In this document: positions 1 to 43,121 of the stretch, one piece after another
How the letters are laid out: each line of letters starts with the position of its first letter
How positions within the stretch are numbered: the stretch's first letter is position 1
IMG/VR virus record: IMGVR_UViG_3300040789_000082
Coordinates: 1-43,121 of that record
Source of the DNA: a virus
Length of the DNA stretch: 43,121 bases
Direction: 5' to 3' (one strand)
The notes under the pieces: model-generated
Seen by the model: only the letters and a program-made list of their open reading frames with translations
What the model was told of the DNA's origin: nothing
The model's database searches: none
Made by a program: the position numbers and the translations under genes

Positions 1-1
1 A

Positions 2-799
2 CAGTCTGACGCCAGCCTGAACGGAGACGGCACGGGCGGCAGCCCGCTTTCCGTGAATCAGGCCTCCATCAATACCAGCCAGATCAACAACGATGCCGGC
101 TTCGTGACGGCAGTAGATCAGGCCGACGTCGTCGGCGGCGCGGGCATTAACGTAACACAAAGCGGTACCGAATTCACCGTCACCAATACCGCCCCCGACC
201 AGACGGTCAGCCTTACGGACGGCGGTAACGGCAACGTGACCATTGGCGGCACCTACCCCAACTTCACCATCAATACCCCCGACAACCTCGACAACAGCCT
301 CACGAACGAAGCGCAGACGCTGCAAGGAACGAGCGCGGGCGGATCGGCGGCGCTGCAGGTCAGTGCGGTCTCCGGACAGGGTGGCGGCACAATTCTAATC
401 AAGGGTGCGGGTGGCATCACCACCAGCCTGGATGTCGATAACAACATCGTCGTCGATGGTAGCGGCATCACCGGCAGCGGGGACGGCAACAATCTCGATG
501 AGCGCGAAGAACTCAGTCTGACCGAGCCCGCTGCGGATCAAGTGCAGTTCAACCTCACCACCAACGGCGGGACGGTAGGCAATCGGGGCACGGCAATCGT
601 CACGGTGGGCACCTCCAACCTCAGTATCGAACTAGTGGGAAACACCATCACCATCACCGACCTGAAGTACACCGGTATCGTCGCCGAAAACCCGGCCGAC
701 GCGGCCAACAAGGGTGTGCCGATTGGCAAGAACTTCATCGCTGCTGACCCGAATACTATGGGACTGCCGGCTGGCGTCTCGATTGAACGTAAACAGTAG
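2..799 (+). CDS. Tail-fibre-like protein, copy A (5' end missing)
   Basis: The reading frame is open from the first bases of the window to a TAG at 797-799, so the start lies outside. The product is low in complexity and rich in Gly, Asn, Thr and Asp, with an early NTSQINNDAGFVT motif that I know from phage tail fibres and adhesin-like tail proteins of Bacteroidota. About 265 residues are visible. Comparison with the paralogue at 41939-43121 suggests about 129 N-terminal residues are missing, including a probable signal peptide, for a full length near 394. The C-terminus carries the motif DAANKGVPIGKNFIAADPN, also found in two other proteins of the window. The next gene starts 3 bases after the stop. 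A virion surface or host-contact role is inferred from context, since no catalytic motif is visible. Confidence 0.75.
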   Translation, partial: QSDASLNGDGTGGSPLSVNQASINTSQINNDAGFVTAVDQADVVGGAGINVTQSGTEFTVTNTAPDQTVSLTDGGNGNVTIGGTYPNFTINTPDNLDNSLTNEAQTLQGTSAGGSAALQVSAVSGQGGGTILIKGAGGITTSLDVDNNIVVDGSGITGSGDGNNLDEREELSLTEPAADQVQFNLTTNGGTVGNRGTAIVTVGTSNLSIELVGNTITITDLKYTGIVAENPADAANKGVPIGKNFIAADPNTMGLPAGVSIERKQ

Positions 800-802
800 T
801 CC

Positions 803-3415
803 ATGAAGAACCTATTTAATTTTCTACTCCTCTTAACCTCTATGAGCCTAGCTGCTCAGGAAGGAAATCCTGTGACACACGAAGCTGGCGCAGGAATGCA
901 TATCGTGGACGGAAACCCTAACGAACTACCAAGTCTTCGTTACGTCGACGTTCGTTTCGATGCTCACTTCGCCTACGATGTGAGAAGCAAGGTGTCCTAC
1001 GAGTGGGTAGGTTCCGACGAGATGAACCCTTGGCAGCCTAATTACCGCGTCCGCTACACCGCCGGCAAACTCTACGTGAACGACGAAGAGGTGGCTTTCA
1101 CAGCAGTTGGCGACCAGGAGCTAGCCACCCGCACTACATCTGACTCGGTATACATCTCAATAAGTCGCGGCAATGAAATTGCCCTGCCTAAGTTGTCTGG
1201 CGCCGGGCAGTCCTCCGGATCCGGTCGGGGGCTATACGTGATGACGATGGAGGAGAATGGTGGACTGGATCCGAACAAATACCAGTTCAGTTATGGTAAT
1301 GGCAGTAACGGTCGTTATATCGGTGGATATGTGCCGGTAGACATGCGGGTAGAAGCGCTGGCCCTGATTTCGGACAGCAATATGGACGGGGCGCAGGTGG
1401 AACTACACTACACCACCCCCGATCGCAATACGGTCGAAACCGGAGTGGCGGCCGTCGGTGACGCTACCACCAATATAGTTGTCACCCCCGCAACGGACTT
1501 CACAGTCCCGGGCGGTAGTTTCGTGAATCTCTTTACGCGGAGCGGCAATTCAGGACGCGACATCGTGGCTACTATCGTACTGAGCTACCCCTTATCTGGT
1601 GGCGGCAGCAGCGAGGCCTACAACGACCAGGAACTGAAGGACACCACCGCCGCCCTGCGTGGTGATATTACCATAATCCAGGGGCAGCTCATCGACTTGG
1701 ATCAAATCAAGCTGAGCCGAGCCACCCTGACCGACAGCCTGGGCCCCTTACGAGCCACCCTGGCACAGCACCGCAACGACATCGACGTGCTGCTATCGCG
1801 TACCCCCTACGACGACCAAGAATTACGCGACAGCCTCATCCGTATTCGCGCCGACCTCAATGCCCTGATGGACGAAGTGGCACAGGGTGACAACGTGGAG
1901 CTTGCGGCCATCTACAATAGTATCGATAGCGTAGGCGCGTTGATTCCAGATCACCCTTATGTAGTCGACGAATCTCAAGGGTATCTTAATTTTGGGTCTA
2001 GTCAAGCATACTCTAATTCGGAAGGGGCAATAGTTGGACTGAACTTATTTGACTATTCAGCAGGTTTTCAAAAAACCAATACACTGGGATTTAATATTTT
2101 CAATAAAGAGGCCTTAGCGAGTGTAAATCGTTCCAATTATATAGGATCTAATCTCTTGTTTCCACAAGATGAGGTAAATCAATTTTTCCTTATAAACCAA
2201 AACATTATTGGATCAGATATTTCATTATCCAGAGTATCAAATTTCGGAGTATCATATTTGAACAACATAAACATTGTAGGCAATCAAATTAGCAATGGAG
2301 GCTTTAACCACCTGAACATAATAGCTGAAAATACAACTAGTGCTCGTCAGGATTATCACAGTATTTTTGGAAGTGAACAGTCTAGATTATTTAGCTCGGG
2401 GAAATTTAATCTTAATACAGAACAAGATTATCAGCAAGGCGACATACTAACCTATGACGCTTCAACGAATCGCTTTGTGAGGGCTACAGCCTCGTCTAAT
2501 GTTACCAATGATGGGGTCGTTACGAACGCTACCTTTTCTGGCTCGGGTAGTAATCGTACCCTGACCATCGAGCGCAGCGTCGGGAGCGACATCGTTGCGC
2601 CCCTTAACTTGTCCGACCTGACTGGCGGAGCGGCCTACAATGACCAAGAGTTGCGCGACAGTCTGGCCAGTCACCTGGCTTGGCTTCTTCACCTCGAAAG
2701 CACCTACAGCGATGAGGATATAGACGACGCGATTGCCGCTGCCGAACAACGAGCGAAAGTCTATGCTGATAATGTCAGTACTGACGACCAGACAGCTTCG
2801 GAAGTCCCTAGTCGTGGCAGTAATGTTGAGGTGCGACTGGACAGCCTGGCTTCAGCGGTGGACTACCTCTCCAGCCCCTTCCGTTCACCGCTGGTCATTG
2901 ACTGGGCGATGGAAAACTTTACCCTTGATGATGCCTACACGAACTGGCCCACCGCAGCAGCGGGCAGCCAGCTACTGGTGAAAGATGGTTCCTGTCTAGT
3001 CTCCCAGTACACATTATACAAGGGTGTATGGCGACTAATCGGACCGATACATCCGACCTACATTCAGCAATCTGCGACACTTGCGGGAGGTGCTGAGGAA
3101 TATGTATTCACTGTACGCTATCACGCAAACTACCAACCGACACCAGTCGTCGTAAGTCGCAGCAACTCGAACTATCAACTTAGCTTTTCTCAGACCAACA
3201 TCTCCAGTAGTGGTCAGGATAACTATGTGGAATTGATCGTCACCGCCTTGTATTCCGACAATGCGGGTGGTGCGGTACAACCACCTCTGGATTTCGATGC
3301 GACCGTTCGTCTGGACTTCTGCGGCGGTCAAACGGCCACCTTGAGCCTGTTCGCTACACAGGCACCAACGCAAGGTCAGAGCAATTTCAGCGTCAGCACT
3401 TCAATACCTCAATAA
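803..3415 (+). CDS. Large tail-fibre/adhesin-like protein with signal peptide
   Basis: This 870-residue protein begins 3 bases after copy A and is probably co-transcribed with it. Residues 1-18 form a classic Sec signal (basic MKN, hydrophobic Leu/Phe core, small-residue AAQ cleavage region), which is unusual for a virion protein. Three Y(N/D)DQEL(K/R)D motifs (near residues 273, 335 and 611) each begin a short helical, coiled-coil-like segment. Between residues about 388 and 555 (nt 1965-2470) the base composition drops sharply to roughly one-third G+C, and the protein becomes rich in Asn, Ile, Ser and Gly with IGSN/GFN repeats resembling a beta-helix. This looks like an exchanged receptor-binding module. 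The C-terminal 150 residues are beta-rich. A function as host-recognition fibre is inferred; an exported adhesin is the alternative. Confidence 0.7.
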   Translation: MKNLFNFLLLLTSMSLAAQEGNPVTHEAGAGMHIVDGNPNELPSLRYVDVRFDAHFAYDVRSKVSYEWVGSDEMNPWQPNYRVRYTAGKLYVNDEEVAFTAVGDQELATRTTSDSVYISISRGNEIALPKLSGAGQSSGSGRGLYVMTMEENGGLDPNKYQFSYGNGSNGRYIGGYVPVDMRVEALALISDSNMDGAQVELHYTTPDRNTVETGVAAVGDATTNIVVTPATDFTVPGGSFVNLFTRSGNSGRDIVATIVLSYPLSGGGSSEAYNDQELKDTTAALRGDITIIQGQLIDLDQIKLSRATLTDSLGPLRATLAQHRNDIDVLLSRTPYDDQELRDSLIRIRADLNALMDEVAQGDNVELAAIYNSIDSVGALIPDHPYVVDESQGYLNFGSSQAYSNSEGAIVGLNLFDYSAGFQKTNTLGFNIFNKEALASVNRSNYIGSNLLFPQDEVNQFFLINQNIIGSDISLSRVSNFGVSYLNNINIVGNQISNGGFNHLNIIAENTTSARQDYHSIFGSEQSRLFSSGKFNLNTEQDYQQGDILTYDASTNRFVRATASSNVTNDGVVTNATFSGSGSNRTLTIERSVGSDIVAPLNLSDLTGGAAYNDQELRDSLASHLAWLLHLESTYSDEDIDDAIAAAEQRAKVYADNVSTDDQTASEVPSRGSNVEVRLDSLASAVDYLSSPFRSPLVIDWAMENFTLDDAYTNWPTAAAGSQLLVKDGSCLVSQYTLYKGVWRLIGPIHPTYIQQSATLAGGAEEYVFTVRYHANYQPTPVVVSRSNSNYQLSFSQTNISSSGQDNYVELIVTALYSDNAGGAVQPPLDFDATVRLDFCGGQTATLSLFATQAPTQGQSNFSVSTSIPQ

Positions 3416-3421
3416 TTCATA

Positions 3422-3607
3422 ATGATCCAGGAACTCCTCCATACCGCTATCGCCGCGCTACCGGCCGCCCTCATCCTCATCGTGGGCTACTTCATTTTCC
3501 GCAGCCGCTACCGCGACACCACCACGCCGGTCTGGGCGTCGCTGACGCTGTTTCTACTGGCCGCCGCCGCGCTGCTGTTGGCGCCCACAATCATCGAGCT
3601 GCTGTGA
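3422..3607 (+). CDS. Small membrane protein with two TM segments, holin-like
   Basis: A 61-residue protein with two hydrophobic helices (about residues 10-27 and 38-58) joined by a short basic RSRYRD loop. Size and topology fit class II holins, but small two-TM proteins of other kinds are common in phages and the lysozyme gene lies far away at 27.4 kb. It starts 7 bases after the large fibre gene and its TGA overlaps the ATG of the next gene, so the two are translationally coupled. The function is not established from sequence. Confidence 0.6.
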   Translation: MIQELLHTAIAALPAALILIVGYFIFRSRYRDTTTPVWASLTLFLLAAAALLLAPTIIELL

Positions 3608-4023
3608 TGGTGCGCTACCTGATCGTACTGGCTCTGTTGGGGCTGGCTCACGCCACGAAAGGAGCCTGCGACACCCTCGCATTCAAGTTCGACCAGTCGT
3701 GGTTTGATGAACTGGGAGCCGACGACTACTGGGACCCCAACCGGAGTTGGGTGCGGAAGTACGCCCGCGATGCAGATGGGGAACTACTTCGACCACTTCG
3801 GCCCGCCTTCCCCCTCAGCTCCACCGCGCTGGTGAGCCTGACCGATGGCTGGCATCTGCTGCAGGAGGTACAACACGGTCTAACACGGCTGGCCTTTCTA
3901 CTGCTACGCTGGCCGCTGCTGCCCCACCGGTTTCGCAGGTGGTGGATGGGTGCGCTGCTCTTCGCGGGGCTCTGGCTCTTCCAGGCACTGGCCTTTCACC
4001 TCACGTATACTTTGCTACTGTAG
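3607..4023 (+). CDS. Membrane protein with signal and C-terminal TM segment
   Basis: A protein of about 138 residues with an N-terminal hydrophobic segment (VRYLIVLALLGLAHA, signal peptide or anchor), a charged region with WFDELGADDYWDPN, and a C-terminal hydrophobic helix (WWMGALLFAGLWLFQALAF). The ATG at 3607 overlaps the preceding TGA in a TGATG junction; a GTG one codon earlier is the alternative start. Its coupling to the preceding two-TM protein suggests a joint membrane role, perhaps lysis or superinfection control, but no family-defining motif is visible. Confidence 0.55.
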   Translation: MVRYLIVLALLGLAHATKGACDTLAFKFDQSWFDELGADDYWDPNRSWVRKYARDADGELLRPLRPAFPLSSTALVSLTDGWHLLQEVQHGLTRLAFLLLRWPLLPHRFRRWWMGALLFAGLWLFQALAFHLTYTLLL

Positions 4024-4073
4024 AGATGTCAAACCGTTCTATTTAAAACGGTAGACGGACTAATGCCCCCCCC

Positions 4074-5981
4074 GTGTTCTACCTGCGCTTACTTGATGGA
4101 ACTATTCTTGACCTAGCCCCCGGCGCTAGCCTGAATCTCAATTTGGAGTGCCCCGTATTCGATCCGCAGCGCATTGAGCGTAATTGGTCATTTCCTATCT
4201 CACTATCCCAATCGGCGAAAAACCAGATAGCCCTGGGTATGGCCGGGCGGGTGGATGCGCTTGATGTTGGGCGATCGCTACCTGCCATTCTATACATTCA
4301 GGGGTCACCGTTCGATGCAGGGGTCGTTCGGGTAGCGAAGGTCGATGTCAGCGTCATTACGGTTCATTTCCAGAATCAGTCCATCGACTTTGCCCGGTTA
4401 GCTGCCAGCACAAACCTGCGCGACTTGGACCTCCCGGTAGAAATAGCCACGCCGTTTGTTCCCCAGCTTACCTTCGAGGTGCTGCGGCCGGTTGGCATAC
4501 TTGCCTCCGAAATCCTGCTGGCCATCAACGGCAAGAACTACTTCCACTTCTTCCAGGAACCGGAGATTTGGGCCGAAAAGGTGAACGCTGACTATCCCGG
4601 ATTGGTCACACTAATCAGTACGGCCTCAAACATCATCGTGCTCACTATCAATGCAATCGAGGGTATCGAGACGCTCGCCCTCGATCTCAACCCGGCCTAC
4701 GATCCGGACCCGACGCTGAATTTTCGCGGGGCCACGCTTGATCTAATCGATGAAAATTACGGTCAGGAGCATGAGCGCATGCTGCAGGCCTACCGCGACT
4801 TTGACACGGAGGCCGACAGCTGCAGTTTTCGCCTACCGACCATGGCCACGCCGAGCCTCTACGATAATGTGAACCCGCCTTTTAAGGGGGTCGCTAACGA
4901 AGTGAACGCAGATACTGGCGAGTACCGAATGGGCGAAGGTGATAGGGAGGGGTGGCCCTCTACACTGCTACCACAGCCCAGGGTGATCCCATTACTGGAG
5001 CGCGCGTTAGCTACCCTGGGCTACCGCCTAACCGGTCAGGCCACGGTAGACGACGAGCTGCGTAATCTGCTCCTGGTCAATTCGCACGACCTCAACATCT
5101 ACCTGCGCGATCTGGGCCCCAGCTACGCCGGTCAGATTGGCAGCATCTTCTTCGAGGACCTAGACTGGGTCGTCCCCCGCCCGCGTTGGAACCTGGCCGA
5201 CTACTGTCCCGACCTGACCGTACTGGAAACGCTGGAGTTATTCGCCGAGACCTTTGCGCACATCATCAGCGTGCGGCCCGCCGAGGTGGAGCTTGTCGCC
5301 ATCCGTGACCTGCTGGCCGGGGCTCCCGAAGACTGGACGGACAAGCTGGAAGCGGAGCACACGGTCGACTACGGGGAGCGTCACCGCGCTCAGCTTAACT
5401 ACAACCGCCAGGGAGATAAGGCCATCTTCCCGGGTCAACTGGAAGGGACTAGCCGCGGCCGCGACGGCGATCCGCCGAGGGACTACACCGTACCGGTATT
5501 CTCCCTCTTCGAGCGGGAGCAGGACGTGTCCGGCCGCCGGCTACGTCTTCCCCTGCTGGACGAGGTCGGCCGTAACCAAACCTTTGATACCGGCGGGGAG
5601 GTGCGGCTGCGCTTTCTCTTCCACCGTGGGCGGCAGCCGGCAGCCGGCGGGCAGGGTACCTACCCCCAGGCCAGTCACAGCCGGCAGGGCTACGGAGGAG
5701 AGCCGGTCGGCCGCTATTCCCTGGAATGGGAGGGAGAGGGCGGGCTGCTCGATGCGTGGTGGGGCGGCCTGCTGCGTCTGCTGCGGCACGACCGTACGGA
5801 CCGGCGGCGGGTTCACCTCTCCCTGGCCGACCTGCTGGAGATACGCCGCTGGCGCAGCATTCGGCGTAGCTATGTCACCCCCGAGGGCACCGCCGTTGGC
5901 ATCGTGCGCTCGGTGCGCGTACGCATCACCACTCAGGCGATCGAACCGGCCACGGTTACCCTACAGCTCGAACCAGCCTAA
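4074..5981 (+). CDS. Putative baseplate/distal tail protein
   Basis: A 635-residue protein whose N-terminus (FYLRLLDGTILDLAPG, then FDPQRIERNWSFPISLSQS) resembles a family I recognise from Bacteroidota phages and Mu-like prophages: large hub or baseplate-type tail proteins that begin with a native-deformation beta domain. It ends in a beta-rich domain. The only usable in-frame start is GTG 4074. An ATG at 4063 is out of frame because the intervening run has eight C; with nine it would be in frame (see findings). Upstream, 4034-4051 holds a small hairpin (CCGTT...AACGG). The exact position in the tail is inferred. Confidence 0.65.
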   Translation: MFYLRLLDGTILDLAPGASLNLNLECPVFDPQRIERNWSFPISLSQSAKNQIALGMAGRVDALDVGRSLPAILYIQGSPFDAGVVRVAKVDVSVITVHFQNQSIDFARLAASTNLRDLDLPVEIATPFVPQLTFEVLRPVGILASEILLAINGKNYFHFFQEPEIWAEKVNADYPGLVTLISTASNIIVLTINAIEGIETLALDLNPAYDPDPTLNFRGATLDLIDENYGQEHERMLQAYRDFDTEADSCSFRLPTMATPSLYDNVNPPFKGVANEVNADTGEYRMGEGDREGWPSTLLPQPRVIPLLERALATLGYRLTGQATVDDELRNLLLVNSHDLNIYLRDLGPSYAGQIGSIFFEDLDWVVPRPRWNLADYCPDLTVLETLELFAETFAHIISVRPAEVELVAIRDLLAGAPEDWTDKLEAEHTVDYGERHRAQLNYNRQGDKAIFPGQLEGTSRGRDGDPPRDYTVPVFSLFEREQDVSGRRLRLPLLDEVGRNQTFDTGGEVRLRFLFHRGRQPAAGGQGTYPQASHSRQGYGGEPVGRYSLEWEGEGGLLDAWWGGLLRLLRHDRTDRRRVHLSLADLLEIRRWRSIRRSYVTPEGTAVGIVRSVRVRITTQAIEPATVTLQLEPA

Positions 5982-6004
5982 CTTCATGCGCAAATCCCTC
6001 CCCC

Positions 6005-6970
6005 ATGATCATCCCCAAGGGGGCCCAACTGATCCGGATCGGACCCTTAAGCGGCTTCATTCCCCGCTCCTGGAACGAGCTACCCACATCCCGGCTCTTA
6101 AGCGTCTACGCTACGCTACTCACGGCGGGCTACGAGCCCGGCATTACCCGCACCGAACTACTGCTTTACCAGCGCGTATGCATTCTGTCCAATCTGCTGG
6201 AAACCGACGTAGATACCCTACTCGGCGTACTGGGGCAGGACGCGCAGCCCGGCCGGCAGATCACGGACGATCTGGCCAGTCAACTCGTGCACGTACTGGA
6301 CCAGATCGCCTTCTGCTTTGAGCGGGTGGAGGAGGAAGAAGACCAAGATGAGGCCGACGAGGGCAGCCACCACTACCGCCTGCGGCTGGACCTTACGCGC
6401 TGCCCCTACCGCCGACTGGAAGACGGCGAGGTCACCCTCTACGCCCCCGCCGACGGCCTGCGCAACCTGACGATCTTCGAGCTCGGTCACCTCTTTACCG
6501 CCCTGGATGCCTACGCCCGCGACCGTCAGGCGCGGGATCTGCACCGTGCCCTCGCGATCGTCTACCGCCCCGGCAAGCCGGCCTCCGCCGCCGGGCCCGG
6601 CAGAGACTACGGGGGCGATCGCCGCCAGCCCCTCTACGGAGCCGAGCACCTGATTGATGCCCGCGCCCGCCGCTGGCGCCGCGTCCCCCATCTGGTGCAG
6701 CAGGTGCTCTGGTTCTGGCTCGTCAGTTGCCAGCAGCAGATCGTACACCACCCGGCCCTGTCGGTCCTCTTCGCCCCCGACACCAGCGGCGGCGACCGCA
6801 GCGACCCCTTCGGCTGGGCCGGCACCCTGTTGCACCTGGCCGGGGAGAACCTGGCGCACCTGCCCGGGGTAGCCACGCAGTCCTACCAGATCGCGCTGCT
6901 GCAGCTGGCGCGCGAAAAGCAGCAGGCCCTGGAACTCGAGGCCCGCCGTCGCGAGGTCCGTACCGGGTAG
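6005..6970 (+). CDS. Unassigned structural-region protein, 321 aa
   Basis: A mostly helical protein starting ATCATCCCC-type (MIIPKGAQLIRIG) 23 bases after the putative baseplate gene. It has an acidic linker around residues 110-122 (EEEEDQDEADEG), a Trp-rich helical segment near residues 225-245, and a charged helical C-terminus. The position between baseplate and portal-associated genes suggests a tail-assembly or chaperone-like role, but I recognise no domain. The downstream gap holds the first GTCCTTT-type promoter, so this gene probably ends its transcription unit. Confidence 0.6.
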   Translation: MIIPKGAQLIRIGPLSGFIPRSWNELPTSRLLSVYATLLTAGYEPGITRTELLLYQRVCILSNLLETDVDTLLGVLGQDAQPGRQITDDLASQLVHVLDQIAFCFERVEEEEDQDEADEGSHHYRLRLDLTRCPYRRLEDGEVTLYAPADGLRNLTIFELGHLFTALDAYARDRQARDLHRALAIVYRPGKPASAAGPGRDYGGDRRQPLYGAEHLIDARARRWRRVPHLVQQVLWFWLVSCQQQIVHHPALSVLFAPDTSGGDRSDPFGWAGTLLHLAGENLAHLPGVATQSYQIALLQLAREKQQALELEARRREVRTG

Positions 6971-6989
6971 TCCCTTCCCCCGGGGCGCT

Positions 6990-7023
6990 GTCCTTTCCCC
7001 CGGCCCCGCGCGGTCGCACTTTG
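6990..7023 (+). promoter_or_regulatory. Putative phage late promoter, GTCCTTT...TTTG
   Basis: GTCCTTT at 6990-6996 and TTTG at 7020-7023 are 30 nt apart start to start, and the ATG of the next gene follows the TTTG by only 7 nt. The spacing fits Bacteroidota promoters (-33 and -7 elements, TAnnTTTG-type), but the -33 element differs from the normal TTTG. The same 10-mer CTGTCCTTTC occurs at 10592 and 38286. It is a member of an eight-site family described in the findings. Confidence 0.6.
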
Positions 7024-7030
7024 AGGACCA

Positions 7031-7465
7031 ATGGAGCAGACCACCCAGCAGATCACGGAGCAGATCACGGAACGCGAGATGCTACGCGTCATGGAGGACG
7101 GCAAGCCCTTCGCGCTGCGCTACGTCACCTACGATGCCGGCCGCCGCAAGGGGGGCGCGGTCCGTGAGATCGCCGAGGCCGTCCTCTGTAATGGGGCGCA
7201 GGACCGGGAAGACGGCGCGGGCGAGTCAGCCGGTAGCAGCGTGCGCCCCCTGACTGATGCCGAACTCGCCGCGCTACAGTCGGGCGGCGGAGCGCAGGTG
7301 CAAGCCGGAGCGGGAAGCGGACCCGGCGCACCCCGCAACCCCCGCCACAGCCACTGGTACACCCGCAACGTCCGCGTCCTGCAGGCCGGCGTTCCCACGA
7401 GTCTGGTGCGCAAGATTCACCCCCCCCTGGTCCTGACCTTCAACGATAAGCGCGTACTGCCATGA
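7031..7465 (+). CDS. Small protein preceding the portal, 144 aa
   Basis: The N-terminus has ITEQITE repeats, the middle is low-complexity and rich in Gly and Ala, and the C-terminal 40 residues (HWYTRNVRVLQAGVPTSLVR, then KIHPPLVLTFN) look well ordered. I have seen this C-terminal pattern in small proteins beside the portal gene in Bacteroidota phages; its function is unknown to me. The gene opens a transcription unit behind the promoter at 6990-7023 and overlaps the portal gene by 4 bases (ATGA), so the two are coupled. Confidence 0.65.
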   Translation: MEQTTQQITEQITEREMLRVMEDGKPFALRYVTYDAGRRKGGAVREIAEAVLCNGAQDREDGAGESAGSSVRPLTDAELAALQSGGGAQVQAGAGSGPGAPRNPRHSHWYTRNVRVLQAGVPTSLVRKIHPPLVLTFNDKRVLP

Positions 7466-8847
7466 GCGTCGTTCCTACCCACTATACCTTTCAGGCCTTT
7501 CAGGATCAGCGCACCGGGGCTTTCCAGGTCGTGAATCCGCTCACCGGGGCCGACTACACCCACCCCCCTCTCGACGGTGGCCAGGAGCCGACCACCTTCC
7601 GCGTACCCACCGCCGAGCACGCCGGCTGGCGCTGGGCCCCCTGGGGTAAGGAGGACCGCCTGCCCTCCACCATCCGCCGCAAGGTCGACCGGGTGCCGAT
7701 GGCCGGTCAGACGCTCTACCGGCTCATGGGCATGATGTATGGCAATGGCCTTGCCTACTACCGCAACGAGGACCTGCGCGACGGCCCCCGCGTACAGCGC
7801 GCCTACGAGCCGGTTATCGAGCAGTGGCTGCGCCGCTGCCGGCTGCCCCATCAGTGGGTACTGCCGCAGTTCCTCGGCTACCGCTACCACTTCAATGCCT
7901 ACTCCCAGCTGATTTTCAACCGGCGGCGCGACCAGGTCACCGGCATCTACCATCTCGACGGGGAGTTTAGCCGCAAGTCGGTACAGGACGAGCAGACGCT
8001 GCGCAGCGAGTACCTCTACTACTCGGCCGAGTTTTCGAGCGAGTATTCGCAGGACCTGTCCAAGGGCTTTGCCATCCCCTTCCTGGACTGGCACAACGCC
8101 GAGGAGTGGGTGGCCGGCATGCAGGGCTACAAGGCGGCCTGGCACTCCCACCTGCGCACCCCCGGCACCATCTACTACGCCACTCCCCCCTGGGTGGGGC
8201 TCTTCCGCGATCAGGGCTGGCTCGACAATGCCGCCGCCGTACCCGAGATCGTCCACGCCATGCAGCGCAACCAGATCATGCTCAAGTACCAGATCATGAT
8301 CCCGATGAGCTACTTCCAGGCCCGCTACCGCGACTGGAACAGCTACGATGCCAAGAAGCAGGAACGGCTGATGGACGAGCTGACGACCTATATCGAGACC
8401 GAGCTGACCGATACGAAGAATGCCTATAAGAGCATCACCACCTTCTTCGGCGCCGACAGCTCGGGCCGCGAGATCGGCAAGATCACCATCGAGGCGATCG
8501 ACGATAAGATCAAGCGCGACAGCTGGGTGCCGACCTCCAATACGGCCGACGCCCAGATCGTGCAGGGCCTGGGTATGCACCCCAGCCAGCTGGGCCTGGC
8601 GCCCGAGGGCGGCAAGATGGGGGCCGGCTCGGGCTCCGATCAGCGCGAGGCCTTCAACACCATGATCAACCTAAACACTCTGGAGCAGGAGATCGTACTG
8701 GAGCCCCTCAACTGGGCTGCGCAGTTCAACGCCCGCGTCGACCCCCGCTGGGACGTGACCTTCTACATCGATCACACCCACCACACCACCACCAACCAAC
8801 AGGAGTCGGGCCTGCAGCCCAGCGCCGCCACTATTCTACCCGAGTAA
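7462..8847 (+). CDS. Portal protein
   Basis: A 461-residue protein matching the portal family of Bacteroidota phages: an N-terminal wing with conserved Trp/Tyr, a central region (SNTADAQIVQGLGMHPSQLG), and a Gly-rich EGGKMGAGSGSDQREAF loop near the C-terminal end, which is typical of phage portals. It would form the dodecameric ring at the head vertex through which DNA is packaged. It is coupled to the preceding small gene by a 4-base overlap. On this map it lies about 12 kb from the terminase, which is an unusual distance. The C-terminus is polar (HHTTTNQQESG). Confidence 0.75.
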   Translation: MSVVPTHYTFQAFQDQRTGAFQVVNPLTGADYTHPPLDGGQEPTTFRVPTAEHAGWRWAPWGKEDRLPSTIRRKVDRVPMAGQTLYRLMGMMYGNGLAYYRNEDLRDGPRVQRAYEPVIEQWLRRCRLPHQWVLPQFLGYRYHFNAYSQLIFNRRRDQVTGIYHLDGEFSRKSVQDEQTLRSEYLYYSAEFSSEYSQDLSKGFAIPFLDWHNAEEWVAGMQGYKAAWHSHLRTPGTIYYATPPWVGLFRDQGWLDNAAAVPEIVHAMQRNQIMLKYQIMIPMSYFQARYRDWNSYDAKKQERLMDELTTYIETELTDTKNAYKSITTFFGADSSGREIGKITIEAIDDKIKRDSWVPTSNTADAQIVQGLGMHPSQLGLAPEGGKMGAGSGSDQREAFNTMINLNTLEQEIVLEPLNWAAQFNARVDPRWDVTFYIDHTHHTTTNQQESGLQPSAATILPE

Positions 8848-8859
8848 TCTTACCTATCC

Positions 8860-9174
8860 ATGGAGAAGCAAGAGAAATTCCAGGCACTGCTGCTGGAGCG
8901 CATCGAGTACCTCGACGGCCGCATCGAAAAGCAGCGCAAGGGAGTGCGCGATGCGCTGGAGCGGGTGCGCCGGCGGATGCAGACCAATGCCCGTGATCTC
9001 GAACAAGTGCGCGATCTGGAGGAGGATATCTACGCCGATAGCCGCGAGCTCAACAAGGCCCGCGCCGATCTGCGCGAGACCGGTATCAACCTGCTACTGA
9101 TCCAGCGTAAGCCTGACGCCGCGGTTGACGGCGAGAGCTTCACCGATTTCTCCACCCAACCCGACGACGTATGA
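8860..9174 (+). CDS. Small coiled-coil protein after portal
   Basis: A 104-residue, highly charged, almost entirely helical protein with heptad spacing from about residue 8 to 80. It starts 12 bases after the portal stop and overlaps the next gene by 4 bases. No domain is recognised. Its position suggests a connector or assembly helper, but that is only context. Confidence 0.6.
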   Translation: MEKQEKFQALLLERIEYLDGRIEKQRKGVRDALERVRRRMQTNARDLEQVRDLEEDIYADSRELNKARADLRETGINLLLIQRKPDAAVDGESFTDFSTQPDDV

Positions 9175-10169
9175 TTTTTCAGACCATTCACGACCTGAAG
9201 GACTACGCCGGCGGCGCGGTCAACACCGGTCTACCCCTCTCTGTCCTCACCCCCTGCTACCGCGAGGCGCGCACCAACTACCTGGAGCGTTACCTCTCGG
9301 CCGACTTCCTGGACGAGCTGGAGGAGGCCGCCGCCGATGTCGCCACCGACCTGCAGACGGAGGCGATCGAGTGGGTGGCCCCGGCCCTGGCCATGCTCAC
9401 CCTCTACCAGTACAGCTACATCGGTAGCGTACAGATGGGCGGCGAGGGGCTGGTGACCATGGAGGGCGAGCGCACGAAGAGCGCCTACAAGTATCAGGTG
9501 CGCGACTACCGCGACTTCACGCTGGCCGCCGGCCTCAACGGCCTGGATACCTGTCTTATAAAACTGCAGGCGCGGGCCACCGACTTTCCCGTCTGGTCGG
9601 CCAGTCGGGCGGCAGCCTACCACCGTCGCGTCCTGATCCGGACGGCACGCGACTTCGGCGACCTGCACAATCAGGTCACGGACCGGCGCGCCTACGAGGC
9701 CATGCGCCCGCTGCTGGCCGACCTGCACACCTTCGTCGCCGAGGCCTGTATCGGCCGCCCGCTACTCGACCGCCTGCTGGATGCGCTGAACGCCGACAAC
9801 GCCACCGAGCAGGAGGCCGAGCTGATCGACCGCCTGCAGCGCGCCCTGGCCAGCTTCACCGTGCATGAGTCCATGCGGCGCAACTTGGTCGGCGTGAAGG
9901 GTAACCGTCTGGTACAGTACGAAGCCCTGGAGCCGCAGAGTGTCGAGCGGGAGGGAACCCCGCCGGCCCGATCGCTATTGATATCCACCGAGCAGAACGA
10001 GGAGTTCGCCGAGCGCTACCTCTCCTACGTGCGCGACTACCTGCAGCAGGAGGCCGGTTCGTTCCCCGAGTACGTCACCTGGCTCGAACTTTCCCAACCC
10101 GACCCAGACGCCCTGGCCTTCGACTCCGTACCCGAGTACCGCCGGGGTGCCAAGGTCATACGCTTCTAA
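9171..10169 (+). CDS. Head-tail connector-region protein, DUF6712-like
   Basis: A 332-residue helical protein beginning MIFQTIHDLKDYAGGAVNTG and containing a central EGERTKSAYKYQVRDY segment. It resembles a conserved Bacteroidota phage family that I recall as DUF6712, usually found close to portal and neck genes; I could not verify this. ATGA coupling to the preceding gene and an 11-base gap to the next one place it in the portal operon. A role in the neck or connector is inferred from context. Confidence 0.6.
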   Translation: MIFQTIHDLKDYAGGAVNTGLPLSVLTPCYREARTNYLERYLSADFLDELEEAAADVATDLQTEAIEWVAPALAMLTLYQYSYIGSVQMGGEGLVTMEGERTKSAYKYQVRDYRDFTLAAGLNGLDTCLIKLQARATDFPVWSASRAAAYHRRVLIRTARDFGDLHNQVTDRRAYEAMRPLLADLHTFVAEACIGRPLLDRLLDALNADNATEQEAELIDRLQRALASFTVHESMRRNLVGVKGNRLVQYEALEPQSVEREGTPPARSLLISTEQNEEFAERYLSYVRDYLQQEAGSFPEYVTWLELSQPDPDALAFDSVPEYRRGAKVIRF

Positions 10170-10180
10170 GCCCATCTCCC

Positions 10181-10477
10181 ATGACCATCGTAGAGTACTA
10201 CCGCGAGCACTACCCCGAAGGGAAGCCCTGGCACGAACTGGAACGGTCCGAGCGGCGCGAAATTCGCAAGGCCCGCCGCGATGCGCGGCCCTCCCGCGCC
10301 GAGGAGTTTTACCACGAGCTCTACCCTACTGGGAAGCCTTGGGACGAGCTGAGCGCCAGCGACCGGCGCTCCTACAAACTGCAGCTATGGCGGCGGCGGC
10401 TCTCCAACCTGGTCGATACCGTAGAGGATATCGCGGAGGTGATCGAGGTGGGGCGGATGCTGCTGCGGGGGCGGTAG
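10181..10477 (+). CDS. Small basic protein with internal duplication
   Basis: A 98-residue protein containing two copies of a motif of about 30 residues: EYYREHYPEGKPWHELERSE near residue 4 and EFYHELYPTGKPWDELSASD near residue 42, each followed by a basic helix. The C-terminus is amphipathic with DTVEDIAEVIEVG. Duplicated short charged modules suggest binding to DNA or to a repeated partner, but the function is unknown. It is the last gene of the unit that starts at 7031. Confidence 0.6.
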   Translation: MTIVEYYREHYPEGKPWHELERSERREIRKARRDARPSRAEEFYHELYPTGKPWDELSASDRRSYKLQLWRRRLSNLVDTVEDIAEVIEVGRMLLRGR

Positions 10478-10593
10478 GCCGTCGGGGCTTTTCTATTTCA
10501 GATTTTAGGTTGCGATAATCCAGGCCTCCATCATTGTACTTTTTGGCCCGAAAGTAAAATTACCTCCCCCGCACCTGCGCGCCGCCGCCCCCT
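10478..10593 (+). other. Intergenic region before the tape-measure unit
   Basis: This stretch and the promoter after it separate two late units. It contains a short hairpin (TACTTT at 10537-10542, AAAGTA at 10551-10556) followed by AAAT, too weak to call a terminator, and a C-rich tract. No gene is supported here. Confidence 0.4.
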
Positions 10594-10627
10594 GTCCTTT
10601 CTCCCGCCCCTTACCCGCCGCAATTTC
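10594..10627 (+). promoter_or_regulatory. Putative phage late promoter, GTCCTTT...TTTC
   Basis: GTCCTTT at 10594-10600 and TTTC at 10624-10627 are 30 nt apart. The ATG at 10633 follows the second box by 5 nt, so the transcript would have almost no leader. The site has the same geometry as the sites at 6990, 31324 and 35086. Confidence 0.55.
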
Positions 10628-10632
10628 ACGGC

Positions 10633-11079
10633 ATGGCAGACGGAACCCTGCAGGATGGACTGCGACTGGCCGACCGGCTGGCGCTACTCGATAAGGAGAT
10701 CGCTGCCTGGGGCCGGCTTACGCGCTCGCAGCTGATCGGCCAACTGCTGAGCCTAAATCTACAGGGCCGCCTGGATGCCAAGGAGGAGGAGTACCTGGAG
10801 AATACCATCAACTACCACAGCAAGCGGCAGGACGGCGAGCTGGAGCGTGTCAGTATCCGCTTCGCCCGTCACGGCATCTACCTGGAGCGGGGAGTGGGTA
10901 AGTACCGCAAGGTGGGTTCCGCAGCCGCCACCGCCGCCGCCCGGCCCTGGCTGGCCCCCATCCTGCCCGGCGCGGTGCAGGCCCTGGCCGACCGGCTCAG
11001 CGAGGGCTACGCCGACGTGGTGGCGGCCGAGGCTTCGCTGCGTATTCCCGGCGTGCTTGAGACCAAGATCAGTCGCTGA
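10633..11079 (+). CDS. Putative tail-completion/neck protein
   Basis: A 148-residue helical protein with a central IRFARHGIYLERGVGKY segment. That pattern is typical of small proteins directly upstream of the tape measure in Bacteroidota phages and is reminiscent of HK97 gp10-like tail-completion proteins; the assignment is by position and pattern. It opens the tape-measure unit behind the promoter at 10594-10627 and overlaps the tape-measure ATG by one base (TGATG). Confidence 0.55.
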   Translation: MADGTLQDGLRLADRLALLDKEIAAWGRLTRSQLIGQLLSLNLQGRLDAKEEEYLENTINYHSKRQDGELERVSIRFARHGIYLERGVGKYRKVGSAAATAAARPWLAPILPGAVQALADRLSEGYADVVAAEASLRIPGVLETKISR

Positions 11080-13964
11080 TGGCACGCAGGCAGGTATCCA
11101 TCTTCATCAACGGGCGGGCGGTAGAGAATACCCTCAAGAGCATCGGCGAGGAGAAGCGCAAAATCAACCGTGAGCTGAAGAACATGGTGATCGGTACGGA
11201 GGAGTACGAGCGCAAGGCCGGCGACCTGCGCAAGGTCAACGACATCCTCGATAAGCACTACGGCAAGATCCGCAACGTCAACGGGCTCTTCGGCAAGATC
11301 ACCAGCGGGGTGACCAAGTTCGCCGGGGTGGCGGGCCTGGCCTTCGGTGTCGGGGAGATCATCGGCTACGGCAAGCAGCTCTTCGACCTGAGCGTGAAGA
11401 TGGATACGCTCAACCGTAAGGCGGCCACCGTATTCGGTCAGGCTCTGCCCGCCATCACCGCCGCGGCCCGCGAGAATGCCACGGCCATGGGGCTGACCAG
11501 TCAGCAGTACGTAGCCGCGGCCACCGAGCTGGGTGACCTGCTCATTCCCATGGGGCTACAGCGACAGGAGGCGGCCGACATCAGCCTGGAACTGGTCAAC
11601 CTCAGCGGTGCCCTCTCGGAGTGGACCGGCGGGCAGCGCACCTCGGAGGAGGTCTCGCGCACCCTGGCCAAGGCCCTGCTCGGGGAGCGGGAGGAGCTTA
11701 AGCAGTTGGGTATATCCATCAAGGAGAGTGACGTACAGAACCGCCTGCGCGAAAAGGGGCTTGCGAGCCTGACCGGTAAGTTCCTCGAACAGGCCAAGGC
11801 CGTCGCCACCCTGGAGTTGATTACCGAAAAGTCCGTCGACGCGCAGAATAGCTACGCTGAAAACAGTGACAGCCTCGTGCGGCGGCAGGCCGAGCTGACC
11901 GCAAAGGTCGAAGACCTGCAGGAGCGGCTGGCGACCGCCCTGCTACCCGTGCTGGAACGGCTTTTCTCGGTCGTCGAGACCGGCGCGGGCCTAATGGTCG
12001 AACTGGCCGAAGCCTTCGATCTGGGGTCCACCAGCGCGAAGAATGTGGTCGACTCGGTATTCGAGCAAGAACAGGCCTTCAGTGATCTGGAAGCCGCTTT
12101 CTCTCCCCTCATCCAGCGCTACGATGAGCTATCCGCAAAGACCAGTCTTAGCGGGGAAGAGCAACAGGAACTCAAGCAACTCATCGTCGATATCGGTCGG
12201 GTCACCCCGGGGGCCATCACCGAGATCGACAAGTACGGCAACGCACTGGCCATCAGCGGCGACAAGGCCCGGGAGCTGGTGGCCGCCGAGCGCGCCCGCC
12301 TGAAGTTCCTCAACAGCGATGCGGCCGCCGACATCGAAAAGCAAATACGCATACTCGAGGAGGAGCGCAACAAATACCTGATCACCATCAAGTCGGAGGG
12401 CAACTCCTTCGCCTTCACCAAGGCGCGGGCGGAGGCGGCACGGGCCGAAGTGGAGAAGATCAATCAGATGATCCTGGGGGCGAACGCCGAGCTCGACCGG
12501 TTGCTGGGCCGCAATATCCCCAACCCGGAGGCCGCCCCCGACGCCCCGGCAACGGATGACGAACCCGAGGTAGACCTGGAAGCGGAAGCCGAGGCCGAGG
12601 CCCGTGCCGCAGCGGCGGAGAAGGCCGCCGAGAAGCTGCGCAAGCAGCGCATCAAGCACCTGGAGAAGCTGGCCGAGATCACGGCCAAGTACCGCGAGGA
12701 GCAGCGCCTGGCTACCCTGACGGATGCCGATCGGGAAGAGGAGGAAATCCGGCTGAAGTACCAGCGGCAGATCGACCTGGCCACCGAGCTGGAGCGGGCG
12801 GGCTACGACCAGGCTACGGCCCAGCGCATCGAACTCGAACAGCTGCGCGACGAGGAGCTAGAAGCCCTGCAGCTGGCGCGCGATCAGGCGCGGCGGGAAC
12901 GGGAGATCGCCCGGGAGGAGGAGCTTTTCATCGAAGACGAGGAACGGCGGCGGGAGCGGGCCGAGCGCCGTGCCGAGATCGAAGCGGAGATCGATGCCAA
13001 GGTCCGCGAGACGGTCTTGTCGGAGCGCGAACTGGCCATTCTCGAACTGGAGGAATACTACGACCGGCTGGAAGCCCAGGCGCGGCTCTACGGCATCGAC
13101 ACCCTGGAGCTGGAGATCACCCGCCGCCGGGCACTGGCAGAGCTCAATGAAGAGTATGACGCTAAGCAGCTCAAGCAGGACGAGGCGGCGCAGAAGGCCC
13201 GCGTAGAGGTCACGCAGAAGGCACTCGGTCAGCTAGCTAACGCCGTCCAGGCCGGCTACGATCTCATGATTGACAGCGGGGCCGAAGCGGCTGGGGCGGC
13301 GAAGATCCTCGCGCTCATCCAGATCGGTATCAAGAGTGCCGAAGCCCTGGCCTCGGCCACCGCTTCGGCCGCAGCCCTTCCTTTCCCCGCCAACTTAGGG
13401 GCGATCGCCGGTGCCGTCGGTACCGTGCTCAGCATCATGGGACAGGCCCGTAGCGTACTGAACTCAACGCCGGCCGTACCCCAGCGGGCCGAGGGTAGCT
13501 ACTTCACCGTGCAGGGCGAGGACGACGGCAAGACCTACTCGGCCCGGCACATCGGCCGACCCCGTACCGGCATGCTGCCGCGCTACCCGGTCCTGATCGA
13601 CTCGGTCACCGGTGCCAGCGTACTGGGGTCGGAGCGGGGGGCGGAGTACTTCGTGGCGCACAACGACCTGCGTAACCCCGCCGTGATGCAGCACGTCAGC
13701 GCGATCGAGCGTATCCGGCAGCGGGTCGACGGCGGCTTCTCGACCGCCGATGGTAGCGCCCCAGGCAGGGCCGGGGTGCCGGCCGACGAGGACGACCGGG
13801 CTACCCCCGACTACTCGGCTTTCTTCGCCGAGGCGCTCGCTATCCTGCGCGAACTCACCGAGGTGCTCGACCGGGGCCTGCTGGCGGTGATGGATGATGA
13901 GTCCGCGCTCAACCTGCGCGACCGGCTTGCTGCCCTCGACCGCGCCCGGGGTCTGGCGGCCTAA
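11079..13964 (+). CDS. Tail tape measure protein
   Basis: A 961-residue protein with a typical tape-measure layout: a helical N-terminus, a hydrophobic Gly-rich segment (FAGVAGLAFGVGEIIGYG, about residues 76-93), a long charged coiled coil (about 490-730, with repeated EAEAEARAAAAEKAAEK-type stretches), then a second hydrophobic Ala/Gly-rich region (about 735-790), and a globular C-terminus. It sets tail length and occupies the tail lumen. About 960 residues would correspond to a tail of very roughly 140 nm by the usual 0.15 nm-per-residue rule. It is coupled to the preceding gene by TGATG. Its stop overlaps by 4 bases the end of the convergent integrase gene, so no terminator separates them. 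Confidence 0.88.
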   Translation: MARRQVSIFINGRAVENTLKSIGEEKRKINRELKNMVIGTEEYERKAGDLRKVNDILDKHYGKIRNVNGLFGKITSGVTKFAGVAGLAFGVGEIIGYGKQLFDLSVKMDTLNRKAATVFGQALPAITAAARENATAMGLTSQQYVAAATELGDLLIPMGLQRQEAADISLELVNLSGALSEWTGGQRTSEEVSRTLAKALLGEREELKQLGISIKESDVQNRLREKGLASLTGKFLEQAKAVATLELITEKSVDAQNSYAENSDSLVRRQAELTAKVEDLQERLATALLPVLERLFSVVETGAGLMVELAEAFDLGSTSAKNVVDSVFEQEQAFSDLEAAFSPLIQRYDELSAKTSLSGEEQQELKQLIVDIGRVTPGAITEIDKYGNALAISGDKARELVAAERARLKFLNSDAAADIEKQIRILEEERNKYLITIKSEGNSFAFTKARAEAARAEVEKINQMILGANAELDRLLGRNIPNPEAAPDAPATDDEPEVDLEAEAEAEARAAAAEKAAEKLRKQRIKHLEKLAEITAKYREEQRLATLTDADREEEEIRLKYQRQIDLATELERAGYDQATAQRIELEQLRDEELEALQLARDQARREREIAREEELFIEDEERRRERAERRAEIEAEIDAKVRETVLSERELAILELEEYYDRLEAQARLYGIDTLELEITRRRALAELNEEYDAKQLKQDEAAQKARVEVTQKALGQLANAVQAGYDLMIDSGAEAAGAAKILALIQIGIKSAEALASATASAAALPFPANLGAIAGAVGTVLSIMGQARSVLNSTPAVPQRAEGSYFTVQGEDDGKTYSARHIGRPRTGMLPRYPVLIDSVTGASVLGSERGAEYFVAHNDLRNPAVMQHVSAIERIRQRVDGGFSTADGSAPGRAGVPADEDDRATPDYSAFFAEALAILRELTEVLDRGLLAVMDDESALNLRDRLAALDRARGLAA

Positions 13965-15061
13965 GCCAGCGAGGAGCCCACCATCGCCCCGATGGCCGGC
14001 ATGTGCTTGCGAAACGAAGTCAGGTCGCGCACCCCGTAGCGGGCTAGGTAGCGGTCAGTCTGCTGCAGCGTAGAGTGGCGCATGAGTAGCATGAGTTCCT
14101 TCACGCCCACCCCGGCCCGGATAGCCATCACCGCCCCGGTGGGCTTCCAGCAGTAGAGCGTGAACCCCTTGGGGTACTTCAGCTGCTCCATCACCCGCCG
14201 GTGGCGGCTGCCCATATTGTTGCGCCCGATCGGCTCGGTCAGACAGGAGCGGCTGGGAAAGAGGTACTCATCCGGATCCCGCATCAGGTAGGTCGCCTCG
14301 ACCACGGGGGCGAAGACGTTGGGGATCACGGCGTTCTCCGTCTTCCCGTTCTTGGTCACCGTGCCCGGCATCCGGATTTCCATACTGTCCCATAGGATAT
14401 CTCCCACCCGCAGCTGCCGCAACTCACCCGGCCGGATGAAGCAGTAGAACTGGAACTGGCAGAAGCGCCACAGCTCGGGGTCGTGCTTCTGCAGGTACTC
14501 GGCAAGGCGCAACTGCTGGTTGCGCTGGAAGATGCGCAGCGGCTCGGAGTAGGCTTTCTTGATCCGCTCGATCCCCTCCAGGAGGTGACCGTAGTCGATC
14601 GCCTTGAGGATGCGACTCAGCAGCTGCCGGCGCTTGTTGTAGGTCACCGCGCTGAAGCGGCGGCGCAGCTCGTCGGTGTACTGCTCGGTGAGCTTGCGGT
14701 CGGGGCGGCGGCCGTCCAGCAGCCCGAAGTATTCCCGGCAGACCTGCTTGTGCGCCAGGATCGTCTTCTGCGACCAGGTCGGGGCCATGCGCTCAATGAA
14801 GCCGCGGGCACGGGCGCGGACCTCACAGTAGGGCTGGTGGTCGCGATGCTCGTCGTAGAGCGCGTCGAGCACGCGCAGGGCGCGGGCGTAGCGCTCGTGG
14901 TGGTCGGGCCGTCCGCGGTTGATATCACCGTAGCGGGTATGGCGTTTTCCGTCGAGTTTGAAGCTGATCCTCCACCGATAGTCGGGCTCGGTGCGGCTAT
15001 ATGCGAGCCCGTATACGATGCTTTTACGCGAGGGGTGGAGAAAAATTTTTTTATCGGCCAT
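13961..15061 (-). CDS. Tyrosine recombinase / phage integrase
   Basis: A 366-residue site-specific recombinase for lysogenic integration. It has an N-terminal SAM-like core-binding region (about residues 85-170), then the catalytic domain with the first Arg in FIRPGELRQLRVGDI, Lys in GTVTKNGKTENAVIP, motif II as YCWKPTGAVMAI, the RHSTLQQTDRY motif and the nucleophile Tyr in DRYLARYG. Motif II has Tyr and Lys where HxxR is usual, a variant I know from Bacteroidota elements, plus Pro where His normally follows. ATG 15061 is preferred; a GTG one codon upstream is possible. The start overlaps a palindrome (15061-15077), suggesting autoregulation or arm-site binding. It is convergent with the tape measure. 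Confidence 0.88.
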   Translation of the reverse strand: MADKKIFLHPSRKSIVYGLAYSRTEPDYRWRISFKLDGKRHTRYGDINRGRPDHHERYARALRVLDALYDEHRDHQPYCEVRARARGFIERMAPTWSQKTILAHKQVCREYFGLLDGRRPDRKLTEQYTDELRRRFSAVTYNKRRQLLSRILKAIDYGHLLEGIERIKKAYSEPLRIFQRNQQLRLAEYLQKHDPELWRFCQFQFYCFIRPGELRQLRVGDILWDSMEIRMPGTVTKNGKTENAVIPNVFAPVVEATYLMRDPDEYLFPSRSCLTEPIGRNNMGSRHRRVMEQLKYPKGFTLYCWKPTGAVMAIRAGVGVKELMLLMRHSTLQQTDRYLARYGVRDLTSFRKHMPAIGAMVGSSLA

Positions 15062-15077
15062 CACAAAGTTTTTGTGA
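15061..15077. promoter_or_regulatory. Palindrome at integrase start
   Basis: TCACAAA-gtt-TTTGTGA is a perfect 7-bp inverted repeat with a 3-nt loop, lying over the first base of the integrase ATG and extending upstream. The position suits an operator or recombinase binding site. Confidence 0.45.
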
Positions 15078-15100
15078 CGCCGTGCCGGTTAGAAAATAGA

Positions 15101-15269
15101 CCGGACGCGGGTGGACTATAATGAATTCCGCGTCCGAAAACGCCGAACCCCTAGTGTTTACTAGGGGGCCGGTCGTGGGGTGGAGGATACCGGAGACTCT
15201 CCCTCCCCCCTCTCCAAAGCTGGGTATCAGTGGGTTAGAAACTACCGGACGCGGCGTGTCGCGTCCGGT
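15101..15269. promoter_or_regulatory. Inverted-repeat cluster upstream of integrase (CGGACGCG)
   Basis: CGGACGCG or its complement occurs four times as two inverted pairs: 15102-15110 with 15128-15136 (9-bp arms) and 15244-15253 with 15260-15269 (10-bp arms, ACCGGACGCG). Between them, 15148-15167 is CCCCTAGT-GTTT-ACTAGGGG, a perfect 8-bp palindrome with a 4-nt centre. This intergenic stretch beside the integrase gene is the most plausible place for attP arm and core sites or excision-control operators. The rest of 15270-15472 shows no supported gene. Confidence 0.45.
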
Positions 15270-15472
15270 TTGGGGTCCAATAGGACCTGAAGAAAACGGA
15301 GAGGTAGGGAGAGTGAGTCGCCCGGCGGGCAGTCGAGGGGCAGTAGCGTACGGATATCGTCGATGTACTGCCGGTGTTTGGAGTGAGTAGCCAATGTCTG
15401 GGGGGTTAGCATCTAAGTAATTCCCCGACAAGATAAAACAAATTGTTTTTAAAGTGTGGTCGTTTCCCATAT

Positions 15473-15775
15473 CTATGCAATCTCCCCGGTGTCTACGTCG
15501 TCCATCGGCCAGTCGCGCCGTCCGTAGCGACTACCCCAGGTTGGGTCATCGCGATCGATACTCAGGTCGCGCAGCACCAGGTCGTCCAGGCTCACCCCGT
15601 AATGGGCGGCCAGCTGCACCACCACCCGTAGCCGTGGGTTTGTATTCCCTTGCTCGAGGTTGCGCAGCGTGCCGCGTGAGATCTCGGTGGCGAACTGTAG
15701 CTCCTGCAGGCTCGTGTAGCTCCGCGCCCGCAGTTCGCGCAGGTTACCCGCCAGGTATATCTGCCGCTCCTCCAT
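15473..15775 (-). CDS. XRE-family HTH regulator
   Basis: A 100-residue DNA-binding protein. Residues about 9-65 form an XRE/Cro-C1 helix-turn-helix: NLRELRARSYTSLQELQFAT, then EISRGTLRNLEQGNTNPRL with the recognition helix, then VVQLAAHYGVSLDDLVLRDL. The short acidic tail shows no protease-cleavage or metal-binding features. It lies 2 bases after the second regulator gene and is co-transcribed with it toward the integrase. It is likely part of the lysogeny control circuit. Two adjacent repressor-type genes could be a CI-like repressor and an auxiliary regulator. Confidence 0.75.
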   Translation of the reverse strand: MEERQIYLAGNLRELRARSYTSLQELQFATEISRGTLRNLEQGNTNPRLRVVVQLAAHYGVSLDDLVLRDLSIDRDDPTWGSRYGRRDWPMDDVDTGEIA

Positions 15776-15777
15776 CG

Positions 15778-16200
15778 CTACTCCGGTTCGATCCCTAGTT
15801 CGGCGGCCTTATCCGGGTGCCGCCTGATCAGTTCGTTGCGGTACTCGCGTAGCCGGTCCAGATCGTTCGGGTCGGCACGCTCTATAATTTCCTCGGTGAG
15901 TCTATCGATTTGCAGGTTGAGCTTAAGTACTAGCCGTGCGACTTCGTCTTCATCAATCCTGCTACCCTTGGGCGAGAGTCCACTGGCTTCAATGTCGCGG
16001 TAGACTAAGTCGTGAAGATTGACATCAAAGAACTTCGCTAAAGCAAAAAGCCCCTCGGCCTTGGGGAACCCTTCCCCTCTTTCAAGACGGCTAATTGCAT
16101 TCCCTCCTACGCTCATAACACTTCCAACGGCTTCCTGATTGTGGCCGCGTGATGTGCGTAAGTACCTGACATTCTTGTGGAAGTATATACGATCACTCAT
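15778..16200 (-). CDS. XRE-family repressor, CI-like
   Basis: A 140-residue protein with an N-terminal XRE helix-turn-helix (about residues 8-62: VRYLRTSRGHNQEAVGSVMS, then VGGNAISRLERGEGFPKAEG, ending VNLHDLVYRDI) and a C-terminal coiled-coil-like dimerisation region (LVLKLNLQIDRLTEEIIERA). It is divergent from the Cro-like gene across an operator region full of inverted repeats, the standard position of a lysogeny repressor. It lacks a LexA/CI-type autoprotease domain, so induction would need a different trigger, for example the antirepressor at 26134. The start ATG at 16200 is well placed. Confidence 0.78.
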   Translation of the reverse strand: MSDRIYFHKNVRYLRTSRGHNQEAVGSVMSVGGNAISRLERGEGFPKAEGLFALAKFFDVNLHDLVYRDIEASGLSPKGSRIDEDEVARLVLKLNLQIDRLTEEIIERADPNDLDRLREYRNELIRRHPDKAAELGIEPE

Positions 16201-16216
16201 AATGTCAATTTCATTA

Positions 16217-16273
16217 AGAATATATTCTCTTTAGAATTTGGATTTCCAATTCTAACTGTACTACTTTTACAGT
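16217..16273. promoter_or_regulatory. Operator/promoter region between divergent regulators
   Basis: The 92-bp AT-rich gap contains three inverted repeats in a row: the 12-bp palindrome AGAATATATTCT (16217-16228), TAGAATT...AATTCTA (16232-16254, with an inner TGG/CCA pair) and ACTGTA...TACAGT (16255-16273). They differ in sequence, so more than one regulator may bind. The arrangement fits a repressor/Cro switch. Confidence 0.6.
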
Positions 16274-16292
16274 CAGACTAACGAATATACCA

Positions 16293-16562
16293 GTGTCACT
16301 AGAAGAAAATCGACCAACCGACCGAAAATTTGGACTGAAGCGGGAGCTGCAGAAGTTTTCGCGGGAGGAGCGGGCACACCGGCGGGCGATGATTGCCGAC
16401 CGCCTGGGTATATCCGAGGGGCGTATCAATCAATTGATCTACGCCCGGGTCGGTAGCAATGTGTCCATGAAGGACGACCAGTTACGTATTGCCAGCGAGG
16501 TACTGAAGTGTGAGATCGAAGATTTGCTTCAGCCCACGGAGGAGATAGGAAGAATTTCATAG
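16293..16562 (+). CDS. Cro-like HTH protein
   Basis: An 89-residue basic protein, divergent from the repressor, with a helix-turn-helix near residues 28-55 (RAMIADRLGISEGRINQLIY) followed by KDDQLRIASEVLKCEIEDLL. Its layout resembles YdaS/Cro-type regulators. It starts with GTG at 16293; no better start is seen. A strong terminator follows at 16582, so it may form a short early transcript on its own. It probably acts as the lytic-side switch protein. Confidence 0.65.
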   Translation: MSLEENRPTDRKFGLKRELQKFSREERAHRRAMIADRLGISEGRINQLIYARVGSNVSMKDDQLRIASEVLKCEIEDLLQPTEEIGRIS

Positions 16563-16581
16563 GTGAATGAGAGACGTGTCC

Positions 16582-16618
16582 GTGCCCGGTCAGTCTACGG
16601 CCGGGCACCTTTCTCTCT
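16582..16618 (+). terminator. Terminator after Cro-like gene
   Basis: GTGCCCGG (16582-16589) pairs perfectly with CCGGGCAC (16601-16608), followed by a pyrimidine-rich CTTTCTCTCT. A reading frame runs through it from GTG 16563, which argues that the next gene starts later. Confidence 0.6.
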
Positions 16619-16659
16619 ACTCCCCTATCCCCTTTGTGAGTCCATAGTGTCTTTTCACC

Positions 16660-16690
16660 GCCCCCGAGGTATCGCTTCGGGGGCCTTTAA
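16660..16690 (+). terminator. Second terminator-like hairpin
   Basis: GCCCCCGA (16660-16667) pairs perfectly with TCGGGGGC (16677-16684), followed by CTTTAA. It lies just upstream of the GTG start at 16704 and could be a terminator or an attenuator in the early leader. Confidence 0.5.
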
Positions 16691-16703
16691 ATCCCATTGT
16701 CCC

Positions 16704-17000
16704 GTGTCCGATTTCAAGGTCCACATTGATCCCCAGGCCAAGACCTCCTACGAAACCTTCTTCTTCACCAAGGCTACGGCCAGCGGCTTTATGACGGGGG
16801 CGGTGAAGCGACTGGCGCGGGAGGTGGTCGACGATGAGCGCACGGTAGCCAGCGCGGTTGCCGAGATCTACCGCCTGGCACCCGACCCGCAGTACTACTC
16901 CCTTGGCCTGCTGCAGTTCTACCAGATGATGCACGACATCAAGGGTGCTACGATCAAGAAGGCCATCGACATCCTGTTCAAGGACATGACCACCGAATAA
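16704..17000 (+). CDS. Small early protein, unknown
   Basis: The product is 98 residues if GTG 16704 is the start. The frame is open back to 16563, but that part runs through two terminator-type hairpins and encodes low-quality sequence, so the later start is preferred. The protein is soluble and helical (VSDFKVHIDPQAKTSYETFF near the start). Bracketed by terminators on both sides, it looks like an independently expressed early gene or moron. No family is recognised. Confidence 0.5.
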   Translation: MSDFKVHIDPQAKTSYETFFFTKATASGFMTGAVKRLAREVVDDERTVASAVAEIYRLAPDPQYYSLGLLQFYQMMHDIKGATIKKAIDILFKDMTTE

Positions 17001-17002
17001 AC

Positions 17003-17040
17003 AAAGCCCCGTCCCTGTCAGCAGCAGGGCGGGGCTTCTT
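17003..17040 (+). terminator. Rho-independent-type terminator
   Basis: AAGCCCCGTCCCTG pairs with CAGGGCGGGGCTT (one bulged base), the left arm starting at 17004 and the right arm ending at 17037, followed by CTTTC. It ends the transcript of the 98-residue early gene. Confidence 0.7.
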
Positions 17041-17064
17041 TCATAACACAGCATCCACTCTGCC

Positions 17065-18390
17065 ATGTCACACCTCAAAGGTAAGCTCATTTCCCACCAG
17101 CTCCGTAACGCCCGCCGGCGCAGCGACGAGCGACAGTCCTTCACTCACCGCAACGTCTACCTCTGGGTTTTCCTGGCCTGGGTGGTCTACCCCTGCGGGG
17201 TTCTGCTCTCCGGCTTTACGGAGGGATTCTTCATTCACTCCCTGGCCGCCCGCTTTTCGGCCCCCGTCGCCTGGGGCTTTACCGCCCTGGCCGTACTGGC
17301 CATCGAGGGGCTGATATACTTTCTCGGTAAGACGGCGATCGACGACGTACAGGCCGGGGTATTCTCCGGCACCCTCACCGAGCGGGCCATGTTCGCGCTC
17401 AAGGCCCTGGGCTTCGTAGCCTGCTTTGCCCTTTCGGTTCACCTCTCGCTGCGCGGCGCTCCCCTCTTTCAGGAGTGGCACCAGCGATCGGCCGACCCCG
17501 TAGCCCTGCGGCTGGAGGACGAAGGCCAGATCGAGCGTGCCTACGCTGATGATAAGGCTGTACAGCTCGACATCATCGCCGGGGCCCGGGCGACCACCTG
17601 GCGCGGCAGTATAACCCGGCCGGCTATGGCCAGTCTGCGCACGGCCCAGGCCGAACTGGCGCGTATCGATGCGGCGATCGCGGCCGACCGGGAGCGTGTC
17701 CGCCAGCGCAACGCCGCGGCAGTCGATGCCTACGAAGCGGAGGTGGCCGCCGGTAGCCGTACGGCCTTTAGCCTGGCCGGTCTCGGGCAGGGGGTCGTCC
17801 TGCTCTGCATCATTCTCATCGGGCTCTACGATCAGGGCGTCGACCGGGAGGTGGGGGCGCGCACGCAGGTGCAGGCGGAACCCGGAAACGATAGTGAGCC
17901 CGCAGCCGTTCGCCCGTTCGGTAGCCCGTCGCTGGCCGCCGCTTCGGTCTCTTCTCCCCTCTCACCACCTACGCACCCGCGTCCGCGCCCCATTGGCTTT
18001 CGCACCTACGGCGATGCGCCCCCTACCCCGCTGGAGGTACCGCCCATTTCCGACGGCTCGGTGGTCGACACCCTTACCGCGCCGGCACTGCCTGCGGCCG
18101 CCCCTACGGTAGCCACCAGTAGCCACGATGGGGCGGGGCAGGACCTGCCGAATCCGGAACTCGACCAGCAGACGCGGCTCAATTCGTACCGCGCACTGAT
18201 GAAGACCCTGCGCACCTACCAGTCGCGCGATACGGCCGCCGCCCATGAGGCCCGAGCGGCCACCCAGCGGCACCTGGACTACGAGGTACAGCAGCTGGCC
18301 AGGCTAGGTAAGCGCATCGAGCTGCGGGAGAAACCGGTACGCAAGTATGTCCTGGTGGATATCGCCCCACCTCGCCAACATTGGGAATAA
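17065..18390 (+). CDS. Membrane protein with four TM segments
   Basis: A 441-residue protein with hydrophobic segments at about residues 31-50, 68-88, 108-128 and 236-256, and a charged helical, coiled-coil-like stretch (about 190-230) before the last one. The second half is a Pro/Ala/Thr-rich linker (about 260-370) leading to a helical, basic C-terminal segment. The topology suggests a large periplasmic or cytoplasmic coiled-coil loop. It sits at the head of the replication genes. A role in membrane attachment of replication or in superinfection exclusion is possible but not shown. No family is recognised. Confidence 0.6.
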   Translation: MSHLKGKLISHQLRNARRRSDERQSFTHRNVYLWVFLAWVVYPCGVLLSGFTEGFFIHSLAARFSAPVAWGFTALAVLAIEGLIYFLGKTAIDDVQAGVFSGTLTERAMFALKALGFVACFALSVHLSLRGAPLFQEWHQRSADPVALRLEDEGQIERAYADDKAVQLDIIAGARATTWRGSITRPAMASLRTAQAELARIDAAIAADRERVRQRNAAAVDAYEAEVAAGSRTAFSLAGLGQGVVLLCIILIGLYDQGVDREVGARTQVQAEPGNDSEPAAVRPFGSPSLAAASVSSPLSPPTHPRPRPIGFRTYGDAPPTPLEVPPISDGSVVDTLTAPALPAAAPTVATSSHDGAGQDLPNPELDQQTRLNSYRALMKTLRTYQSRDTAAAHEARAATQRHLDYEVQQLARLGKRIELREKPVRKYVLVDIAPPRQHWE

Positions 18391-18481
18391 TTCAACTCCC
18401 GTCCCCCCGCCGCCCGGCGCGATCTCCCGAGGGGAGTTGCAGCGGGCGGCGGCTCTCTCATTTTCCTACCTACACCCCCGC

Positions 18482-21400
18482 ATGATTCTCAACGCTCAAG
18501 ACATTAAGGATAAGGTTTCGATGGCCGACGTGTGTGCCCACCTCGGCCACAAGGTCAACCGCAAGGGGCGCTGTGCCTGCCCGGTGCACGGGGGCACCAA
18601 GCCGAACTTTAAGACCCGGGGGGCCTACGGCACCTGCTTCAGTGACTGCGGGGGAGCGAGCTACGACCACATCGAGCTACTGCAGCAGGTGCGGGGCTAC
18701 ACCTACCCGCAAGCCGTGGAGGAGCTAGCGCAGATCGGGGGTATGGTGGTGGAGCGTAGCGAGACGCGCACCGACGACGAGGTCGCCCGCTACCACGAGG
18801 CGCAGCAGCACCGGGGCCGCCTGCAGGACAACCTGCAATCGGCCCTGCACCTGTACCGGCGACCGCAGCTGACCGAGGAGCCCCTCGATATTGAAGGCAG
18901 GTCACTCCGTCCGGAGACCGTGGCGGCCTTCGATATCCTGATCTCCCCCCCCGGCAATTACCTCTTCGACGCTTGCCGGCAGGGTAGGGCGGATGAGGAT
19001 ATCCTGCTGGAACTGGGCCTGCTGGAGCGGAGCAGGGACGGGCGGCCCTACGACGTCTTTCAGGACCGCGTTCTTTTCCCGCTGCAGTCTCACCTGGGCA
19101 AGGTGGTGGGCCTAGCCGGACGGGTCACCCGCACGAACACCTCCCGGGCCAAGTACCGCAACTCGAAGGAGAGCGAGATATTTCAGAAGTCGCAGCTGCT
19201 CTACGGCCTGGCGCAGAACCGGCGGGCGATCGCGCAGAGCGGGGCCATACTGGTGGAAGGCTACTGGGACGTGCTGACCTGCTACGACCGGGGGATTCGG
19301 AGGTGCGTCGCCAGTATGGGGACGGCCGTGACGGCCGAGCAGGTGAAGCTCCTGGGGCGCTACACCGATCGGGTGACGATCATGATGGACGGCGATGCGG
19401 CCGGGCGCACCGCGCAGATGAACTCGGCCGAGGCCTTCATCGCCGAGGGCTTCGACGTGCGGATGGTGCTGCTGGAGGAGGGGCAGGATCCGGACTCCTA
19501 CCTACGGGAGCGGGGAGAGGAGGGAGCCGCCGAGTTCGTGCGGCGGATTGCCGCGGCCCCGCCGGCCTTCCAGGACATCTTTACCTATTACCTGGACCCG
19601 GTCAATATCGATCGTGATCAGGGCCTGCAGGCCATCGCCGATATCGTGAGCAGCATCACGAACGACTACAAGACGGTACAGTGTGAAGACTGGCTGGAGA
19701 AAGAACTGGGCAAGCGGGAGTTCAACCTACTTAAGACCCGGATCGGTTTCATCAAAAAGGAGCGGCAGGAGGAAGCTAACCGCCCACGCTACACCGACCA
19801 GGAATACCAGCAGATCATCGGCTACCAGATCTACGAGCGGCGCAACCGACTATACGCCACCAACTCCCCAGACGTTCCGGGCCTGCCCATTTCCAACTTC
19901 AGCGTGCGGCCGGTGATGATGGTGCTCGGGAGGAGCGAGGCCAATTGCCTGGTGGAGCTAAAGAACAGCCGGGGCGACCGCGCCGTAGTGGAGATCAGTA
20001 CCGACTCGATGACCGAGCTGGGGCCGTTCAAGAAGGTGCTGCTCAGCAAGGGCAACTACGTCTTCGACGAGGCCGCCAAGCCCTTCCACTTCATCCGCAT
20101 TCAGCGCTGGATCTTCGACAACATCCGCCACTGCTATCCCCTCACTACGCTGGGCTGGAACGAGCGGGGTGGGTTTTACGCCTGGGCCAACGGACTCAGC
20201 CTGCCGGACGGCAACTTCAAACCGGTCGATGAGTACGGTATCGTCGAGCACGGCGACCACCGCTTCTTCCTTCCGGCCTTCTCCAGCGTGCACGTCAACA
20301 ACCCGGGCGACGATGCCGGTAACGGCTACGAGAACATGCGCGACTTCGCACTCGACCGCGAGGTACGTGGCCAGGACACGCTCACGCTGCGCGAGTGGTC
20401 GGAGCTGTTCGTAGCGGTGCACGGCAAGAACGGCATGATAGGCCTGGCCTTTTACTTTTCCTGCCTGTACCGGTCGATGATCTTCGCCCACTTCGACGTC
20501 TTTCCCCTGCTCAACCTCTTCGGCCCCCCGGGGCTGGGCAAGAGTTACATGGCCGCAAGCCTGGCCGCCCTCTTCGGCCGGCCGAAGAAGCCCTTCAACC
20601 TGCACGAGGGAACCGACGTCGGCCTCTTCCGCCGCATCGCGCAAAAGCGGGACGCGATCGAGGTACTGGAGGAGTTCAATAACATGATCTCTCCGAAGCG
20701 CTTCCAGGCGCTGAAAAATTTCTACGACGGCAGCGGGCGGGAGAAGGGCCAAAAAACTACCGACAACCGGACGACCACCACGCGCGTCGAGACCGGTATC
20801 GTGATGGTCGGCCAGCAGCAACCGACACAAGATGCGGCCATGTTCAGCCGGGTGATCAGCCTGAACTTCGGGCCGCGCACGTTCTCGCCCGAGCAGATTG
20901 CCGCCGCCCGCCGCTTAAAAGCGATCGAGGGTACCGGTACCCTGAGTCGACTGACCGCCGGGCTACTGCGGCACCGGGAGCTGATCGCCCAGCGCTTCCT
21001 TACTGTCTACGATCACATGGCCGGTCGCCTGCGCTCGGCCGTACCGCCTACTGCTCCCCGCAACATCGCCCCGCGGCTGGTCAAGAATAACGCCATCGTC
21101 CTGGCCGTCTTTCAATTGGTCAGCGAGGTGGAGGAACTGGCCTTCACCGTCGATGATCTCTTCGAGGTCGTGCAACAGGTCATGGTCGGGCAGCTGCACA
21201 GCATCGCGCAGGAAGACGATCTGGCCGGCTGGTGGGATCAGATCGAGTTCGCCATCACGAGTAAGCACGAACTACGCTACGACAACGAGATCGATGTCGT
21301 CTTGGAGGATAGCCTGAACGCCGAGGTGAGCACCGATGCCGGCATGGAGAAGCGGCGCCACCGGTGGGCGGATGGACCTCGCAAGGTCCTCTACCTGCAC

Positions 21401-21739
21401 ATGAACTCGGCCTATCAGGTCTACAGCCAGAGCCTGCGGCGTACGGGTAAGGATAACGGGATGCCGAAGAGCTCCATCCAGCATTACCTACGGGGCAGCG
21501 AGGCTTACCTGGGGGAGAAGGCGCACAAGATCAATGGCCGGGCGCGGCGGGTATACTGCTTCGACCTCGGGCAACTACCCTTCGACCTACAGACCAGTGA
21601 TGAGCGCTACCGGCAGGGGCTGCCCGGGCTGGCCGAAGCACCCCCCGACCCCGTGCCACCTACGACCAGTACGACTAACTCAGCAACGGTGGCTGCTACC
21701 AGCCCCGCCCTCACCCCGGAAGAAGACCTTCCATTCTAA
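18482..21739 (+). CDS. Primase-helicase fusion (CHC2 zinc finger, TOPRIM, P-loop helicase)
   Basis: A protein of 1085 residues from ATG 18482; the longer frame from 18347 would run inside the previous gene. Near the N-terminus lies a DnaG-type zinc finger (Cys33, His36, Cys52, Cys56; the last pair is spaced CxxxC). Around residues 254-345 is a TOPRIM primase core, with VEGYWDV and the metal-binding DGDAAG. Near 681-688 a Walker A GPPGLGKS is followed by a Walker B (AIEVLEEF, about 725), giving an AAA/SF3-like or DUF927-like helicase domain. The protein synthesises primers and unwinds DNA at the phage fork. Its last residues, EEDLPF, mimic the SSB C-terminal tip. The SSB gene follows after 22 bases. 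Confidence 0.88.
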   Translation: MILNAQDIKDKVSMADVCAHLGHKVNRKGRCACPVHGGTKPNFKTRGAYGTCFSDCGGASYDHIELLQQVRGYTYPQAVEELAQIGGMVVERSETRTDDEVARYHEAQQHRGRLQDNLQSALHLYRRPQLTEEPLDIEGRSLRPETVAAFDILISPPGNYLFDACRQGRADEDILLELGLLERSRDGRPYDVFQDRVLFPLQSHLGKVVGLAGRVTRTNTSRAKYRNSKESEIFQKSQLLYGLAQNRRAIAQSGAILVEGYWDVLTCYDRGIRRCVASMGTAVTAEQVKLLGRYTDRVTIMMDGDAAGRTAQMNSAEAFIAEGFDVRMVLLEEGQDPDSYLRERGEEGAAEFVRRIAAAPPAFQDIFTYYLDPVNIDRDQGLQAIADIVSSITNDYKTVQCEDWLEKELGKREFNLLKTRIGFIKKERQEEANRPRYTDQEYQQIIGYQIYERRNRLYATNSPDVPGLPISNFSVRPVMMVLGRSEANCLVELKNSRGDRAVVEISTDSMTELGPFKKVLLSKGNYVFDEAAKPFHFIRIQRWIFDNIRHCYPLTTLGWNERGGFYAWANGLSLPDGNFKPVDEYGIVEHGDHRFFLPAFSSVHVNNPGDDAGNGYENMRDFALDREVRGQDTLTLREWSELFVAVHGKNGMIGLAFYFSCLYRSMIFAHFDVFPLLNLFGPPGLGKSYMAASLAALFGRPKKPFNLHEGTDVGLFRRIAQKRDAIEVLEEFNNMISPKRFQALKNFYDGSGREKGQKTTDNRTTTTRVETGIVMVGQQQPTQDAAMFSRVISLNFGPRTFSPEQIAAARRLKAIEGTGTLSRLTAGLLRHRELIAQRFLTVYDHMAGRLRSAVPPTAPRNIAPRLVKNNAIVLAVFQLVSEVEELAFTVDDLFEVVQQVMVGQLHSIAQEDDLAGWWDQIEFAITSKHELRYDNEIDVVLEDSLNAEVSTDAGMEKRRHRWADGPRKVLYLHMNSAYQVYSQSLRRTGKDNGMPKSSIQHYLRGSEAYLGEKAHKINGRARRVYCFDLGQLPFDLQTSDERYRQGLPGLAEAPPDPVPPTTSTTNSATVAATSPALTPEEDLPF

Positions 21740-21761
21740 TCACCGATCCAATCCACTATCC

Positions 21762-22232
21762 ATGATCAACAAAGCAACCATCATCGGCCGCGTCGGGGGT
21801 ACCCCCGAGACCCGGACGCTCGAAAACGGGACCCGTGTGGCCCGTTTCAGCGTGGCCACCAGCAAGAACTACAAAGACCAGTCCGGGGAGTGGTGCGAGA
21901 ACACCACCTGGCATACCGTGATCGCCTGGCGGGAGCGGGCCGAGCGGGCCGCAAGCAGTCTCAATAAGGGAGACCTGGTATACGTCGAGGGGGAAATCAG
22001 TAACCGCAAGGTGGAGGGGGAGAACGGTCCGCGCTTCTTCAGCGAGATCGTGGCCAGCTACTTCCGCATCATTAAGGGCCGCGGTGGCGACGGCCGGATG
22101 CCCTCAGCCGAAGACGAGCCGCCGACCTTCACCACCGTAGGTGAGGCCGAAGCCCGGGCGGCCGGTGCTGCGATCGGCGGCGATGGCCCCGCTAGGACAT
22201 TCATTACTGACGACGATGACTTACCGTTCTGA
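21762..22232 (+). CDS. ssb: Single-stranded DNA-binding protein
   Basis: A 156-residue SSB with the OB-fold N-terminus (INKATIIGRVGGTPETRTLE, then VARFSVATSKNY and TTWHTVIAWRERAE) through about residue 110, an Ala/Gly-rich linker and the acidic tip DDDDLPF that recruits partner proteins. The start ATG 21762 matches the canonical SSB N-terminus; the longer open frame is a shadow of the primase end. It lies directly downstream of the primase-helicase and overlaps the next gene by one base (TGATG). Confidence 0.93.
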   Translation: MINKATIIGRVGGTPETRTLENGTRVARFSVATSKNYKDQSGEWCENTTWHTVIAWRERAERAASSLNKGDLVYVEGEISNRKVEGENGPRFFSEIVASYFRIIKGRGGDGRMPSAEDEPPTFTTVGEAEARAAGAAIGGDGPARTFITDDDDLPF

Positions 22233-22507
22233 TGAAGCGCTCCGACATCAAACTCACCGATGCCCAACGCATCGGCTACCTGAAGAAAAACCGCAGCCGG
22301 TTGGGGGTCTGCCTGCAGGAGGACCGGCTAACCGGCGGCCTGACCGTCTACGAGGCCAACGCCCGTCACGTCGCCCAGACCGAAATGATCGAGCTGATGA
22401 TGCGCCTACGCGGTCGGGGCATGACGCTGGCGCAGCTGCACCAGCTCATCGATCAGGCTACCGCTACCTCACAGGGCTTCCGCGCCCCCAACCTCTGGGA
22501 ACAATGA
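22232..22507 (+). CDS. Small early protein, 91 aa
   Basis: A basic helical protein (MKRSDIKLTDAQRIGYLKKN at the N-terminus) coupled to ssb by TGATG and to the next gene by ATGA. No domain is recognised. Its place in the replication operon suggests an accessory function. Confidence 0.6.
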   Translation: MKRSDIKLTDAQRIGYLKKNRSRLGVCLQEDRLTGGLTVYEANARHVAQTEMIELMMRLRGRGMTLAQLHQLIDQATATSQGFRAPNLWEQ

Positions 22508-22803
22508 GGGGCTGGTGCCGGGTGATCTCGACCGACGAAATGGATATCCTGCTGCGCATGCAGTGGGTAGATGCGGAGTTCTACGGCGATCCGCACTACT
22601 GCCAGATCGTTGCCGAATTCATTACCGCCGAGACCGAATCCCAGATTACCATCGCTCAGTTTGAGGGCCCCGGCAACGGGCGGGCAATGGGGGAGTACTG
22701 GCCCTCCGTCACCGACGAAGTCGTCATTACCCAGGTCCGGAATTTTGTCGAACTGCAGCAGCGGAGCTGCCCGGGCCAGCGAATTATCTGCCATGCCGAT
22801 TGA
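22504..22803 (+). CDS. Small early protein, 99 aa
   Basis: A small acidic protein starting at ATG 22504 within the ATGA overlap with the preceding gene. It is rich in Glu and aromatic residues and shows no motif I can assign. It overlaps the HNH gene by 11 bases, consistent with a tight early operon. Confidence 0.55.
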   Translation: MRGWCRVISTDEMDILLRMQWVDAEFYGDPHYCQIVAEFITAETESQITIAQFEGPGNGRAMGEYWPSVTDEVVITQVRNFVELQQRSCPGQRIICHAD

Positions 22804-23104
22804 CTACAGCCGCTACCCGAAGGACTGGAAGGAGCGCGTCGCGCGAGTACGTAAGCGCGACGGAAATCGCTGCACCCGCTGCGGCGTACGAGGTAACGTA
22901 TTCCCGAAGAAAGGGGAGCGCCGCGTCGTGCTCACTACCGCGCACCTGGACCACGACGAAGAGAACTGGGAAGTCAGCGATGACCGGCTGGCCACCATGT
23001 GCGCCAGTTGCCACCTGGCCTACGACCGACACGATAACCTCTACCGCAAGCGGTACGGGCAGAACTACAAACGAACTATTCCTACTCTCAATTTTCCTTC
23101 ATGA
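22793..23104 (+). CDS. HNH endonuclease-like protein
   Basis: A 103-residue protein from ATG 22793. It has a zinc-binding CxxC (CTRCG, about residue 25), a central TTAHLDHDEEN segment with the catalytic-type His and Asp, and a second CxxC followed by His (CASCHLAYDRHD). This is the compact ββα-metal HNH layout of small phage nucleases. In other phages such proteins aid packaging or act as homing nucleases. Here it lies in the early operon, so a DNA-processing role is inferred. It overlaps the next gene by 4 bases. Confidence 0.75.
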   Translation: MPIDYSRYPKDWKERVARVRKRDGNRCTRCGVRGNVFPKKGERRVVLTTAHLDHDEENWEVSDDRLATMCASCHLAYDRHDNLYRKRYGQNYKRTIPTLNFPS

Positions 23105-23361
23105 ATCTCGGCCAACTACATACCCGCGCCTGTGCCTATATCCGCAAGCTCCGCTTTTACGATCGCCAGCGGGCCGACCAGCTTACCGATCGAATGAACG
23201 AGGTTTTGGGGGATTACTTCATCGAGCGACTACGAGAAGATGAAATACGTCCCATGCTGGCAGGACTTGCTACAGGAGAATCTATTCATATCGATACTTC
23301 TTATATCGATCGGAAGCAGGATATCCCCAGCGCCCTGAATAAAAGCGACCGACTACGGTAG
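23101..23361 (+). CDS. Small early protein, 86 aa
   Basis: A charged helical protein (MNLGQLHTRACAYIRKLRFY at the N-terminus) coupled by ATGA to the HNH gene. No domain is recognised. Its 3' end runs into the hairpin at 23345-23372. Confidence 0.55.
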   Translation: MNLGQLHTRACAYIRKLRFYDRQRADQLTDRMNEVLGDYFIERLREDEIRPMLAGLATGESIHIDTSYIDRKQDIPSALNKSDRLR

Positions 23362-23372
23362 CAGTCGGTCGC
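23345..23372 (+). terminator. Hairpin at the end of the 86-aa gene
   Basis: GCGACCGACT (23345-23354) and AGTCGGTCGC (23363-23372) form a perfect 10-bp stem over the stop codon. No U tract follows, so it may protect or process RNA, or terminate in a factor-dependent way. Confidence 0.45.
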
Positions 23373-23454
23373 CCGGGATAATTCCTACTGCTCGGTAGGA
23401 TATAGGCGGTAAATCATGTACGCTTCATCTGTTCACTATATCAACATCAATCTA

Positions 23455-23820
23455 ATGCGGAATATCAGCTTCTTTCTTACGCAGCGGCAGGTCCGCGACC
23501 AGACCAAGACCGTCACCCGGCGGCAGGGCTGGAAGTGGCTTACCCCCGGAACGCTCCTCCAGCCCGTAGAAAAAGGGCAGGGACTAAAGAAGGGGGAGAA
23601 GGTGCAGCGCATTGGTCCACCCATCCGCGTGGTCAGCGTTGGACAGGATCCGCTCTACACCGTCGACCCTGAAGAGTGCCGCAAGGAGGGCTTTCCTAAT
23701 ATGAAGCCTAGTGCCTTCGTCAGCTTCTACTGCGAACACAATAAGTGCGGACGCAACGATAGCGTCACGCGTATTGAGTTCGAGTACGTGAACGATCACC
23801 CTGCCACCCCCACGCCATGA
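23455..23820 (+). CDS. ASCH-domain-like phage protein
   Basis: A 121-residue protein from ATG 23455; an upstream ATG at 23416 gives a less likely N-terminus. The pattern RNISFFLTQRQVRDQTKTVT, then WKWLTPGTLLQPVEKGQGLK, then PPIRVVSV matches a small phage family that I associate with ASCH-type RNA-binding domains. The C-terminal part has paired Cys (FYCEHNKCGR) that could bind a metal. It overlaps the next gene by 4 bases. The function in phage biology is not established. Confidence 0.65.
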   Translation: MRNISFFLTQRQVRDQTKTVTRRQGWKWLTPGTLLQPVEKGQGLKKGEKVQRIGPPIRVVSVGQDPLYTVDPEECRKEGFPNMKPSAFVSFYCEHNKCGRNDSVTRIEFEYVNDHPATPTP

Positions 23821-24215
23821 TCACCGCCTACATCGCCCATCCGATCAGCGGAGACGTGGAAGGCAACGTCAAGCGAGTCAAGGCCATCATGGCCGACATC
23901 ATCCGGGACGAGCCAACGACCTTCCCTTTCGCGCCCTACCTGACCGCCCTCGAACTGCTTGACGACGATAAGCCCGACCATCGGGCCCGCGGCATCACCT
24001 GGAACATGCGCCTGCTCAACAGCGAGGTCGTCGACGAAGTCCGCCTCTATGGCGACCGCGTCAGCGAGGGAATGTTGGAGGAGGTCGCCGTGGCGATGAT
24101 GAGCGGCATCAAGGTCGTCCCGAAGTCAGACGCCGCCCGGGGCTGGATAAGGAGTAAGAGCCTTGCCTGGAAGCGACTGTTGAAGCGTGACCAGGGGAAA
24201 AGGGTAGGGGAATAA
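23817..24215 (+). CDS. Nucleoside 2-deoxyribosyltransferase-like / DUF4406 protein
   Basis: A 132-residue protein whose N-terminus (MITAYIAHPISGDVEGNVKR) is the nucleotide-binding pattern of DUF4406 and nucleoside deoxyribosyltransferase-like folds, followed by FPFAPYLTAL and a C-terminal EEVAVAMMSGIKVV. These proteins are common in phage early regions and may act on nucleotides, but activity cannot be shown here. It is coupled to the preceding gene by ATGA. Confidence 0.7.
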   Translation: MITAYIAHPISGDVEGNVKRVKAIMADIIRDEPTTFPFAPYLTALELLDDDKPDHRARGITWNMRLLNSEVVDEVRLYGDRVSEGMLEEVAVAMMSGIKVVPKSDAARGWIRSKSLAWKRLLKRDQGKRVGE

Positions 24216-24224
24216 CTATCCGAC

Positions 24225-24422
24225 ATGAAGATCCACTACGAACACTACCCCGCAGGTCGTAACGATGCCGGCCAACCCCATCAGGATTGCAAAGCTGTAT
24301 GTACCCGCTGTGGCCTGGTCAAGGTCTTCCGTCACCACCGACAGTTCGCGGCCAATCGTCGGGATGCAGAGCGGGGGATGGAGGGGCATTTTTGCGATCG
24401 GGATCGTCGGGGGGCGGGATAA
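24225..24422 (+). CDS. Small zinc-ribbon-like protein
   Basis: A 65-residue His/Cys-rich basic protein with CKAVCTRCG followed by HH and HFC, suggesting a small zinc site. Its stop codon touches the first hairpin repeat (B1) of the cassette array, so it is the last gene of the early operon before the array. Confidence 0.5.
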   Translation: MKIHYEHYPAGRNDAGQPHQDCKAVCTRCGLVKVFRHHRQFAANRRDAERGMEGHFCDRDRRGAG

Positions 24423-24478
24423 TGTGAGTGCCGGTGCAGGCCGACGAAGGAGGCTTGACACTGGCACTTTATTGGGCG
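24421..24478 (+). repeat. Hairpin repeat B1 (cassette boundary)
   Basis: This is the first of three related elements of 58-61 bp. Outer arms AGTGCC/GGCACT and inner AGGCC/GGCTT form an imperfect hairpin around a GACGAAGGAG loop, ending in ATTGGGC. It shares GCAGGCCGACG(A/T)AGGAGGCT with B2 and B3. Here the left outer box GCCCAAT is missing, as expected if this is the edge of the array. The architecture (imperfect hairpin between inverted 7-mers) is attC-like. Confidence 0.75.
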
Positions 24479-24493
24479 AATAAATAATAATTA

Positions 24494-25465
24494 ATGAACC
24501 ACGGATCACTTTTTAGCGGGATAGGAGGCTTTGACCTTGCAGCTCAGTGGATGGGTTGGAATAATATCTTCCATTGCGAAAAGGATTCGTTTTGCCGGAA
24601 GGTGCTCACGCATTACTGGCCTCAATCATTTAGTCATGCAGACATCACCGAAACAGATTTCACTGTTTACCGCGGACAAATCAACGTTCTCACGGGAGGC
24701 TTCCCCTGCCAGCCATACAGCACAGCAGGAAAGCAGAAAGGCACCGAAGATGACCGCCATCTATGGCCGGAAATGCTCCGAGCTGTACGAGAGATCAGGC
24801 CGCGCTACGTCGTGGGGGAGAATGTTCGTGGCCTCGTTAATTGGAACGGGGGAATGGTCTTCGACCAGGTGCAGACTGATTTGGAAAATGAGGGGTACGA
24901 AGTTCTCTCGTTTTTACTTCCAGCTTCGGGCGTTGACGCTCCCCACCAGCGATATAGAATCTGGTTTGTTGCCTACGCCAACGGTGGTTTACACGAGGGA
25001 GAACTGGCCGCTGGAAAAGGTGAAGGCGAGACAGCAGGAAGTGAAAGAGGCCAGCAACGGAAAATCGGGCAACGGCTTTGGTTTAAACTTGCCACACGTC
25101 GCGCGAATGCTTCCAACGCCTCGATCGAGAATGACGGGCGGCGTATCGGAGAAACGGGCGGCCGACAAGAACCCGAATTTGGAGAGCGTTCTATCCCGAA
25201 TAATTATTCCTACACCATATGCAGCCGACGGATTCAAAACTACCAAATCGCAGAACCAAAATTCACTAGACAAGGCATTCCAAACTGGAGCAGTTTCCCA
25301 ACTCAATCACCGCTTTGTGATGGAGATGATGGGCTTCCCACCCGATTGGACAGAATTACCATTTCAAGACACCGACGAGAAACAATAAAAGCAGGAGGTA
25401 ACGCTATCGTCCCTCAACTCGCTTTGAAGATTTTTCAATCAATATCGGAGGTTTCCTATAGGTAG
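24494..25465 (+). CDS. DNA (cytosine-5) methyltransferase
   Basis: A 323-residue m5C methyltransferase that would protect phage DNA from host restriction or mark it. Motif I is SLFSGIGGFDLA (5-16), motif IV is GGFPCQPYS (68-76) with the catalytic Cys72, motif VI is ENV (109-111), motif VIII is QRYRIW (152-157), and motif X is GNAIVPQLA (from about 302). The target-recognition region (about 165-280) is weakly patterned and coincides with a second open frame (see 24636-25388). The gene is the cargo of the first hairpin-bounded cassette, and its TAG overlaps repeat A1. G+C is lower than in the neighbouring replication genes, consistent with separate acquisition. Confidence 0.92.
   Translation: MNHGSLFSGIGGFDLAAQWMGWNNIFHCEKDSFCRKVLTHYWPQSFSHADITETDFTVYRGQINVLTGGFPCQPYSTAGKQKGTEDDRHLWPEMLRAVREIRPRYVVGENVRGLVNWNGGMVFDQVQTDLENEGYEVLSFLLPASGVDAPHQRYRIWFVAYANGGLHEGELAAGKGEGETAGSERGQQRKIGQRLWFKLATRRANASNASIENDGRRIGETGGRQEPEFGERSIPNNYSYTICSRRIQNYQIAEPKFTRQGIPNWSSFPTQSPLCDGDDGLPTRLDRITISRHRRETIKAGGNAIVPQLALKIFQSISEVSYR
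24636..25388 (+). CDS. Overprinted second protein inside the methyltransferase gene
   Basis: A frame shifted from the methyltransferase is open from 24531 to 25388. The likely start is ATG 24636 (MQTSPKQISLFTADKSTF), giving 250 residues. The translation is not random: it has ESRKAPKMTAIYGRKCSELY, three PTP motifs (LLPTPTVVY, MLPTPRSRM, IIPTPYAADG) and ends in NHRFVMEMMGFPPDWTELPF. I know the PTP repeats and the EEMMGFPxxWTxLPF ending as a recurrent phage protein beside or inside m5C methyltransferase genes in Bacteroidota phages. At the same nucleotides the methyltransferase frame encodes its own conserved FPTQSPLCDGDDGLP segment. Function unknown, perhaps a partner or specificity factor. Confidence 0.65.
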   Translation: MQTSPKQISLFTADKSTFSREASPASHTAQQESRKAPKMTAIYGRKCSELYERSGRATSWGRMFVASLIGTGEWSSTRCRLIWKMRGTKFSRFYFQLRALTLPTSDIESGLLPTPTVVYTRENWPLEKVKARQQEVKEASNGKSGNGFGLNLPHVARMLPTPRSRMTGGVSEKRAADKNPNLESVLSRIIIPTPYAADGFKTTKSQNQNSLDKAFQTGAVSQLNHRFVMEMMGFPPDWTELPFQDTDEKQ

Positions 25466-25508
25466 ACGCCGTGCCTTCGGGCATGGACGTTCTAGCTGAT
25501 ATTGGGCG
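25455..25508 (+). repeat. Hairpin repeat A1
   Basis: TAGACGCCGTGCC pairs with GGCATGGACGTTCTA around a short TTCG-type loop, followed by GCTGATATTGGGC. It begins at the methyltransferase stop codon. A2 (26661) shares GTAGACGCCGTGCC, GGGCATGG and TCTAGCTGATATTGGGCG. Confidence 0.75.
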
Positions 25509-25579
25509 AACGTAGCGCAGCCGAAGCGATGAATCATCCATCCACCGACCGGTTTTCGGATGCGATATTTCGACCCAAT
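25501..25579 (+). repeat. Inverted 7-mers between A1 and B2
   Basis: ATTGGGCGAA (25501) faces TTCGACCCAAT (ending 25579) across a 79-bp spacer containing GCAGCCGAA/TTCGGATGC and GATGATTCATC-like inner inverted repeats. The corresponding A2-B3 spacer has the same outer boxes but a different inner sequence, so structure rather than sequence is conserved. Confidence 0.6.
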
Positions 25580-25633
25580 GTGAGTGCCGGCGCAGGCCGA
25601 CGTAGGAGGCTTGACGCTGGCAGTTTATTGGGC
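25573..25633 (+). repeat. Hairpin repeat B2
   Basis: Bounded by ACCCAAT (25573-25579) and ATTGGGC (25627-25633), it contains GTGAGTGCCGGCGCAGGCCG and GGCTTGACGCTGGCAG forming an imperfect hairpin. It is nearly identical to B1 over about 55 bp. Confidence 0.75.
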
Positions 25634-25850
25634 GCGGTGCGGGTCGTCACTTGCAAGTATGATCGCGCTAGCCTACTTTTGCTGGTGCCATATCCATCAT
25701 TCATCACGTAGCATCTGCTATGATCTTTCAAGTCATCATTCACAACTTAGGGGACAGGATTGGCCTGCGGCGGGAGTCGCGGGCGTCTACCGACTGCGAA
25801 AGCGGATGGATGGATATGGCACTTTCCTGCTCCCCGCTTTATTCTTTCCA
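25634..25850. repeat. Non-coding leader of cassette 2 with 14-bp inverted repeat
   Basis: GTGCCATATCCATC (25685-25698) is repeated inverted at 25809-25822 (GATGGATATGGCAC), and a third, direct copy of TGCCATATCCATCC overlaps the start of the next gene at 25852. The 110 bp between the arms have no convincing gene. It could be a structured RNA, a miniature insertion or a regulatory stem. Confidence 0.5.
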
Positions 25851-26141
25851 ATGCCATATCCATCCAACCTACAGCCGGAGCTTTCCCGGCTGACTCCTGA
25901 GGCCCAGGAGTACATCACCTCCCTTCAGTCCGACAGCCAGCAGCTGCGTCAGCTTCTCCCGGAAGACCCGGGAGAAGACAAGCGGCTGCTCTTCCTCCTC
26001 GGGCTCTGCGTGGCCACCTTCGCTGCCAACGAAATGGATAGCCCCGCCCGTGCCCATCGCATCGACCTCCTGACTGGCTTCTACGAGCGGGTAGGGGAGA
26101 CCACCTATTTCGTCACCAACAATCAACATCCCCATGGATAG
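25851..26141 (+). CDS. Small protein of cassette 2, 96 aa
   Basis: An acidic helical protein from ATG 25851 (MPYPSNLQPELSRLTPEAQE at the N-terminus) with a hydrophobic LLFLLGLCVATFAAN patch that is more likely a buried helix than a membrane segment. It overlaps the antirepressor gene by 8 bases, so the two form a mini-operon within one cassette. No family is recognised. Confidence 0.5.
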   Translation: MPYPSNLQPELSRLTPEAQEYITSLQSDSQQLRQLLPEDPGEDKRLLFLLGLCVATFAANEMDSPARAHRIDLLTGFYERVGETTYFVTNNQHPHG

Positions 26142-26658
26142 TCCACAGTACCTAGAGTTCAATGATCACCAGATTGCAATCGTATCCGCTGATGGAACGC
26201 ACTGGGTGGCTATCAAGCCACTCTGTGAAGCTCTCGGGGTCAATTACAAACACCAACAACAGGTCATCTCGCAGGACGAGAAATTGAGTCAGTTGTCTTG
26301 TCTACACAAGACAACTGGGGCTGATGGGAAGGGCTATTCAATGCTCTGCTTACCCTACCGGTACATCTACGGATACCTGTTTTCGATCAGCTCGACGTCC
26401 CCAGCTCTGAGGGAGTATCAGTGGAAGTGCTACGACGTGCTCTACGATTACTTCCATGGCATCCTCTCGAAGCGTAAGCAATTGCTAAAGCAAAGTCGAG
26501 ACGCGGAAGCACGCATTCAAGAGCTAGAAGATAAGTACGCAGCAGAGGAAGAGTACCAGGAGCTACAGCACCTACGTAAATTCCGCAAGCAGGTACCCCA
26601 TAGTCTCAAGCGGTTGGATCGTGGTCTCGTCGACGATCAGCTCGAACTTGATTTGTGA
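26134..26658 (+). CDS. Phage antirepressor, P22_AR_N-type
   Basis: A 174-residue protein with the N-terminal antirepressor domain: YLEFNDHQIAIVSADGTHWV, then AIKPLCEALGVNYKHQQQVI, then the GKGYSMLCLPYRYIYGYLFS segment and YQWKCYDVLYDYFHG. A coiled coil follows (KQLLKQSRDAEARIQELEDK). Such proteins inactivate CI-like repressors and can trigger induction. Because the repressor here lacks an autoprotease domain, this is a reasonable candidate for its antagonist. The gene is cargo of the second hairpin-bounded cassette and is followed at once by repeat A2. Confidence 0.85.
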   Translation: MDSPQYLEFNDHQIAIVSADGTHWVAIKPLCEALGVNYKHQQQVISQDEKLSQLSCLHKTTGADGKGYSMLCLPYRYIYGYLFSISSTSPALREYQWKCYDVLYDYFHGILSKRKQLLKQSRDAEARIQELEDKYAAEEEYQELQHLRKFRKQVPHSLKRLDRGLVDDQLELDL

Positions 26659-26660
26659 TC

Positions 26661-26714
26661 CTATGGGTAGACGCCGTGCCTTTTGGGCATGGTCGATCTA
26701 GCTGATATTGGGCG
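26661..26714 (+). repeat. Hairpin repeat A2
   Basis: The same hairpin as A1, GTAGACGCCGTGCC with GGGCATGG and TCTAGCTGATATTGGGCG, with only a few substitutions (loop TTTT instead of TTC, and TCGA for ACGT). It starts 3 bases after the antirepressor stop. Confidence 0.75.
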
Positions 26715-26782
26715 CTGTGCTTGTTGATTAGCAATCCGTAGTACTCACTAGGTTTGCTATTTATCTAGCATAGCGGCCCAAT
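26707..26782 (+). repeat. Inverted 7-mers and nested hairpin between A2 and B3
   Basis: ATTGGGC (26707-26713) and GCCCAAT (26776-26782) enclose GCTGTGC/GCATAGC and TAGCAA/TTTGCTA, giving a long cruciform-capable structure. No gene fits here. Confidence 0.65.
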
Positions 26783-26835
26783 GTTTGTGACAGTGCAGGC
26801 CGACGTAGGAGGCTTGACACTGTCACTGTATTGGC
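26776..26835 (+). repeat. Hairpin repeat B3
   Basis: GCCCAAT, then GTGACAGTGCAGGCCG and GGCTTGACACTGTCAC, ending ATTGGC. The arms differ from B1/B2 by compensatory changes (CAGTGAC-type pairing is retained), which argues that the hairpin itself is selected. Confidence 0.75.
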
Positions 26836-26858
26836 TGCTGTTTTTTTAACTTTATACT

Positions 26859-27218
26859 ATGAAATACTTACGAAAAGCCTCTAAATTTTTCACTAAGGGC
26901 ATTAAAGAAACCACTGGCAGTATTGTTGGAGGAGCGTGGGACGGCATCAAGCCAGATGACTGGGACGAGAGACTAGAGAAGCGCCGCGCAGCAGTTGCCA
27001 AAGAGAAGGCTAGAAATAAAATCAAGAACTGGGCCTGGTCGATGTTTGTCTTTGCGGAATGTGGCATCTTGATTTTATGGACAATCAACGCTGAGAGCAA
27101 AACCCTAGCATTTTCTAACCTAGTTGACGACTACGGAATAGCGTTGTTGATTCCAGTGGTGTTATTGATTGCTTTGATTACACTTATCGACACCATTGTT
27201 GATTTGATTGAGGAATAG
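26859..27218 (+). CDS. Small membrane protein of cassette 3
   Basis: A 119-residue protein with a basic N-terminal half and two hydrophobic helices (about residues 61-75 and 91-115). Its G+C is clearly lower than in the phage core genes. A T-rich tract directly precedes the start. The gene is flanked by TATTGGCTGCT (26829) and the inverted AGCAGCCAATA just after its stop. A superinfection-exclusion or defence function would be typical for such cargo but is not shown. Confidence 0.6.
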   Translation: MKYLRKASKFFTKGIKETTGSIVGGAWDGIKPDDWDERLEKRRAAVAKEKARNKIKNWAWSMFVFAECGILILWTINAESKTLAFSNLVDDYGIALLIPVVLLIALITLIDTIVDLIEE

Positions 27219-27273
27219 CAGCCAATATAGGGCTACACGCATTGCCTGATCTGTGCATGACGTACGCCCCTAT
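27217..27273 (+). repeat. Hairpin repeat A3 (divergent)
   Basis: AGCAGCCAATA is followed by ATAGGG...CCCTAT arms (27227-27273) with CGCATTGCC and GTGCATGACG inside. It aligns with A1/A2 at TATAGG, ACGC, TGCC and GCATG but is clearly diverged. It closes the third cassette. Confidence 0.55.
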
Positions 27274-27342
27274 CATGCATTGCGCTTTCCGTACACCGCG
27301 CGCGCTTCAAAGGCGCAACTCCGACTGTAGCTGAGCGACGAG

Positions 27343-27377
27343 GTCCTTTTTATTCTTGGGTTTCGCTACCACATTTG
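27343..27377 (+). promoter_or_regulatory. Putative phage late promoter before lysozyme
   Basis: GTCCTTT at 27343-27349 and TTTG at 27374-27377 are 31 nt apart. The ATG at 27382 follows the second box by 4 nt, predicting a leaderless mRNA. Confidence 0.6.
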
Positions 27378-27381
27378 TCGG

Positions 27382-28131
27382 ATGCTGATTCCCCTAATAT
27401 TCATCCTGGTTTTCGCTGGTGTTCTAGCGACGTTGCTTTTCCGCAGAAAGGCTACTGAGCCCAGCATCGGCGTTGCCCATACACCCGATGATGAGTACTC
27501 TATTCAGGACACCCTCGCTATCGTTGCCCTCGATACGGTGGTCGTGCGCCCCATTGTCGCGCAACCTACCGTAGTCAACCAGGACAGACCGGCTATCTCC
27601 TTCGAAATCGCCTATGAACCTGTCAAGGCGATTGAGGGAGGATACCAGCGACTACGAGCTGATCGGGGGAACTACAACTCCAGGGGAGAGCTGGTAGGCA
27701 CGAACTGGGGCATCGCCGCCCCCGTGGCCGAGCGGTTCTACGGCCGCACTGTCACTACTGCGGATATGCGGGCCCTCACCGAAAGAGAAGCTGCGAAGAT
27801 TTTCCGCCGGCTATTTTGGCTACCGCTGCGCGCTGTCGACTTTCCCACCCAGGAGCTCGCCAACATTGTATTCGACGGCTTCGTCAATCATGGCATCTGG
27901 GGGGTTCGTCTATTACAGCGTGTCCTGCGGGTAGCTGAGGACGGAGTGGTAGGTCCCCGTACCCTGGCGGCGATCCGGGCCCGTGATCCGGATGACGTGT
28001 ATCGAGCCTACTATCAGGCGCGGCTGCAGTTTTACCGCGCCATCGTCCGTAACCGACCCGACCAGAAGGTTTTCGAGCGGGGCTGGCTGCGCCGCCTCAA
28101 TCGCTACCGGCCTGCTGAACTACCTGCTTAG
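27382..28131 (+). CDS. Membrane-anchored lysozyme, GH108-type, with peptidoglycan-binding domain
   Basis: A 249-residue endolysin. Residues 2-20 form an N-terminal membrane or SAR-type signal anchor. The glycosyl hydrolase 108-like core follows, with the likely catalytic Glu85 in AIEGGYQ, then RGNYNSRGELVGTNWGIAAP. A C-terminal peptidoglycan-binding domain contains LLQRVLRVAEDGVVGPRTLA. It degrades host peptidoglycan at lysis. The export signal would let it reach the periplasm without a canonical holin. It is alone behind a late promoter, with no holin gene adjacent. A 670-bp non-coding region follows. Confidence 0.85.
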   Translation: MLIPLIFILVFAGVLATLLFRRKATEPSIGVAHTPDDEYSIQDTLAIVALDTVVVRPIVAQPTVVNQDRPAISFEIAYEPVKAIEGGYQRLRADRGNYNSRGELVGTNWGIAAPVAERFYGRTVTTADMRALTEREAAKIFRRLFWLPLRAVDFPTQELANIVFDGFVNHGIWGVRLLQRVLRVAEDGVVGPRTLAAIRARDPDDVYRAYYQARLQFYRAIVRNRPDQKVFERGWLRRLNRYRPAELPA

Positions 28132-28308
28132 TCAGCTCACGAAGTCCAGTATAAGTTTGCTACCGCACCCGATCGGGTAGGGGAAGGGTCTGACTGACGT
28201 CTATATCTACGATTACAGTCGTATATTTTTTAAAACATTTTTGCAGCCGGCTGATTTTATCCTTCGGTTTCAGCAGACCATATGTTTTTGGGTTTTCAAT
28301 ACATATTT
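28132..28308. other. Intergenic region after lysozyme
   Basis: AT-rich sequence with no supported gene. It holds T/A tracts (about 28218-28245) but no clear hairpin with a U tract. It leads into the GGTTACA cluster. Confidence 0.4.
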
Positions 28309-28541
28309 TGTAACCGAATAGATAGTATGCTGATTGACAATTAGTTAAGTGCCGAAAATGCCGTTACAAATTGGTTACATCAATGTAACCGGATGTAACC
28401 GATTTGTAACCAAAACCCCGGTTACAAATTGGTTACAAAATTTTAACGATTTTGTAACCGTGTAACTTACTGTAATTCAATGCGTTACATCCGGTTACAT
28501 CGGTTACATTTTGAATTGACACTTAGACCCGGTTGGTTACA
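28309..28541. repeat. GGTTACA/TGTAACC repeat cluster (iteron-like)
   Basis: Eleven exact copies of GGTTACA or its complement lie within 233 bp: TGTAACC at 28309, 28384, 28394, 28405 and 28453; GGTTACA at 28373, 28420, 28431, 28493, 28502 and 28535. Near-copies sit at 28362, 28461 and 28483. Both orientations are mixed and spacings are often 9-11 bp or about one helical turn, for example 28384/28394/28405 and 28420/28431. The local sequence is AT-rich and has no gene. This is the pattern of an origin-type iteron array or a multi-site operator. The remaining 28542-28803 shows no supported gene. Confidence 0.75.
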
Positions 28542-28803
28542 AAATCTGCTCAATTTGGGGTACAGCTACCGAAGTTCCCTTGACAGTATTATGACAGTTG
28601 GAACACGTTGTTGGAAATTAAAACCTTCATCCTGTACGTATTTAAACATATTGTTGGGTTATACCTGGCAAAATTTTCTACCTTCACCGCCGATTTTCGC
28701 AGTTCAAGTGTCCACCGGACAGGTGAACTGTTCCCTACTGCTCATGGGGAGCTTCGTCATCCGATTGATCGGGTGGCGAAGCACACCATTGCACCGTTAC
28801 TAA

Positions 28804-29469
28804 ATGGCTTCGATTACCATCAGCATCGTAGGCAGAGCCGTCCTTGTGGTCGGTAGGTTAGTGGGGGTACTTGCGGACATGTGGACAAGAGTAATCGAAA
28901 CCCTCGGGGGTAAGGCCAGCGCCGGGGGGTACCTGGCAATGCTGCTTGCGGTCTTGAGCTTTATCGTACAATTCGCGACCCTAGAAAAGTCGAAGACGGA
29001 CTACGCCTTCGAGGTAATTAAGGAGGACAATGCCTACCTGCGTAAGGAGAATAGCGGTTTGCGCATAGAAAACATCAGCCTACAGCAGGACCTCATGGAA
29101 CGTGATGCGAGTCTGAACATCCTGACGGCCACTCGTGGAGACGAACCCATCATCGCCTGGGCCAAGGACCGCGAAGGGCGCTATATCGAATTCAACCGAG
29201 CATTCGAAGAGCAAGTACTTATACCGCAGGGACTCGACCCCCACGACGCGCTCTTTCATACCGACCTCGAACTATGGTCGGATACAGCCCGCAGCCGCAT
29301 CTACCGGCAGCACGACCTCGAAGTGATGCGGACCCGCAAGCGGAAGAAATTCTATGAGAAGATGAAGTTCGACGGCACCATTGTACCCTACGTATCGGAA
29401 AAATACCCGCTGATTCTGATGAATCGGGTAGTTGGCACGGGTGGCCAAGCCTACGAAGACTGCCGGTAA
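28804..29469 (+). CDS. Membrane-anchored coiled-coil PAS-domain protein
   Basis: A 221-residue protein. The N-terminus has two hydrophobic stretches (about residues 5-24 and 43-60), then a coiled coil (about 70-100, EVIKEDNAYLRKENSGLRIE), then a PAS-like domain (about 108-205) with IIAWAKDREGRYIEFNRAFE and the terminal YPLILMNRVVGTGGQAYE strand pattern. PAS domains sense small molecules or redox state in bacterial kinases, but no kinase or cyclase output domain follows here. It lies between the repeat cluster and a late promoter. It may be a truncated sensor used as a lysis or lysogeny timer, or simply a spanin-like scaffold; both are inference. Confidence 0.6.
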   Translation: MASITISIVGRAVLVVGRLVGVLADMWTRVIETLGGKASAGGYLAMLLAVLSFIVQFATLEKSKTDYAFEVIKEDNAYLRKENSGLRIENISLQQDLMERDASLNILTATRGDEPIIAWAKDREGRYIEFNRAFEEQVLIPQGLDPHDALFHTDLELWSDTARSRIYRQHDLEVMRTRKRKKFYEKMKFDGTIVPYVSEKYPLILMNRVVGTGGQAYEDCR

Positions 29470-29470
29470 G

Positions 29471-29504
29471 GTCCTTTCCATCGGACATTTCTGGGGTGAC
29501 ATTG
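29471..29504 (+). promoter_or_regulatory. Putative phage late promoter, GTCCTTT...ATTG
   Basis: GTCCTTT at 29471-29477 starts 2 bases after the stop of the PAS gene, and ATTG at 29501-29504 is 30 nt downstream. The 13-mer GTCCTTTCCATCG is shared exactly with 38288-38300. Here the next start (29557) is about 50 nt further on, so this unit would have a leader. Confidence 0.5.
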
Positions 29505-29556
29505 GGATTCATTCGGAAGAACATTCTTCACCTTATAATCAATCCCCCTTCCTGCC

Positions 29557-30090
29557 ATGGCCAAAATTCGCCAACTCCAATTCCGTAGTCTCGACGCTCC
29601 CCGCGCCATTGAACGCCAGAGCGGCGGTAGTCTTGGGGTAGATAATATCAAGACGGTGATCACCGTCATTGTCACCTTCTTCGTCGACCTGATTCTGTCG
29701 ATCAACGACCGCAAATTCAGCCGCATCATTGCCACTCTCTTCGGCATGCTGCAGTACGGTAACCTCATCGTGCTGGGTAAGGAAGCCTGGAACGAGGTGA
29801 AGGATACCGACCTGGTCGAATCCAACGACCTGGTGGCACACTTCGCCGCCGAGTTCGACATCAAGGATGATGAGACCGAGCGTATCATCGAATATGCCGT
29901 AGGCCTTATCCCGCGGATCTACGAACTCGTCCTGGATAGCACCAGTGTAGTCAATCGCGCCATCGCGCTCTACGAGGAGGCCCGCGCCGAGTTTTCTAAG
30001 GATGCCTTCGGTTACGAGCCCCAGGACGTAGTGATCGCTCAGCGCGTGAAACTGGGCACTTCCGCGAAAGGTCAGCGGGCCGCCGCATAG
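29557..30090 (+). CDS. Unassigned protein, 177 aa
   Basis: A soluble helical protein with a hydrophobic segment around residues 32-47 (KTVITVIVTFFVDLIL) and a conserved-looking DTDLVESNDLVAHFAAEFDI stretch. I have seen similar proteins in Bacteroidota phages but know no function. It is the only gene between the promoter at 29471 and the strong terminator at 30121, so it forms a monocistronic unit and is probably made in quantity. Confidence 0.55.
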   Translation: MAKIRQLQFRSLDAPRAIERQSGGSLGVDNIKTVITVIVTFFVDLILSINDRKFSRIIATLFGMLQYGNLIVLGKEAWNEVKDTDLVESNDLVAHFAAEFDIKDDETERIIEYAVGLIPRIYELVLDSTSVVNRAIALYEEARAEFSKDAFGYEPQDVVIAQRVKLGTSAKGQRAAA

Positions 30091-30120
30091 GACCGCTCCA
30101 GAACATCGAAATACATTGTG

Positions 30121-30164
30121 GAGCCCCTATATTGCGAGCCAAGCAGTAGGGGCTCTACTTTTTT
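30121..30164 (+). terminator. Strong rho-independent terminator
   Basis: GAGCCCCTA (30121-30129) pairs perfectly with TAGGGGCTC (30147-30155), followed by TACTTTTTT. It ends the 29557 unit. Confidence 0.85.
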
Positions 30165-30176
30165 AAGCACTGCCCC

Positions 30177-30671
30177 ATGACGATTTCGGTTTCCGTACCC
30201 CTAATTCCCTACCTGTACAAGTTCCTTCTGTGGAAGGAGCGACTTGCTCCCGGCGATCTACTGGATCTTATCGGTTCGAAGGGCGACGTAGCTTACGTAC
30301 TGGGAGGAATGCTCACCACGAAGGTGCAGGCGCGCTACGACGATACGGAGAAGCTAAGCGACACCTATACTGAGGAGATTCGGGTCAAGCTGGACACCCG
30401 ACGTCTTAATAGTGGGCGGGTGGTCATCTCGGACGCCAACGTGCGGATGTTCAATCAGTTCTTGCGCAAGAATTTGCACGAGCTGCTGCTCGAACGGATC
30501 ATGAACGGGATGCGGCACAAGCAGAAGGAGTGCAACATCATCTACGACTTTATCCGCGAACTGGGCATGGAAGACGACGTGAGTTTCGATACCCTGAAAA
30601 AGGCCCAAACTCGACTCAGAAAGTCCAAAAAAATACCTGCCTTTCGCTCCCATAATCGTCGGAGGGCCTGA
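30177..30671 (+). CDS. Unassigned basic protein, 164 aa
   Basis: A basic helical protein whose C-terminal third (EDDVSFDTLKKAQTRLRKSK) resembles a small family in Bacteroidota phages that I cannot name. It begins MTISVSVPLIPYLYKFLLWK and ends in a strongly basic tail, so nucleic acid binding is possible. It sits between a terminator and the head genes. A regulatory role is conceivable, but nothing in the sequence proves it. Confidence 0.5.
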   Translation: MTISVSVPLIPYLYKFLLWKERLAPGDLLDLIGSKGDVAYVLGGMLTTKVQARYDDTEKLSDTYTEEIRVKLDTRRLNSGRVVISDANVRMFNQFLRKNLHELLLERIMNGMRHKQKECNIIYDFIRELGMEDDVSFDTLKKAQTRLRKSKKIPAFRSHNRRRA

Positions 30672-30791
30672 AACCTAGCGTAGCTGACGCTTTCAACTTG
30701 AATCCGGGTAAAACCTGCTGTCCTCTGATACCCTGAATATCTACGCCCTTGCGCCTGCGCCCCCGCCGGCGAACGAAGAAAACCAAATCGC

Positions 30792-31277
30792 ATGACGCCA
30801 CGCATTGATCGCTACTGTAAGGGAAGTCCGCCCGGATTGATGCGCGTAGAGTACGTCTACCTGAAGGATGTGGATCCTGATAGTCTCTGGGGGATTACCG
30901 CGCCGAACTGGAACCGGCCCTACGGAGCGCTTCTCCTGGACGGCGACTGGCAGACGATGCCGTCCCTGCCGACCCCGTCCTGGACGGAGGAAAGCGGAGA
31001 GACCGAACAGGGGGTACGGTACCGGCACCGCATCCGGCTGCGCAACATGGAGACACATCCCTCGGCCAGCGCGGTACTGGGAGCCCTCGCCCGCCGCCGG
31101 CTGCTACTGCGCATTACCAACCGGGCGGGGCAGCGCTGGGTGTGCGGAAACGCCGAACAAGGGTGGTCACTAGGCTACCGGCGTAGCAGTGGCGGTAACG
31201 GGCAATCGAAGGGCTACCAGATCGATCTACAGACCGAGACCAGTCAGAGCGCCGCGGGCTGGGAGCCCTTCCTGTAG
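30792..31277 (+). CDS. Unassigned head/tail-region protein, 161 aa
   Basis: A beta-rich protein with MRVEYVYLKDVDPDSLWGIT near the N-terminus, a central RYRHRIRLRNMETHPSA stretch and a QIDLQTETSQSAAGWEPFL C-terminus. Its place directly upstream of the protease and capsid genes suggests a structural or completion protein. No family is recognised. The preceding 120 bp show no clear promoter. Confidence 0.55.
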   Translation: MTPRIDRYCKGSPPGLMRVEYVYLKDVDPDSLWGITAPNWNRPYGALLLDGDWQTMPSLPTPSWTEESGETEQGVRYRHRIRLRNMETHPSASAVLGALARRRLLLRITNRAGQRWVCGNAEQGWSLGYRRSSGGNGQSKGYQIDLQTETSQSAAGWEPFL

Positions 31278-31323
31278 ACCGCGCTTACCATGGCGGGTAG
31301 GTAGGGTAGGTAGGAGTGGTAGC

Positions 31324-31358
31324 GTCCTTTGCGCGGGTAGTCGACCGTATCACCTTTG
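31324..31358 (+). promoter_or_regulatory. Putative phage late promoter before head genes
   Basis: GTCCTTT at 31324-31330 and TTTG at 31355-31358 are 31 nt apart. The ATG at 31364 follows by 5 nt. This arrangement decides the start of the protease gene against the GTG at 31316. Confidence 0.6.
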
Positions 31359-31363
31359 GGACC

Positions 31364-32620
31364 ATGCCGAAGCCGCGTACGCTACCCTTTCAGATCATGA
31401 CCTACCCCGAGGAGGGGCAGGCGACGATCTACGTGTACGGCTACATCGGCGAGTGGTCCAGCTACTGGAACGACAACGAGGCGGACCGCGATAACACCGC
31501 GCTTAACCTGATATCGGAACTCAACGACCTGGCCGCCCGCTACGACCGGATCAACCTGCGGATCAATTCGCCGGGTGGTGAGGTAATGGAGGGCAATGCG
31601 ATGGTCAACGCTATTCGCTCCTGTCAGGCCGAAGTGCACACCTACAACGATGGGGTAGCGGCCTCCATGGCCGCCGATCTCTGGCTGGCGGGTGATCATC
31701 GCCACATGGCGCGCAACGCCATGTTGATGATCCACCCGGTAAGCACGTTCGCTTACGGTAATGCGCGTGACCTACGACAGGTAGCTGACGACCTGGACAA
31801 GTTCGACACGGCAAGCATTGCCAGTCTCGCCCAGGCCATGGACCTGTCCGAGGATGCCGCCCGCGAGCGCTTCTTTTCTACCTACGAGGATAACTGGCTC
31901 ACCCACTCGGAGGTAGAAGGCCTGGGACTGATCTCAGAGCAAACGGAAGCCTACGAGGCTGGGGCTCCCCTTGCTCCCGAGCAGGCCCGCACCATGAACT
32001 ACTCTCAGCTCATCGAGCATTTCCGGCCCACCAACGCCGGCCGCGGCGAGGCGCAAGACCCTAAACGCTCGGCTAGCGGTAAGCCCAGCAGCGTGATGGG
32101 TCGCATTCGCCGGTTTCTAGCCCCCGCCGCTACGGCTGAGCAATCATCTTCTTCTCCCACGAAAAACACTTCTCCCGTGACCCCACAGGAACTCCGTCAG
32201 GCCCTATCCGCAGGCGAACTTACCCCCGCCGATCTGCAGGCCGCTCTGAACGAAAGTCAGGAATCTACCAGCCAGGTAGCAACCGGGCAGGAGGCCCCTT
32301 CCCAGGAAGCCCCGGCCCCGGGGGAGCAGGCACCCGCCGGCGACGGCGGCTTAGCCGCCGCTATTCAGGCTGCTCAAGCGCCACTCCTGGAGCAAATCCA
32401 GTCGCTGCAGGAGCAAGTACAGCAACTCGGTGACAGCCCCGGAGCCACCCCCGCCGGGGTCAGTGCAGGGCAGGACCCGTCCGCGTCGACGGCCAGTGCA
32501 GCCGTCCAAGAGGATGCCCGCCGGTGTAGCCAGCAGGCAAGCGCCGGCATCAACCCATTCGCTCAATACGACCGTCCGACGCTTCCCCTGACCGGGGAGG
32601 AGTCCGAGGCCGCCCAATAA
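31364..32620 (+). CDS. ClpP-like (S14) head maturation protease fused to scaffold-like region
   Basis: A 418-residue protein from ATG 31364. Residues about 8-200 are a ClpP/S14 phage protease: INSPGGEV (68-74), catalytic Ser101 in NDGVAASMAADLWLAG, His124 in MLMIHPVS, then NWLTHSEVEGLGL. The rest is low-complexity and rich in Ala, Gln, Glu and Pro, with a coiled coil near residues 325-350 (LLEQIQSLQEQVQQLG), as expected for a built-in scaffold. It processes the prohead. The major capsid gene follows after 12 bases. Confidence 0.88.
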   Translation: MPKPRTLPFQIMTYPEEGQATIYVYGYIGEWSSYWNDNEADRDNTALNLISELNDLAARYDRINLRINSPGGEVMEGNAMVNAIRSCQAEVHTYNDGVAASMAADLWLAGDHRHMARNAMLMIHPVSTFAYGNARDLRQVADDLDKFDTASIASLAQAMDLSEDAARERFFSTYEDNWLTHSEVEGLGLISEQTEAYEAGAPLAPEQARTMNYSQLIEHFRPTNAGRGEAQDPKRSASGKPSSVMGRIRRFLAPAATAEQSSSSPTKNTSPVTPQELRQALSAGELTPADLQAALNESQESTSQVATGQEAPSQEAPAPGEQAPAGDGGLAAAIQAAQAPLLEQIQSLQEQVQQLGDSPGATPAGVSAGQDPSASTASAAVQEDARRCSQQASAGINPFAQYDRPTLPLTGEESEAAQ

Positions 32621-32632
32621 TTCGACCTACCC

Positions 32633-33607
32633 ATGGCCAGTACTACCACCATTGCCGCCCAGGCGCAGAGCCTGAACCGCCACGCCATCACCTACAATAA
32701 GGACATCCTGCAGGTGATGCGGGCCGGACTGGAGTGTGAGCGTATGTTCACCCCCCGGGCCTGCGACAACACCTACTCGGCGGTCAACGCCCAGGCCGGA
32801 GAGCTCATCCAGGCTTACCAGTCCAAGTTCACGCCCAAGAGTTCGGTAGGCTTCGACGCGATCGACTGGAAGCTGCGCAAGATCAAGATTGATATGATCT
32901 TCACGGCCGACGACCTGGAGAAGTACTTCGACAGCTGGATGGTCGAGTGGCACGAGATCGGTAAGGATCCCGTTGACTGGAGCTTCTACCGCTACCTCTA
33001 CGACACCGTCTTCACCCCCAAGCTGCTGGAGGAGATGAACCACAACGCCATGAAGGGCGAGTACCAGGCACCCGCCGACGGGGTAGCGGGCCTGAGCATC
33101 AACAGCCTGGATGGCTACATCATCAACTTCAGCAACGGGGTCGATAACGGTGACATTGCCGAGATCGTCACGGGTGCCATCGGCGCTAACGATGCGGTGC
33201 AGAAGATCGAAACCTTCTGCGACGGTCTGCCGGAACTCTACCGTGATCTTTCCGGCCGGATCTACTGCAGCCACACCACCGCCCGTCACTACGCCCGGGA
33301 TTACCGTGCGCAGTTCGGCACCGGTAACGGCGTGGCCGGTAACGAGAACACTGGCCTGAGCGTCGACTACAGCAACAAGCGCCTCGAGCCGCTGCACTGT
33401 CTGTCGGAGTCCAACGGGCTGATCTTCGTTCCCGATACCATCGCGACCCTCAACTGGGGCACCCGTCGGGGCTTCCCCACCATGCCACAGATGCGCTGGG
33501 AGCCCTTCGAGCGCAGCGTAAAGGGGATGTGTGAATTCTACCGCTTCTACGGCTGGGAATTCAACGAGGAGGTCTTCATCAACGACCAGTTCACCCCCGC
33601 AGTCTAA
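32633..33607 (+). CDS. Major capsid protein
   Basis: A 324-residue protein directly behind the protease-scaffold gene, the canonical capsid position. The body (NAQAGELIQAYQSKFTPKSS near residue 53, FDAIDWKLRKIKIDMIFTAD near 72, ending FNEEVFINDQFTPAV) fits a HK97-like fold by composition and context; I did not find a decisive motif. A 12-bp hairpin follows at 33618, typical after a highly expressed gene. Confidence 0.75.
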   Translation: MASTTTIAAQAQSLNRHAITYNKDILQVMRAGLECERMFTPRACDNTYSAVNAQAGELIQAYQSKFTPKSSVGFDAIDWKLRKIKIDMIFTADDLEKYFDSWMVEWHEIGKDPVDWSFYRYLYDTVFTPKLLEEMNHNAMKGEYQAPADGVAGLSINSLDGYIINFSNGVDNGDIAEIVTGAIGANDAVQKIETFCDGLPELYRDLSGRIYCSHTTARHYARDYRAQFGTGNGVAGNENTGLSVDYSNKRLEPLHCLSESNGLIFVPDTIATLNWGTRRGFPTMPQMRWEPFERSVKGMCEFYRFYGWEFNEEVFINDQFTPAV

Positions 33608-33617
33608 GCACCACCCA

Positions 33618-33651
33618 CCCCGGAGCGCGTACCACGCTGCGCGCTCCGGGG
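33618..33651 (+). terminator. Hairpin after capsid gene
   Basis: CCCCGGAGCGCG (33618-33629) pairs perfectly with CGCGCTCCGGGG (33640-33651). No U tract follows. It probably partially terminates transcription or stabilises the capsid mRNA 3' end. Confidence 0.55.
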
Positions 33652-33672
33652 CTCACAAATCAATCTAGCGTC

Positions 33673-34134
33673 ATGGCCGACAACACGCAATCGACCGATC
33701 AGGGGCAGCAGGCCCTCACCGAATTACAGACCCAAAACGCCACCCTGCGCAGCGAGAAGGCGGGACTGGAAAAGCAGGTCGGCGAGCTCCAGGAGCGGGT
33801 CGATTCGCTGCAGGCCGAACTCGACCGTGCGCAGGAAGAAAGCGCCGCCGGTGGTCCCGCGAAGGTTCCGGGATCGGTCAACATCAAGGTGGAAACGACC
33901 GAGGGCAAACAGCGCAAGGTCAAGCTGGCCATCCGGGCGGGCCGGCGGCGGATTCGCCTGTCCAGCGGCCAGCCGGTAGCCAGCGCCGCCTTCATGAAGC
34001 TGGCCATGGGCCGTAAACTATCCGCTGCCGAAACGGACGCCGACCCCGCCCTGAAGGACCTGACTCCCGAGGACGCCCGCGACTGGCTCACGGAGCTCTA
34101 CCTGCGTGGAGCTTCCCTGCTCGAAGAAGTCTAA
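33673..34134 (+). CDS. Coiled-coil head-region protein
   Basis: A 153-residue protein with an N-terminal coiled coil (about residues 10-58, NATLRSEKAGLEKQVGELQE) and a basic, then acidic C-terminal part with RAGRRRIRLSSGQPVASAAF. It lies between the capsid and the putative tail tube genes. It could be a minor head protein or head-completion protein; the family is not known to me. Confidence 0.55.
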   Translation: MADNTQSTDQGQQALTELQTQNATLRSEKAGLEKQVGELQERVDSLQAELDRAQEESAAGGPAKVPGSVNIKVETTEGKQRKVKLAIRAGRRRIRLSSGQPVASAAFMKLAMGRKLSAAETDADPALKDLTPEDARDWLTELYLRGASLLEEV

Positions 34135-34186
34135 CCCCTGAACCGCCACCCGATTCACCAACCTGACCCACGAAAACGACCTAACC

Positions 34187-34780
34187 ATGTCGGACTTTCT
34201 TTCCCTGACCCGCAACTGTGGCAAGGCTCCCATTAAAGGGATCAAGACCAAGCTCTACGCCGTTCCATTCGCCGAACTGGACGGATTCCCCCAGACGCTC
34301 GCCGCAGTCCGTAAGGCAGCCTCCGAGACGGTCGAGCAGGGGGACGATAAGATCTTGGGCGAGGCCTTCAGCTACGTTACCGACGAGGGGAAGGGCTACC
34401 ACCGCACCGTTGACATCCTGGTCAATACGGGTGATGTCAGCAATACGCTGAACGGCGAAATCGGCGGGCAGGAAAACGAGGTCGGTCTGCGCTTCTTCAT
34501 CCTGGGCAATGGCCCCAGGGAGCGGGCCTTCGTCGACATGATCATGCAGCACAATGGCTGTCTCCACTTCGCCGCGCCTGCCAAGGACGGTCAGACCCAC
34601 TCGGTGGGTGAGCCGGATAACCCCTGCTTCGTTCGCACCTACGAGGGCGGCAGCGGCGGCGGTCAGGGCAGTGAGCGCGTCGGCTACGCCTTCGAACTCT
34701 TCACCAGCGAACCGGTGACCAACAAGAGCATCAACGTGACCGACTTCCCCCTCAATCTGACGCCCAACCCTCCCGCCTAA
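34187..34780 (+). CDS. Putative major tail tube protein
   Basis: A 197-residue beta-rich protein. Its N-terminus (SRNCGK-type segment then IKGIKTKLYAVPFAELDGFP) and a two-layer pattern with RTVDILVNTGDVSNTLNG resemble tail tube proteins of Bacteroidota siphophages. The call is by size, composition and place after the head genes, not by a unique motif. It is followed without gap by a small gene. Confidence 0.55.
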   Translation: MSDFLSLTRNCGKAPIKGIKTKLYAVPFAELDGFPQTLAAVRKAASETVEQGDDKILGEAFSYVTDEGKGYHRTVDILVNTGDVSNTLNGEIGGQENEVGLRFFILGNGPRERAFVDMIMQHNGCLHFAAPAKDGQTHSVGEPDNPCFVRTYEGGSGGGQGSERVGYAFELFTSEPVTNKSINVTDFPLNLTPNPPA

Positions 34781-35038
34781 ATGAGTCGTAAGAAAGCCAA
34801 GACCGCAGAGCCGGCGGAGGTCACCGAGCAGCCAAAAGTAGAGGACGAGCCGAGTCAGCCAACAAGACAACCGCGGGCACTCACAGCACCCGAGGGCTAC
34901 GAGCTGGTTGACTGGTACTTCGGCCCCCGGATCTACGCCGGCAAGTACGGTACGGTGGACCTCCTTACGCTGACCCCCGACCGAGCCGACTCTCTGGTCC
35001 GAAGGGGATTTAGACACTTACGGCGCCGGTCCGATTAA
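34781..35038 (+). CDS. Small protein after tail tube, 85 aa
   Basis: A charged N-terminal half (KAKTAEPAEVTEQPKVEDEP, disordered) and a compact C-terminal half with DWYFGPRIYAGKYGTVDLLT. It begins at the base after the previous stop. No family is recognised. It is followed by the terminator at 35079. Confidence 0.55.
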   Translation: MSRKKAKTAEPAEVTEQPKVEDEPSQPTRQPRALTAPEGYELVDWYFGPRIYAGKYGTVDLLTLTPDRADSLVRRGFRHLRRRSD

Positions 35039-35078
35039 GAATTACGTTAACAGGGTTTTTCCTTGATGTGGTTTGAAG

Positions 35079-35118
35079 GCCCCTCGTCCTTGTCAGGACG
35101 GCGGGCACTTTCGTTTTT
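35079..35118 (+). terminator. Terminator overlapping a late promoter
   Basis: GCCCctCGTCCT pairs with AGGACGgcGGGC around TGTC, and a T-rich stretch (TTTCGTTTTT) follows. It ends the head operon. The GTCCTTG box of the next promoter lies inside the left arm and loop. Confidence 0.65.
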
Positions 35119-35119
35119 G
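35086..35119 (+). promoter_or_regulatory. Putative phage late promoter before terminase module
   Basis: GTCCTTG at 35086-35092 and TTTG at 35116-35119 are 30 nt apart. The ATG at 35125 follows by 5 nt. The sites are embedded in the terminator just described. Confidence 0.5.
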
Positions 35120-35124
35120 GGGCC

Positions 35125-35874
35125 ATGCAACAGAGTGGGTTTCTCAAGGATCGCTGTAGGGCTTGGCTCCATCACCAGACAAGCAGTTTTGCAGACGGCG
35201 TGCGATTACTCGAGGAGGGTGGTCGGACTAGGGAGGTGAGGCGTCACCAGACCGTGCTCGTGCGCGGTATCGTGGCGCCCTCGGCTAAGGCGACCCTGCG
35301 CGGCGACATCGGCCGCCTTCTGCAGAGTCTTCCCGATCCCGAACCCTCGCATTCGAAAGCATCAGCCATCAGCCCGTTACTGCAGCGCAATCGAGCGGGG
35401 GATCAGGAAGGGGTCACCAGGATAGATACCCCCGCCATCACCGCGCTACGTGAGCGGGCCATTGGACTGCACAAGCAGCGTTCGGACCTCAAGGGCCGGC
35501 TGCTACTGATGAGTCTGGATGAACCCGATCGCTTCACCGACGGTGAGCGCTACGAGGTGGCCGCCAGCATCATGGGGGCTAACGTGCAGGAGCTGGATAG
35601 TATCTACGATGCGCTGCGGGAGTACGAGCAGACGGGGACGGAACCCGCTCTGCCCGCTGATCGATCTTCCCAGCAACACTACGAGCGGGGCGTACAGGAT
35701 ATGCGCTCGATCGCCACGTTACGCTCACGGATTTCGCGGCTACGGCGGCAACTACGTGAGTTAGAGCAGCACTCCGGCACCGACGATAGCGGGCAAGGAG
35801 AGGCACAGCAGCGTGAACTAGCCGAACTCGAGGATAAGCTGGACGAGCTGCGTCTGCGCACCGGACAGGCCTAG
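35125..35874 (+). CDS. Terminase-module protein with coiled coil, 249 aa
   Basis: A helical protein with an N-terminal basic half and a C-terminal coiled coil (about residues 195-245, SRISRLRRQLRELEQHS then ELAELEDKLDELRLR). The position before the small terminase suggests a packaging accessory or DNA-binding protein. No family is recognised. The promoter at 35875 starts right after its stop. Confidence 0.55.
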   Translation: MQQSGFLKDRCRAWLHHQTSSFADGVRLLEEGGRTREVRRHQTVLVRGIVAPSAKATLRGDIGRLLQSLPDPEPSHSKASAISPLLQRNRAGDQEGVTRIDTPAITALRERAIGLHKQRSDLKGRLLLMSLDEPDRFTDGERYEVAASIMGANVQELDSIYDALREYEQTGTEPALPADRSSQQHYERGVQDMRSIATLRSRISRLRRQLRELEQHSGTDDSGQGEAQQRELAELEDKLDELRLRTGQA

Positions 35875-35910
35875 GTCCTTGTTGTCGGCCGGCGGCGGGT
35901 CCACCTTACG
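35875..35910 (+). promoter_or_regulatory. Possible phage late promoter before terminase genes
   Basis: GTCCTTG at 35875-35881 begins at the end of the previous gene. The position 30 nt downstream reads CTTACG, a poor TTTG match, and the ATG at 35918 is 43 nt from the first box. It is the weakest member of the family. Confidence 0.35.
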
Positions 35911-35917
35911 GGCACAG

Positions 35918-36511
35918 ATGAATCAATTGATGCCGATTAGAAAACGCAGTACCGCCATCCGGGACGTGCTCGACGGAGAACTCCACGATGAGGAGCTATC
36001 GCGGGAGGAGCGTACCTACTTCGCAGCTCTGCGGCGCATCGAGGCCATGATGCTGGCCGGAAAGACCGATCGGGCCATCCGAATTATACTCAGGGACCAA
36101 TACGGAATGAAGCGGCGGGCGGCCAATACTGCCATGCACGATACCCGGTCGATCTTCGGGGACGTTCGGGTGGTGGACCGCGCCTGGCAGCGCTACCGGG
36201 CTGAGCAGATGGCCCTGCATATCTACGAGCAGGCCGCCGCTAGCAGCGATCTGCTAATGATGGAGCGGGCCACGAAACTCTACATCGCAGCGAACGGCCT
36301 GAACAACGAGGATCCGGACCTGCCCGAGTTCGAGAACCTGCAGGCTGCGGTGAACGTGCTTAGCCTGCCCGCGGGCATGGAAGAGATTGCCCTGCAACTG
36401 CTCCAGCAGGGGGTGGTGGACATGACCCGACCGCCGGCGATCCCCGGCGCGCCCGGCACGGAGGCAAGCACCGAAGAAACGACCTATGTCGACCTGGACG
36501 TCAGCGCTTGA
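35918..36511 (+). CDS. Putative terminase small subunit
   Basis: A 197-residue helical protein from ATG 35918 (MNQLMPIRKRS); a TTG at 35879 is the longer alternative. A region with MLAGKTDRAIRIILRDQYGM and KRRAANTAMHDTRSIFGDVR looks like the HTH-type DNA recognition part of small terminases, followed by a helical oligomerisation segment. It overlaps the large terminase by 26 bases, the classic arrangement. Confidence 0.65.
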   Translation: MNQLMPIRKRSTAIRDVLDGELHDEELSREERTYFAALRRIEAMMLAGKTDRAIRIILRDQYGMKRRAANTAMHDTRSIFGDVRVVDRAWQRYRAEQMALHIYEQAAASSDLLMMERATKLYIAANGLNNEDPDLPEFENLQAAVNVLSLPAGMEEIALQLLQQGVVDMTRPPAIPGAPGTEASTEETTYVDLDVSA

Positions 36512-38108
36512 GCAGCAGCTGAAGCAGCGCATCGGTCATCTGCTCGATACGGGAGGCGGGGACTTCGAAACCCTGCTGCGTCAGGCCGCCCAGGCCGAGA
36601 ACCGCCGCCACGTTCAGCTCAACATCCCCCAGGCGGTGGTGGCCCTCGCCCCGCAACTGCTGGTGTTCAAGGAGTGGGGGCGGGGGACGGGTAAGACGAC
36701 CGACCTGGCACGGGTGATGTACGAGTGCGTGGTGACCATGCCACGCTCTACCGGGCTATTCATCATGCCCAACTACCAGTTCGGCCTGACGCGCATCATC
36801 CCCAGTCTGGTCAAGGGGCTGGAGATGTTCGGTCTCTACCAGGGGCTGCACTACTTCATCGGCGAAAAACCGCCCCGCGTCTGGCGTAAGCGGTGGGGAG
36901 TAGCCTACGAGCCGCCGCAGAACTACAAGCGCTACATTACCTTCTGGAACGGGACGGGCTGCCACCTGATCAGTCACGACGTACTCGGGGATGGTCGGGG
37001 GCTCAATACGGACTGGATCATTGCCGATGAGGCCGCCCTGCTCGACCCGACGAAACTGCAGGAGAACACCGACCCAACGCGGAGGGGGACGAACGCCGGC
37101 CGATTCGGCGGACAGCGGTACTTCGGCTACCGGATGTACGTCTCCTCGACCCCCATCACCCCGGCCGGACGCTGGATGTTCGACTACGAGGACCTGGCCC
37201 GCGAGCGGCCCGATCAGATTCTTTACCACCGCGCTACCTGTCGCTACAACCTGCACAACCTGCGGGAGGGCTACCTGGAGGAAGCCCGGGCCGACTGCTA
37301 TCAGTACTGGGTCTACGAGGCAGAGTACGAAGGCGTCCGCCCCCGCTTCGCAAAAAATAGCTTCTACAGTATCTTGGATACCCACCGCCATACCTACCGC
37401 TACGGCACGGTGAGGGGGGAGCACTACCTCATCCCCGGCACCCAGGAGGACTGCCGCGGGGACGGCGACCGCATCGATTCCCTGCCGCTGATCCTGGGCA
37501 CCGACTGGGGGGCGGTGATTAACTGCATTGCCATCAATCAGTATCTGCCCGAGGCCAATGAGCTCAGGACGCTCAACGATATGTTCGTGCTGGGGGATGA
37601 TCAGAAAATGCAGGACGACCTGTTCCAGGACTTCCACGACTACTACCAGTATCATCCGACCCGCGAAGTCTACCTGTGGTACGACAATAGCGGCAACAAC
37701 CGCACGGGGAATACCCGCGCCACACGGGCCGAACAGGCGCGGGCTCAGTTGACCGACCTGGGCTGGAAGGTCTACCTGATGACGGCGGGGGGCACCAATC
37801 CCATGCACGATGCTAAGCATCAGCTCTGGACGATCATCCACCGTGAGGACGACCGCCGCTTCCCCCGTCACCGGATGAACTTCTACCGCACCCGGGACCT
37901 GCAGGCCTCGATGTCGGGAGCCAAGGCCAAGAGCGGCCGCAACGGGGAGGTACTCAAGGATAAGAGCTCGGAACGCTCGAAGAAGATCAAGCGCCAGCAC
38001 GCCACCGACCTTAGTGACGCGGTTGATTCGGTGGTCTGGGGGATGTTCTCACAGCTCTTGACGTCACTGGGCACCCACCTGCCGGCCATGCGGATCAGCA
38101 CCCGCTGA
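36486..38108 (+). CDS. Terminase large subunit
   Basis: A 540-residue packaging motor. The ATPase half has a Walker A-like WGRGTGKTTDL (about 63-73), where Trp replaces the first Gly of the consensus, and Walker B WIIADEAALLD (about 177-187). The nuclease half has acidic residues in ILGTDWG (about 338), YLWYDNSGNN and the C-terminal DLSDAVDSVVWG. It cuts concatemers and drives DNA into the prohead. The gene starts inside the small terminase gene. About 180 bp without a gene follow. Confidence 0.88.
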   Translation: MSTWTSALEQQLKQRIGHLLDTGGGDFETLLRQAAQAENRRHVQLNIPQAVVALAPQLLVFKEWGRGTGKTTDLARVMYECVVTMPRSTGLFIMPNYQFGLTRIIPSLVKGLEMFGLYQGLHYFIGEKPPRVWRKRWGVAYEPPQNYKRYITFWNGTGCHLISHDVLGDGRGLNTDWIIADEAALLDPTKLQENTDPTRRGTNAGRFGGQRYFGYRMYVSSTPITPAGRWMFDYEDLARERPDQILYHRATCRYNLHNLREGYLEEARADCYQYWVYEAEYEGVRPRFAKNSFYSILDTHRHTYRYGTVRGEHYLIPGTQEDCRGDGDRIDSLPLILGTDWGAVINCIAINQYLPEANELRTLNDMFVLGDDQKMQDDLFQDFHDYYQYHPTREVYLWYDNSGNNRTGNTRATRAEQARAQLTDLGWKVYLMTAGGTNPMHDAKHQLWTIIHREDDRRFPRHRMNFYRTRDLQASMSGAKAKSGRNGEVLKDKSSERSKKIKRQHATDLSDAVDSVVWGMFSQLLTSLGTHLPAMRISTR

Positions 38109-38287
38109 CCGAGGCCACCGAACAATATTTGGCTGCATATATCCCGGATCGACCGTTTGGTCAATTGATTCAGTCCTCAGGCAACGGCGGGCCTTTCCTT
38201 CGTGAGTTGTCAATTCACACTGCAAAATATTGTACTGTTTGTTGGTTTTCAGCGGGTTACGTTTTTCCTTTGTGCAGGTCGGTGCCT
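38109..38287. other. AT-rich intergenic region before fibre genes
   Basis: No supported gene; an open frame from 38129 has a lower-quality N-terminus. A weak host-type promoter is possible: TTTG at 38238-38241 and TACGTTTT at 38258-38265, 16 nt apart, slightly short of the usual spacing. Confidence 0.35.
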
Positions 38288-38322
38288 GTCCTTTCCATCG
38301 ATCAATTGCAGGCGCATAATTG
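38288..38322 (+). promoter_or_regulatory. Putative phage late promoter before fibre genes
   Basis: GTCCTTT at 38288-38294, within CTGTCCTTTCCATCG, and ATTG at 38319-38322. The ATG at 38327 follows by 4 nt. It decides the start of the next gene against upstream in-frame codons. Confidence 0.55.
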
Positions 38323-38326
38323 CGGT

Positions 38327-38881
38327 ATGCTGAGCAGTCGGGAATACCAGGATTATCTACTACACCAGGCAGTGAGCCATCCGGACCTTCTGCATGTGGA
38401 TGATAATCGGGTCTTTGCGATGAGCCCCATCGAGGAGGCGATCGGCGACATCCGCGATGCGCGGTTTTCCCGCTCCGGGTTCATGATGCGTGGCTTCGAG
38501 GGTAGCGATCAGTTCGAATCAACGGGTATGTGGCGGCAAACCTTCTCGGGAGGTTACATGGTATGTAAGTCTTTCTCCCTGCGTGAAGAAGGTAGCGTAG
38601 GATATTACCTAGCGCTAGCCGAAGCGCAGCGGGTGGCCGTCGACATCATGGAAAAGATGGTAGCCGATTCCCACAACGGACATCCAGTTTTCGACTACGC
38701 AGCTGATGAGAGCCTGGCCTTTACGAGCCGTTCCCGGCCCGTAGCTGGTGATGGGAGTTTCATCGGCTGGATCGTGCTGTTTACCTACGAGCTAGCGGCA
38801 GAGTTCTGCTCGCCAGCGCAGCGCGTGGTCTGGACAGACGGCGGGCTATCACCCATCCCCATTAATCCGGTCACGCTATGA
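38327..38881 (+). CDS. Tail-region protein, 184 aa
   Basis: A protein with MLSSREYQDYLLHQAVSHPD at the N-terminus, chosen as start because it sits 4 nt behind the promoter box. It contains FSRSGFMMRGFEGSDQFEST and a FIGWIVLFTYELAAEFCSPA stretch. No family is recognised. It overlaps the following large gene by 4 bases (ATGA) and opens the fibre/adhesin operon. Confidence 0.6.
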   Translation: MLSSREYQDYLLHQAVSHPDLLHVDDNRVFAMSPIEEAIGDIRDARFSRSGFMMRGFEGSDQFESTGMWRQTFSGGYMVCKSFSLREEGSVGYYLALAEAQRVAVDIMEKMVADSHNGHPVFDYAADESLAFTSRSRPVAGDGSFIGWIVLFTYELAAEFCSPAQRVVWTDGGLSPIPINPVTL

Positions 38882-40611
38882 TGACGGTAACATCCCGACC
38901 GGATGAATTGGTGCTCAGCGAGAGCCACGTTTTCGTAGAGGTGCTCATCAGCGATGCTAGCGGCCGCCCGCAACGGCAGGGTAGCTCCCAGGCCCGGGCT
39001 GAATTGGTAATTGATCTATCCGAGCCCCCCCCACTAATTTATACACTCACGCTCGACTGGATGCGGGATGATGGGACTACCTACCAAACTGCCCTGCGAA
39101 ATCACGTCGCATCCGTTCCCCGTTTTAGCGGTCTGACTCCGGTTCCGGCTGACCTGCCGGCGTACGCTAACTATGATGGGAACGTTCTGGAGTACTGGCG
39201 GGAGGTAGCAGTAATTGTAGAGGAACACGAGGACATTGCCCCCTGGTTTAGGGTGTATCTGGAGGAGCGAACGAACGGAACGGTAGCCTTGTGGGCACTG
39301 GCAAGAACCATTGATCCCGCCTGGCGCGTAGGATGGCAGTCAATTGGGCCGGGAACGACGCCCCGCAACAATGTCCACCTCCGGGCGACCCGCACTACCT
39401 CAACGGTAGGACTGGACTTGGTATTCAAGGGCCGCCAGGGTTGGCAGGTCGCCGGAAGAGTCGCTAGCCCGCTGGACGCCAGAAGTAGAGCGCTATTCGA
39501 TATCCGCGGGCTACTCACGGCGGCGGCAGAAGACCAGATGGGTTATCCCGGGCTTCCCGCCTGGTCAACTTCGGCACCCTACCGCCCAGCTAGCATCTAT
39601 GACTACTACATCCTGCTTGCCGAACGGGGAGAGCAGGAGGGTAACTCCCAGCTAGTGGATTCGATGAAACTCGACTCGCTACGCTGCTTTGCCGGCGGAA
39701 CTAGTGCCGTGATTCAGGCAGAGGGAAACTTCTTCGGTAACATCGACGTGTCGAATGGCTGGCTCACCCAGCGTCCAGACCGTCGCCCGATCGGAGTCAG
39801 CGAGCCGGTCTACCTCGGCTTTATTCGCAGGTTCTTCACCAATGTAGAAGATTCTACGCCTTACCTGGAGGTCGTGGAAACGCTGGAGGACGGCTCCACC
39901 CGAACGACTACCCACTTCGAGAATAGCGAGGTGTCGGCCGATGACTACCAGCCTGTCGTCTTTCCGGTTGGATGTGAGGTACTAGGAATCGGCCCAGATA
40001 CACTACACTATACCGTGCAGGTAACTATGAATCGACCGCCCCAACCGCCACTCGGGGTGAGTCCCCGGCGGACCTTCATAGTGGACCGCACCCAGTATGA
40101 GAAAGAGTACTACCTCGCCTACCTCAACGGAATGAATATGCCGGAGATCATACGGTGTACGGGCCGACGGATAGACCGACTGGAAGTATCCTACAGGCGG
40201 CGGGAGCGGGTCCGCAGAGTTAATGATGGGGTAGAGATTGGCGATCGGGAGAACCTTGGTGCTACCGTGGAGCGAGTAATTACCTACGCAACTGGTTACC
40301 TGGGCCGGGCTGATGTTAACACGATTGCTGAGGAGTTACCCCGCTCGCCCAGACTATACCAGATAACACCAACGGGCTTCACCCCGCTGGTCCTCAAGAG
40401 CAAGTCCTTTTCTCTAGGCAGTGACCGGGAGAACTTGCACGCGCTGACCATCGAGTGCGACTTGGGGATCGTGGACCGCAATTATGCGGAGTACCAGGAC
40501 ATCTTAGCCAATCCCGATGTGGATGTCTGGACGGAAGCAAACGGGGACCCTTGGCTCGAATTCATCCGCCCGCCATTCGTACTCGCCTACGAGGAACCCT
40601 GGACTAACTGA
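38878..40611 (+). CDS. Large tail-region protein, 577 aa
   Basis: A beta-rich protein with repeated strand-forming segments and a central WSTSAPYRPASIYDYYILLA stretch. It looks like a structural tail or fibre-base component by composition and by its neighbours. No domain I can name is visible. It has a 4-base overlap with the preceding gene and an 10-base gap to the next one. Confidence 0.6.
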   Translation: MMTVTSRPDELVLSESHVFVEVLISDASGRPQRQGSSQARAELVIDLSEPPPLIYTLTLDWMRDDGTTYQTALRNHVASVPRFSGLTPVPADLPAYANYDGNVLEYWREVAVIVEEHEDIAPWFRVYLEERTNGTVALWALARTIDPAWRVGWQSIGPGTTPRNNVHLRATRTTSTVGLDLVFKGRQGWQVAGRVASPLDARSRALFDIRGLLTAAAEDQMGYPGLPAWSTSAPYRPASIYDYYILLAERGEQEGNSQLVDSMKLDSLRCFAGGTSAVIQAEGNFFGNIDVSNGWLTQRPDRRPIGVSEPVYLGFIRRFFTNVEDSTPYLEVVETLEDGSTRTTTHFENSEVSADDYQPVVFPVGCEVLGIGPDTLHYTVQVTMNRPPQPPLGVSPRRTFIVDRTQYEKEYYLAYLNGMNMPEIIRCTGRRIDRLEVSYRRRERVRRVNDGVEIGDRENLGATVERVITYATGYLGRADVNTIAEELPRSPRLYQITPTGFTPLVLKSKSFSLGSDRENLHALTIECDLGIVDRNYAEYQDILANPDVDVWTEANGDPWLEFIRPPFVLAYEEPWTN

Positions 40612-40621
40612 TCGATCAACC

Positions 40622-41335
40622 ATGCCAAGAGTCTACACCTTTCCGCCCGCTCCAGGATTGACTCCGACGACTCGGATACCTCTAGTCCTTCTGTCTAGCG
40701 GAAATGATCCCGAGTCTCACCTGTTCACCCTGTCGCAGCTGGAGCAATACCTGATCGACCAAGGATGGACCAAGACGGGAGACTCGCCACAAGTTATAGG
40801 GGTAAAATCGACCGATGATCTTCCGGGTACAGGTGCGGAAAGCGTATTGTATTTGGTCGCGGATGATGGGTCCGGAAAGGAGTCGATCTACGTCTGGAAC
40901 GATGGCGCAACGGAGTATCGACAGATAGGAGGAGGGGCCAATCAGACACATAAAGGAGGCAAGGAAATCCTAACCGAGTCAAACCTGTCGGTAGCGGTGA
41001 AGTATGATGGGGCGCTGCCCACCCTGCAACGTATCGGGCCCGGTGAATACCAAATCGACGTTGCCGTAGCCGCGCTGATAGGATCGGTGGCCTTACTCAT
41101 CCCGGCTACGGCGGATGTGACCAACGGCGGGAATCTCACCTTCTTCATTTCCCATCCGGGTGCCGGAGACATCTACAAGGGCGGGGTGGACTACCTGGAC
41201 GGTAATGGGCGACCGGTGAACCGCGACCAGTTCGGTATTTACCACAATATCGTCTATCAGAACGACGTGACGCGCTACATCTTCTCCAATATCGGAGCGA
41301 TCACAACGCGACTCGACATCCCCCTCGGATTATGA
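40622..41335 (+). CDS. Tail-fibre-region protein, 237 aa
   Basis: Begins ATG 40622 (MPRVYTFPPAPGLTPTTRIP). An early LFTLSQLEQYLIDQGW segment and YLVADDGSGKESIYVWNDGA resemble N-terminal attachment parts of tail fibres, and the C-terminal half is beta-rich. It lacks a signal peptide, unlike its two downstream neighbours, and overlaps the next gene by 4 bases. Confidence 0.6.
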   Translation: MPRVYTFPPAPGLTPTTRIPLVLLSSGNDPESHLFTLSQLEQYLIDQGWTKTGDSPQVIGVKSTDDLPGTGAESVLYLVADDGSGKESIYVWNDGATEYRQIGGGANQTHKGGKEILTESNLSVAVKYDGALPTLQRIGPGEYQIDVAVAALIGSVALLIPATADVTNGGNLTFFISHPGAGDIYKGGVDYLDGNGRPVNRDQFGIYHNIVYQNDVTRYIFSNIGAITTRLDIPLGL

Positions 41336-41928
41336 TTCGGCTCATCCTTATATCCTTTTTGGTTTGGGTGTCAGCTGCTGCCTCATCGCAGGAAAGCTAC
41401 CGCGTAGCTCTAGTGAGTTGTCGGGACTTCGGGCAGGCTCAGTCCGGTCCCGGCTACACGGGGCGGCTAACGGACTTTGACTTGTTCAGCGATCGCTTCT
41501 TCTATCCCAATGCCGTACAGATGGGGGATAGCCTGCTGGACGGGCGGGCCTACCTCTACCGTATAGTCGAAATACTAGCGCCGGCCGCACCGGGATCGGT
41601 AGATGTGCGGGTGGTGCCTGCTAGTGGAGCCAATGGTGCGCCGGTCGGGCGCGGGGCTGTCTTTGACGGTCTGCCAGCAGGACTGCTCCCTCCTCTGCCA
41701 ACAAATACCGGCCAGGCAGCACCCTCTACCGCAAGTCGTATCGCTCTGGAAAATATTGTACTGATAGGTAGGTCGCTGGCCCGCACGACCATCGAAGCGA
41801 CCAACCAACAGGACGCGGCTAACCAGGGTATAACTCGTAACCAAGCCTTCCGGGCCGCTGATCCCAACACCATGGGCGAACAGCCGGGCACCATCATTAT
41901 CTGCACCACCTGCCCCACGGGCAACTAA
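41332..41928 (+). CDS. Signal-peptide protein with shared C-terminal motif
   Basis: A 198-residue protein with a clear Sec signal (MIRLILISFLVWVSAAASSQ). Its C-terminus has DAANQGITRNQAFRAADPNT, the same motif pattern as in the fibre paralogues at both window ends (DAANxGxxxxxxFxAADPN), followed by a CTTCPTG tail. The shared ending suggests a common assembly or anchoring partner. It overlaps the preceding gene by 4 bases and lies 10 bases before the next. Confidence 0.6.
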   Translation: MIRLILISFLVWVSAAASSQESYRVALVSCRDFGQAQSGPGYTGRLTDFDLFSDRFFYPNAVQMGDSLLDGRAYLYRIVEILAPAAPGSVDVRVVPASGANGAPVGRGAVFDGLPAGLLPPLPTNTGQAAPSTASRIALENIVLIGRSLARTTIEATNQQDAANQGITRNQAFRAADPNTMGEQPGTIIICTTCPTGN

Positions 41929-41938
41929 TCATCAACTC

Positions 41939-43121
41939 ATGAAGCAGTTTCTTTCCCTACTCTTCCTGCTCGCCATTAGCCTGACGGCCGGAGCGCAGGT
42001 CCAACTCATCAGCCCCTCCCCCGGTGGGGGTATCAGCTACACGGACGGAGACCCCGATCTCTGCGCCGAACTGCTGGTACAACAGGCCGGCGAGACCCGC
42101 TATGCGATCGACGTGACGACGAATACCGCCTACAAGTACGTAACCTTCGAGGCCCGCCTGGACGGCAACCGCTGGGACCCCATTCAGGAGACCGACGATC
42201 AGACCGGCGTCGAAGTGCTCCTCAGCCAAGTCAATGGCATTCAGGGGGCTAACGTGCAGGCCGAACTCGAAAGCATAAGGGCTGCACTGGCCTCCGGCGG
42301 CGATGCCTGGGGTGCGCAGGTCGTACAGTCTGACGCCAGCCTGAACGGAGACGGCACGGGCGGCAGCCCGCTTTCCGTGAATCAGGCCTCCATCAATACC
42401 AGCCAGATCAACAACGATGCCGGCTTCGTTACCGCAGTCGATCAGGCGGATGTAGTTGGTGGTACGGGCATCGATGTGCAGCAGAACGGTACAGAGTTCA
42501 CGGTGAGTAACACCGCCCCCGACCAGACCATCACCATTCAGGACGGCGGTAACGGCAATGTAAGCGTTGGCGGCACCTACCCCAACTTCACCATCAATAC
42601 TCCCAACAACCTGGACAATAGCCCCACCAACGAAGCACAAACGTTACAGGGCACCAGCTCAGGCGGCTCTGCAGCTATTCAGGTCAGCTCGGTTAGCGGG
42701 CAGGGGGGCGGCACGGTACGGGTGAAGGGCACCGGCGGGATTGCCACCAGCCTCGATGTGGACAACAACGTCGTCATCGACGGCTCGGGCATTCAGGGGA
42801 CGGGCGACGGCAACAACCTGGATGAGCGCGAAGAACTCAGCCTGACCGAGCCGGCCGGCGGGCAAGTACAATTCAATCTGACCACGAACGGCGGTACGGT
42901 CGGCAACCGGGGTACGGCCATCGTCACGGTCGGTACTTCTAATCTCGGTATTGAACTGGTCGGCAATACCATCACCATCACCGACCTGAAGTATACCGGC
43001 ATTGTAGCCAGGAACCCTACCGACGCGGCCAATAAGGGGGTGCCGATCGGCAAGGAGTTCATCACCGCCGACCCCAACGACATGGGCCAGCCGGCCGGCG
43101 TATCGATTGAGCGTACCCAGT
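41939..43121 (+). CDS. Tail-fibre-like protein, copy B (3' end at window edge)
   Basis: The frame runs from ATG 41939 to the last base, 394 codons; the final T is probably the first base of the stop. Residues 1-20 are a Sec signal peptide (MKQFLSLLFLLAISLTAGAQ). The rest is low-complexity and Gly/Asn/Thr-rich, with NTSQINNDAGFVT and the DAANKGVPIGKEFITADPND C-terminal motif. It is about 87% identical to copy A by eye (roughly 34 differences in 265 residues), with one 105-bp block identical in DNA. Confidence 0.75.
   Translation, partial: MKQFLSLLFLLAISLTAGAQVQLISPSPGGGISYTDGDPDLCAELLVQQAGETRYAIDVTTNTAYKYVTFEARLDGNRWDPIQETDDQTGVEVLLSQVNGIQGANVQAELESIRAALASGGDAWGAQVVQSDASLNGDGTGGSPLSVNQASINTSQINNDAGFVTAVDQADVVGGTGIDVQQNGTEFTVSNTAPDQTITIQDGGNGNVSVGGTYPNFTINTPNNLDNSPTNEAQTLQGTSSGGSAAIQVSSVSGQGGGTVRVKGTGGIATSLDVDNNVVIDGSGIQGTGDGNNLDEREELSLTEPAGGQVQFNLTTNGGTVGNRGTAIVTVGTSNLGIELVGNTITITDLKYTGIVARNPTDAANKGVPIGKEFITADPNDMGQPAGVSIERTQ

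Follow-up and report, generated by a model that had tools for sequence, protein, structure and literature searches.

A two-box element that very probably marks the late promoters of temperate Bacteroidota phages, and a candidate for its activator

Bacteroidota sigma-ABfr promoters carry the boxes TTTG and TAHHTTTG (PMC6847099, PMC7366714). In F. johnsoniae the -7 box TAHHTTTG has the register T-12 A-11 T-8 T-7 T-6 G-5 and is followed by the start after 4-5 nt, and leaders are over 10 nt in 87% of the predicted transcripts (PMC6847099). About 3.7% of the 5′ UTRs of B. thetaiotaomicron are under 10 nt (PMC7366714); short or absent leaders are thus uncommon in both mapped Bacteroidota. Among phages, the T4 middle promoters that depend on MotA/AsiA keep the host -10/-7 box, and a phage box replaces the upstream element (PMC2988021), while the T4 late promoters of the gp55 type are read by a phage sigma factor. 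Late transcription of temperate Bacteroidota phages appears almost undescribed, and the paper on the isolation of Leef_1, a Helgolandviridae phage of Polaribacter, does not mention promoters (PMC8776804).

Our analysis covered the whole IMG/VR virus record IMGVR_UViG_3300040789_000082 (43,121 bases, hereafter the window). Its genes are those of a temperate tailed phage, with the endolysin gene followed by protease, capsid and terminase genes and by portal and tape measure genes (Table 1). An earlier note on this DNA had placed GTCCTT(T/G) upstream of eight late genes, with a TTTG-like box 30-31 nt downstream in seven of them and no such site in the early region. All eight sites were found where it had put them, on the + strand, and only the one at 35875, which has TTAC, lacks the TTTG-like box. 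To rank all positions on both strands we trained a two-box matrix on 46 sites, all from other phages and none from the window. The eight sites ranked 1-6, 8 and 9, and no comparably scoring site was found in the early region (16-27 kb) or on the - strand. Rank 7 fell to a site at 40404, the only comparable match in coding or early sequence; it has a good second box, lies within gene 38878-40611, 113 nt 5′ of ORF 40517, and is a probable further promoter. GTCCTT by itself occurs 12 times on the + strand of the window and nine times on the - strand, and the + strand copies at 17136 and 40685 lie in coding sequence without a second box. Absent from the earlier note is the ATG that stands at the predicted +1 of most window sites (offset 39-41). 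Indeed, GTCCTT is the top hexamer exactly at -39 of ATGs that open ORFs of at least 40 aa (five occurrences vs 0.08 expected), and a weak candidate with this distance, at 28840, could indicate where ORF 28804-29469 really starts.

Table 1. Putative late promoters and other features of the window (rank, by two-box matrix; genes in the promoter rows are those predicted to be served)
Feature	Position	Strand	Elements	Remarks
Putative late promoter 1	6990..7031	+	GTCCTTT 6990-6996, CAC-TTTG 7017-7023, ATG 7031	Rank 4; gene 7031-7465 and portal-like gene 7462-8847
Putative late promoter 2	10594..10635	+	GTCCTTT, CAA-TTTC, ATG 10633	Rank 2; gene 10633, tape measure gene
Putative late promoter 3	27343..27384	+	GTCCTTT, CACATTTG, ATG 27382	Rank 6; endolysin (Glyco_hydro_108)
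Putative late promoter 4	29471..29510	+	GTCCTTT, GACATTGG	Rank 5; upstream of candidate activator gene; start predicted near 29510, leader ~47 nt to ATG 29557
Putative late promoter 5	31324..31366	+	GTCCTTT, CACCTTTG, ATG 31364	Rank 3; capsid protease, major capsid genes
Putative late promoter 6	35086..35127	+	GTCCTTG, TTTTTG, ATG 35125	Rank 8; head gene 35125-35874
Putative late promoter 7	35875..35920	+	GTCCTTG, CACCTTAC, ATG 35918	Rank 9; gene directly 5′ of large terminase
Putative late promoter 8	38288..38329	+	GTCCTTT, CATAATTG, ATG 38327	Rank 1; gene 38327-38881
Probable further promoter	40404..40443	+	GTCCTTT, GAACTTG	Rank 7; not checked in relatives
Weak candidate	28840..28881	+	GTCCTTG, TACTTG, ATG 28879 exactly 39 nt on	Score 7.2
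LRC, candidate late activator	30177..30671	+		164 aa, unknown family
Integrase and two repressor-like HTH genes	13.9-16.2 kb	-		From gene content
Replication genes	17-26 kb			From gene content
Early/replication region	16200..27218	.		Primase, SSB, cytosine methylase, anti-repressor; without two-box sites
Endolysin	27.4 kb			Glyco_hydro_108
Capsid protease (PHROG head maturation protease) and major-capsid-like gene	31364..33607	+		Lead genes of head unit
Large terminase subunit	36486..38108	+		Used for finding relatives

Conservation in relatives, a check that the earlier note had named, proved strong. Single-protein searches yielded no close relatives, and the relatives were obtained from a terminase alignment, which provided 51 viral loci and 42 genome loci. 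The nearest ones, prophages of Saprospirales (Flavilitoribacter nigricans) and metagenomic phages with terminases 49-62% identical to that of the window, repeat GTCCTTT-N-TTTG-ATG 5′ of homologous genes. The motif precedes the ortholog of gene 7031-7465 in most relatives and that of head gene 35125-35874 in many; the gene behind promoter 8 also has orthologs in relatives. Exact two-box sites were found in loci of six orders: Bacteroidales, Chitinophagales, Cytophagales, Flavobacteriales, Saprospirales and Sphingobacteriales. In an unbiased scan of viral contigs we compared gene content instead of raw match counts. Among the matches listed, the late gene set of the window phage was present in 63 of 119 contigs with the motif vs four of 120 with the reversed pattern (P=1.6e-19); open frames of at least 60 codons followed 101 of 130 motif ATGs, vs a background of 22%.

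The element is essentially absent from host chromosomes: the strict pattern matched nine times in 395 Bacteroidota genomes vs 29 times for the reversed pattern, and of the nine matches at least one lies in a known prophage and another adjoins a terminase gene. These counts bear on the possibility that the phage exploits a host regulator for reading GTCCTT, either an alternative sigma factor (ECF-type) or an activator. ECF sigma factors are numerous in Bacteroidota (PMC7366714), but a host regulator is hard to reconcile with so few host matches, and the -7 box is of the primary-sigma type. We therefore consider a host reader very unlikely.

The spacing between the boxes is nearly invariant. Of 334 sites with the box 1 sequence TGTCCT[T/A]T in the TerL-related phages, 180 have AnnTTnG at exactly 28 nt; other spacings hardly occur, and the reversed control gave at most four at any spacing. 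When GTCCTT-to-ATG distances are tallied over all loci, 39 nt accounts for 116 cases, compared with about four per other offset. A logo of 74 non-redundant sites reads T-GTCCTTT-TTT, 17 variable nt, C-A-n-n-T-T-n-G, three nt, a pyrimidine and ATG, with C-12 at 57%, A-11 at 95%, T-8 at 93%, T-7 at 100%, T-6 at 49%, G-5 at 82% and a pyrimidine at -1 in 92%. As this register is that of F. johnsoniae, the A of the ATG falls at the expected +1. The earlier note had equated the spacing with the -33/-7 geometry of Bacteroidota promoters. This holds for the -7 box, which is in the host register, but box 1 does not simply occupy the -33 slot: it spans about -40 to -30, overlapping the host -33 position and extending upstream of it. 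The host TTTG is not met there, the slot reading TTTT/TTTC as part of box 1; the -33 element is weak in hosts too (PMC6847099).

Since the start codon often coincides with the expected transcription start, many late mRNAs are probably leaderless, an inference that awaits mapping of 5′ ends. The fixed ATG distance in many sites could also be expected of an RNA element, a translation enhancer or hairpin in the mRNA 5′ of the start codon, and the arms around the -7 box show a slight excess of complementarity over permuted ones (z=4.0 in one register). This complementarity is, however, weak and register-dependent, and 82 sites have both boxes but no ATG at +39, which fits a promoter and not a translation signal. 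Moreover, about half of the sites lie directly 3′ of a T-run or terminator, which would leave no upstream transcript to carry such an element, and the 45-mers upstream of the sites fold better than shuffled ones (-10.7 vs -5.8 kcal/mol). The T-runs and the better folding indicate that late promoters are often placed directly behind a terminator, and we give the RNA-element explanation hardly any credence. Inverted repeats near the -7 box of several Saprospiraceae phages had suggested the hairpin idea; a general conserved hairpin around this box was rejected, as only a single register was mildly raised in the permutation test.

We are highly confident that the eight sites are promoters, and the earlier note's reading of them as late promoters is supported. 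Its further proposal was a phage activator or a redirected host sigma factor. That a phage factor is needed was not demonstrated; we deduce it from the restriction of the element to phages and from the constant spacing, and hold it to be likely. A temperate phage with an integrase and two repressor-like HTH genes might instead use the sites as operators at which a repressor silences the late genes in the prophage. Yet box 1 is asymmetric, always has one orientation and keeps an exact distance to the -7 box, none of which an operator needs, and such a role seems most improbable.

For promoters that use a phage activator we propose the following scheme, in which we have reasonably good confidence as a whole. 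The host RNA polymerase, carrying the primary sigma factor sigma-A, would contact a degraded -7 box of the host type (cAnnTTnG, -12 to -5), and a phage-encoded activator, most likely LRC, would bind TGTCCTTTTTT at -40 to -30, replacing the weak host -33 contact and recruiting or retargeting the polymerase. Counted from the first base of GTCCTT, transcription would then begin about 39 nt downstream; in many units the start codon has its A at this point, and the late mRNA would be leaderless. There are no experimental 5′ ends, and the start site, like the identity of the activator, is inferred.

When the window genes were searched as profiles against the loci, LRC proved almost as widespread as the head genes, and it precedes the capsid protease gene, in the same orientation, in each of the 61 loci that have both (median distance 1.1 kb; within 4.5 kb in 60 loci). 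For 14 records in which the flank had failed to show LRC or did not extend to it, a search recovered the gene in 12, in most of the prophages just beyond the fetched flank. A Rhabdobacter locus without LRC (L090) also lacks the TGTCC box 5′ of its portal-operon gene, and in a genome reached by a separate LRC search (G188) the late genes carry TGTCCTATTT. There are two discordant cases: a fragmentary genome (L093) has motif sites and no LRC, and a genome with a divergent LRC (G086, E 5e-15) showed no TGTC box where one would be expected. LRC itself often stands behind a two-box site, and its first burst would hence need another promoter, which was not identified. The predicted structure (pLDDT 89.9) looks like an alpha/beta N-terminus followed by a helix-turn-helix-like C-terminus of three helices, two of them at 118-129 and 137-150. 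The best fold matches of this C-terminal part include the DNA-binding domains of StbA, TnpE, MuA and Mu Mor, with Z of 4-6 (best 5.9), too weak to prove kinship. Pfam, PHROG, PDB-sequence and fold searches named no family for LRC, which does not exclude that it belongs to one.

The same promoters could have another reader of TGTCCTT, either a different early protein or a sigma-binding protein that alters sigma region 4. The lack of database matches and the weak fold matches of LRC leave room for this, as does the fact that the motif variants go with phage lineage in general. On the other hand, LRC is the only broadly conserved gene among the tested window genes that is neither a recognized virion gene nor virion-like in position; the early genes of the window are present in few relatives, with the qualification that the loci center on TerL; and the Rhabdobacter locus lacks gene and box together. 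A reader other than LRC thus remains possible but rather unlikely. We regard LRC as the best candidate for reading box 1, with somewhat better than even confidence, and not as a demonstrated activator.

The variation of box 1 offers a further view of this question. Across phage lineages it reads GTCCTT, GTCCTA or GTCGCG, and the slot is filled by TGTCCTATTTTA in a flavobacterial group, GTGTCGCGG in Spirosoma-type phages and TGTCCCAT in Dyadobacter. GTCC or GTC and its position stay constant and the remaining letters shift with the lineage, as expected for the site of a co-evolving phage protein. The box variants require three and four changes on the terminase and capsid trees and four on the LRC tree; they track the former equally well, and LRC is therefore not singled out. 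In the putative recognition helix of LRC, the position following an invariant arginine is occupied by K in every flavobacterial GTCCTT phage and in none of the 16 GTCCTA proteins, a difference that rests on just one or two independent contrasts.

The late genes of phages that infect very different Bacteroidota thus appear to share a two-part switch, a host box plus the phage-only TGTCCTTT. Whether all of this is one ancient late-transcription system of a phylum-wide family of Bacteroidota tailed phages, in which a new activator class without known relatives, LRC, redirects the divergent primary sigma factor to TGTCC-N-(-7), is coupled to leaderless translation and has a recognition helix co-evolving with the box, we consider evenly balanced. 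With the two-box rule, late units and start codons can be predicted, strand included and with a precise start, in a large group of phages and prophages. The rule points to an activator that can be tested and offers a phage-inducible promoter in a phylum for which genetic tools are scarce. It also suggests that these phages favor, for virion genes, a leaderless mode of translation that is uncommon in both mapped Bacteroidota. A host promoter modified by a phage is of a known kind; the promoter family, its spread across the phylum, the link to the start codon and the candidate activator appear to be new. We found no earlier description of the motif or of the LRC family in the open-access literature, which leaves most subscription journals outside the scope of the search.

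Compared with the sigma-ABfr promoters, the phage sites share the -7 register, A-11, T-8, T-7, G-5 and the 4-5 nt to the presumed start, but have mostly C instead of T at -12, a relaxed T-6 and no -33 TTTG. They add the phage-only element at -40 to -30, and their start codon is often at +1, in contrast to the mostly longer leaders of F. johnsoniae. The T4 gp55-type late promoters are similar in that the late class is marked by a sequence of its own, but the phage sites retain the host -7 box; Pfam scans of 30 window protein queries found no sigma region 2/4 or polymerase domain. The resemblance to the T4 MotA/AsiA promoters is closer. One hallmark of sigma appropriation, a host box that is kept and a phage box at fixed spacing from it that replaces the host upstream box, is present here (28 nt in 180/334 sites; phage-only), and in both systems one phage protein is thought to read the phage box. 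The T4 MotA box is centered at -30 and unrelated in sequence, box 1 being further upstream, and the phage sites serve late instead of middle genes. No similarity of LRC to MotA was detected and no AsiA counterpart was found, although not all ORFs were covered. The late promoters are most likely analogous to the MotA-dependent ones, without kinship having been shown. Among described phages of the phylum, Leef_1, whose terminase is 34% identical to that of the window, has the same head gene order, an LRC homologue and a putative GTCCTTTTTT promoter before the ortholog of gene 35125.

The first of the two promoter boxes exists in a distinct variant: in the Spirosoma and Fibrisoma prophages (loci L085-L088) the slot before the ATG is occupied by GTGTCGCGG rather than by TGTCCTTT, and this variant occurs in a single clade of LRC, the candidate late activator. 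Perfect inverted repeats flank the -7 box in several promoters of the related loci G003, G004, G007 and L059. Their arms differ in sequence from one promoter to another (for example, CTACAAATTTGTAG and GCGCACATTTGCGC), and across the sites overall their enrichment is weak. At L124, L127 and L190 the spacer that separates box 1 from the -7 box is taken up by long inverted repeats (AAATGCCACTTTTTAAGTGGCATTTTTG), which are perhaps an extra operator.

Since the LRC start codon lies about 10 nt past the end of a terminator-like hairpin, expression of LRC may require read-through or a promoter of its own. The small protein encoded beside the endolysin gene is possibly a lysis-timing protein, and the near-duplication of the coding stretches at the window ends suggests repeats or a circularly permuted end.

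Additional features of the window
Feature	Window position	Description
Terminator-like hairpin	30105-30170	GAGCCCCTA...TAGGGGCTC, then TTTTTT
Small protein gene	28804-29469	Hydrophobic N-terminus, PAS_4 match; adjoins endolysin gene
Tail-fibre-like coding stretches	53-799 and 41957-43121	Near-duplicates, at the two window ends

In motif context and gene order, a phage recorded for Microcystis matches Sphingobacteriaceae prophages (L006, L076, L099), and its host label may be wrong. One and the same prophage stretch, probably mis-binned, was found in two MAGs of a single pond, one assigned to Alphaproteobacteria and the other to Saprospiraceae (L059 and L060).

Follow-up and report, generated by a model that had tools for sequence, protein, structure and literature searches.

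A phage cassette array with attC-like sites of a family found beside an IntI-related recombinase in Saprospirales-type Bacteroidota

Results

A stretch of phage DNA of 43,121 nt (IMG/VR record IMGVR_UViG_3300040789_000082; hereafter the window) carries an array that we consider, with good probability, to consist of integron-type cassettes without an integron integrase (CALIN) in a phage that has an ordinary integrase of its own, its sites being the substrate, in trans, of a recombinase of the host that lacks the IntI insert. By sequence, the three boundary sites (B1–B3) belong to an attC-like family of Saprospirales-type Bacteroidota. Since the same sites form chromosomal arrays beside an IntI-related recombinase, the window most likely holds a CALIN of this Bacteroidota lineage. 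Family membership, variation of cassettes between phages, and the chromosomal G|TT breakpoints with their recombinase linkage can be read from the sequences; excision and integration at the phage sites are putative.

The B elements as attC-like sites

B1, B2 and B3 are 81–82% identical over 68 nt, lie 1.16–1.2 kb apart, and are predicted to form strong hairpins as single-stranded DNA of the + strand (−13.6, −17.3 and −15.3 kcal/mol, respectively; z −3.7 to −4.4), with one extra-helical base and unpaired spacers. This likeness had been recognized in the original prediction, as had the compensatory arm changes of B3, a pattern that extends to the relatives: double-sided changes are found at 10/10 stem pairs in 12 aligned copies. 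A covariance model built from 52 chromosomal (bacterial) copies alone (R2) recovers B1–B3 plus the B sites of two further phages (G001 and G002), and on the whole window gives no other match with E below 0.34. Over 65 copies of the family, the covariation score was 0.592 vs 0.150 after shuffling and the R helix was paired in 58% of cells. In the family hairpin, the R boxes are complementary, the stem varies in sequence and covaries, and the tip (GCC-GACGNNTAGGA-GGC) is conserved and carries an extra-helical base.

The phage boxes (RCCCAAT/ATTGGGY) are complementary but have T/A where attC (RYYYAAC/GTTRRRY) has C/G, a departure already pointed out at the start: all five phage B sites carry A in place of the usual G at the crossover base of R′, where GTT is found in 44/60 chromosomal sites and ATT in 4/60. 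As each such A is matched by T in R″, pairing of the R boxes is kept. The 7-mers GCCCAAT/ATTGGGC, noted as bounding the elements, do so imperfectly, with B1, at the end of the array farther from the lysis gene, having an intact right box (GCCCAAT) and backbone GGATAAT in place of the left one, and B3 having ATTGGCT on the right.

The hairpins could instead be RNA or transcription elements (terminators, promoters, riboregulators) ahead of genes, as a conserved tip with a covarying stem would fit an RNA motif too and the B sites are found a short way upstream of phage genes. However, terminator- and promoter-like sites are no commoner than in shuffled sequence, which removes an objection foreseen from the outset, an Rfam search returned no family, and the chromosomal sites follow stop codons and act as recombination joints. 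The G|TT breakpoints described below already tell against this explanation, which seems to us very improbable.

Cassette units, cargo and array ends

Table 1. Positions of the array elements and neighbouring genes in the window.
Feature	Position	Strand	Evidence
B1, attC-like site	24417..24477	- (canonical orientation)	R2 34.2 bits, E 1.4e-7; fold
B2, attC-like site joining cassettes 1 and 2	25573..25633	-	R2 50.4 bits, E 1.7e-12
B3, attC-like site joining cassettes 2 and 3	26776..26836	-	R2 50.3 bits, E 1.9e-12
A1, degenerate attC-like hairpin within cassette 1 (probably a fused cassette)	25455..25508	-	R2 13.0 bits, E 0.34; repeat; weak fold
A2, degenerate attC-like hairpin within cassette 2	26660..26714	-	R2 10.5 bits, E 1.9; repeat
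C, array end adjoining endolysin gene, putative attI-like site	27219..27290	-	Common to G002; resembles G001
Cassette 1	24423..25578	none	Complementary ends ATTGGGCGAATA / TTCGACCCAAT
Cassette 2	25579..26781	none	Complementary ends
Cassette 3	26782..27226	none	Ends TATTGGCTGCTGTT / AATAGCAGCCAATA; inverted repeat I3
C5-cytosine DNA methyltransferase, cargo 1	24494..25465	+	PF00145 7.7e-42; phrog_363 1.3e-68
96-aa protein, cargo 2a	25851..26141	+	Pfam and PHROG: no match
Antirepressor, P22_AR_N, cargo 2b	26134..26658	+	PF10547 1.5e-23; phrog_524
119-aa protein, cargo 3 (putative small membrane protein in the original prediction)	26859..27218	+	Pfam: no match
Endolysin GH108, backbone gene beside array	27382..28131	+	PF05838; phrog_315
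Tyrosine integrase belonging to the phage, not of the integron type	13961..15064	-	phrog_1 2.3e-28

The units of the array had been described as cargo with a B hairpin before and an A hairpin after it. That parsing fails, since B occurs without A in G001 and G002; the complementarity of the B-to-B ends also told against A and B as paired cassette ends. The units extend from one B to the next, their two ends being complementary to each other (crossover points set at CCCAA|T, + strand), and among the six phage cassettes the fit of each cassette's own pair of ends was matched by 4/720 permutations. A1 and A2 are alike, as claimed (91–96% identity over ~57 nt), fold weakly (z −1.0 and −1.4) and have both lost R′; A1 has kept its R″ box. 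They are degenerate sites inside probably fused cassettes. What had been taken for a third A copy at 27217 is a different element, C (CCAATATAGGGCTACACGCATTGCC), which is found again where the array of another phage ends, the part common to G002 being CCAATATTACGCTAGACGCATTGCC. Its motif GCAATGCG is also present in the attI regions of L175, L159 and L214; this does no more than suggest homology between C and attI, and C may act as the attI-like site of the phage array.

Hairpin ends, and GTAG before the A hairpin, would also suit elements of the IS200/IS605 or REP/RAYT type moved by a Y1 transposase. We give this origin hardly any credence: short of a dedicated search, no Y1 transposase came to notice in the array or the phages, and the R″/R′ anatomy, the GTT joints and the tyrosine recombinase linked to the sites are as in integrons.

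G+C is 0.506 in the array and 0.418 in cassette 3, below the 0.62–0.65 of the structural genes, in keeping with the original prediction. A TIGR02249 search found no integron integrase in the phage; the earlier statement that there is none therefore stands for the phage, while a relative of the enzyme exists in bacteria. With at least two nearby sites and no integron integrase, the array is a CALIN provided that B counts as attC. Since attC in its canonical orientation reads along the − strand, the phage genes sit in their cassettes the other way round from chromosomal ones: their 5′ ends face the attC-like site, whereas in chromosomal cassettes, as in integron cassettes generally, the 3′ end of the gene lies at attC. 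Reading the + strand as canonical attC, on its apparent GCCGACG/GGCTTRA likeness to class 1 attC, was rejected since 65/73 chromosomal sites would then lie opposite to their genes; in the orientation adopted here, these 65 have a same-strand ORF ending upstream, at a median of 10 nt before R″.

Variation among phages

In other phages B is accompanied by different cargo, and the cassettes thus vary: around the same B, G001 has a gene for a 73-aa protein together with a Dam-type methylase, and G002 has two other genes. Conservation of the cargo among relatives, which would have spoken against cassettes, was not observed. The genes on the left flank of the array also differ between phages. An empty site was sought by element C, which led to G002 only, and by the upstream gene, which led to nothing; the joint predicted for a cassette-free phage is GGCGGGATAATATAGGGCTACACGC. 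A scan of viral contigs for loop variants yielded 67 stretches, among which the conserved loop occurs together with the family stem only in G001 and G002; the others were judged to be chance matches. The chromosomal-type tip was looked for in viral contigs and not found, and the D element of G001 gave no match with R2.

Chromosomal arrays and an insert-less tyrosine recombinase

The suggestion that the same hairpins might occur in host-lineage genomes was borne out by B-type sites in chromosomal arrays: the attC-like family is present in 44/398 genomes of the order, in arrays of up to 40 kb. By fold prediction, the expected (bottom) strand is the more stable one in 79/86 distinct sites. Identical attC sites are followed by different downstream cassettes, and the reverse is also seen. 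The attI breakpoint is visible in one genome, where two recombinase–attI copies are alike as far as AGTA|GTT and unrelated beyond. A 101-bp cassette occurs in 12 near-identical copies with edges at GTT which, together with the exact G|TT breakpoints, shows site-specific cassette traffic in these arrays. All breakpoints seen are chromosomal; the phage showed none.

All 48 counted sites (48/48, in 12 genomes) lie directly downstream of a tyrosine recombinase, on its strand, and nine loci picked by the recombinase alone, with room downstream, all had sites. Recombinase and attC family co-occur by genome (p 2e-8, post hoc), and an integrase, an attI and an attC array are found together at L209/L208, L210, L211, L214, L215, L220, L159 and L175. 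In the tree, the attC-linked clade (support 96/91) groups with IntI (100/99) to the exclusion of Xer (XerC/XerD), the clade of IntI and insert-less enzymes being supported at 97/92. A unique additional domain around patch III marks IntI (PMC9668308; called I2, PMC4792948), and this recombinase lacks it: the distance from GKG to HTLRH is 70–71 residues vs 112–113 in IntI, and TIGR02249 scores are 208–227 bits, under the cut-off of 265. The enzyme is often extended at its N terminus by a long segment containing two beta-alpha-beta repeats, whose likeness to HARP-type repeats is our presumption; a HARP identity is not claimed, as Pfam gave no match and the Foldseek matches are due to the recombinase portion. 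The phages have no member of this recombinase clade, and the best match in viral contigs was 45% identical, with a short partial match of 60% in L237.

The phage sites might alternatively be ordinary attC sites captured, like those of the phage CALINs already described, from an integron with canonical IntI; phage CALINs with methylase cargo are on record, one of them in a Polaribacter phage (PMC9892861). A 52% relative of the endolysin, in L008, likewise has cassettes upstream, with sites that look VCR-like by eye. However, canonical IntI is present in 1/299 genomes of the order, that one being without this attC family, R2 recovers no site from L178, a region with a class 1 integron, and the family adjoins the insert-less recombinase instead. 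Such a capture is therefore improbable.

Discussion

The idea of an attC-like phage array has been strengthened by the covarying family, the varied cargo, the chromosomal G|TT arrays and the integrase relative, and has shed its A/B parsing and its orientation. In the mechanism that we propose, one strand of each site would fold into a hairpin, and the insert-less recombinase would most likely cut the R′ box, at G|TT in chromosomes and probably at A|TT in the phage, and circular cassettes would pass between attC sites and a site of the attI type. The phage B sites would still be recombined, by the host recombinase in trans, and the cargo (methyltransferases, antirepressor) may help the phage.

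A possible but unlikely alternative is a relic array, whose cassettes once came in through integron recombination, in which the phage sites are now inert and cargo is swapped when phages recombine, homologously or illegitimately. The altered R′ base in all five phage B sites, the loss of R′ in A1 and A2, the lack of a recombinase in the phages and the variable left flank would all fit a relic; the preserved pairing of each R′ A with its R″ T, the occurrence of ATT in chromosomal sites and the still complementary cassette ends speak against it.

The observations that count against an integrase-less cassette array served in trans are the A for G in R′, the reversed genes, and the missing clade recombinase and empty site in phages.

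Phage CALINs have been described in Polaribacter phage P12002L, TJE1 and PH101 (Qi et al. 2023, PMC9892861); like the array here, they combine attC-type sites and cassettes with methyltransferase cargo and no integrase. Those of their sites that were tested are recombined by IntI1 and have 5′-G|TTRRRY-3′, whereas ours form a separate family with a conserved tip, an ATTRRRY box and a link to an insert-less recombinase. The chromosomal arrays resemble sedentary chromosomal integrons such as the Vibrio cholerae superintegron (VchIntIA/IntI4, PDB 2A3V) in having a recombinase, an attI-like site and a long attC array, with a stop just before R″, a G|TT crossover and better folding of the expected strand. 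Unlike VchIntIA/IntI4, the recombinase is without the roughly 42-residue IntI-specific stretch and is often N-terminally extended, and the array lies downstream on the recombinase's own strand. CTXphi, which uses host XerCD, likewise pairs an ssDNA-folded phage site with a host enzyme in trans (PMC4792948), but has no extra-helical bases, cassettes or attC family. An "integron-like subgroup" of tyrosine recombinases in which the specific insertion is not fully conserved was reported by Smyshlyaev et al. (2021, PMC8138268); the authors call the insertion essential for integron function, and the passages drawn on here mention no attC arrays for members without it.

Phage attC arrays are thus already known (Qi 2023), whereas we found no description of an insert-less integron lineage in the literature searched. 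We lean towards a Bacteroidota integron lineage in which an IntI-related recombinase without the insert that grips extra-helical bases recombines folded attC, and whose cassettes are carried and exchanged by phages; the enzyme may rely instead on the repeats at its N terminus or on the conserved tip of the hairpin. Escudero et al. (2016, PMC4792948) posed the origin of integrons as a chicken-and-egg problem—how could the insert be favoured before there was attC, and attC before there was the insert?—and found a viral origin tempting to speculate about. An enzyme that groups with IntI and lies beside long attC arrays without the part thought essential for hairpins makes this question testable: if the lineage is as proposed, it would be either the needed intermediate towards IntI or an independent solution in which the insert is not required. 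Searches that depend on the insert would miss such a recombinase, and carriage by phages would give cassettes, including methyltransferases and an antirepressor, an extra route between hosts.

The phage and its cassette array

The window carries phage genes for a terminase, a head maturation protease, a tape measure protein, a primase, SSB and an endolysin, and its phage integrase is of the ordinary type. As the original prediction held, near-identical B hairpins are present in three copies (B1-B3) between 24417 and 27226, and the low G+C content proposed for the cargo was borne out (0.506 for the array vs. 0.62-0.65 in structural genes). The first cargo block encodes a C5 methyltransferase, the second a 96-aa protein and a P22-type antirepressor, and the third a protein of 119 aa. 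Two related hairpins, A1 and A2, follow blocks one and two, respectively. The element beside the endolysin gene, previously counted as a third A hairpin, differs from both in sequence and was renamed C. The two ends of each phage unit are mutually complementary, which is expected if the unit circularises; the fit of own pairs was equalled in only 4 of 720 permutations.

attC-like sites of the phage array
Site	Position in window	Description
B1	24417-24477	hairpin, array site
B2	25573-25633	hairpin, array site
B3	26776-26836	hairpin, array site

Other repeats were observed in the window: GGATGGATATGGCA / TGCCATATCCATC, which occurs three times and in both orientations (25686, 25808, 25852) in cassette 2, ahead of the 96-aa gene; 11 operator- or iteron-like TGTAACC / GGTTACA repeats clustered at 28309-28541, downstream of the endolysin; and a direct repeat of ~797 nt at the contig ends (1-791 vs. 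42325-43115; 81.6% identical, 105 nt exact) that is not a clean terminal repeat and not obviously the product of an assembly join.

Two more phage contigs contain the conserved B loop, with other cargo: G001 carries a gene for 73 aa and another that, going by its translation, encodes a Dam-type methyltransferase, G002 carries two unrelated genes, and both have a C-like element at the far array end. At locus L008, whose endolysin is 52% identical, a cassette array of different, VCR-like look occupies the same place (by eye). Cargo therefore varies at a shared place. By eye, the L008 array (GCATAATGAAC ... GCGTTATTATGC; 2180-3900) ends in a Dam-type methylase cassette. G001 has a further short hairpin at its array end (AACCAGCCCCC...GGCTGCTGTGTTGGGC; L011 6930-6975), which a search with the R2 model described below did not place in that family.

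The same sites in bacterial chromosomes

A genome scan located the B loop, on a wholly different stem, in an uncultured Saprospirales MAG. Twelve aligned copies show double-sided changes at 10/10 stem pairs and an invariant tip, and a covariance model built from them (R1) detected the family in 44 of 398 genomes from the MAG's GTDB order, the taxonomy resting on this one MAG. Covariation was 0.592 vs. 0.150 for shuffles (65 copies). A second model from 52 chromosomal copies only (R2) matched B1-B3 at rough E-values of 1.4e-7 to 1.7e-12 (those of R1 are likewise rough), as well as the G001 and G002 sites; A1 and A2 ranked 4 and 7 as weak matches on the same strand.

The consensus of the chromosomal sites reads NNNNAAC-AA-stem-ATGCC-TCCTAANCGTC-GGCAC-stem-AACC-GTTRNNNN, and by sequence its boxes are attC-like R'' and R'. 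A gene ends a median of 10 nt ahead of R'' in 65/73 sites, and in predicted folds the better-folding strand is the expected bottom strand in 79 of 86 distinct sites.

Three patterns are, at the sequence level, evidence for cassette traffic. In genome G288 the recombinase and its attI region are present twice; the two copies are alike as far as AGTA|GTT and unrelated beyond (26% identity). At L138, different cassettes come after an identical gene and attC, and an identical cassette comes after different attC sites; the switches between shared and differing sequence lie at GTT. Genome G274 (L209/L208) has a gene-less 101-bp cassette in 12 copies that differ by one mismatch at most, in eight places across the array, every copy starting at GTT.

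An array-linked recombinase related to IntI

The tyrosine recombinase adjoining these arrays has VchIntIA/IntI4 as its closest solved relative by sequence (1.5e-38), matching in two pieces with the region of the IntI-specific insert unmatched; this stretch spans 70-71 residues vs. 112-113 in IntI. Against the integron integrase model these enzymes score 208-227 bits, below the cut-off of 265. In a 29-row tree all 12 attC-linked enzymes form a single clade (support 96/91). This clade joins IntI and a few further enzymes without the insert in a group that leaves out Xer (97/92); the tree does not settle the branching inside this group, so to call the clade the sister of IntI would overstate the result.

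All 48 sites counted at recombinase-bearing loci, some from the model's training set, lie downstream on the recombinase strand. Among loci chosen only because they encode the recombinase, all nine with sufficient contig remaining had sites, and co-occurrence by genome gave p 2e-8 (post hoc count). The more distant insert-less enzymes L161, L190, L191 and L193 showed no clear link to sites. Among 299 genomes from this order, true IntI was found in one; G021, of the same order, has a true IntI with the insert (L023/L024) beside a different attC-like site.

The L159 recombinase and relatives have an N-terminal extension of ~200 residues, without a Pfam match, that includes two beta-alpha-beta repeats in which a GRRW.P...W.LP motif occurs. 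A viral-labelled contig, L221, encodes a 45% identical insert-less recombinase (7788-8813), with a weak attC-like match (25 bits; 11089-11187) downstream on the same strand.

Proposed organization of the phage array

Read in canonical orientation, on the - strand, the phage array has the order C (attI-like), cassette 3 + B3, cassette 2 + B2, cassette 1 + B1 and backbone. In its position, and in a GCAATGCG motif seen at three of the loci, C shows a likeness to chromosomal attI that is suggestive only. Two features of the phage array are odd: its genes run in reverse with respect to the sites, and all its R' boxes have A rather than G as the first base, with pairing kept, as do 4/60 chromosomal sites. 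A1 and A2 keep R'' and have lost R', and are best read as remnants of fused cassettes; cassette fusion has been described in class 1 integrons (PMC4670013).

Complete integrons are few in Bacteroidetes according to IntegronFinder 2.0 (PMC9024848). In the papers searched, a partial set by which priority is not proven, no account was found of insert-less enzymes operating attC arrays. Arrays of attC sites that include methyltransferases have been described in phages, and IntI1 recombines some of them (PMC9892861); for the present phage, we infer that the array would be functional.

Follow-up and report, generated by a model that had tools for sequence, protein, structure and literature searches.

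A nested +1 open reading frame as the probable second subunit of a phage C5-cytosine DNA methyltransferase

Does a phage methyltransferase gene whose +1 frame is open over several hundred bases encode one protein or two? The locus in question lies in the window, i.e., the whole stretch of 43,121 nucleotides that was analysed, a phage contig (G000, virus record IMGVR_UViG_3300040789_000082). Its surroundings include a nucleoside deoxyribosyltransferase-like gene, an anti-repressor and an endolysin; no restriction enzyme was noticed adjoining the methyltransferase gene, although no systematic search was made. An earlier note, prepared from sequence alone, had proposed that one stretch of DNA encodes here both an enzyme and either its partner or a factor that determines specificity, and this proposal is supported by our comparative evidence: we consider it very likely (probability about 0.85) that the locus specifies a two-subunit C5-cytosine DNA methyltransferase, the subunits of which we call alpha (frame 0) and beta (+1 frame).

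The frame 0 product, alpha, is a C5-cytosine DNA methyltransferase of 323 amino acids (24494..25465; this and all following features lie on the + strand). Motif I (SLFSGIGGFD, 24506..24535), motif IV with the catalytic cysteine (GGFPCQPYS, 24695..24721), motif VI (GENV, 24815..24826), motif VIII (QRYRIWFVA, 24947..24973) and, directly 3′ of the beta stop, motif X (GGNAIVPQ, 25394..25417) are recognizable by sequence, with PCQ of motif IV and ENV of motif VI being invariant in the family alignment. Thus, the tested features of PF00145 are present in one frame, except that motif IX is absent from it: the best score of a motif IX matrix in the window's alpha frame is −9.1. The C5-methyltransferase models of Pfam and NCBIfam cover the N-terminal half of alpha only, as the match to PF00145 (E 7.7e-42) is confined to profile positions 2–165 of 324 and the match to TIGR00675 to positions 3–163 of 329. 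An AF2 model is confident at residues 1–165 and 300–323 (motif X helix) and unfolded between them; its comparison with M.HhaI gave Z 24.4 and an rmsd of 2.6 over 200 aligned residues with 28% identity. Hence, alpha resembles M.HhaI and the ordinary single-chain PF00145 enzymes in its fold and catalytic motifs, whereas in these enzymes a single chain includes motif IX as well as the recognition domain. The variable region of alpha (residues 167–262, 24992..25279) has a pLDDT of mostly 33–57 and is predicted to be unfolded. Together with its near-neutral evolution in the alpha frame, this predicted disorder makes it likely that the region serves as a linker.

The +1 frame of the same gene is open at 24525..25388 (287 codons) and ends with a TAA at 25386–25388. 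The earlier note had described an open frame from 24531 to 25388 that contains three PTP motifs, and both statements held, the former exactly; only the start requires correction, as 24531 is merely the first TTG past a stop, whereas the ATG at 24636 is the conserved start. The nested ORF from this ATG to the TAA (24636..25388, 250 amino acids) is beta, the probable second subunit, which is supported by a profile match to phrog_1008, by its openness in homologues and by purifying selection. Of 138 relatives, 101 have an ATG at alpha codon 48 or 49, a beta-frame ATG precedes codon 90 in 245 of 249 loci, and the synonymous divergence of alpha drops from 0.69 to 0.27 at codon 48. Moreover, Shine–Dalgarno-like sequences, as judged by eye, are located 5′ of the beta ATG in phages Shelly, Sitara, SEN4, C72C1 and K1G. 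The recurrent ATG, the drop in divergence and the Shine–Dalgarno-like sequences favor a separate start of beta over a frameshift fusion; in the absence of expression data, translation from 24636 remains an inference.

Within beta, the best-predicted part is a conserved β-hairpin (WSSTRCRLIWK...FYFQL, 24855..24935) with a pLDDT of about 90 at residues 81–100, and residues W74, S76 and W83 are invariant in the beta alignment. According to alignment and sequence, the PTP motifs follow as LLPTPT (24966..24983), MLPTPR and IIPTPY (IPTP at 25206..25217). The ORF ends with ...MEMMGFPPDWTELPF..., which occupies the bases of FPTQSPLCDGDDGLP in the other frame; the two frames share their bases at ...FPTQSPLCDGDDGLP... 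and ...QLNHRFVMEMMGFPPDW.... This is where the motif IX of beta, SQLNHRFVMEMMGFPPDW (25296..25349), is positioned. The window's beta matches phrog_1008 with an E-value of 2.3e-19 over profile positions 36–286 of 329, which is most of the profile length, and searches of Pfam and NCBIfam returned no family for it. A sequence search of solved structures with beta gave no match, either. With a mean pLDDT of 59.5, its structure model is poor; the hairpin at residues 80–100 and the motif IX helix are the exceptions, and Foldseek found no structural match for this poor model. Possibly, the low confidence reflects a subunit that folds on its partner, but this is an inference.

Could the +1 frame be open by chance? 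For the window alone, the answer is that this is only moderately unlikely: when synonymous codons are shuffled such that the methyltransferase protein and its codon usage stay fixed, 22 of 5000 shuffles reach an equally long open +1 stretch. We rest the argument on homologues, which comprise viral loci selected by the +1 protein (L010–L089), viral loci selected by the methyltransferase frame only (L090–L245), and 80 bacterial loci, mostly from Bacteroidota, plus Bacillota, Pseudomonadota and several candidate groups. Across 148 homologues picked by the methyltransferase frame only, not a single +1 stop occurs before the beta stop, compared to 578 expected from synonymous shuffling. From PCQ to motif X, all 146 measurable methyltransferase-selected viral loci keep +1 free of stops, compared to an average of 16.5 stops in +2. 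Taking all viral and bacterial sets together, +1 is open in 333 of 336 distinct complete loci; L460 and L472 have an early +1-frame stop. The outcome of stops in close homologues, which the earlier note had named as one that would refute it, was not borne out. A control within 49 bacterial genomes that carry the family yielded 5–26 +1 stops in each of 21 ordinary C5-methyltransferases and an open +1 frame in 25 family members. The openness of the +1 frame across the family is thus not due to chance. At one locus, L400 (about 941–2700), it is the alpha frame that is stopped 3′ of motif VIII, with the beta ORF open for 509 codons; this alpha is possibly truncated or made from two pieces.

An open frame is not necessarily a selected one, and we assessed constraint in two ways. 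The first compares, at conserved alpha residues, the observed identity of third bases with that expected from codon usage. The ratio of the two is about 1.1–1.3 before the beta ATG, 1.5–1.85 over motifs VI–VIII, peaks at 2.43 (observed/expected) at alpha residues 281–290 under the beta segment LNxxFVxEMMGFPxxW, and is back to about 1.1 past the beta stop. The second is a four-class substitution count, our own implementation of the overlapping-gene dN/dS idea, in which beta is represented by dNN/dNS and alpha by dNN/dSN; it was applied to 299 methyltransferase-selected pairs and to an independent set of 1006 pairs from beta-selected and bacterial loci. Upstream of the beta ATG, the values are 0.94 for beta and 0.07 for alpha (299 pairs). 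In the variable region, the situation is reversed: beta has 0.52 and alpha 0.98 in the 299 pairs, 0.57 and 0.91 in the independent pairs, and 0.46 and 1.15 when the alignment is guided by beta instead of alpha. The motif IX region follows with 0.46 for beta and 0.78 for alpha (299 pairs) and 0.31 and 0.68 (1006 pairs), the full range over all analyses being 0.31–0.48 and 0.68–0.86. Downstream of the beta stop, beta is at 0.82 and alpha at 0.11 in the smaller set, and at 1.02 and 0.10 in the larger set. A short stretch, 68–86, lacks the beta signal in one set (1.34) and shows it weakly in the other (0.73). Because the pairs are non-independent, bootstrap intervals come out narrower than they should be; owing to transition bias, moreover, the neutral baseline lies slightly low, at about 0.9, as the upstream region shows. 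Both frames are under purifying selection, but in different places, which also disposes of constraint explained by one frame only, the other outcome that the earlier note had named as refuting. From behind motif VIII to the beta stop, selection acts mainly on beta.

In the within-genome control, a regular expression for motif IX finds it in frame in 18 of 21 ordinary C5-methyltransferases versus none of 25 family members. With a matrix derived from 17 motif IX peptides of ordinary enzymes, LNxxFVxxMMGFPxxW is the top-scoring window in 192 of 208 beta proteins, and scores exceed the 99th percentile of shuffles in 88% of beta proteins versus 5.8% of alpha frames. The window's own motif IX reaches a modest 6.6 bits (99th percentile of shuffles, 0.9; canonical peptides against themselves, about 48) and is without the canonical R–E pair. 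Beta ends at a median distance of −3.3 codons from the motif X of alpha, and the order of motif IX and motif X therefore matches that of a single-chain enzyme. The alpha segment FPTQSPLC.GDDGLP, in turn, is weakly constrained (dNN/dSN 0.7–0.9) and looks to be mainly a shadow of the motif IX of beta. As alpha is near-neutral and beta constrained in the variable region, beta most likely holds both the recognition region and motif IX, with the qualification that motif IX is assigned by sequence match only and the recognition function is inferred. Forms that join motif IX and motif X in one frame were not encountered among the best 80 loci picked by the motif IX segment (0/80).

How widespread is this arrangement? 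Related genes that show it number in the hundreds in phages and prophages. Searched by tblastn, the +1 protein hit 67 phage records, and in each of the first eight, which include phages of Lacticaseibacillus, Bacteroides, Paenibacillus and others, the hit is the +1 frame of a methyltransferase; overall, about 17 phage isolates are represented, among them also phages of E. coli, Salmonella, Pseudomonas, Vibrio, Mycobacterium and Synechococcus. A beta match lies in +1 at all 156 methyltransferase-selected viral loci, and a +1 match overlaps the methyltransferase at all 80 bacterial loci. A stand-alone beta was found neither in the best 80 beta-selected viral, 80 bacterial and 80 motif IX-segment loci nor in the phage isolates; distant forms are not excluded. 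The nested ORF is annotated as 'g55/g59 internal gene' in the Paenibacillus phages Shelly and Sitara and as 'putative Mte8-like protein' in phage K1G, in both cases without function or mechanism, and most other records carry an annotation for one frame only. Seven phage beta proteins match phrog_1008 (E 8e-74 to 1e-16). This family of 329 positions is named 'DNA methyltransferase', a name apparently inherited from the overlapping gene, and its entry mentions neither the nesting nor motif IX nor a subunit role. Genome annotation usually overlooks this probable second subunit.

Several loci deviate from the common picture in other respects. In Synechococcus phage Ssp-JY39 (L251, 856–1971), the beta frame alone is annotated, as a hypothetical protein, and the methyltransferase is missed, which is the reverse of the usual error. 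In L472 (1451–2335, 1710–2258), the N-terminal half of beta is of another kind, SFATYDQESSSWRTSQ...WPRAGTMRSGTAF..., and this beta is still nested in +1 within the methyltransferase; consequently, at least two types of beta N-terminus exist. On a Klebsiella aerogenes plasmid (L335, LR134256.1), the beta match is in three pieces, one without an annotated gene and the others under uncharacterised ORFs, and may represent a decaying copy. A Roseovarius MAG (OX638333.1) holds five copies of one alpha/beta gene in one chromosome (L295–L297, L299, L300), which might point to several related prophages or a mobile repeat.

With these results, the remaining statements of the earlier note can be judged. 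Its recognition of the ORF's ending from stand-alone phage proteins failed, since the ORF lies inside a methyltransferase gene in every homologue examined, and so did the related idea of a stand-alone family that was overprinted, as beta was found nested only; a search of phage sequences with the +1 translation, as it had suggested, gave only matches within methyltransferase genes among the records examined. That the methyltransferase frame keeps its own motifs in the overlap failed as far as strong motifs are concerned: the PTP region is part of beta, as is motif IX, and the alpha frame takes over again at motif X. The coincidence of the variable target-recognition region with the overlap held as to position, with selection assigning this region to the beta frame.

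The following mechanism is inferred, including the translation of beta, the heterodimer, recognition by beta, the enzymatic activity and the protective role. Frame 0 would be translated into alpha, which contributes the AdoMet-binding and catalytic motifs I–VIII and the C-terminal motif X helix. Translation in +1 from the ATG at 24636 would yield beta with an N-terminal part including the β-hairpin, the variable PTP-rich region and motif IX. Beta would then bind alpha and thereby supply the target-recognition part and the motif IX that alpha is without, so that both together form the active enzyme, which would methylate cytosine at a specific site. Over the variable bases, the alpha frame would merely have to remain free of stops, serving as a linker that leads to motif X. 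The methylation would probably shield the phage genome from host restriction; such protection is what one would ordinarily expect of an orphan phage methyltransferase.

The closest known case is M.EcoHK31I (YGGCCR), which consists of two polypeptides: the larger one contains motifs I–VIII and X as well as the predicted recognition domain, the smaller one motif IX only (PMC3404938). The small polypeptide is reported to be read from another frame within the gene of the large one (Lee, Kam and Shaw 1995). M.EaeI resembles M.EcoHK31I, which is otherwise known as a single biochemical curiosity. Our family shares with M.EcoHK31I a large polypeptide with motifs I–VIII and X but without IX, a motif IX in the smaller polypeptide (here by sequence match only), and a small ORF that is nested within the large gene in a different frame. 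It differs in that the variable region is under selection in the nested frame, whereas the recognition domain of M.EcoHK31I is predicted in the large subunit, and in that it is a widespread phage and prophage family with no restriction enzyme identified alongside. The family likely works like M.EcoHK31I, a conclusion by analogy without sequence comparison between the two; because the recognition region appears in beta and homology is uncompared, we do not file it as a member. M.AquI is likewise a C5-methyltransferase of two polypeptides and divided in the variable region, but it is split differently from M.EcoHK31I (PMC3404938): its split is linear (motifs I–VIII / IX–X), whereas motif X stays with alpha here and beta is fully nested. 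In the literature searched, which left most subscription papers out of scope, we found no description of the nested ORF in phages, so that its absence is unproven.

Which other explanations survive? The most resilient, though in our view unlikely, is that beta is translated but separate from the methyltransferase, such as an anti-restriction or regulatory factor that merely arose inside the gene. In its favor, no biochemical link of beta to the methyltransferase has been shown, its fold is unresolved owing to the poor model, and about half of it, located over the catalytic motifs, has no resemblance to a known domain. Against it, beta is only ever located inside this type of methyltransferase in the viral, bacterial and phage loci examined, its C-terminus matches the sole motif that alpha misses, and it ends at motif X. 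Much weaker still is programmed frameshifting that would fuse alpha residues 1 to about 165 with the +1 frame into one chain with motifs I–IX, leaving no free beta. The order of segments fits, with motif VIII in frame 0 and the variable region and motif IX in +1. However, the +1 constraint begins near alpha codon 48 at the recurrent ATG, far 5′ of motif VIII in a part that the fusion would leave untranslated; Shine–Dalgarno-like sequences precede this ATG in several phages; and motif X would be lost unless a second shift occurred. Finally, a non-coding frame kept open by composition, codon usage or the conserved methyltransferase protein, which the frequency of equally long ORFs in shuffles of the window would permit, is all but excluded and was rejected on account of the missing stops with protein and codon usage fixed, the ordinary C5-methyltransferases of the same genomes that show nothing similar, and a constraint profile that turns on and off at the start and stop of beta.

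Returning to the two-subunit enzyme, its origin can only be inferred. As the C-terminus of beta matches motif IX, the recognition region and motif IX may be the old reading, put out of frame by a shift 3′ of motif VIII; the N-terminal part of beta over motifs IV–VIII would then be newly overprinted, although no single-frame relative by which the events could be ordered was found among the 80 motif IX-segment loci. We lean, with little margin, toward a bolder formulation: the recognition half of a globally distributed phage and prophage enzyme family has moved to a nested +1 subunit, probably by a frame split of a single-chain ancestor, the original frame now being a near-neutral linker, and few fully nested gene pairs on one strand in DNA phages would be as widespread and as divergent as this one. 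If the two-subunit reading is true, many cytosine methyltransferase genes of phages and prophages that are annotated as complete miss their recognition half, and cloning the annotated frame alone would probably give a seemingly inactive enzyme or the wrong specificity. The curiosity M.EcoHK31I would become a family for testing the origin and upkeep of long overlapping genes, to which it is suited because the two frames divide constraint by region. Moreover, a large set of natural two-part methyltransferases would be at hand for engineering split enzymes for targeted methylation.

Repeats were observed around the locus as well. A 68-nucleotide repeat with GGAGGCTTGACACTGGCACTTTATTGGGCG is present between genes in three copies that are 81–100% alike (24415..24482, first copy on the + strand; 25571..25638; 26774..26841) and flanks the methyltransferase and the next genes. 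It might be a promoter or a cassette boundary, but its role is unknown. A second repeat (25476–25508 and 26682–26714) precedes two of the 68-nucleotide copies, and a direct repeat of 300 nucleotides with 86% identity is found near the two contig ends, at window positions 1–300 and 42325–42624.
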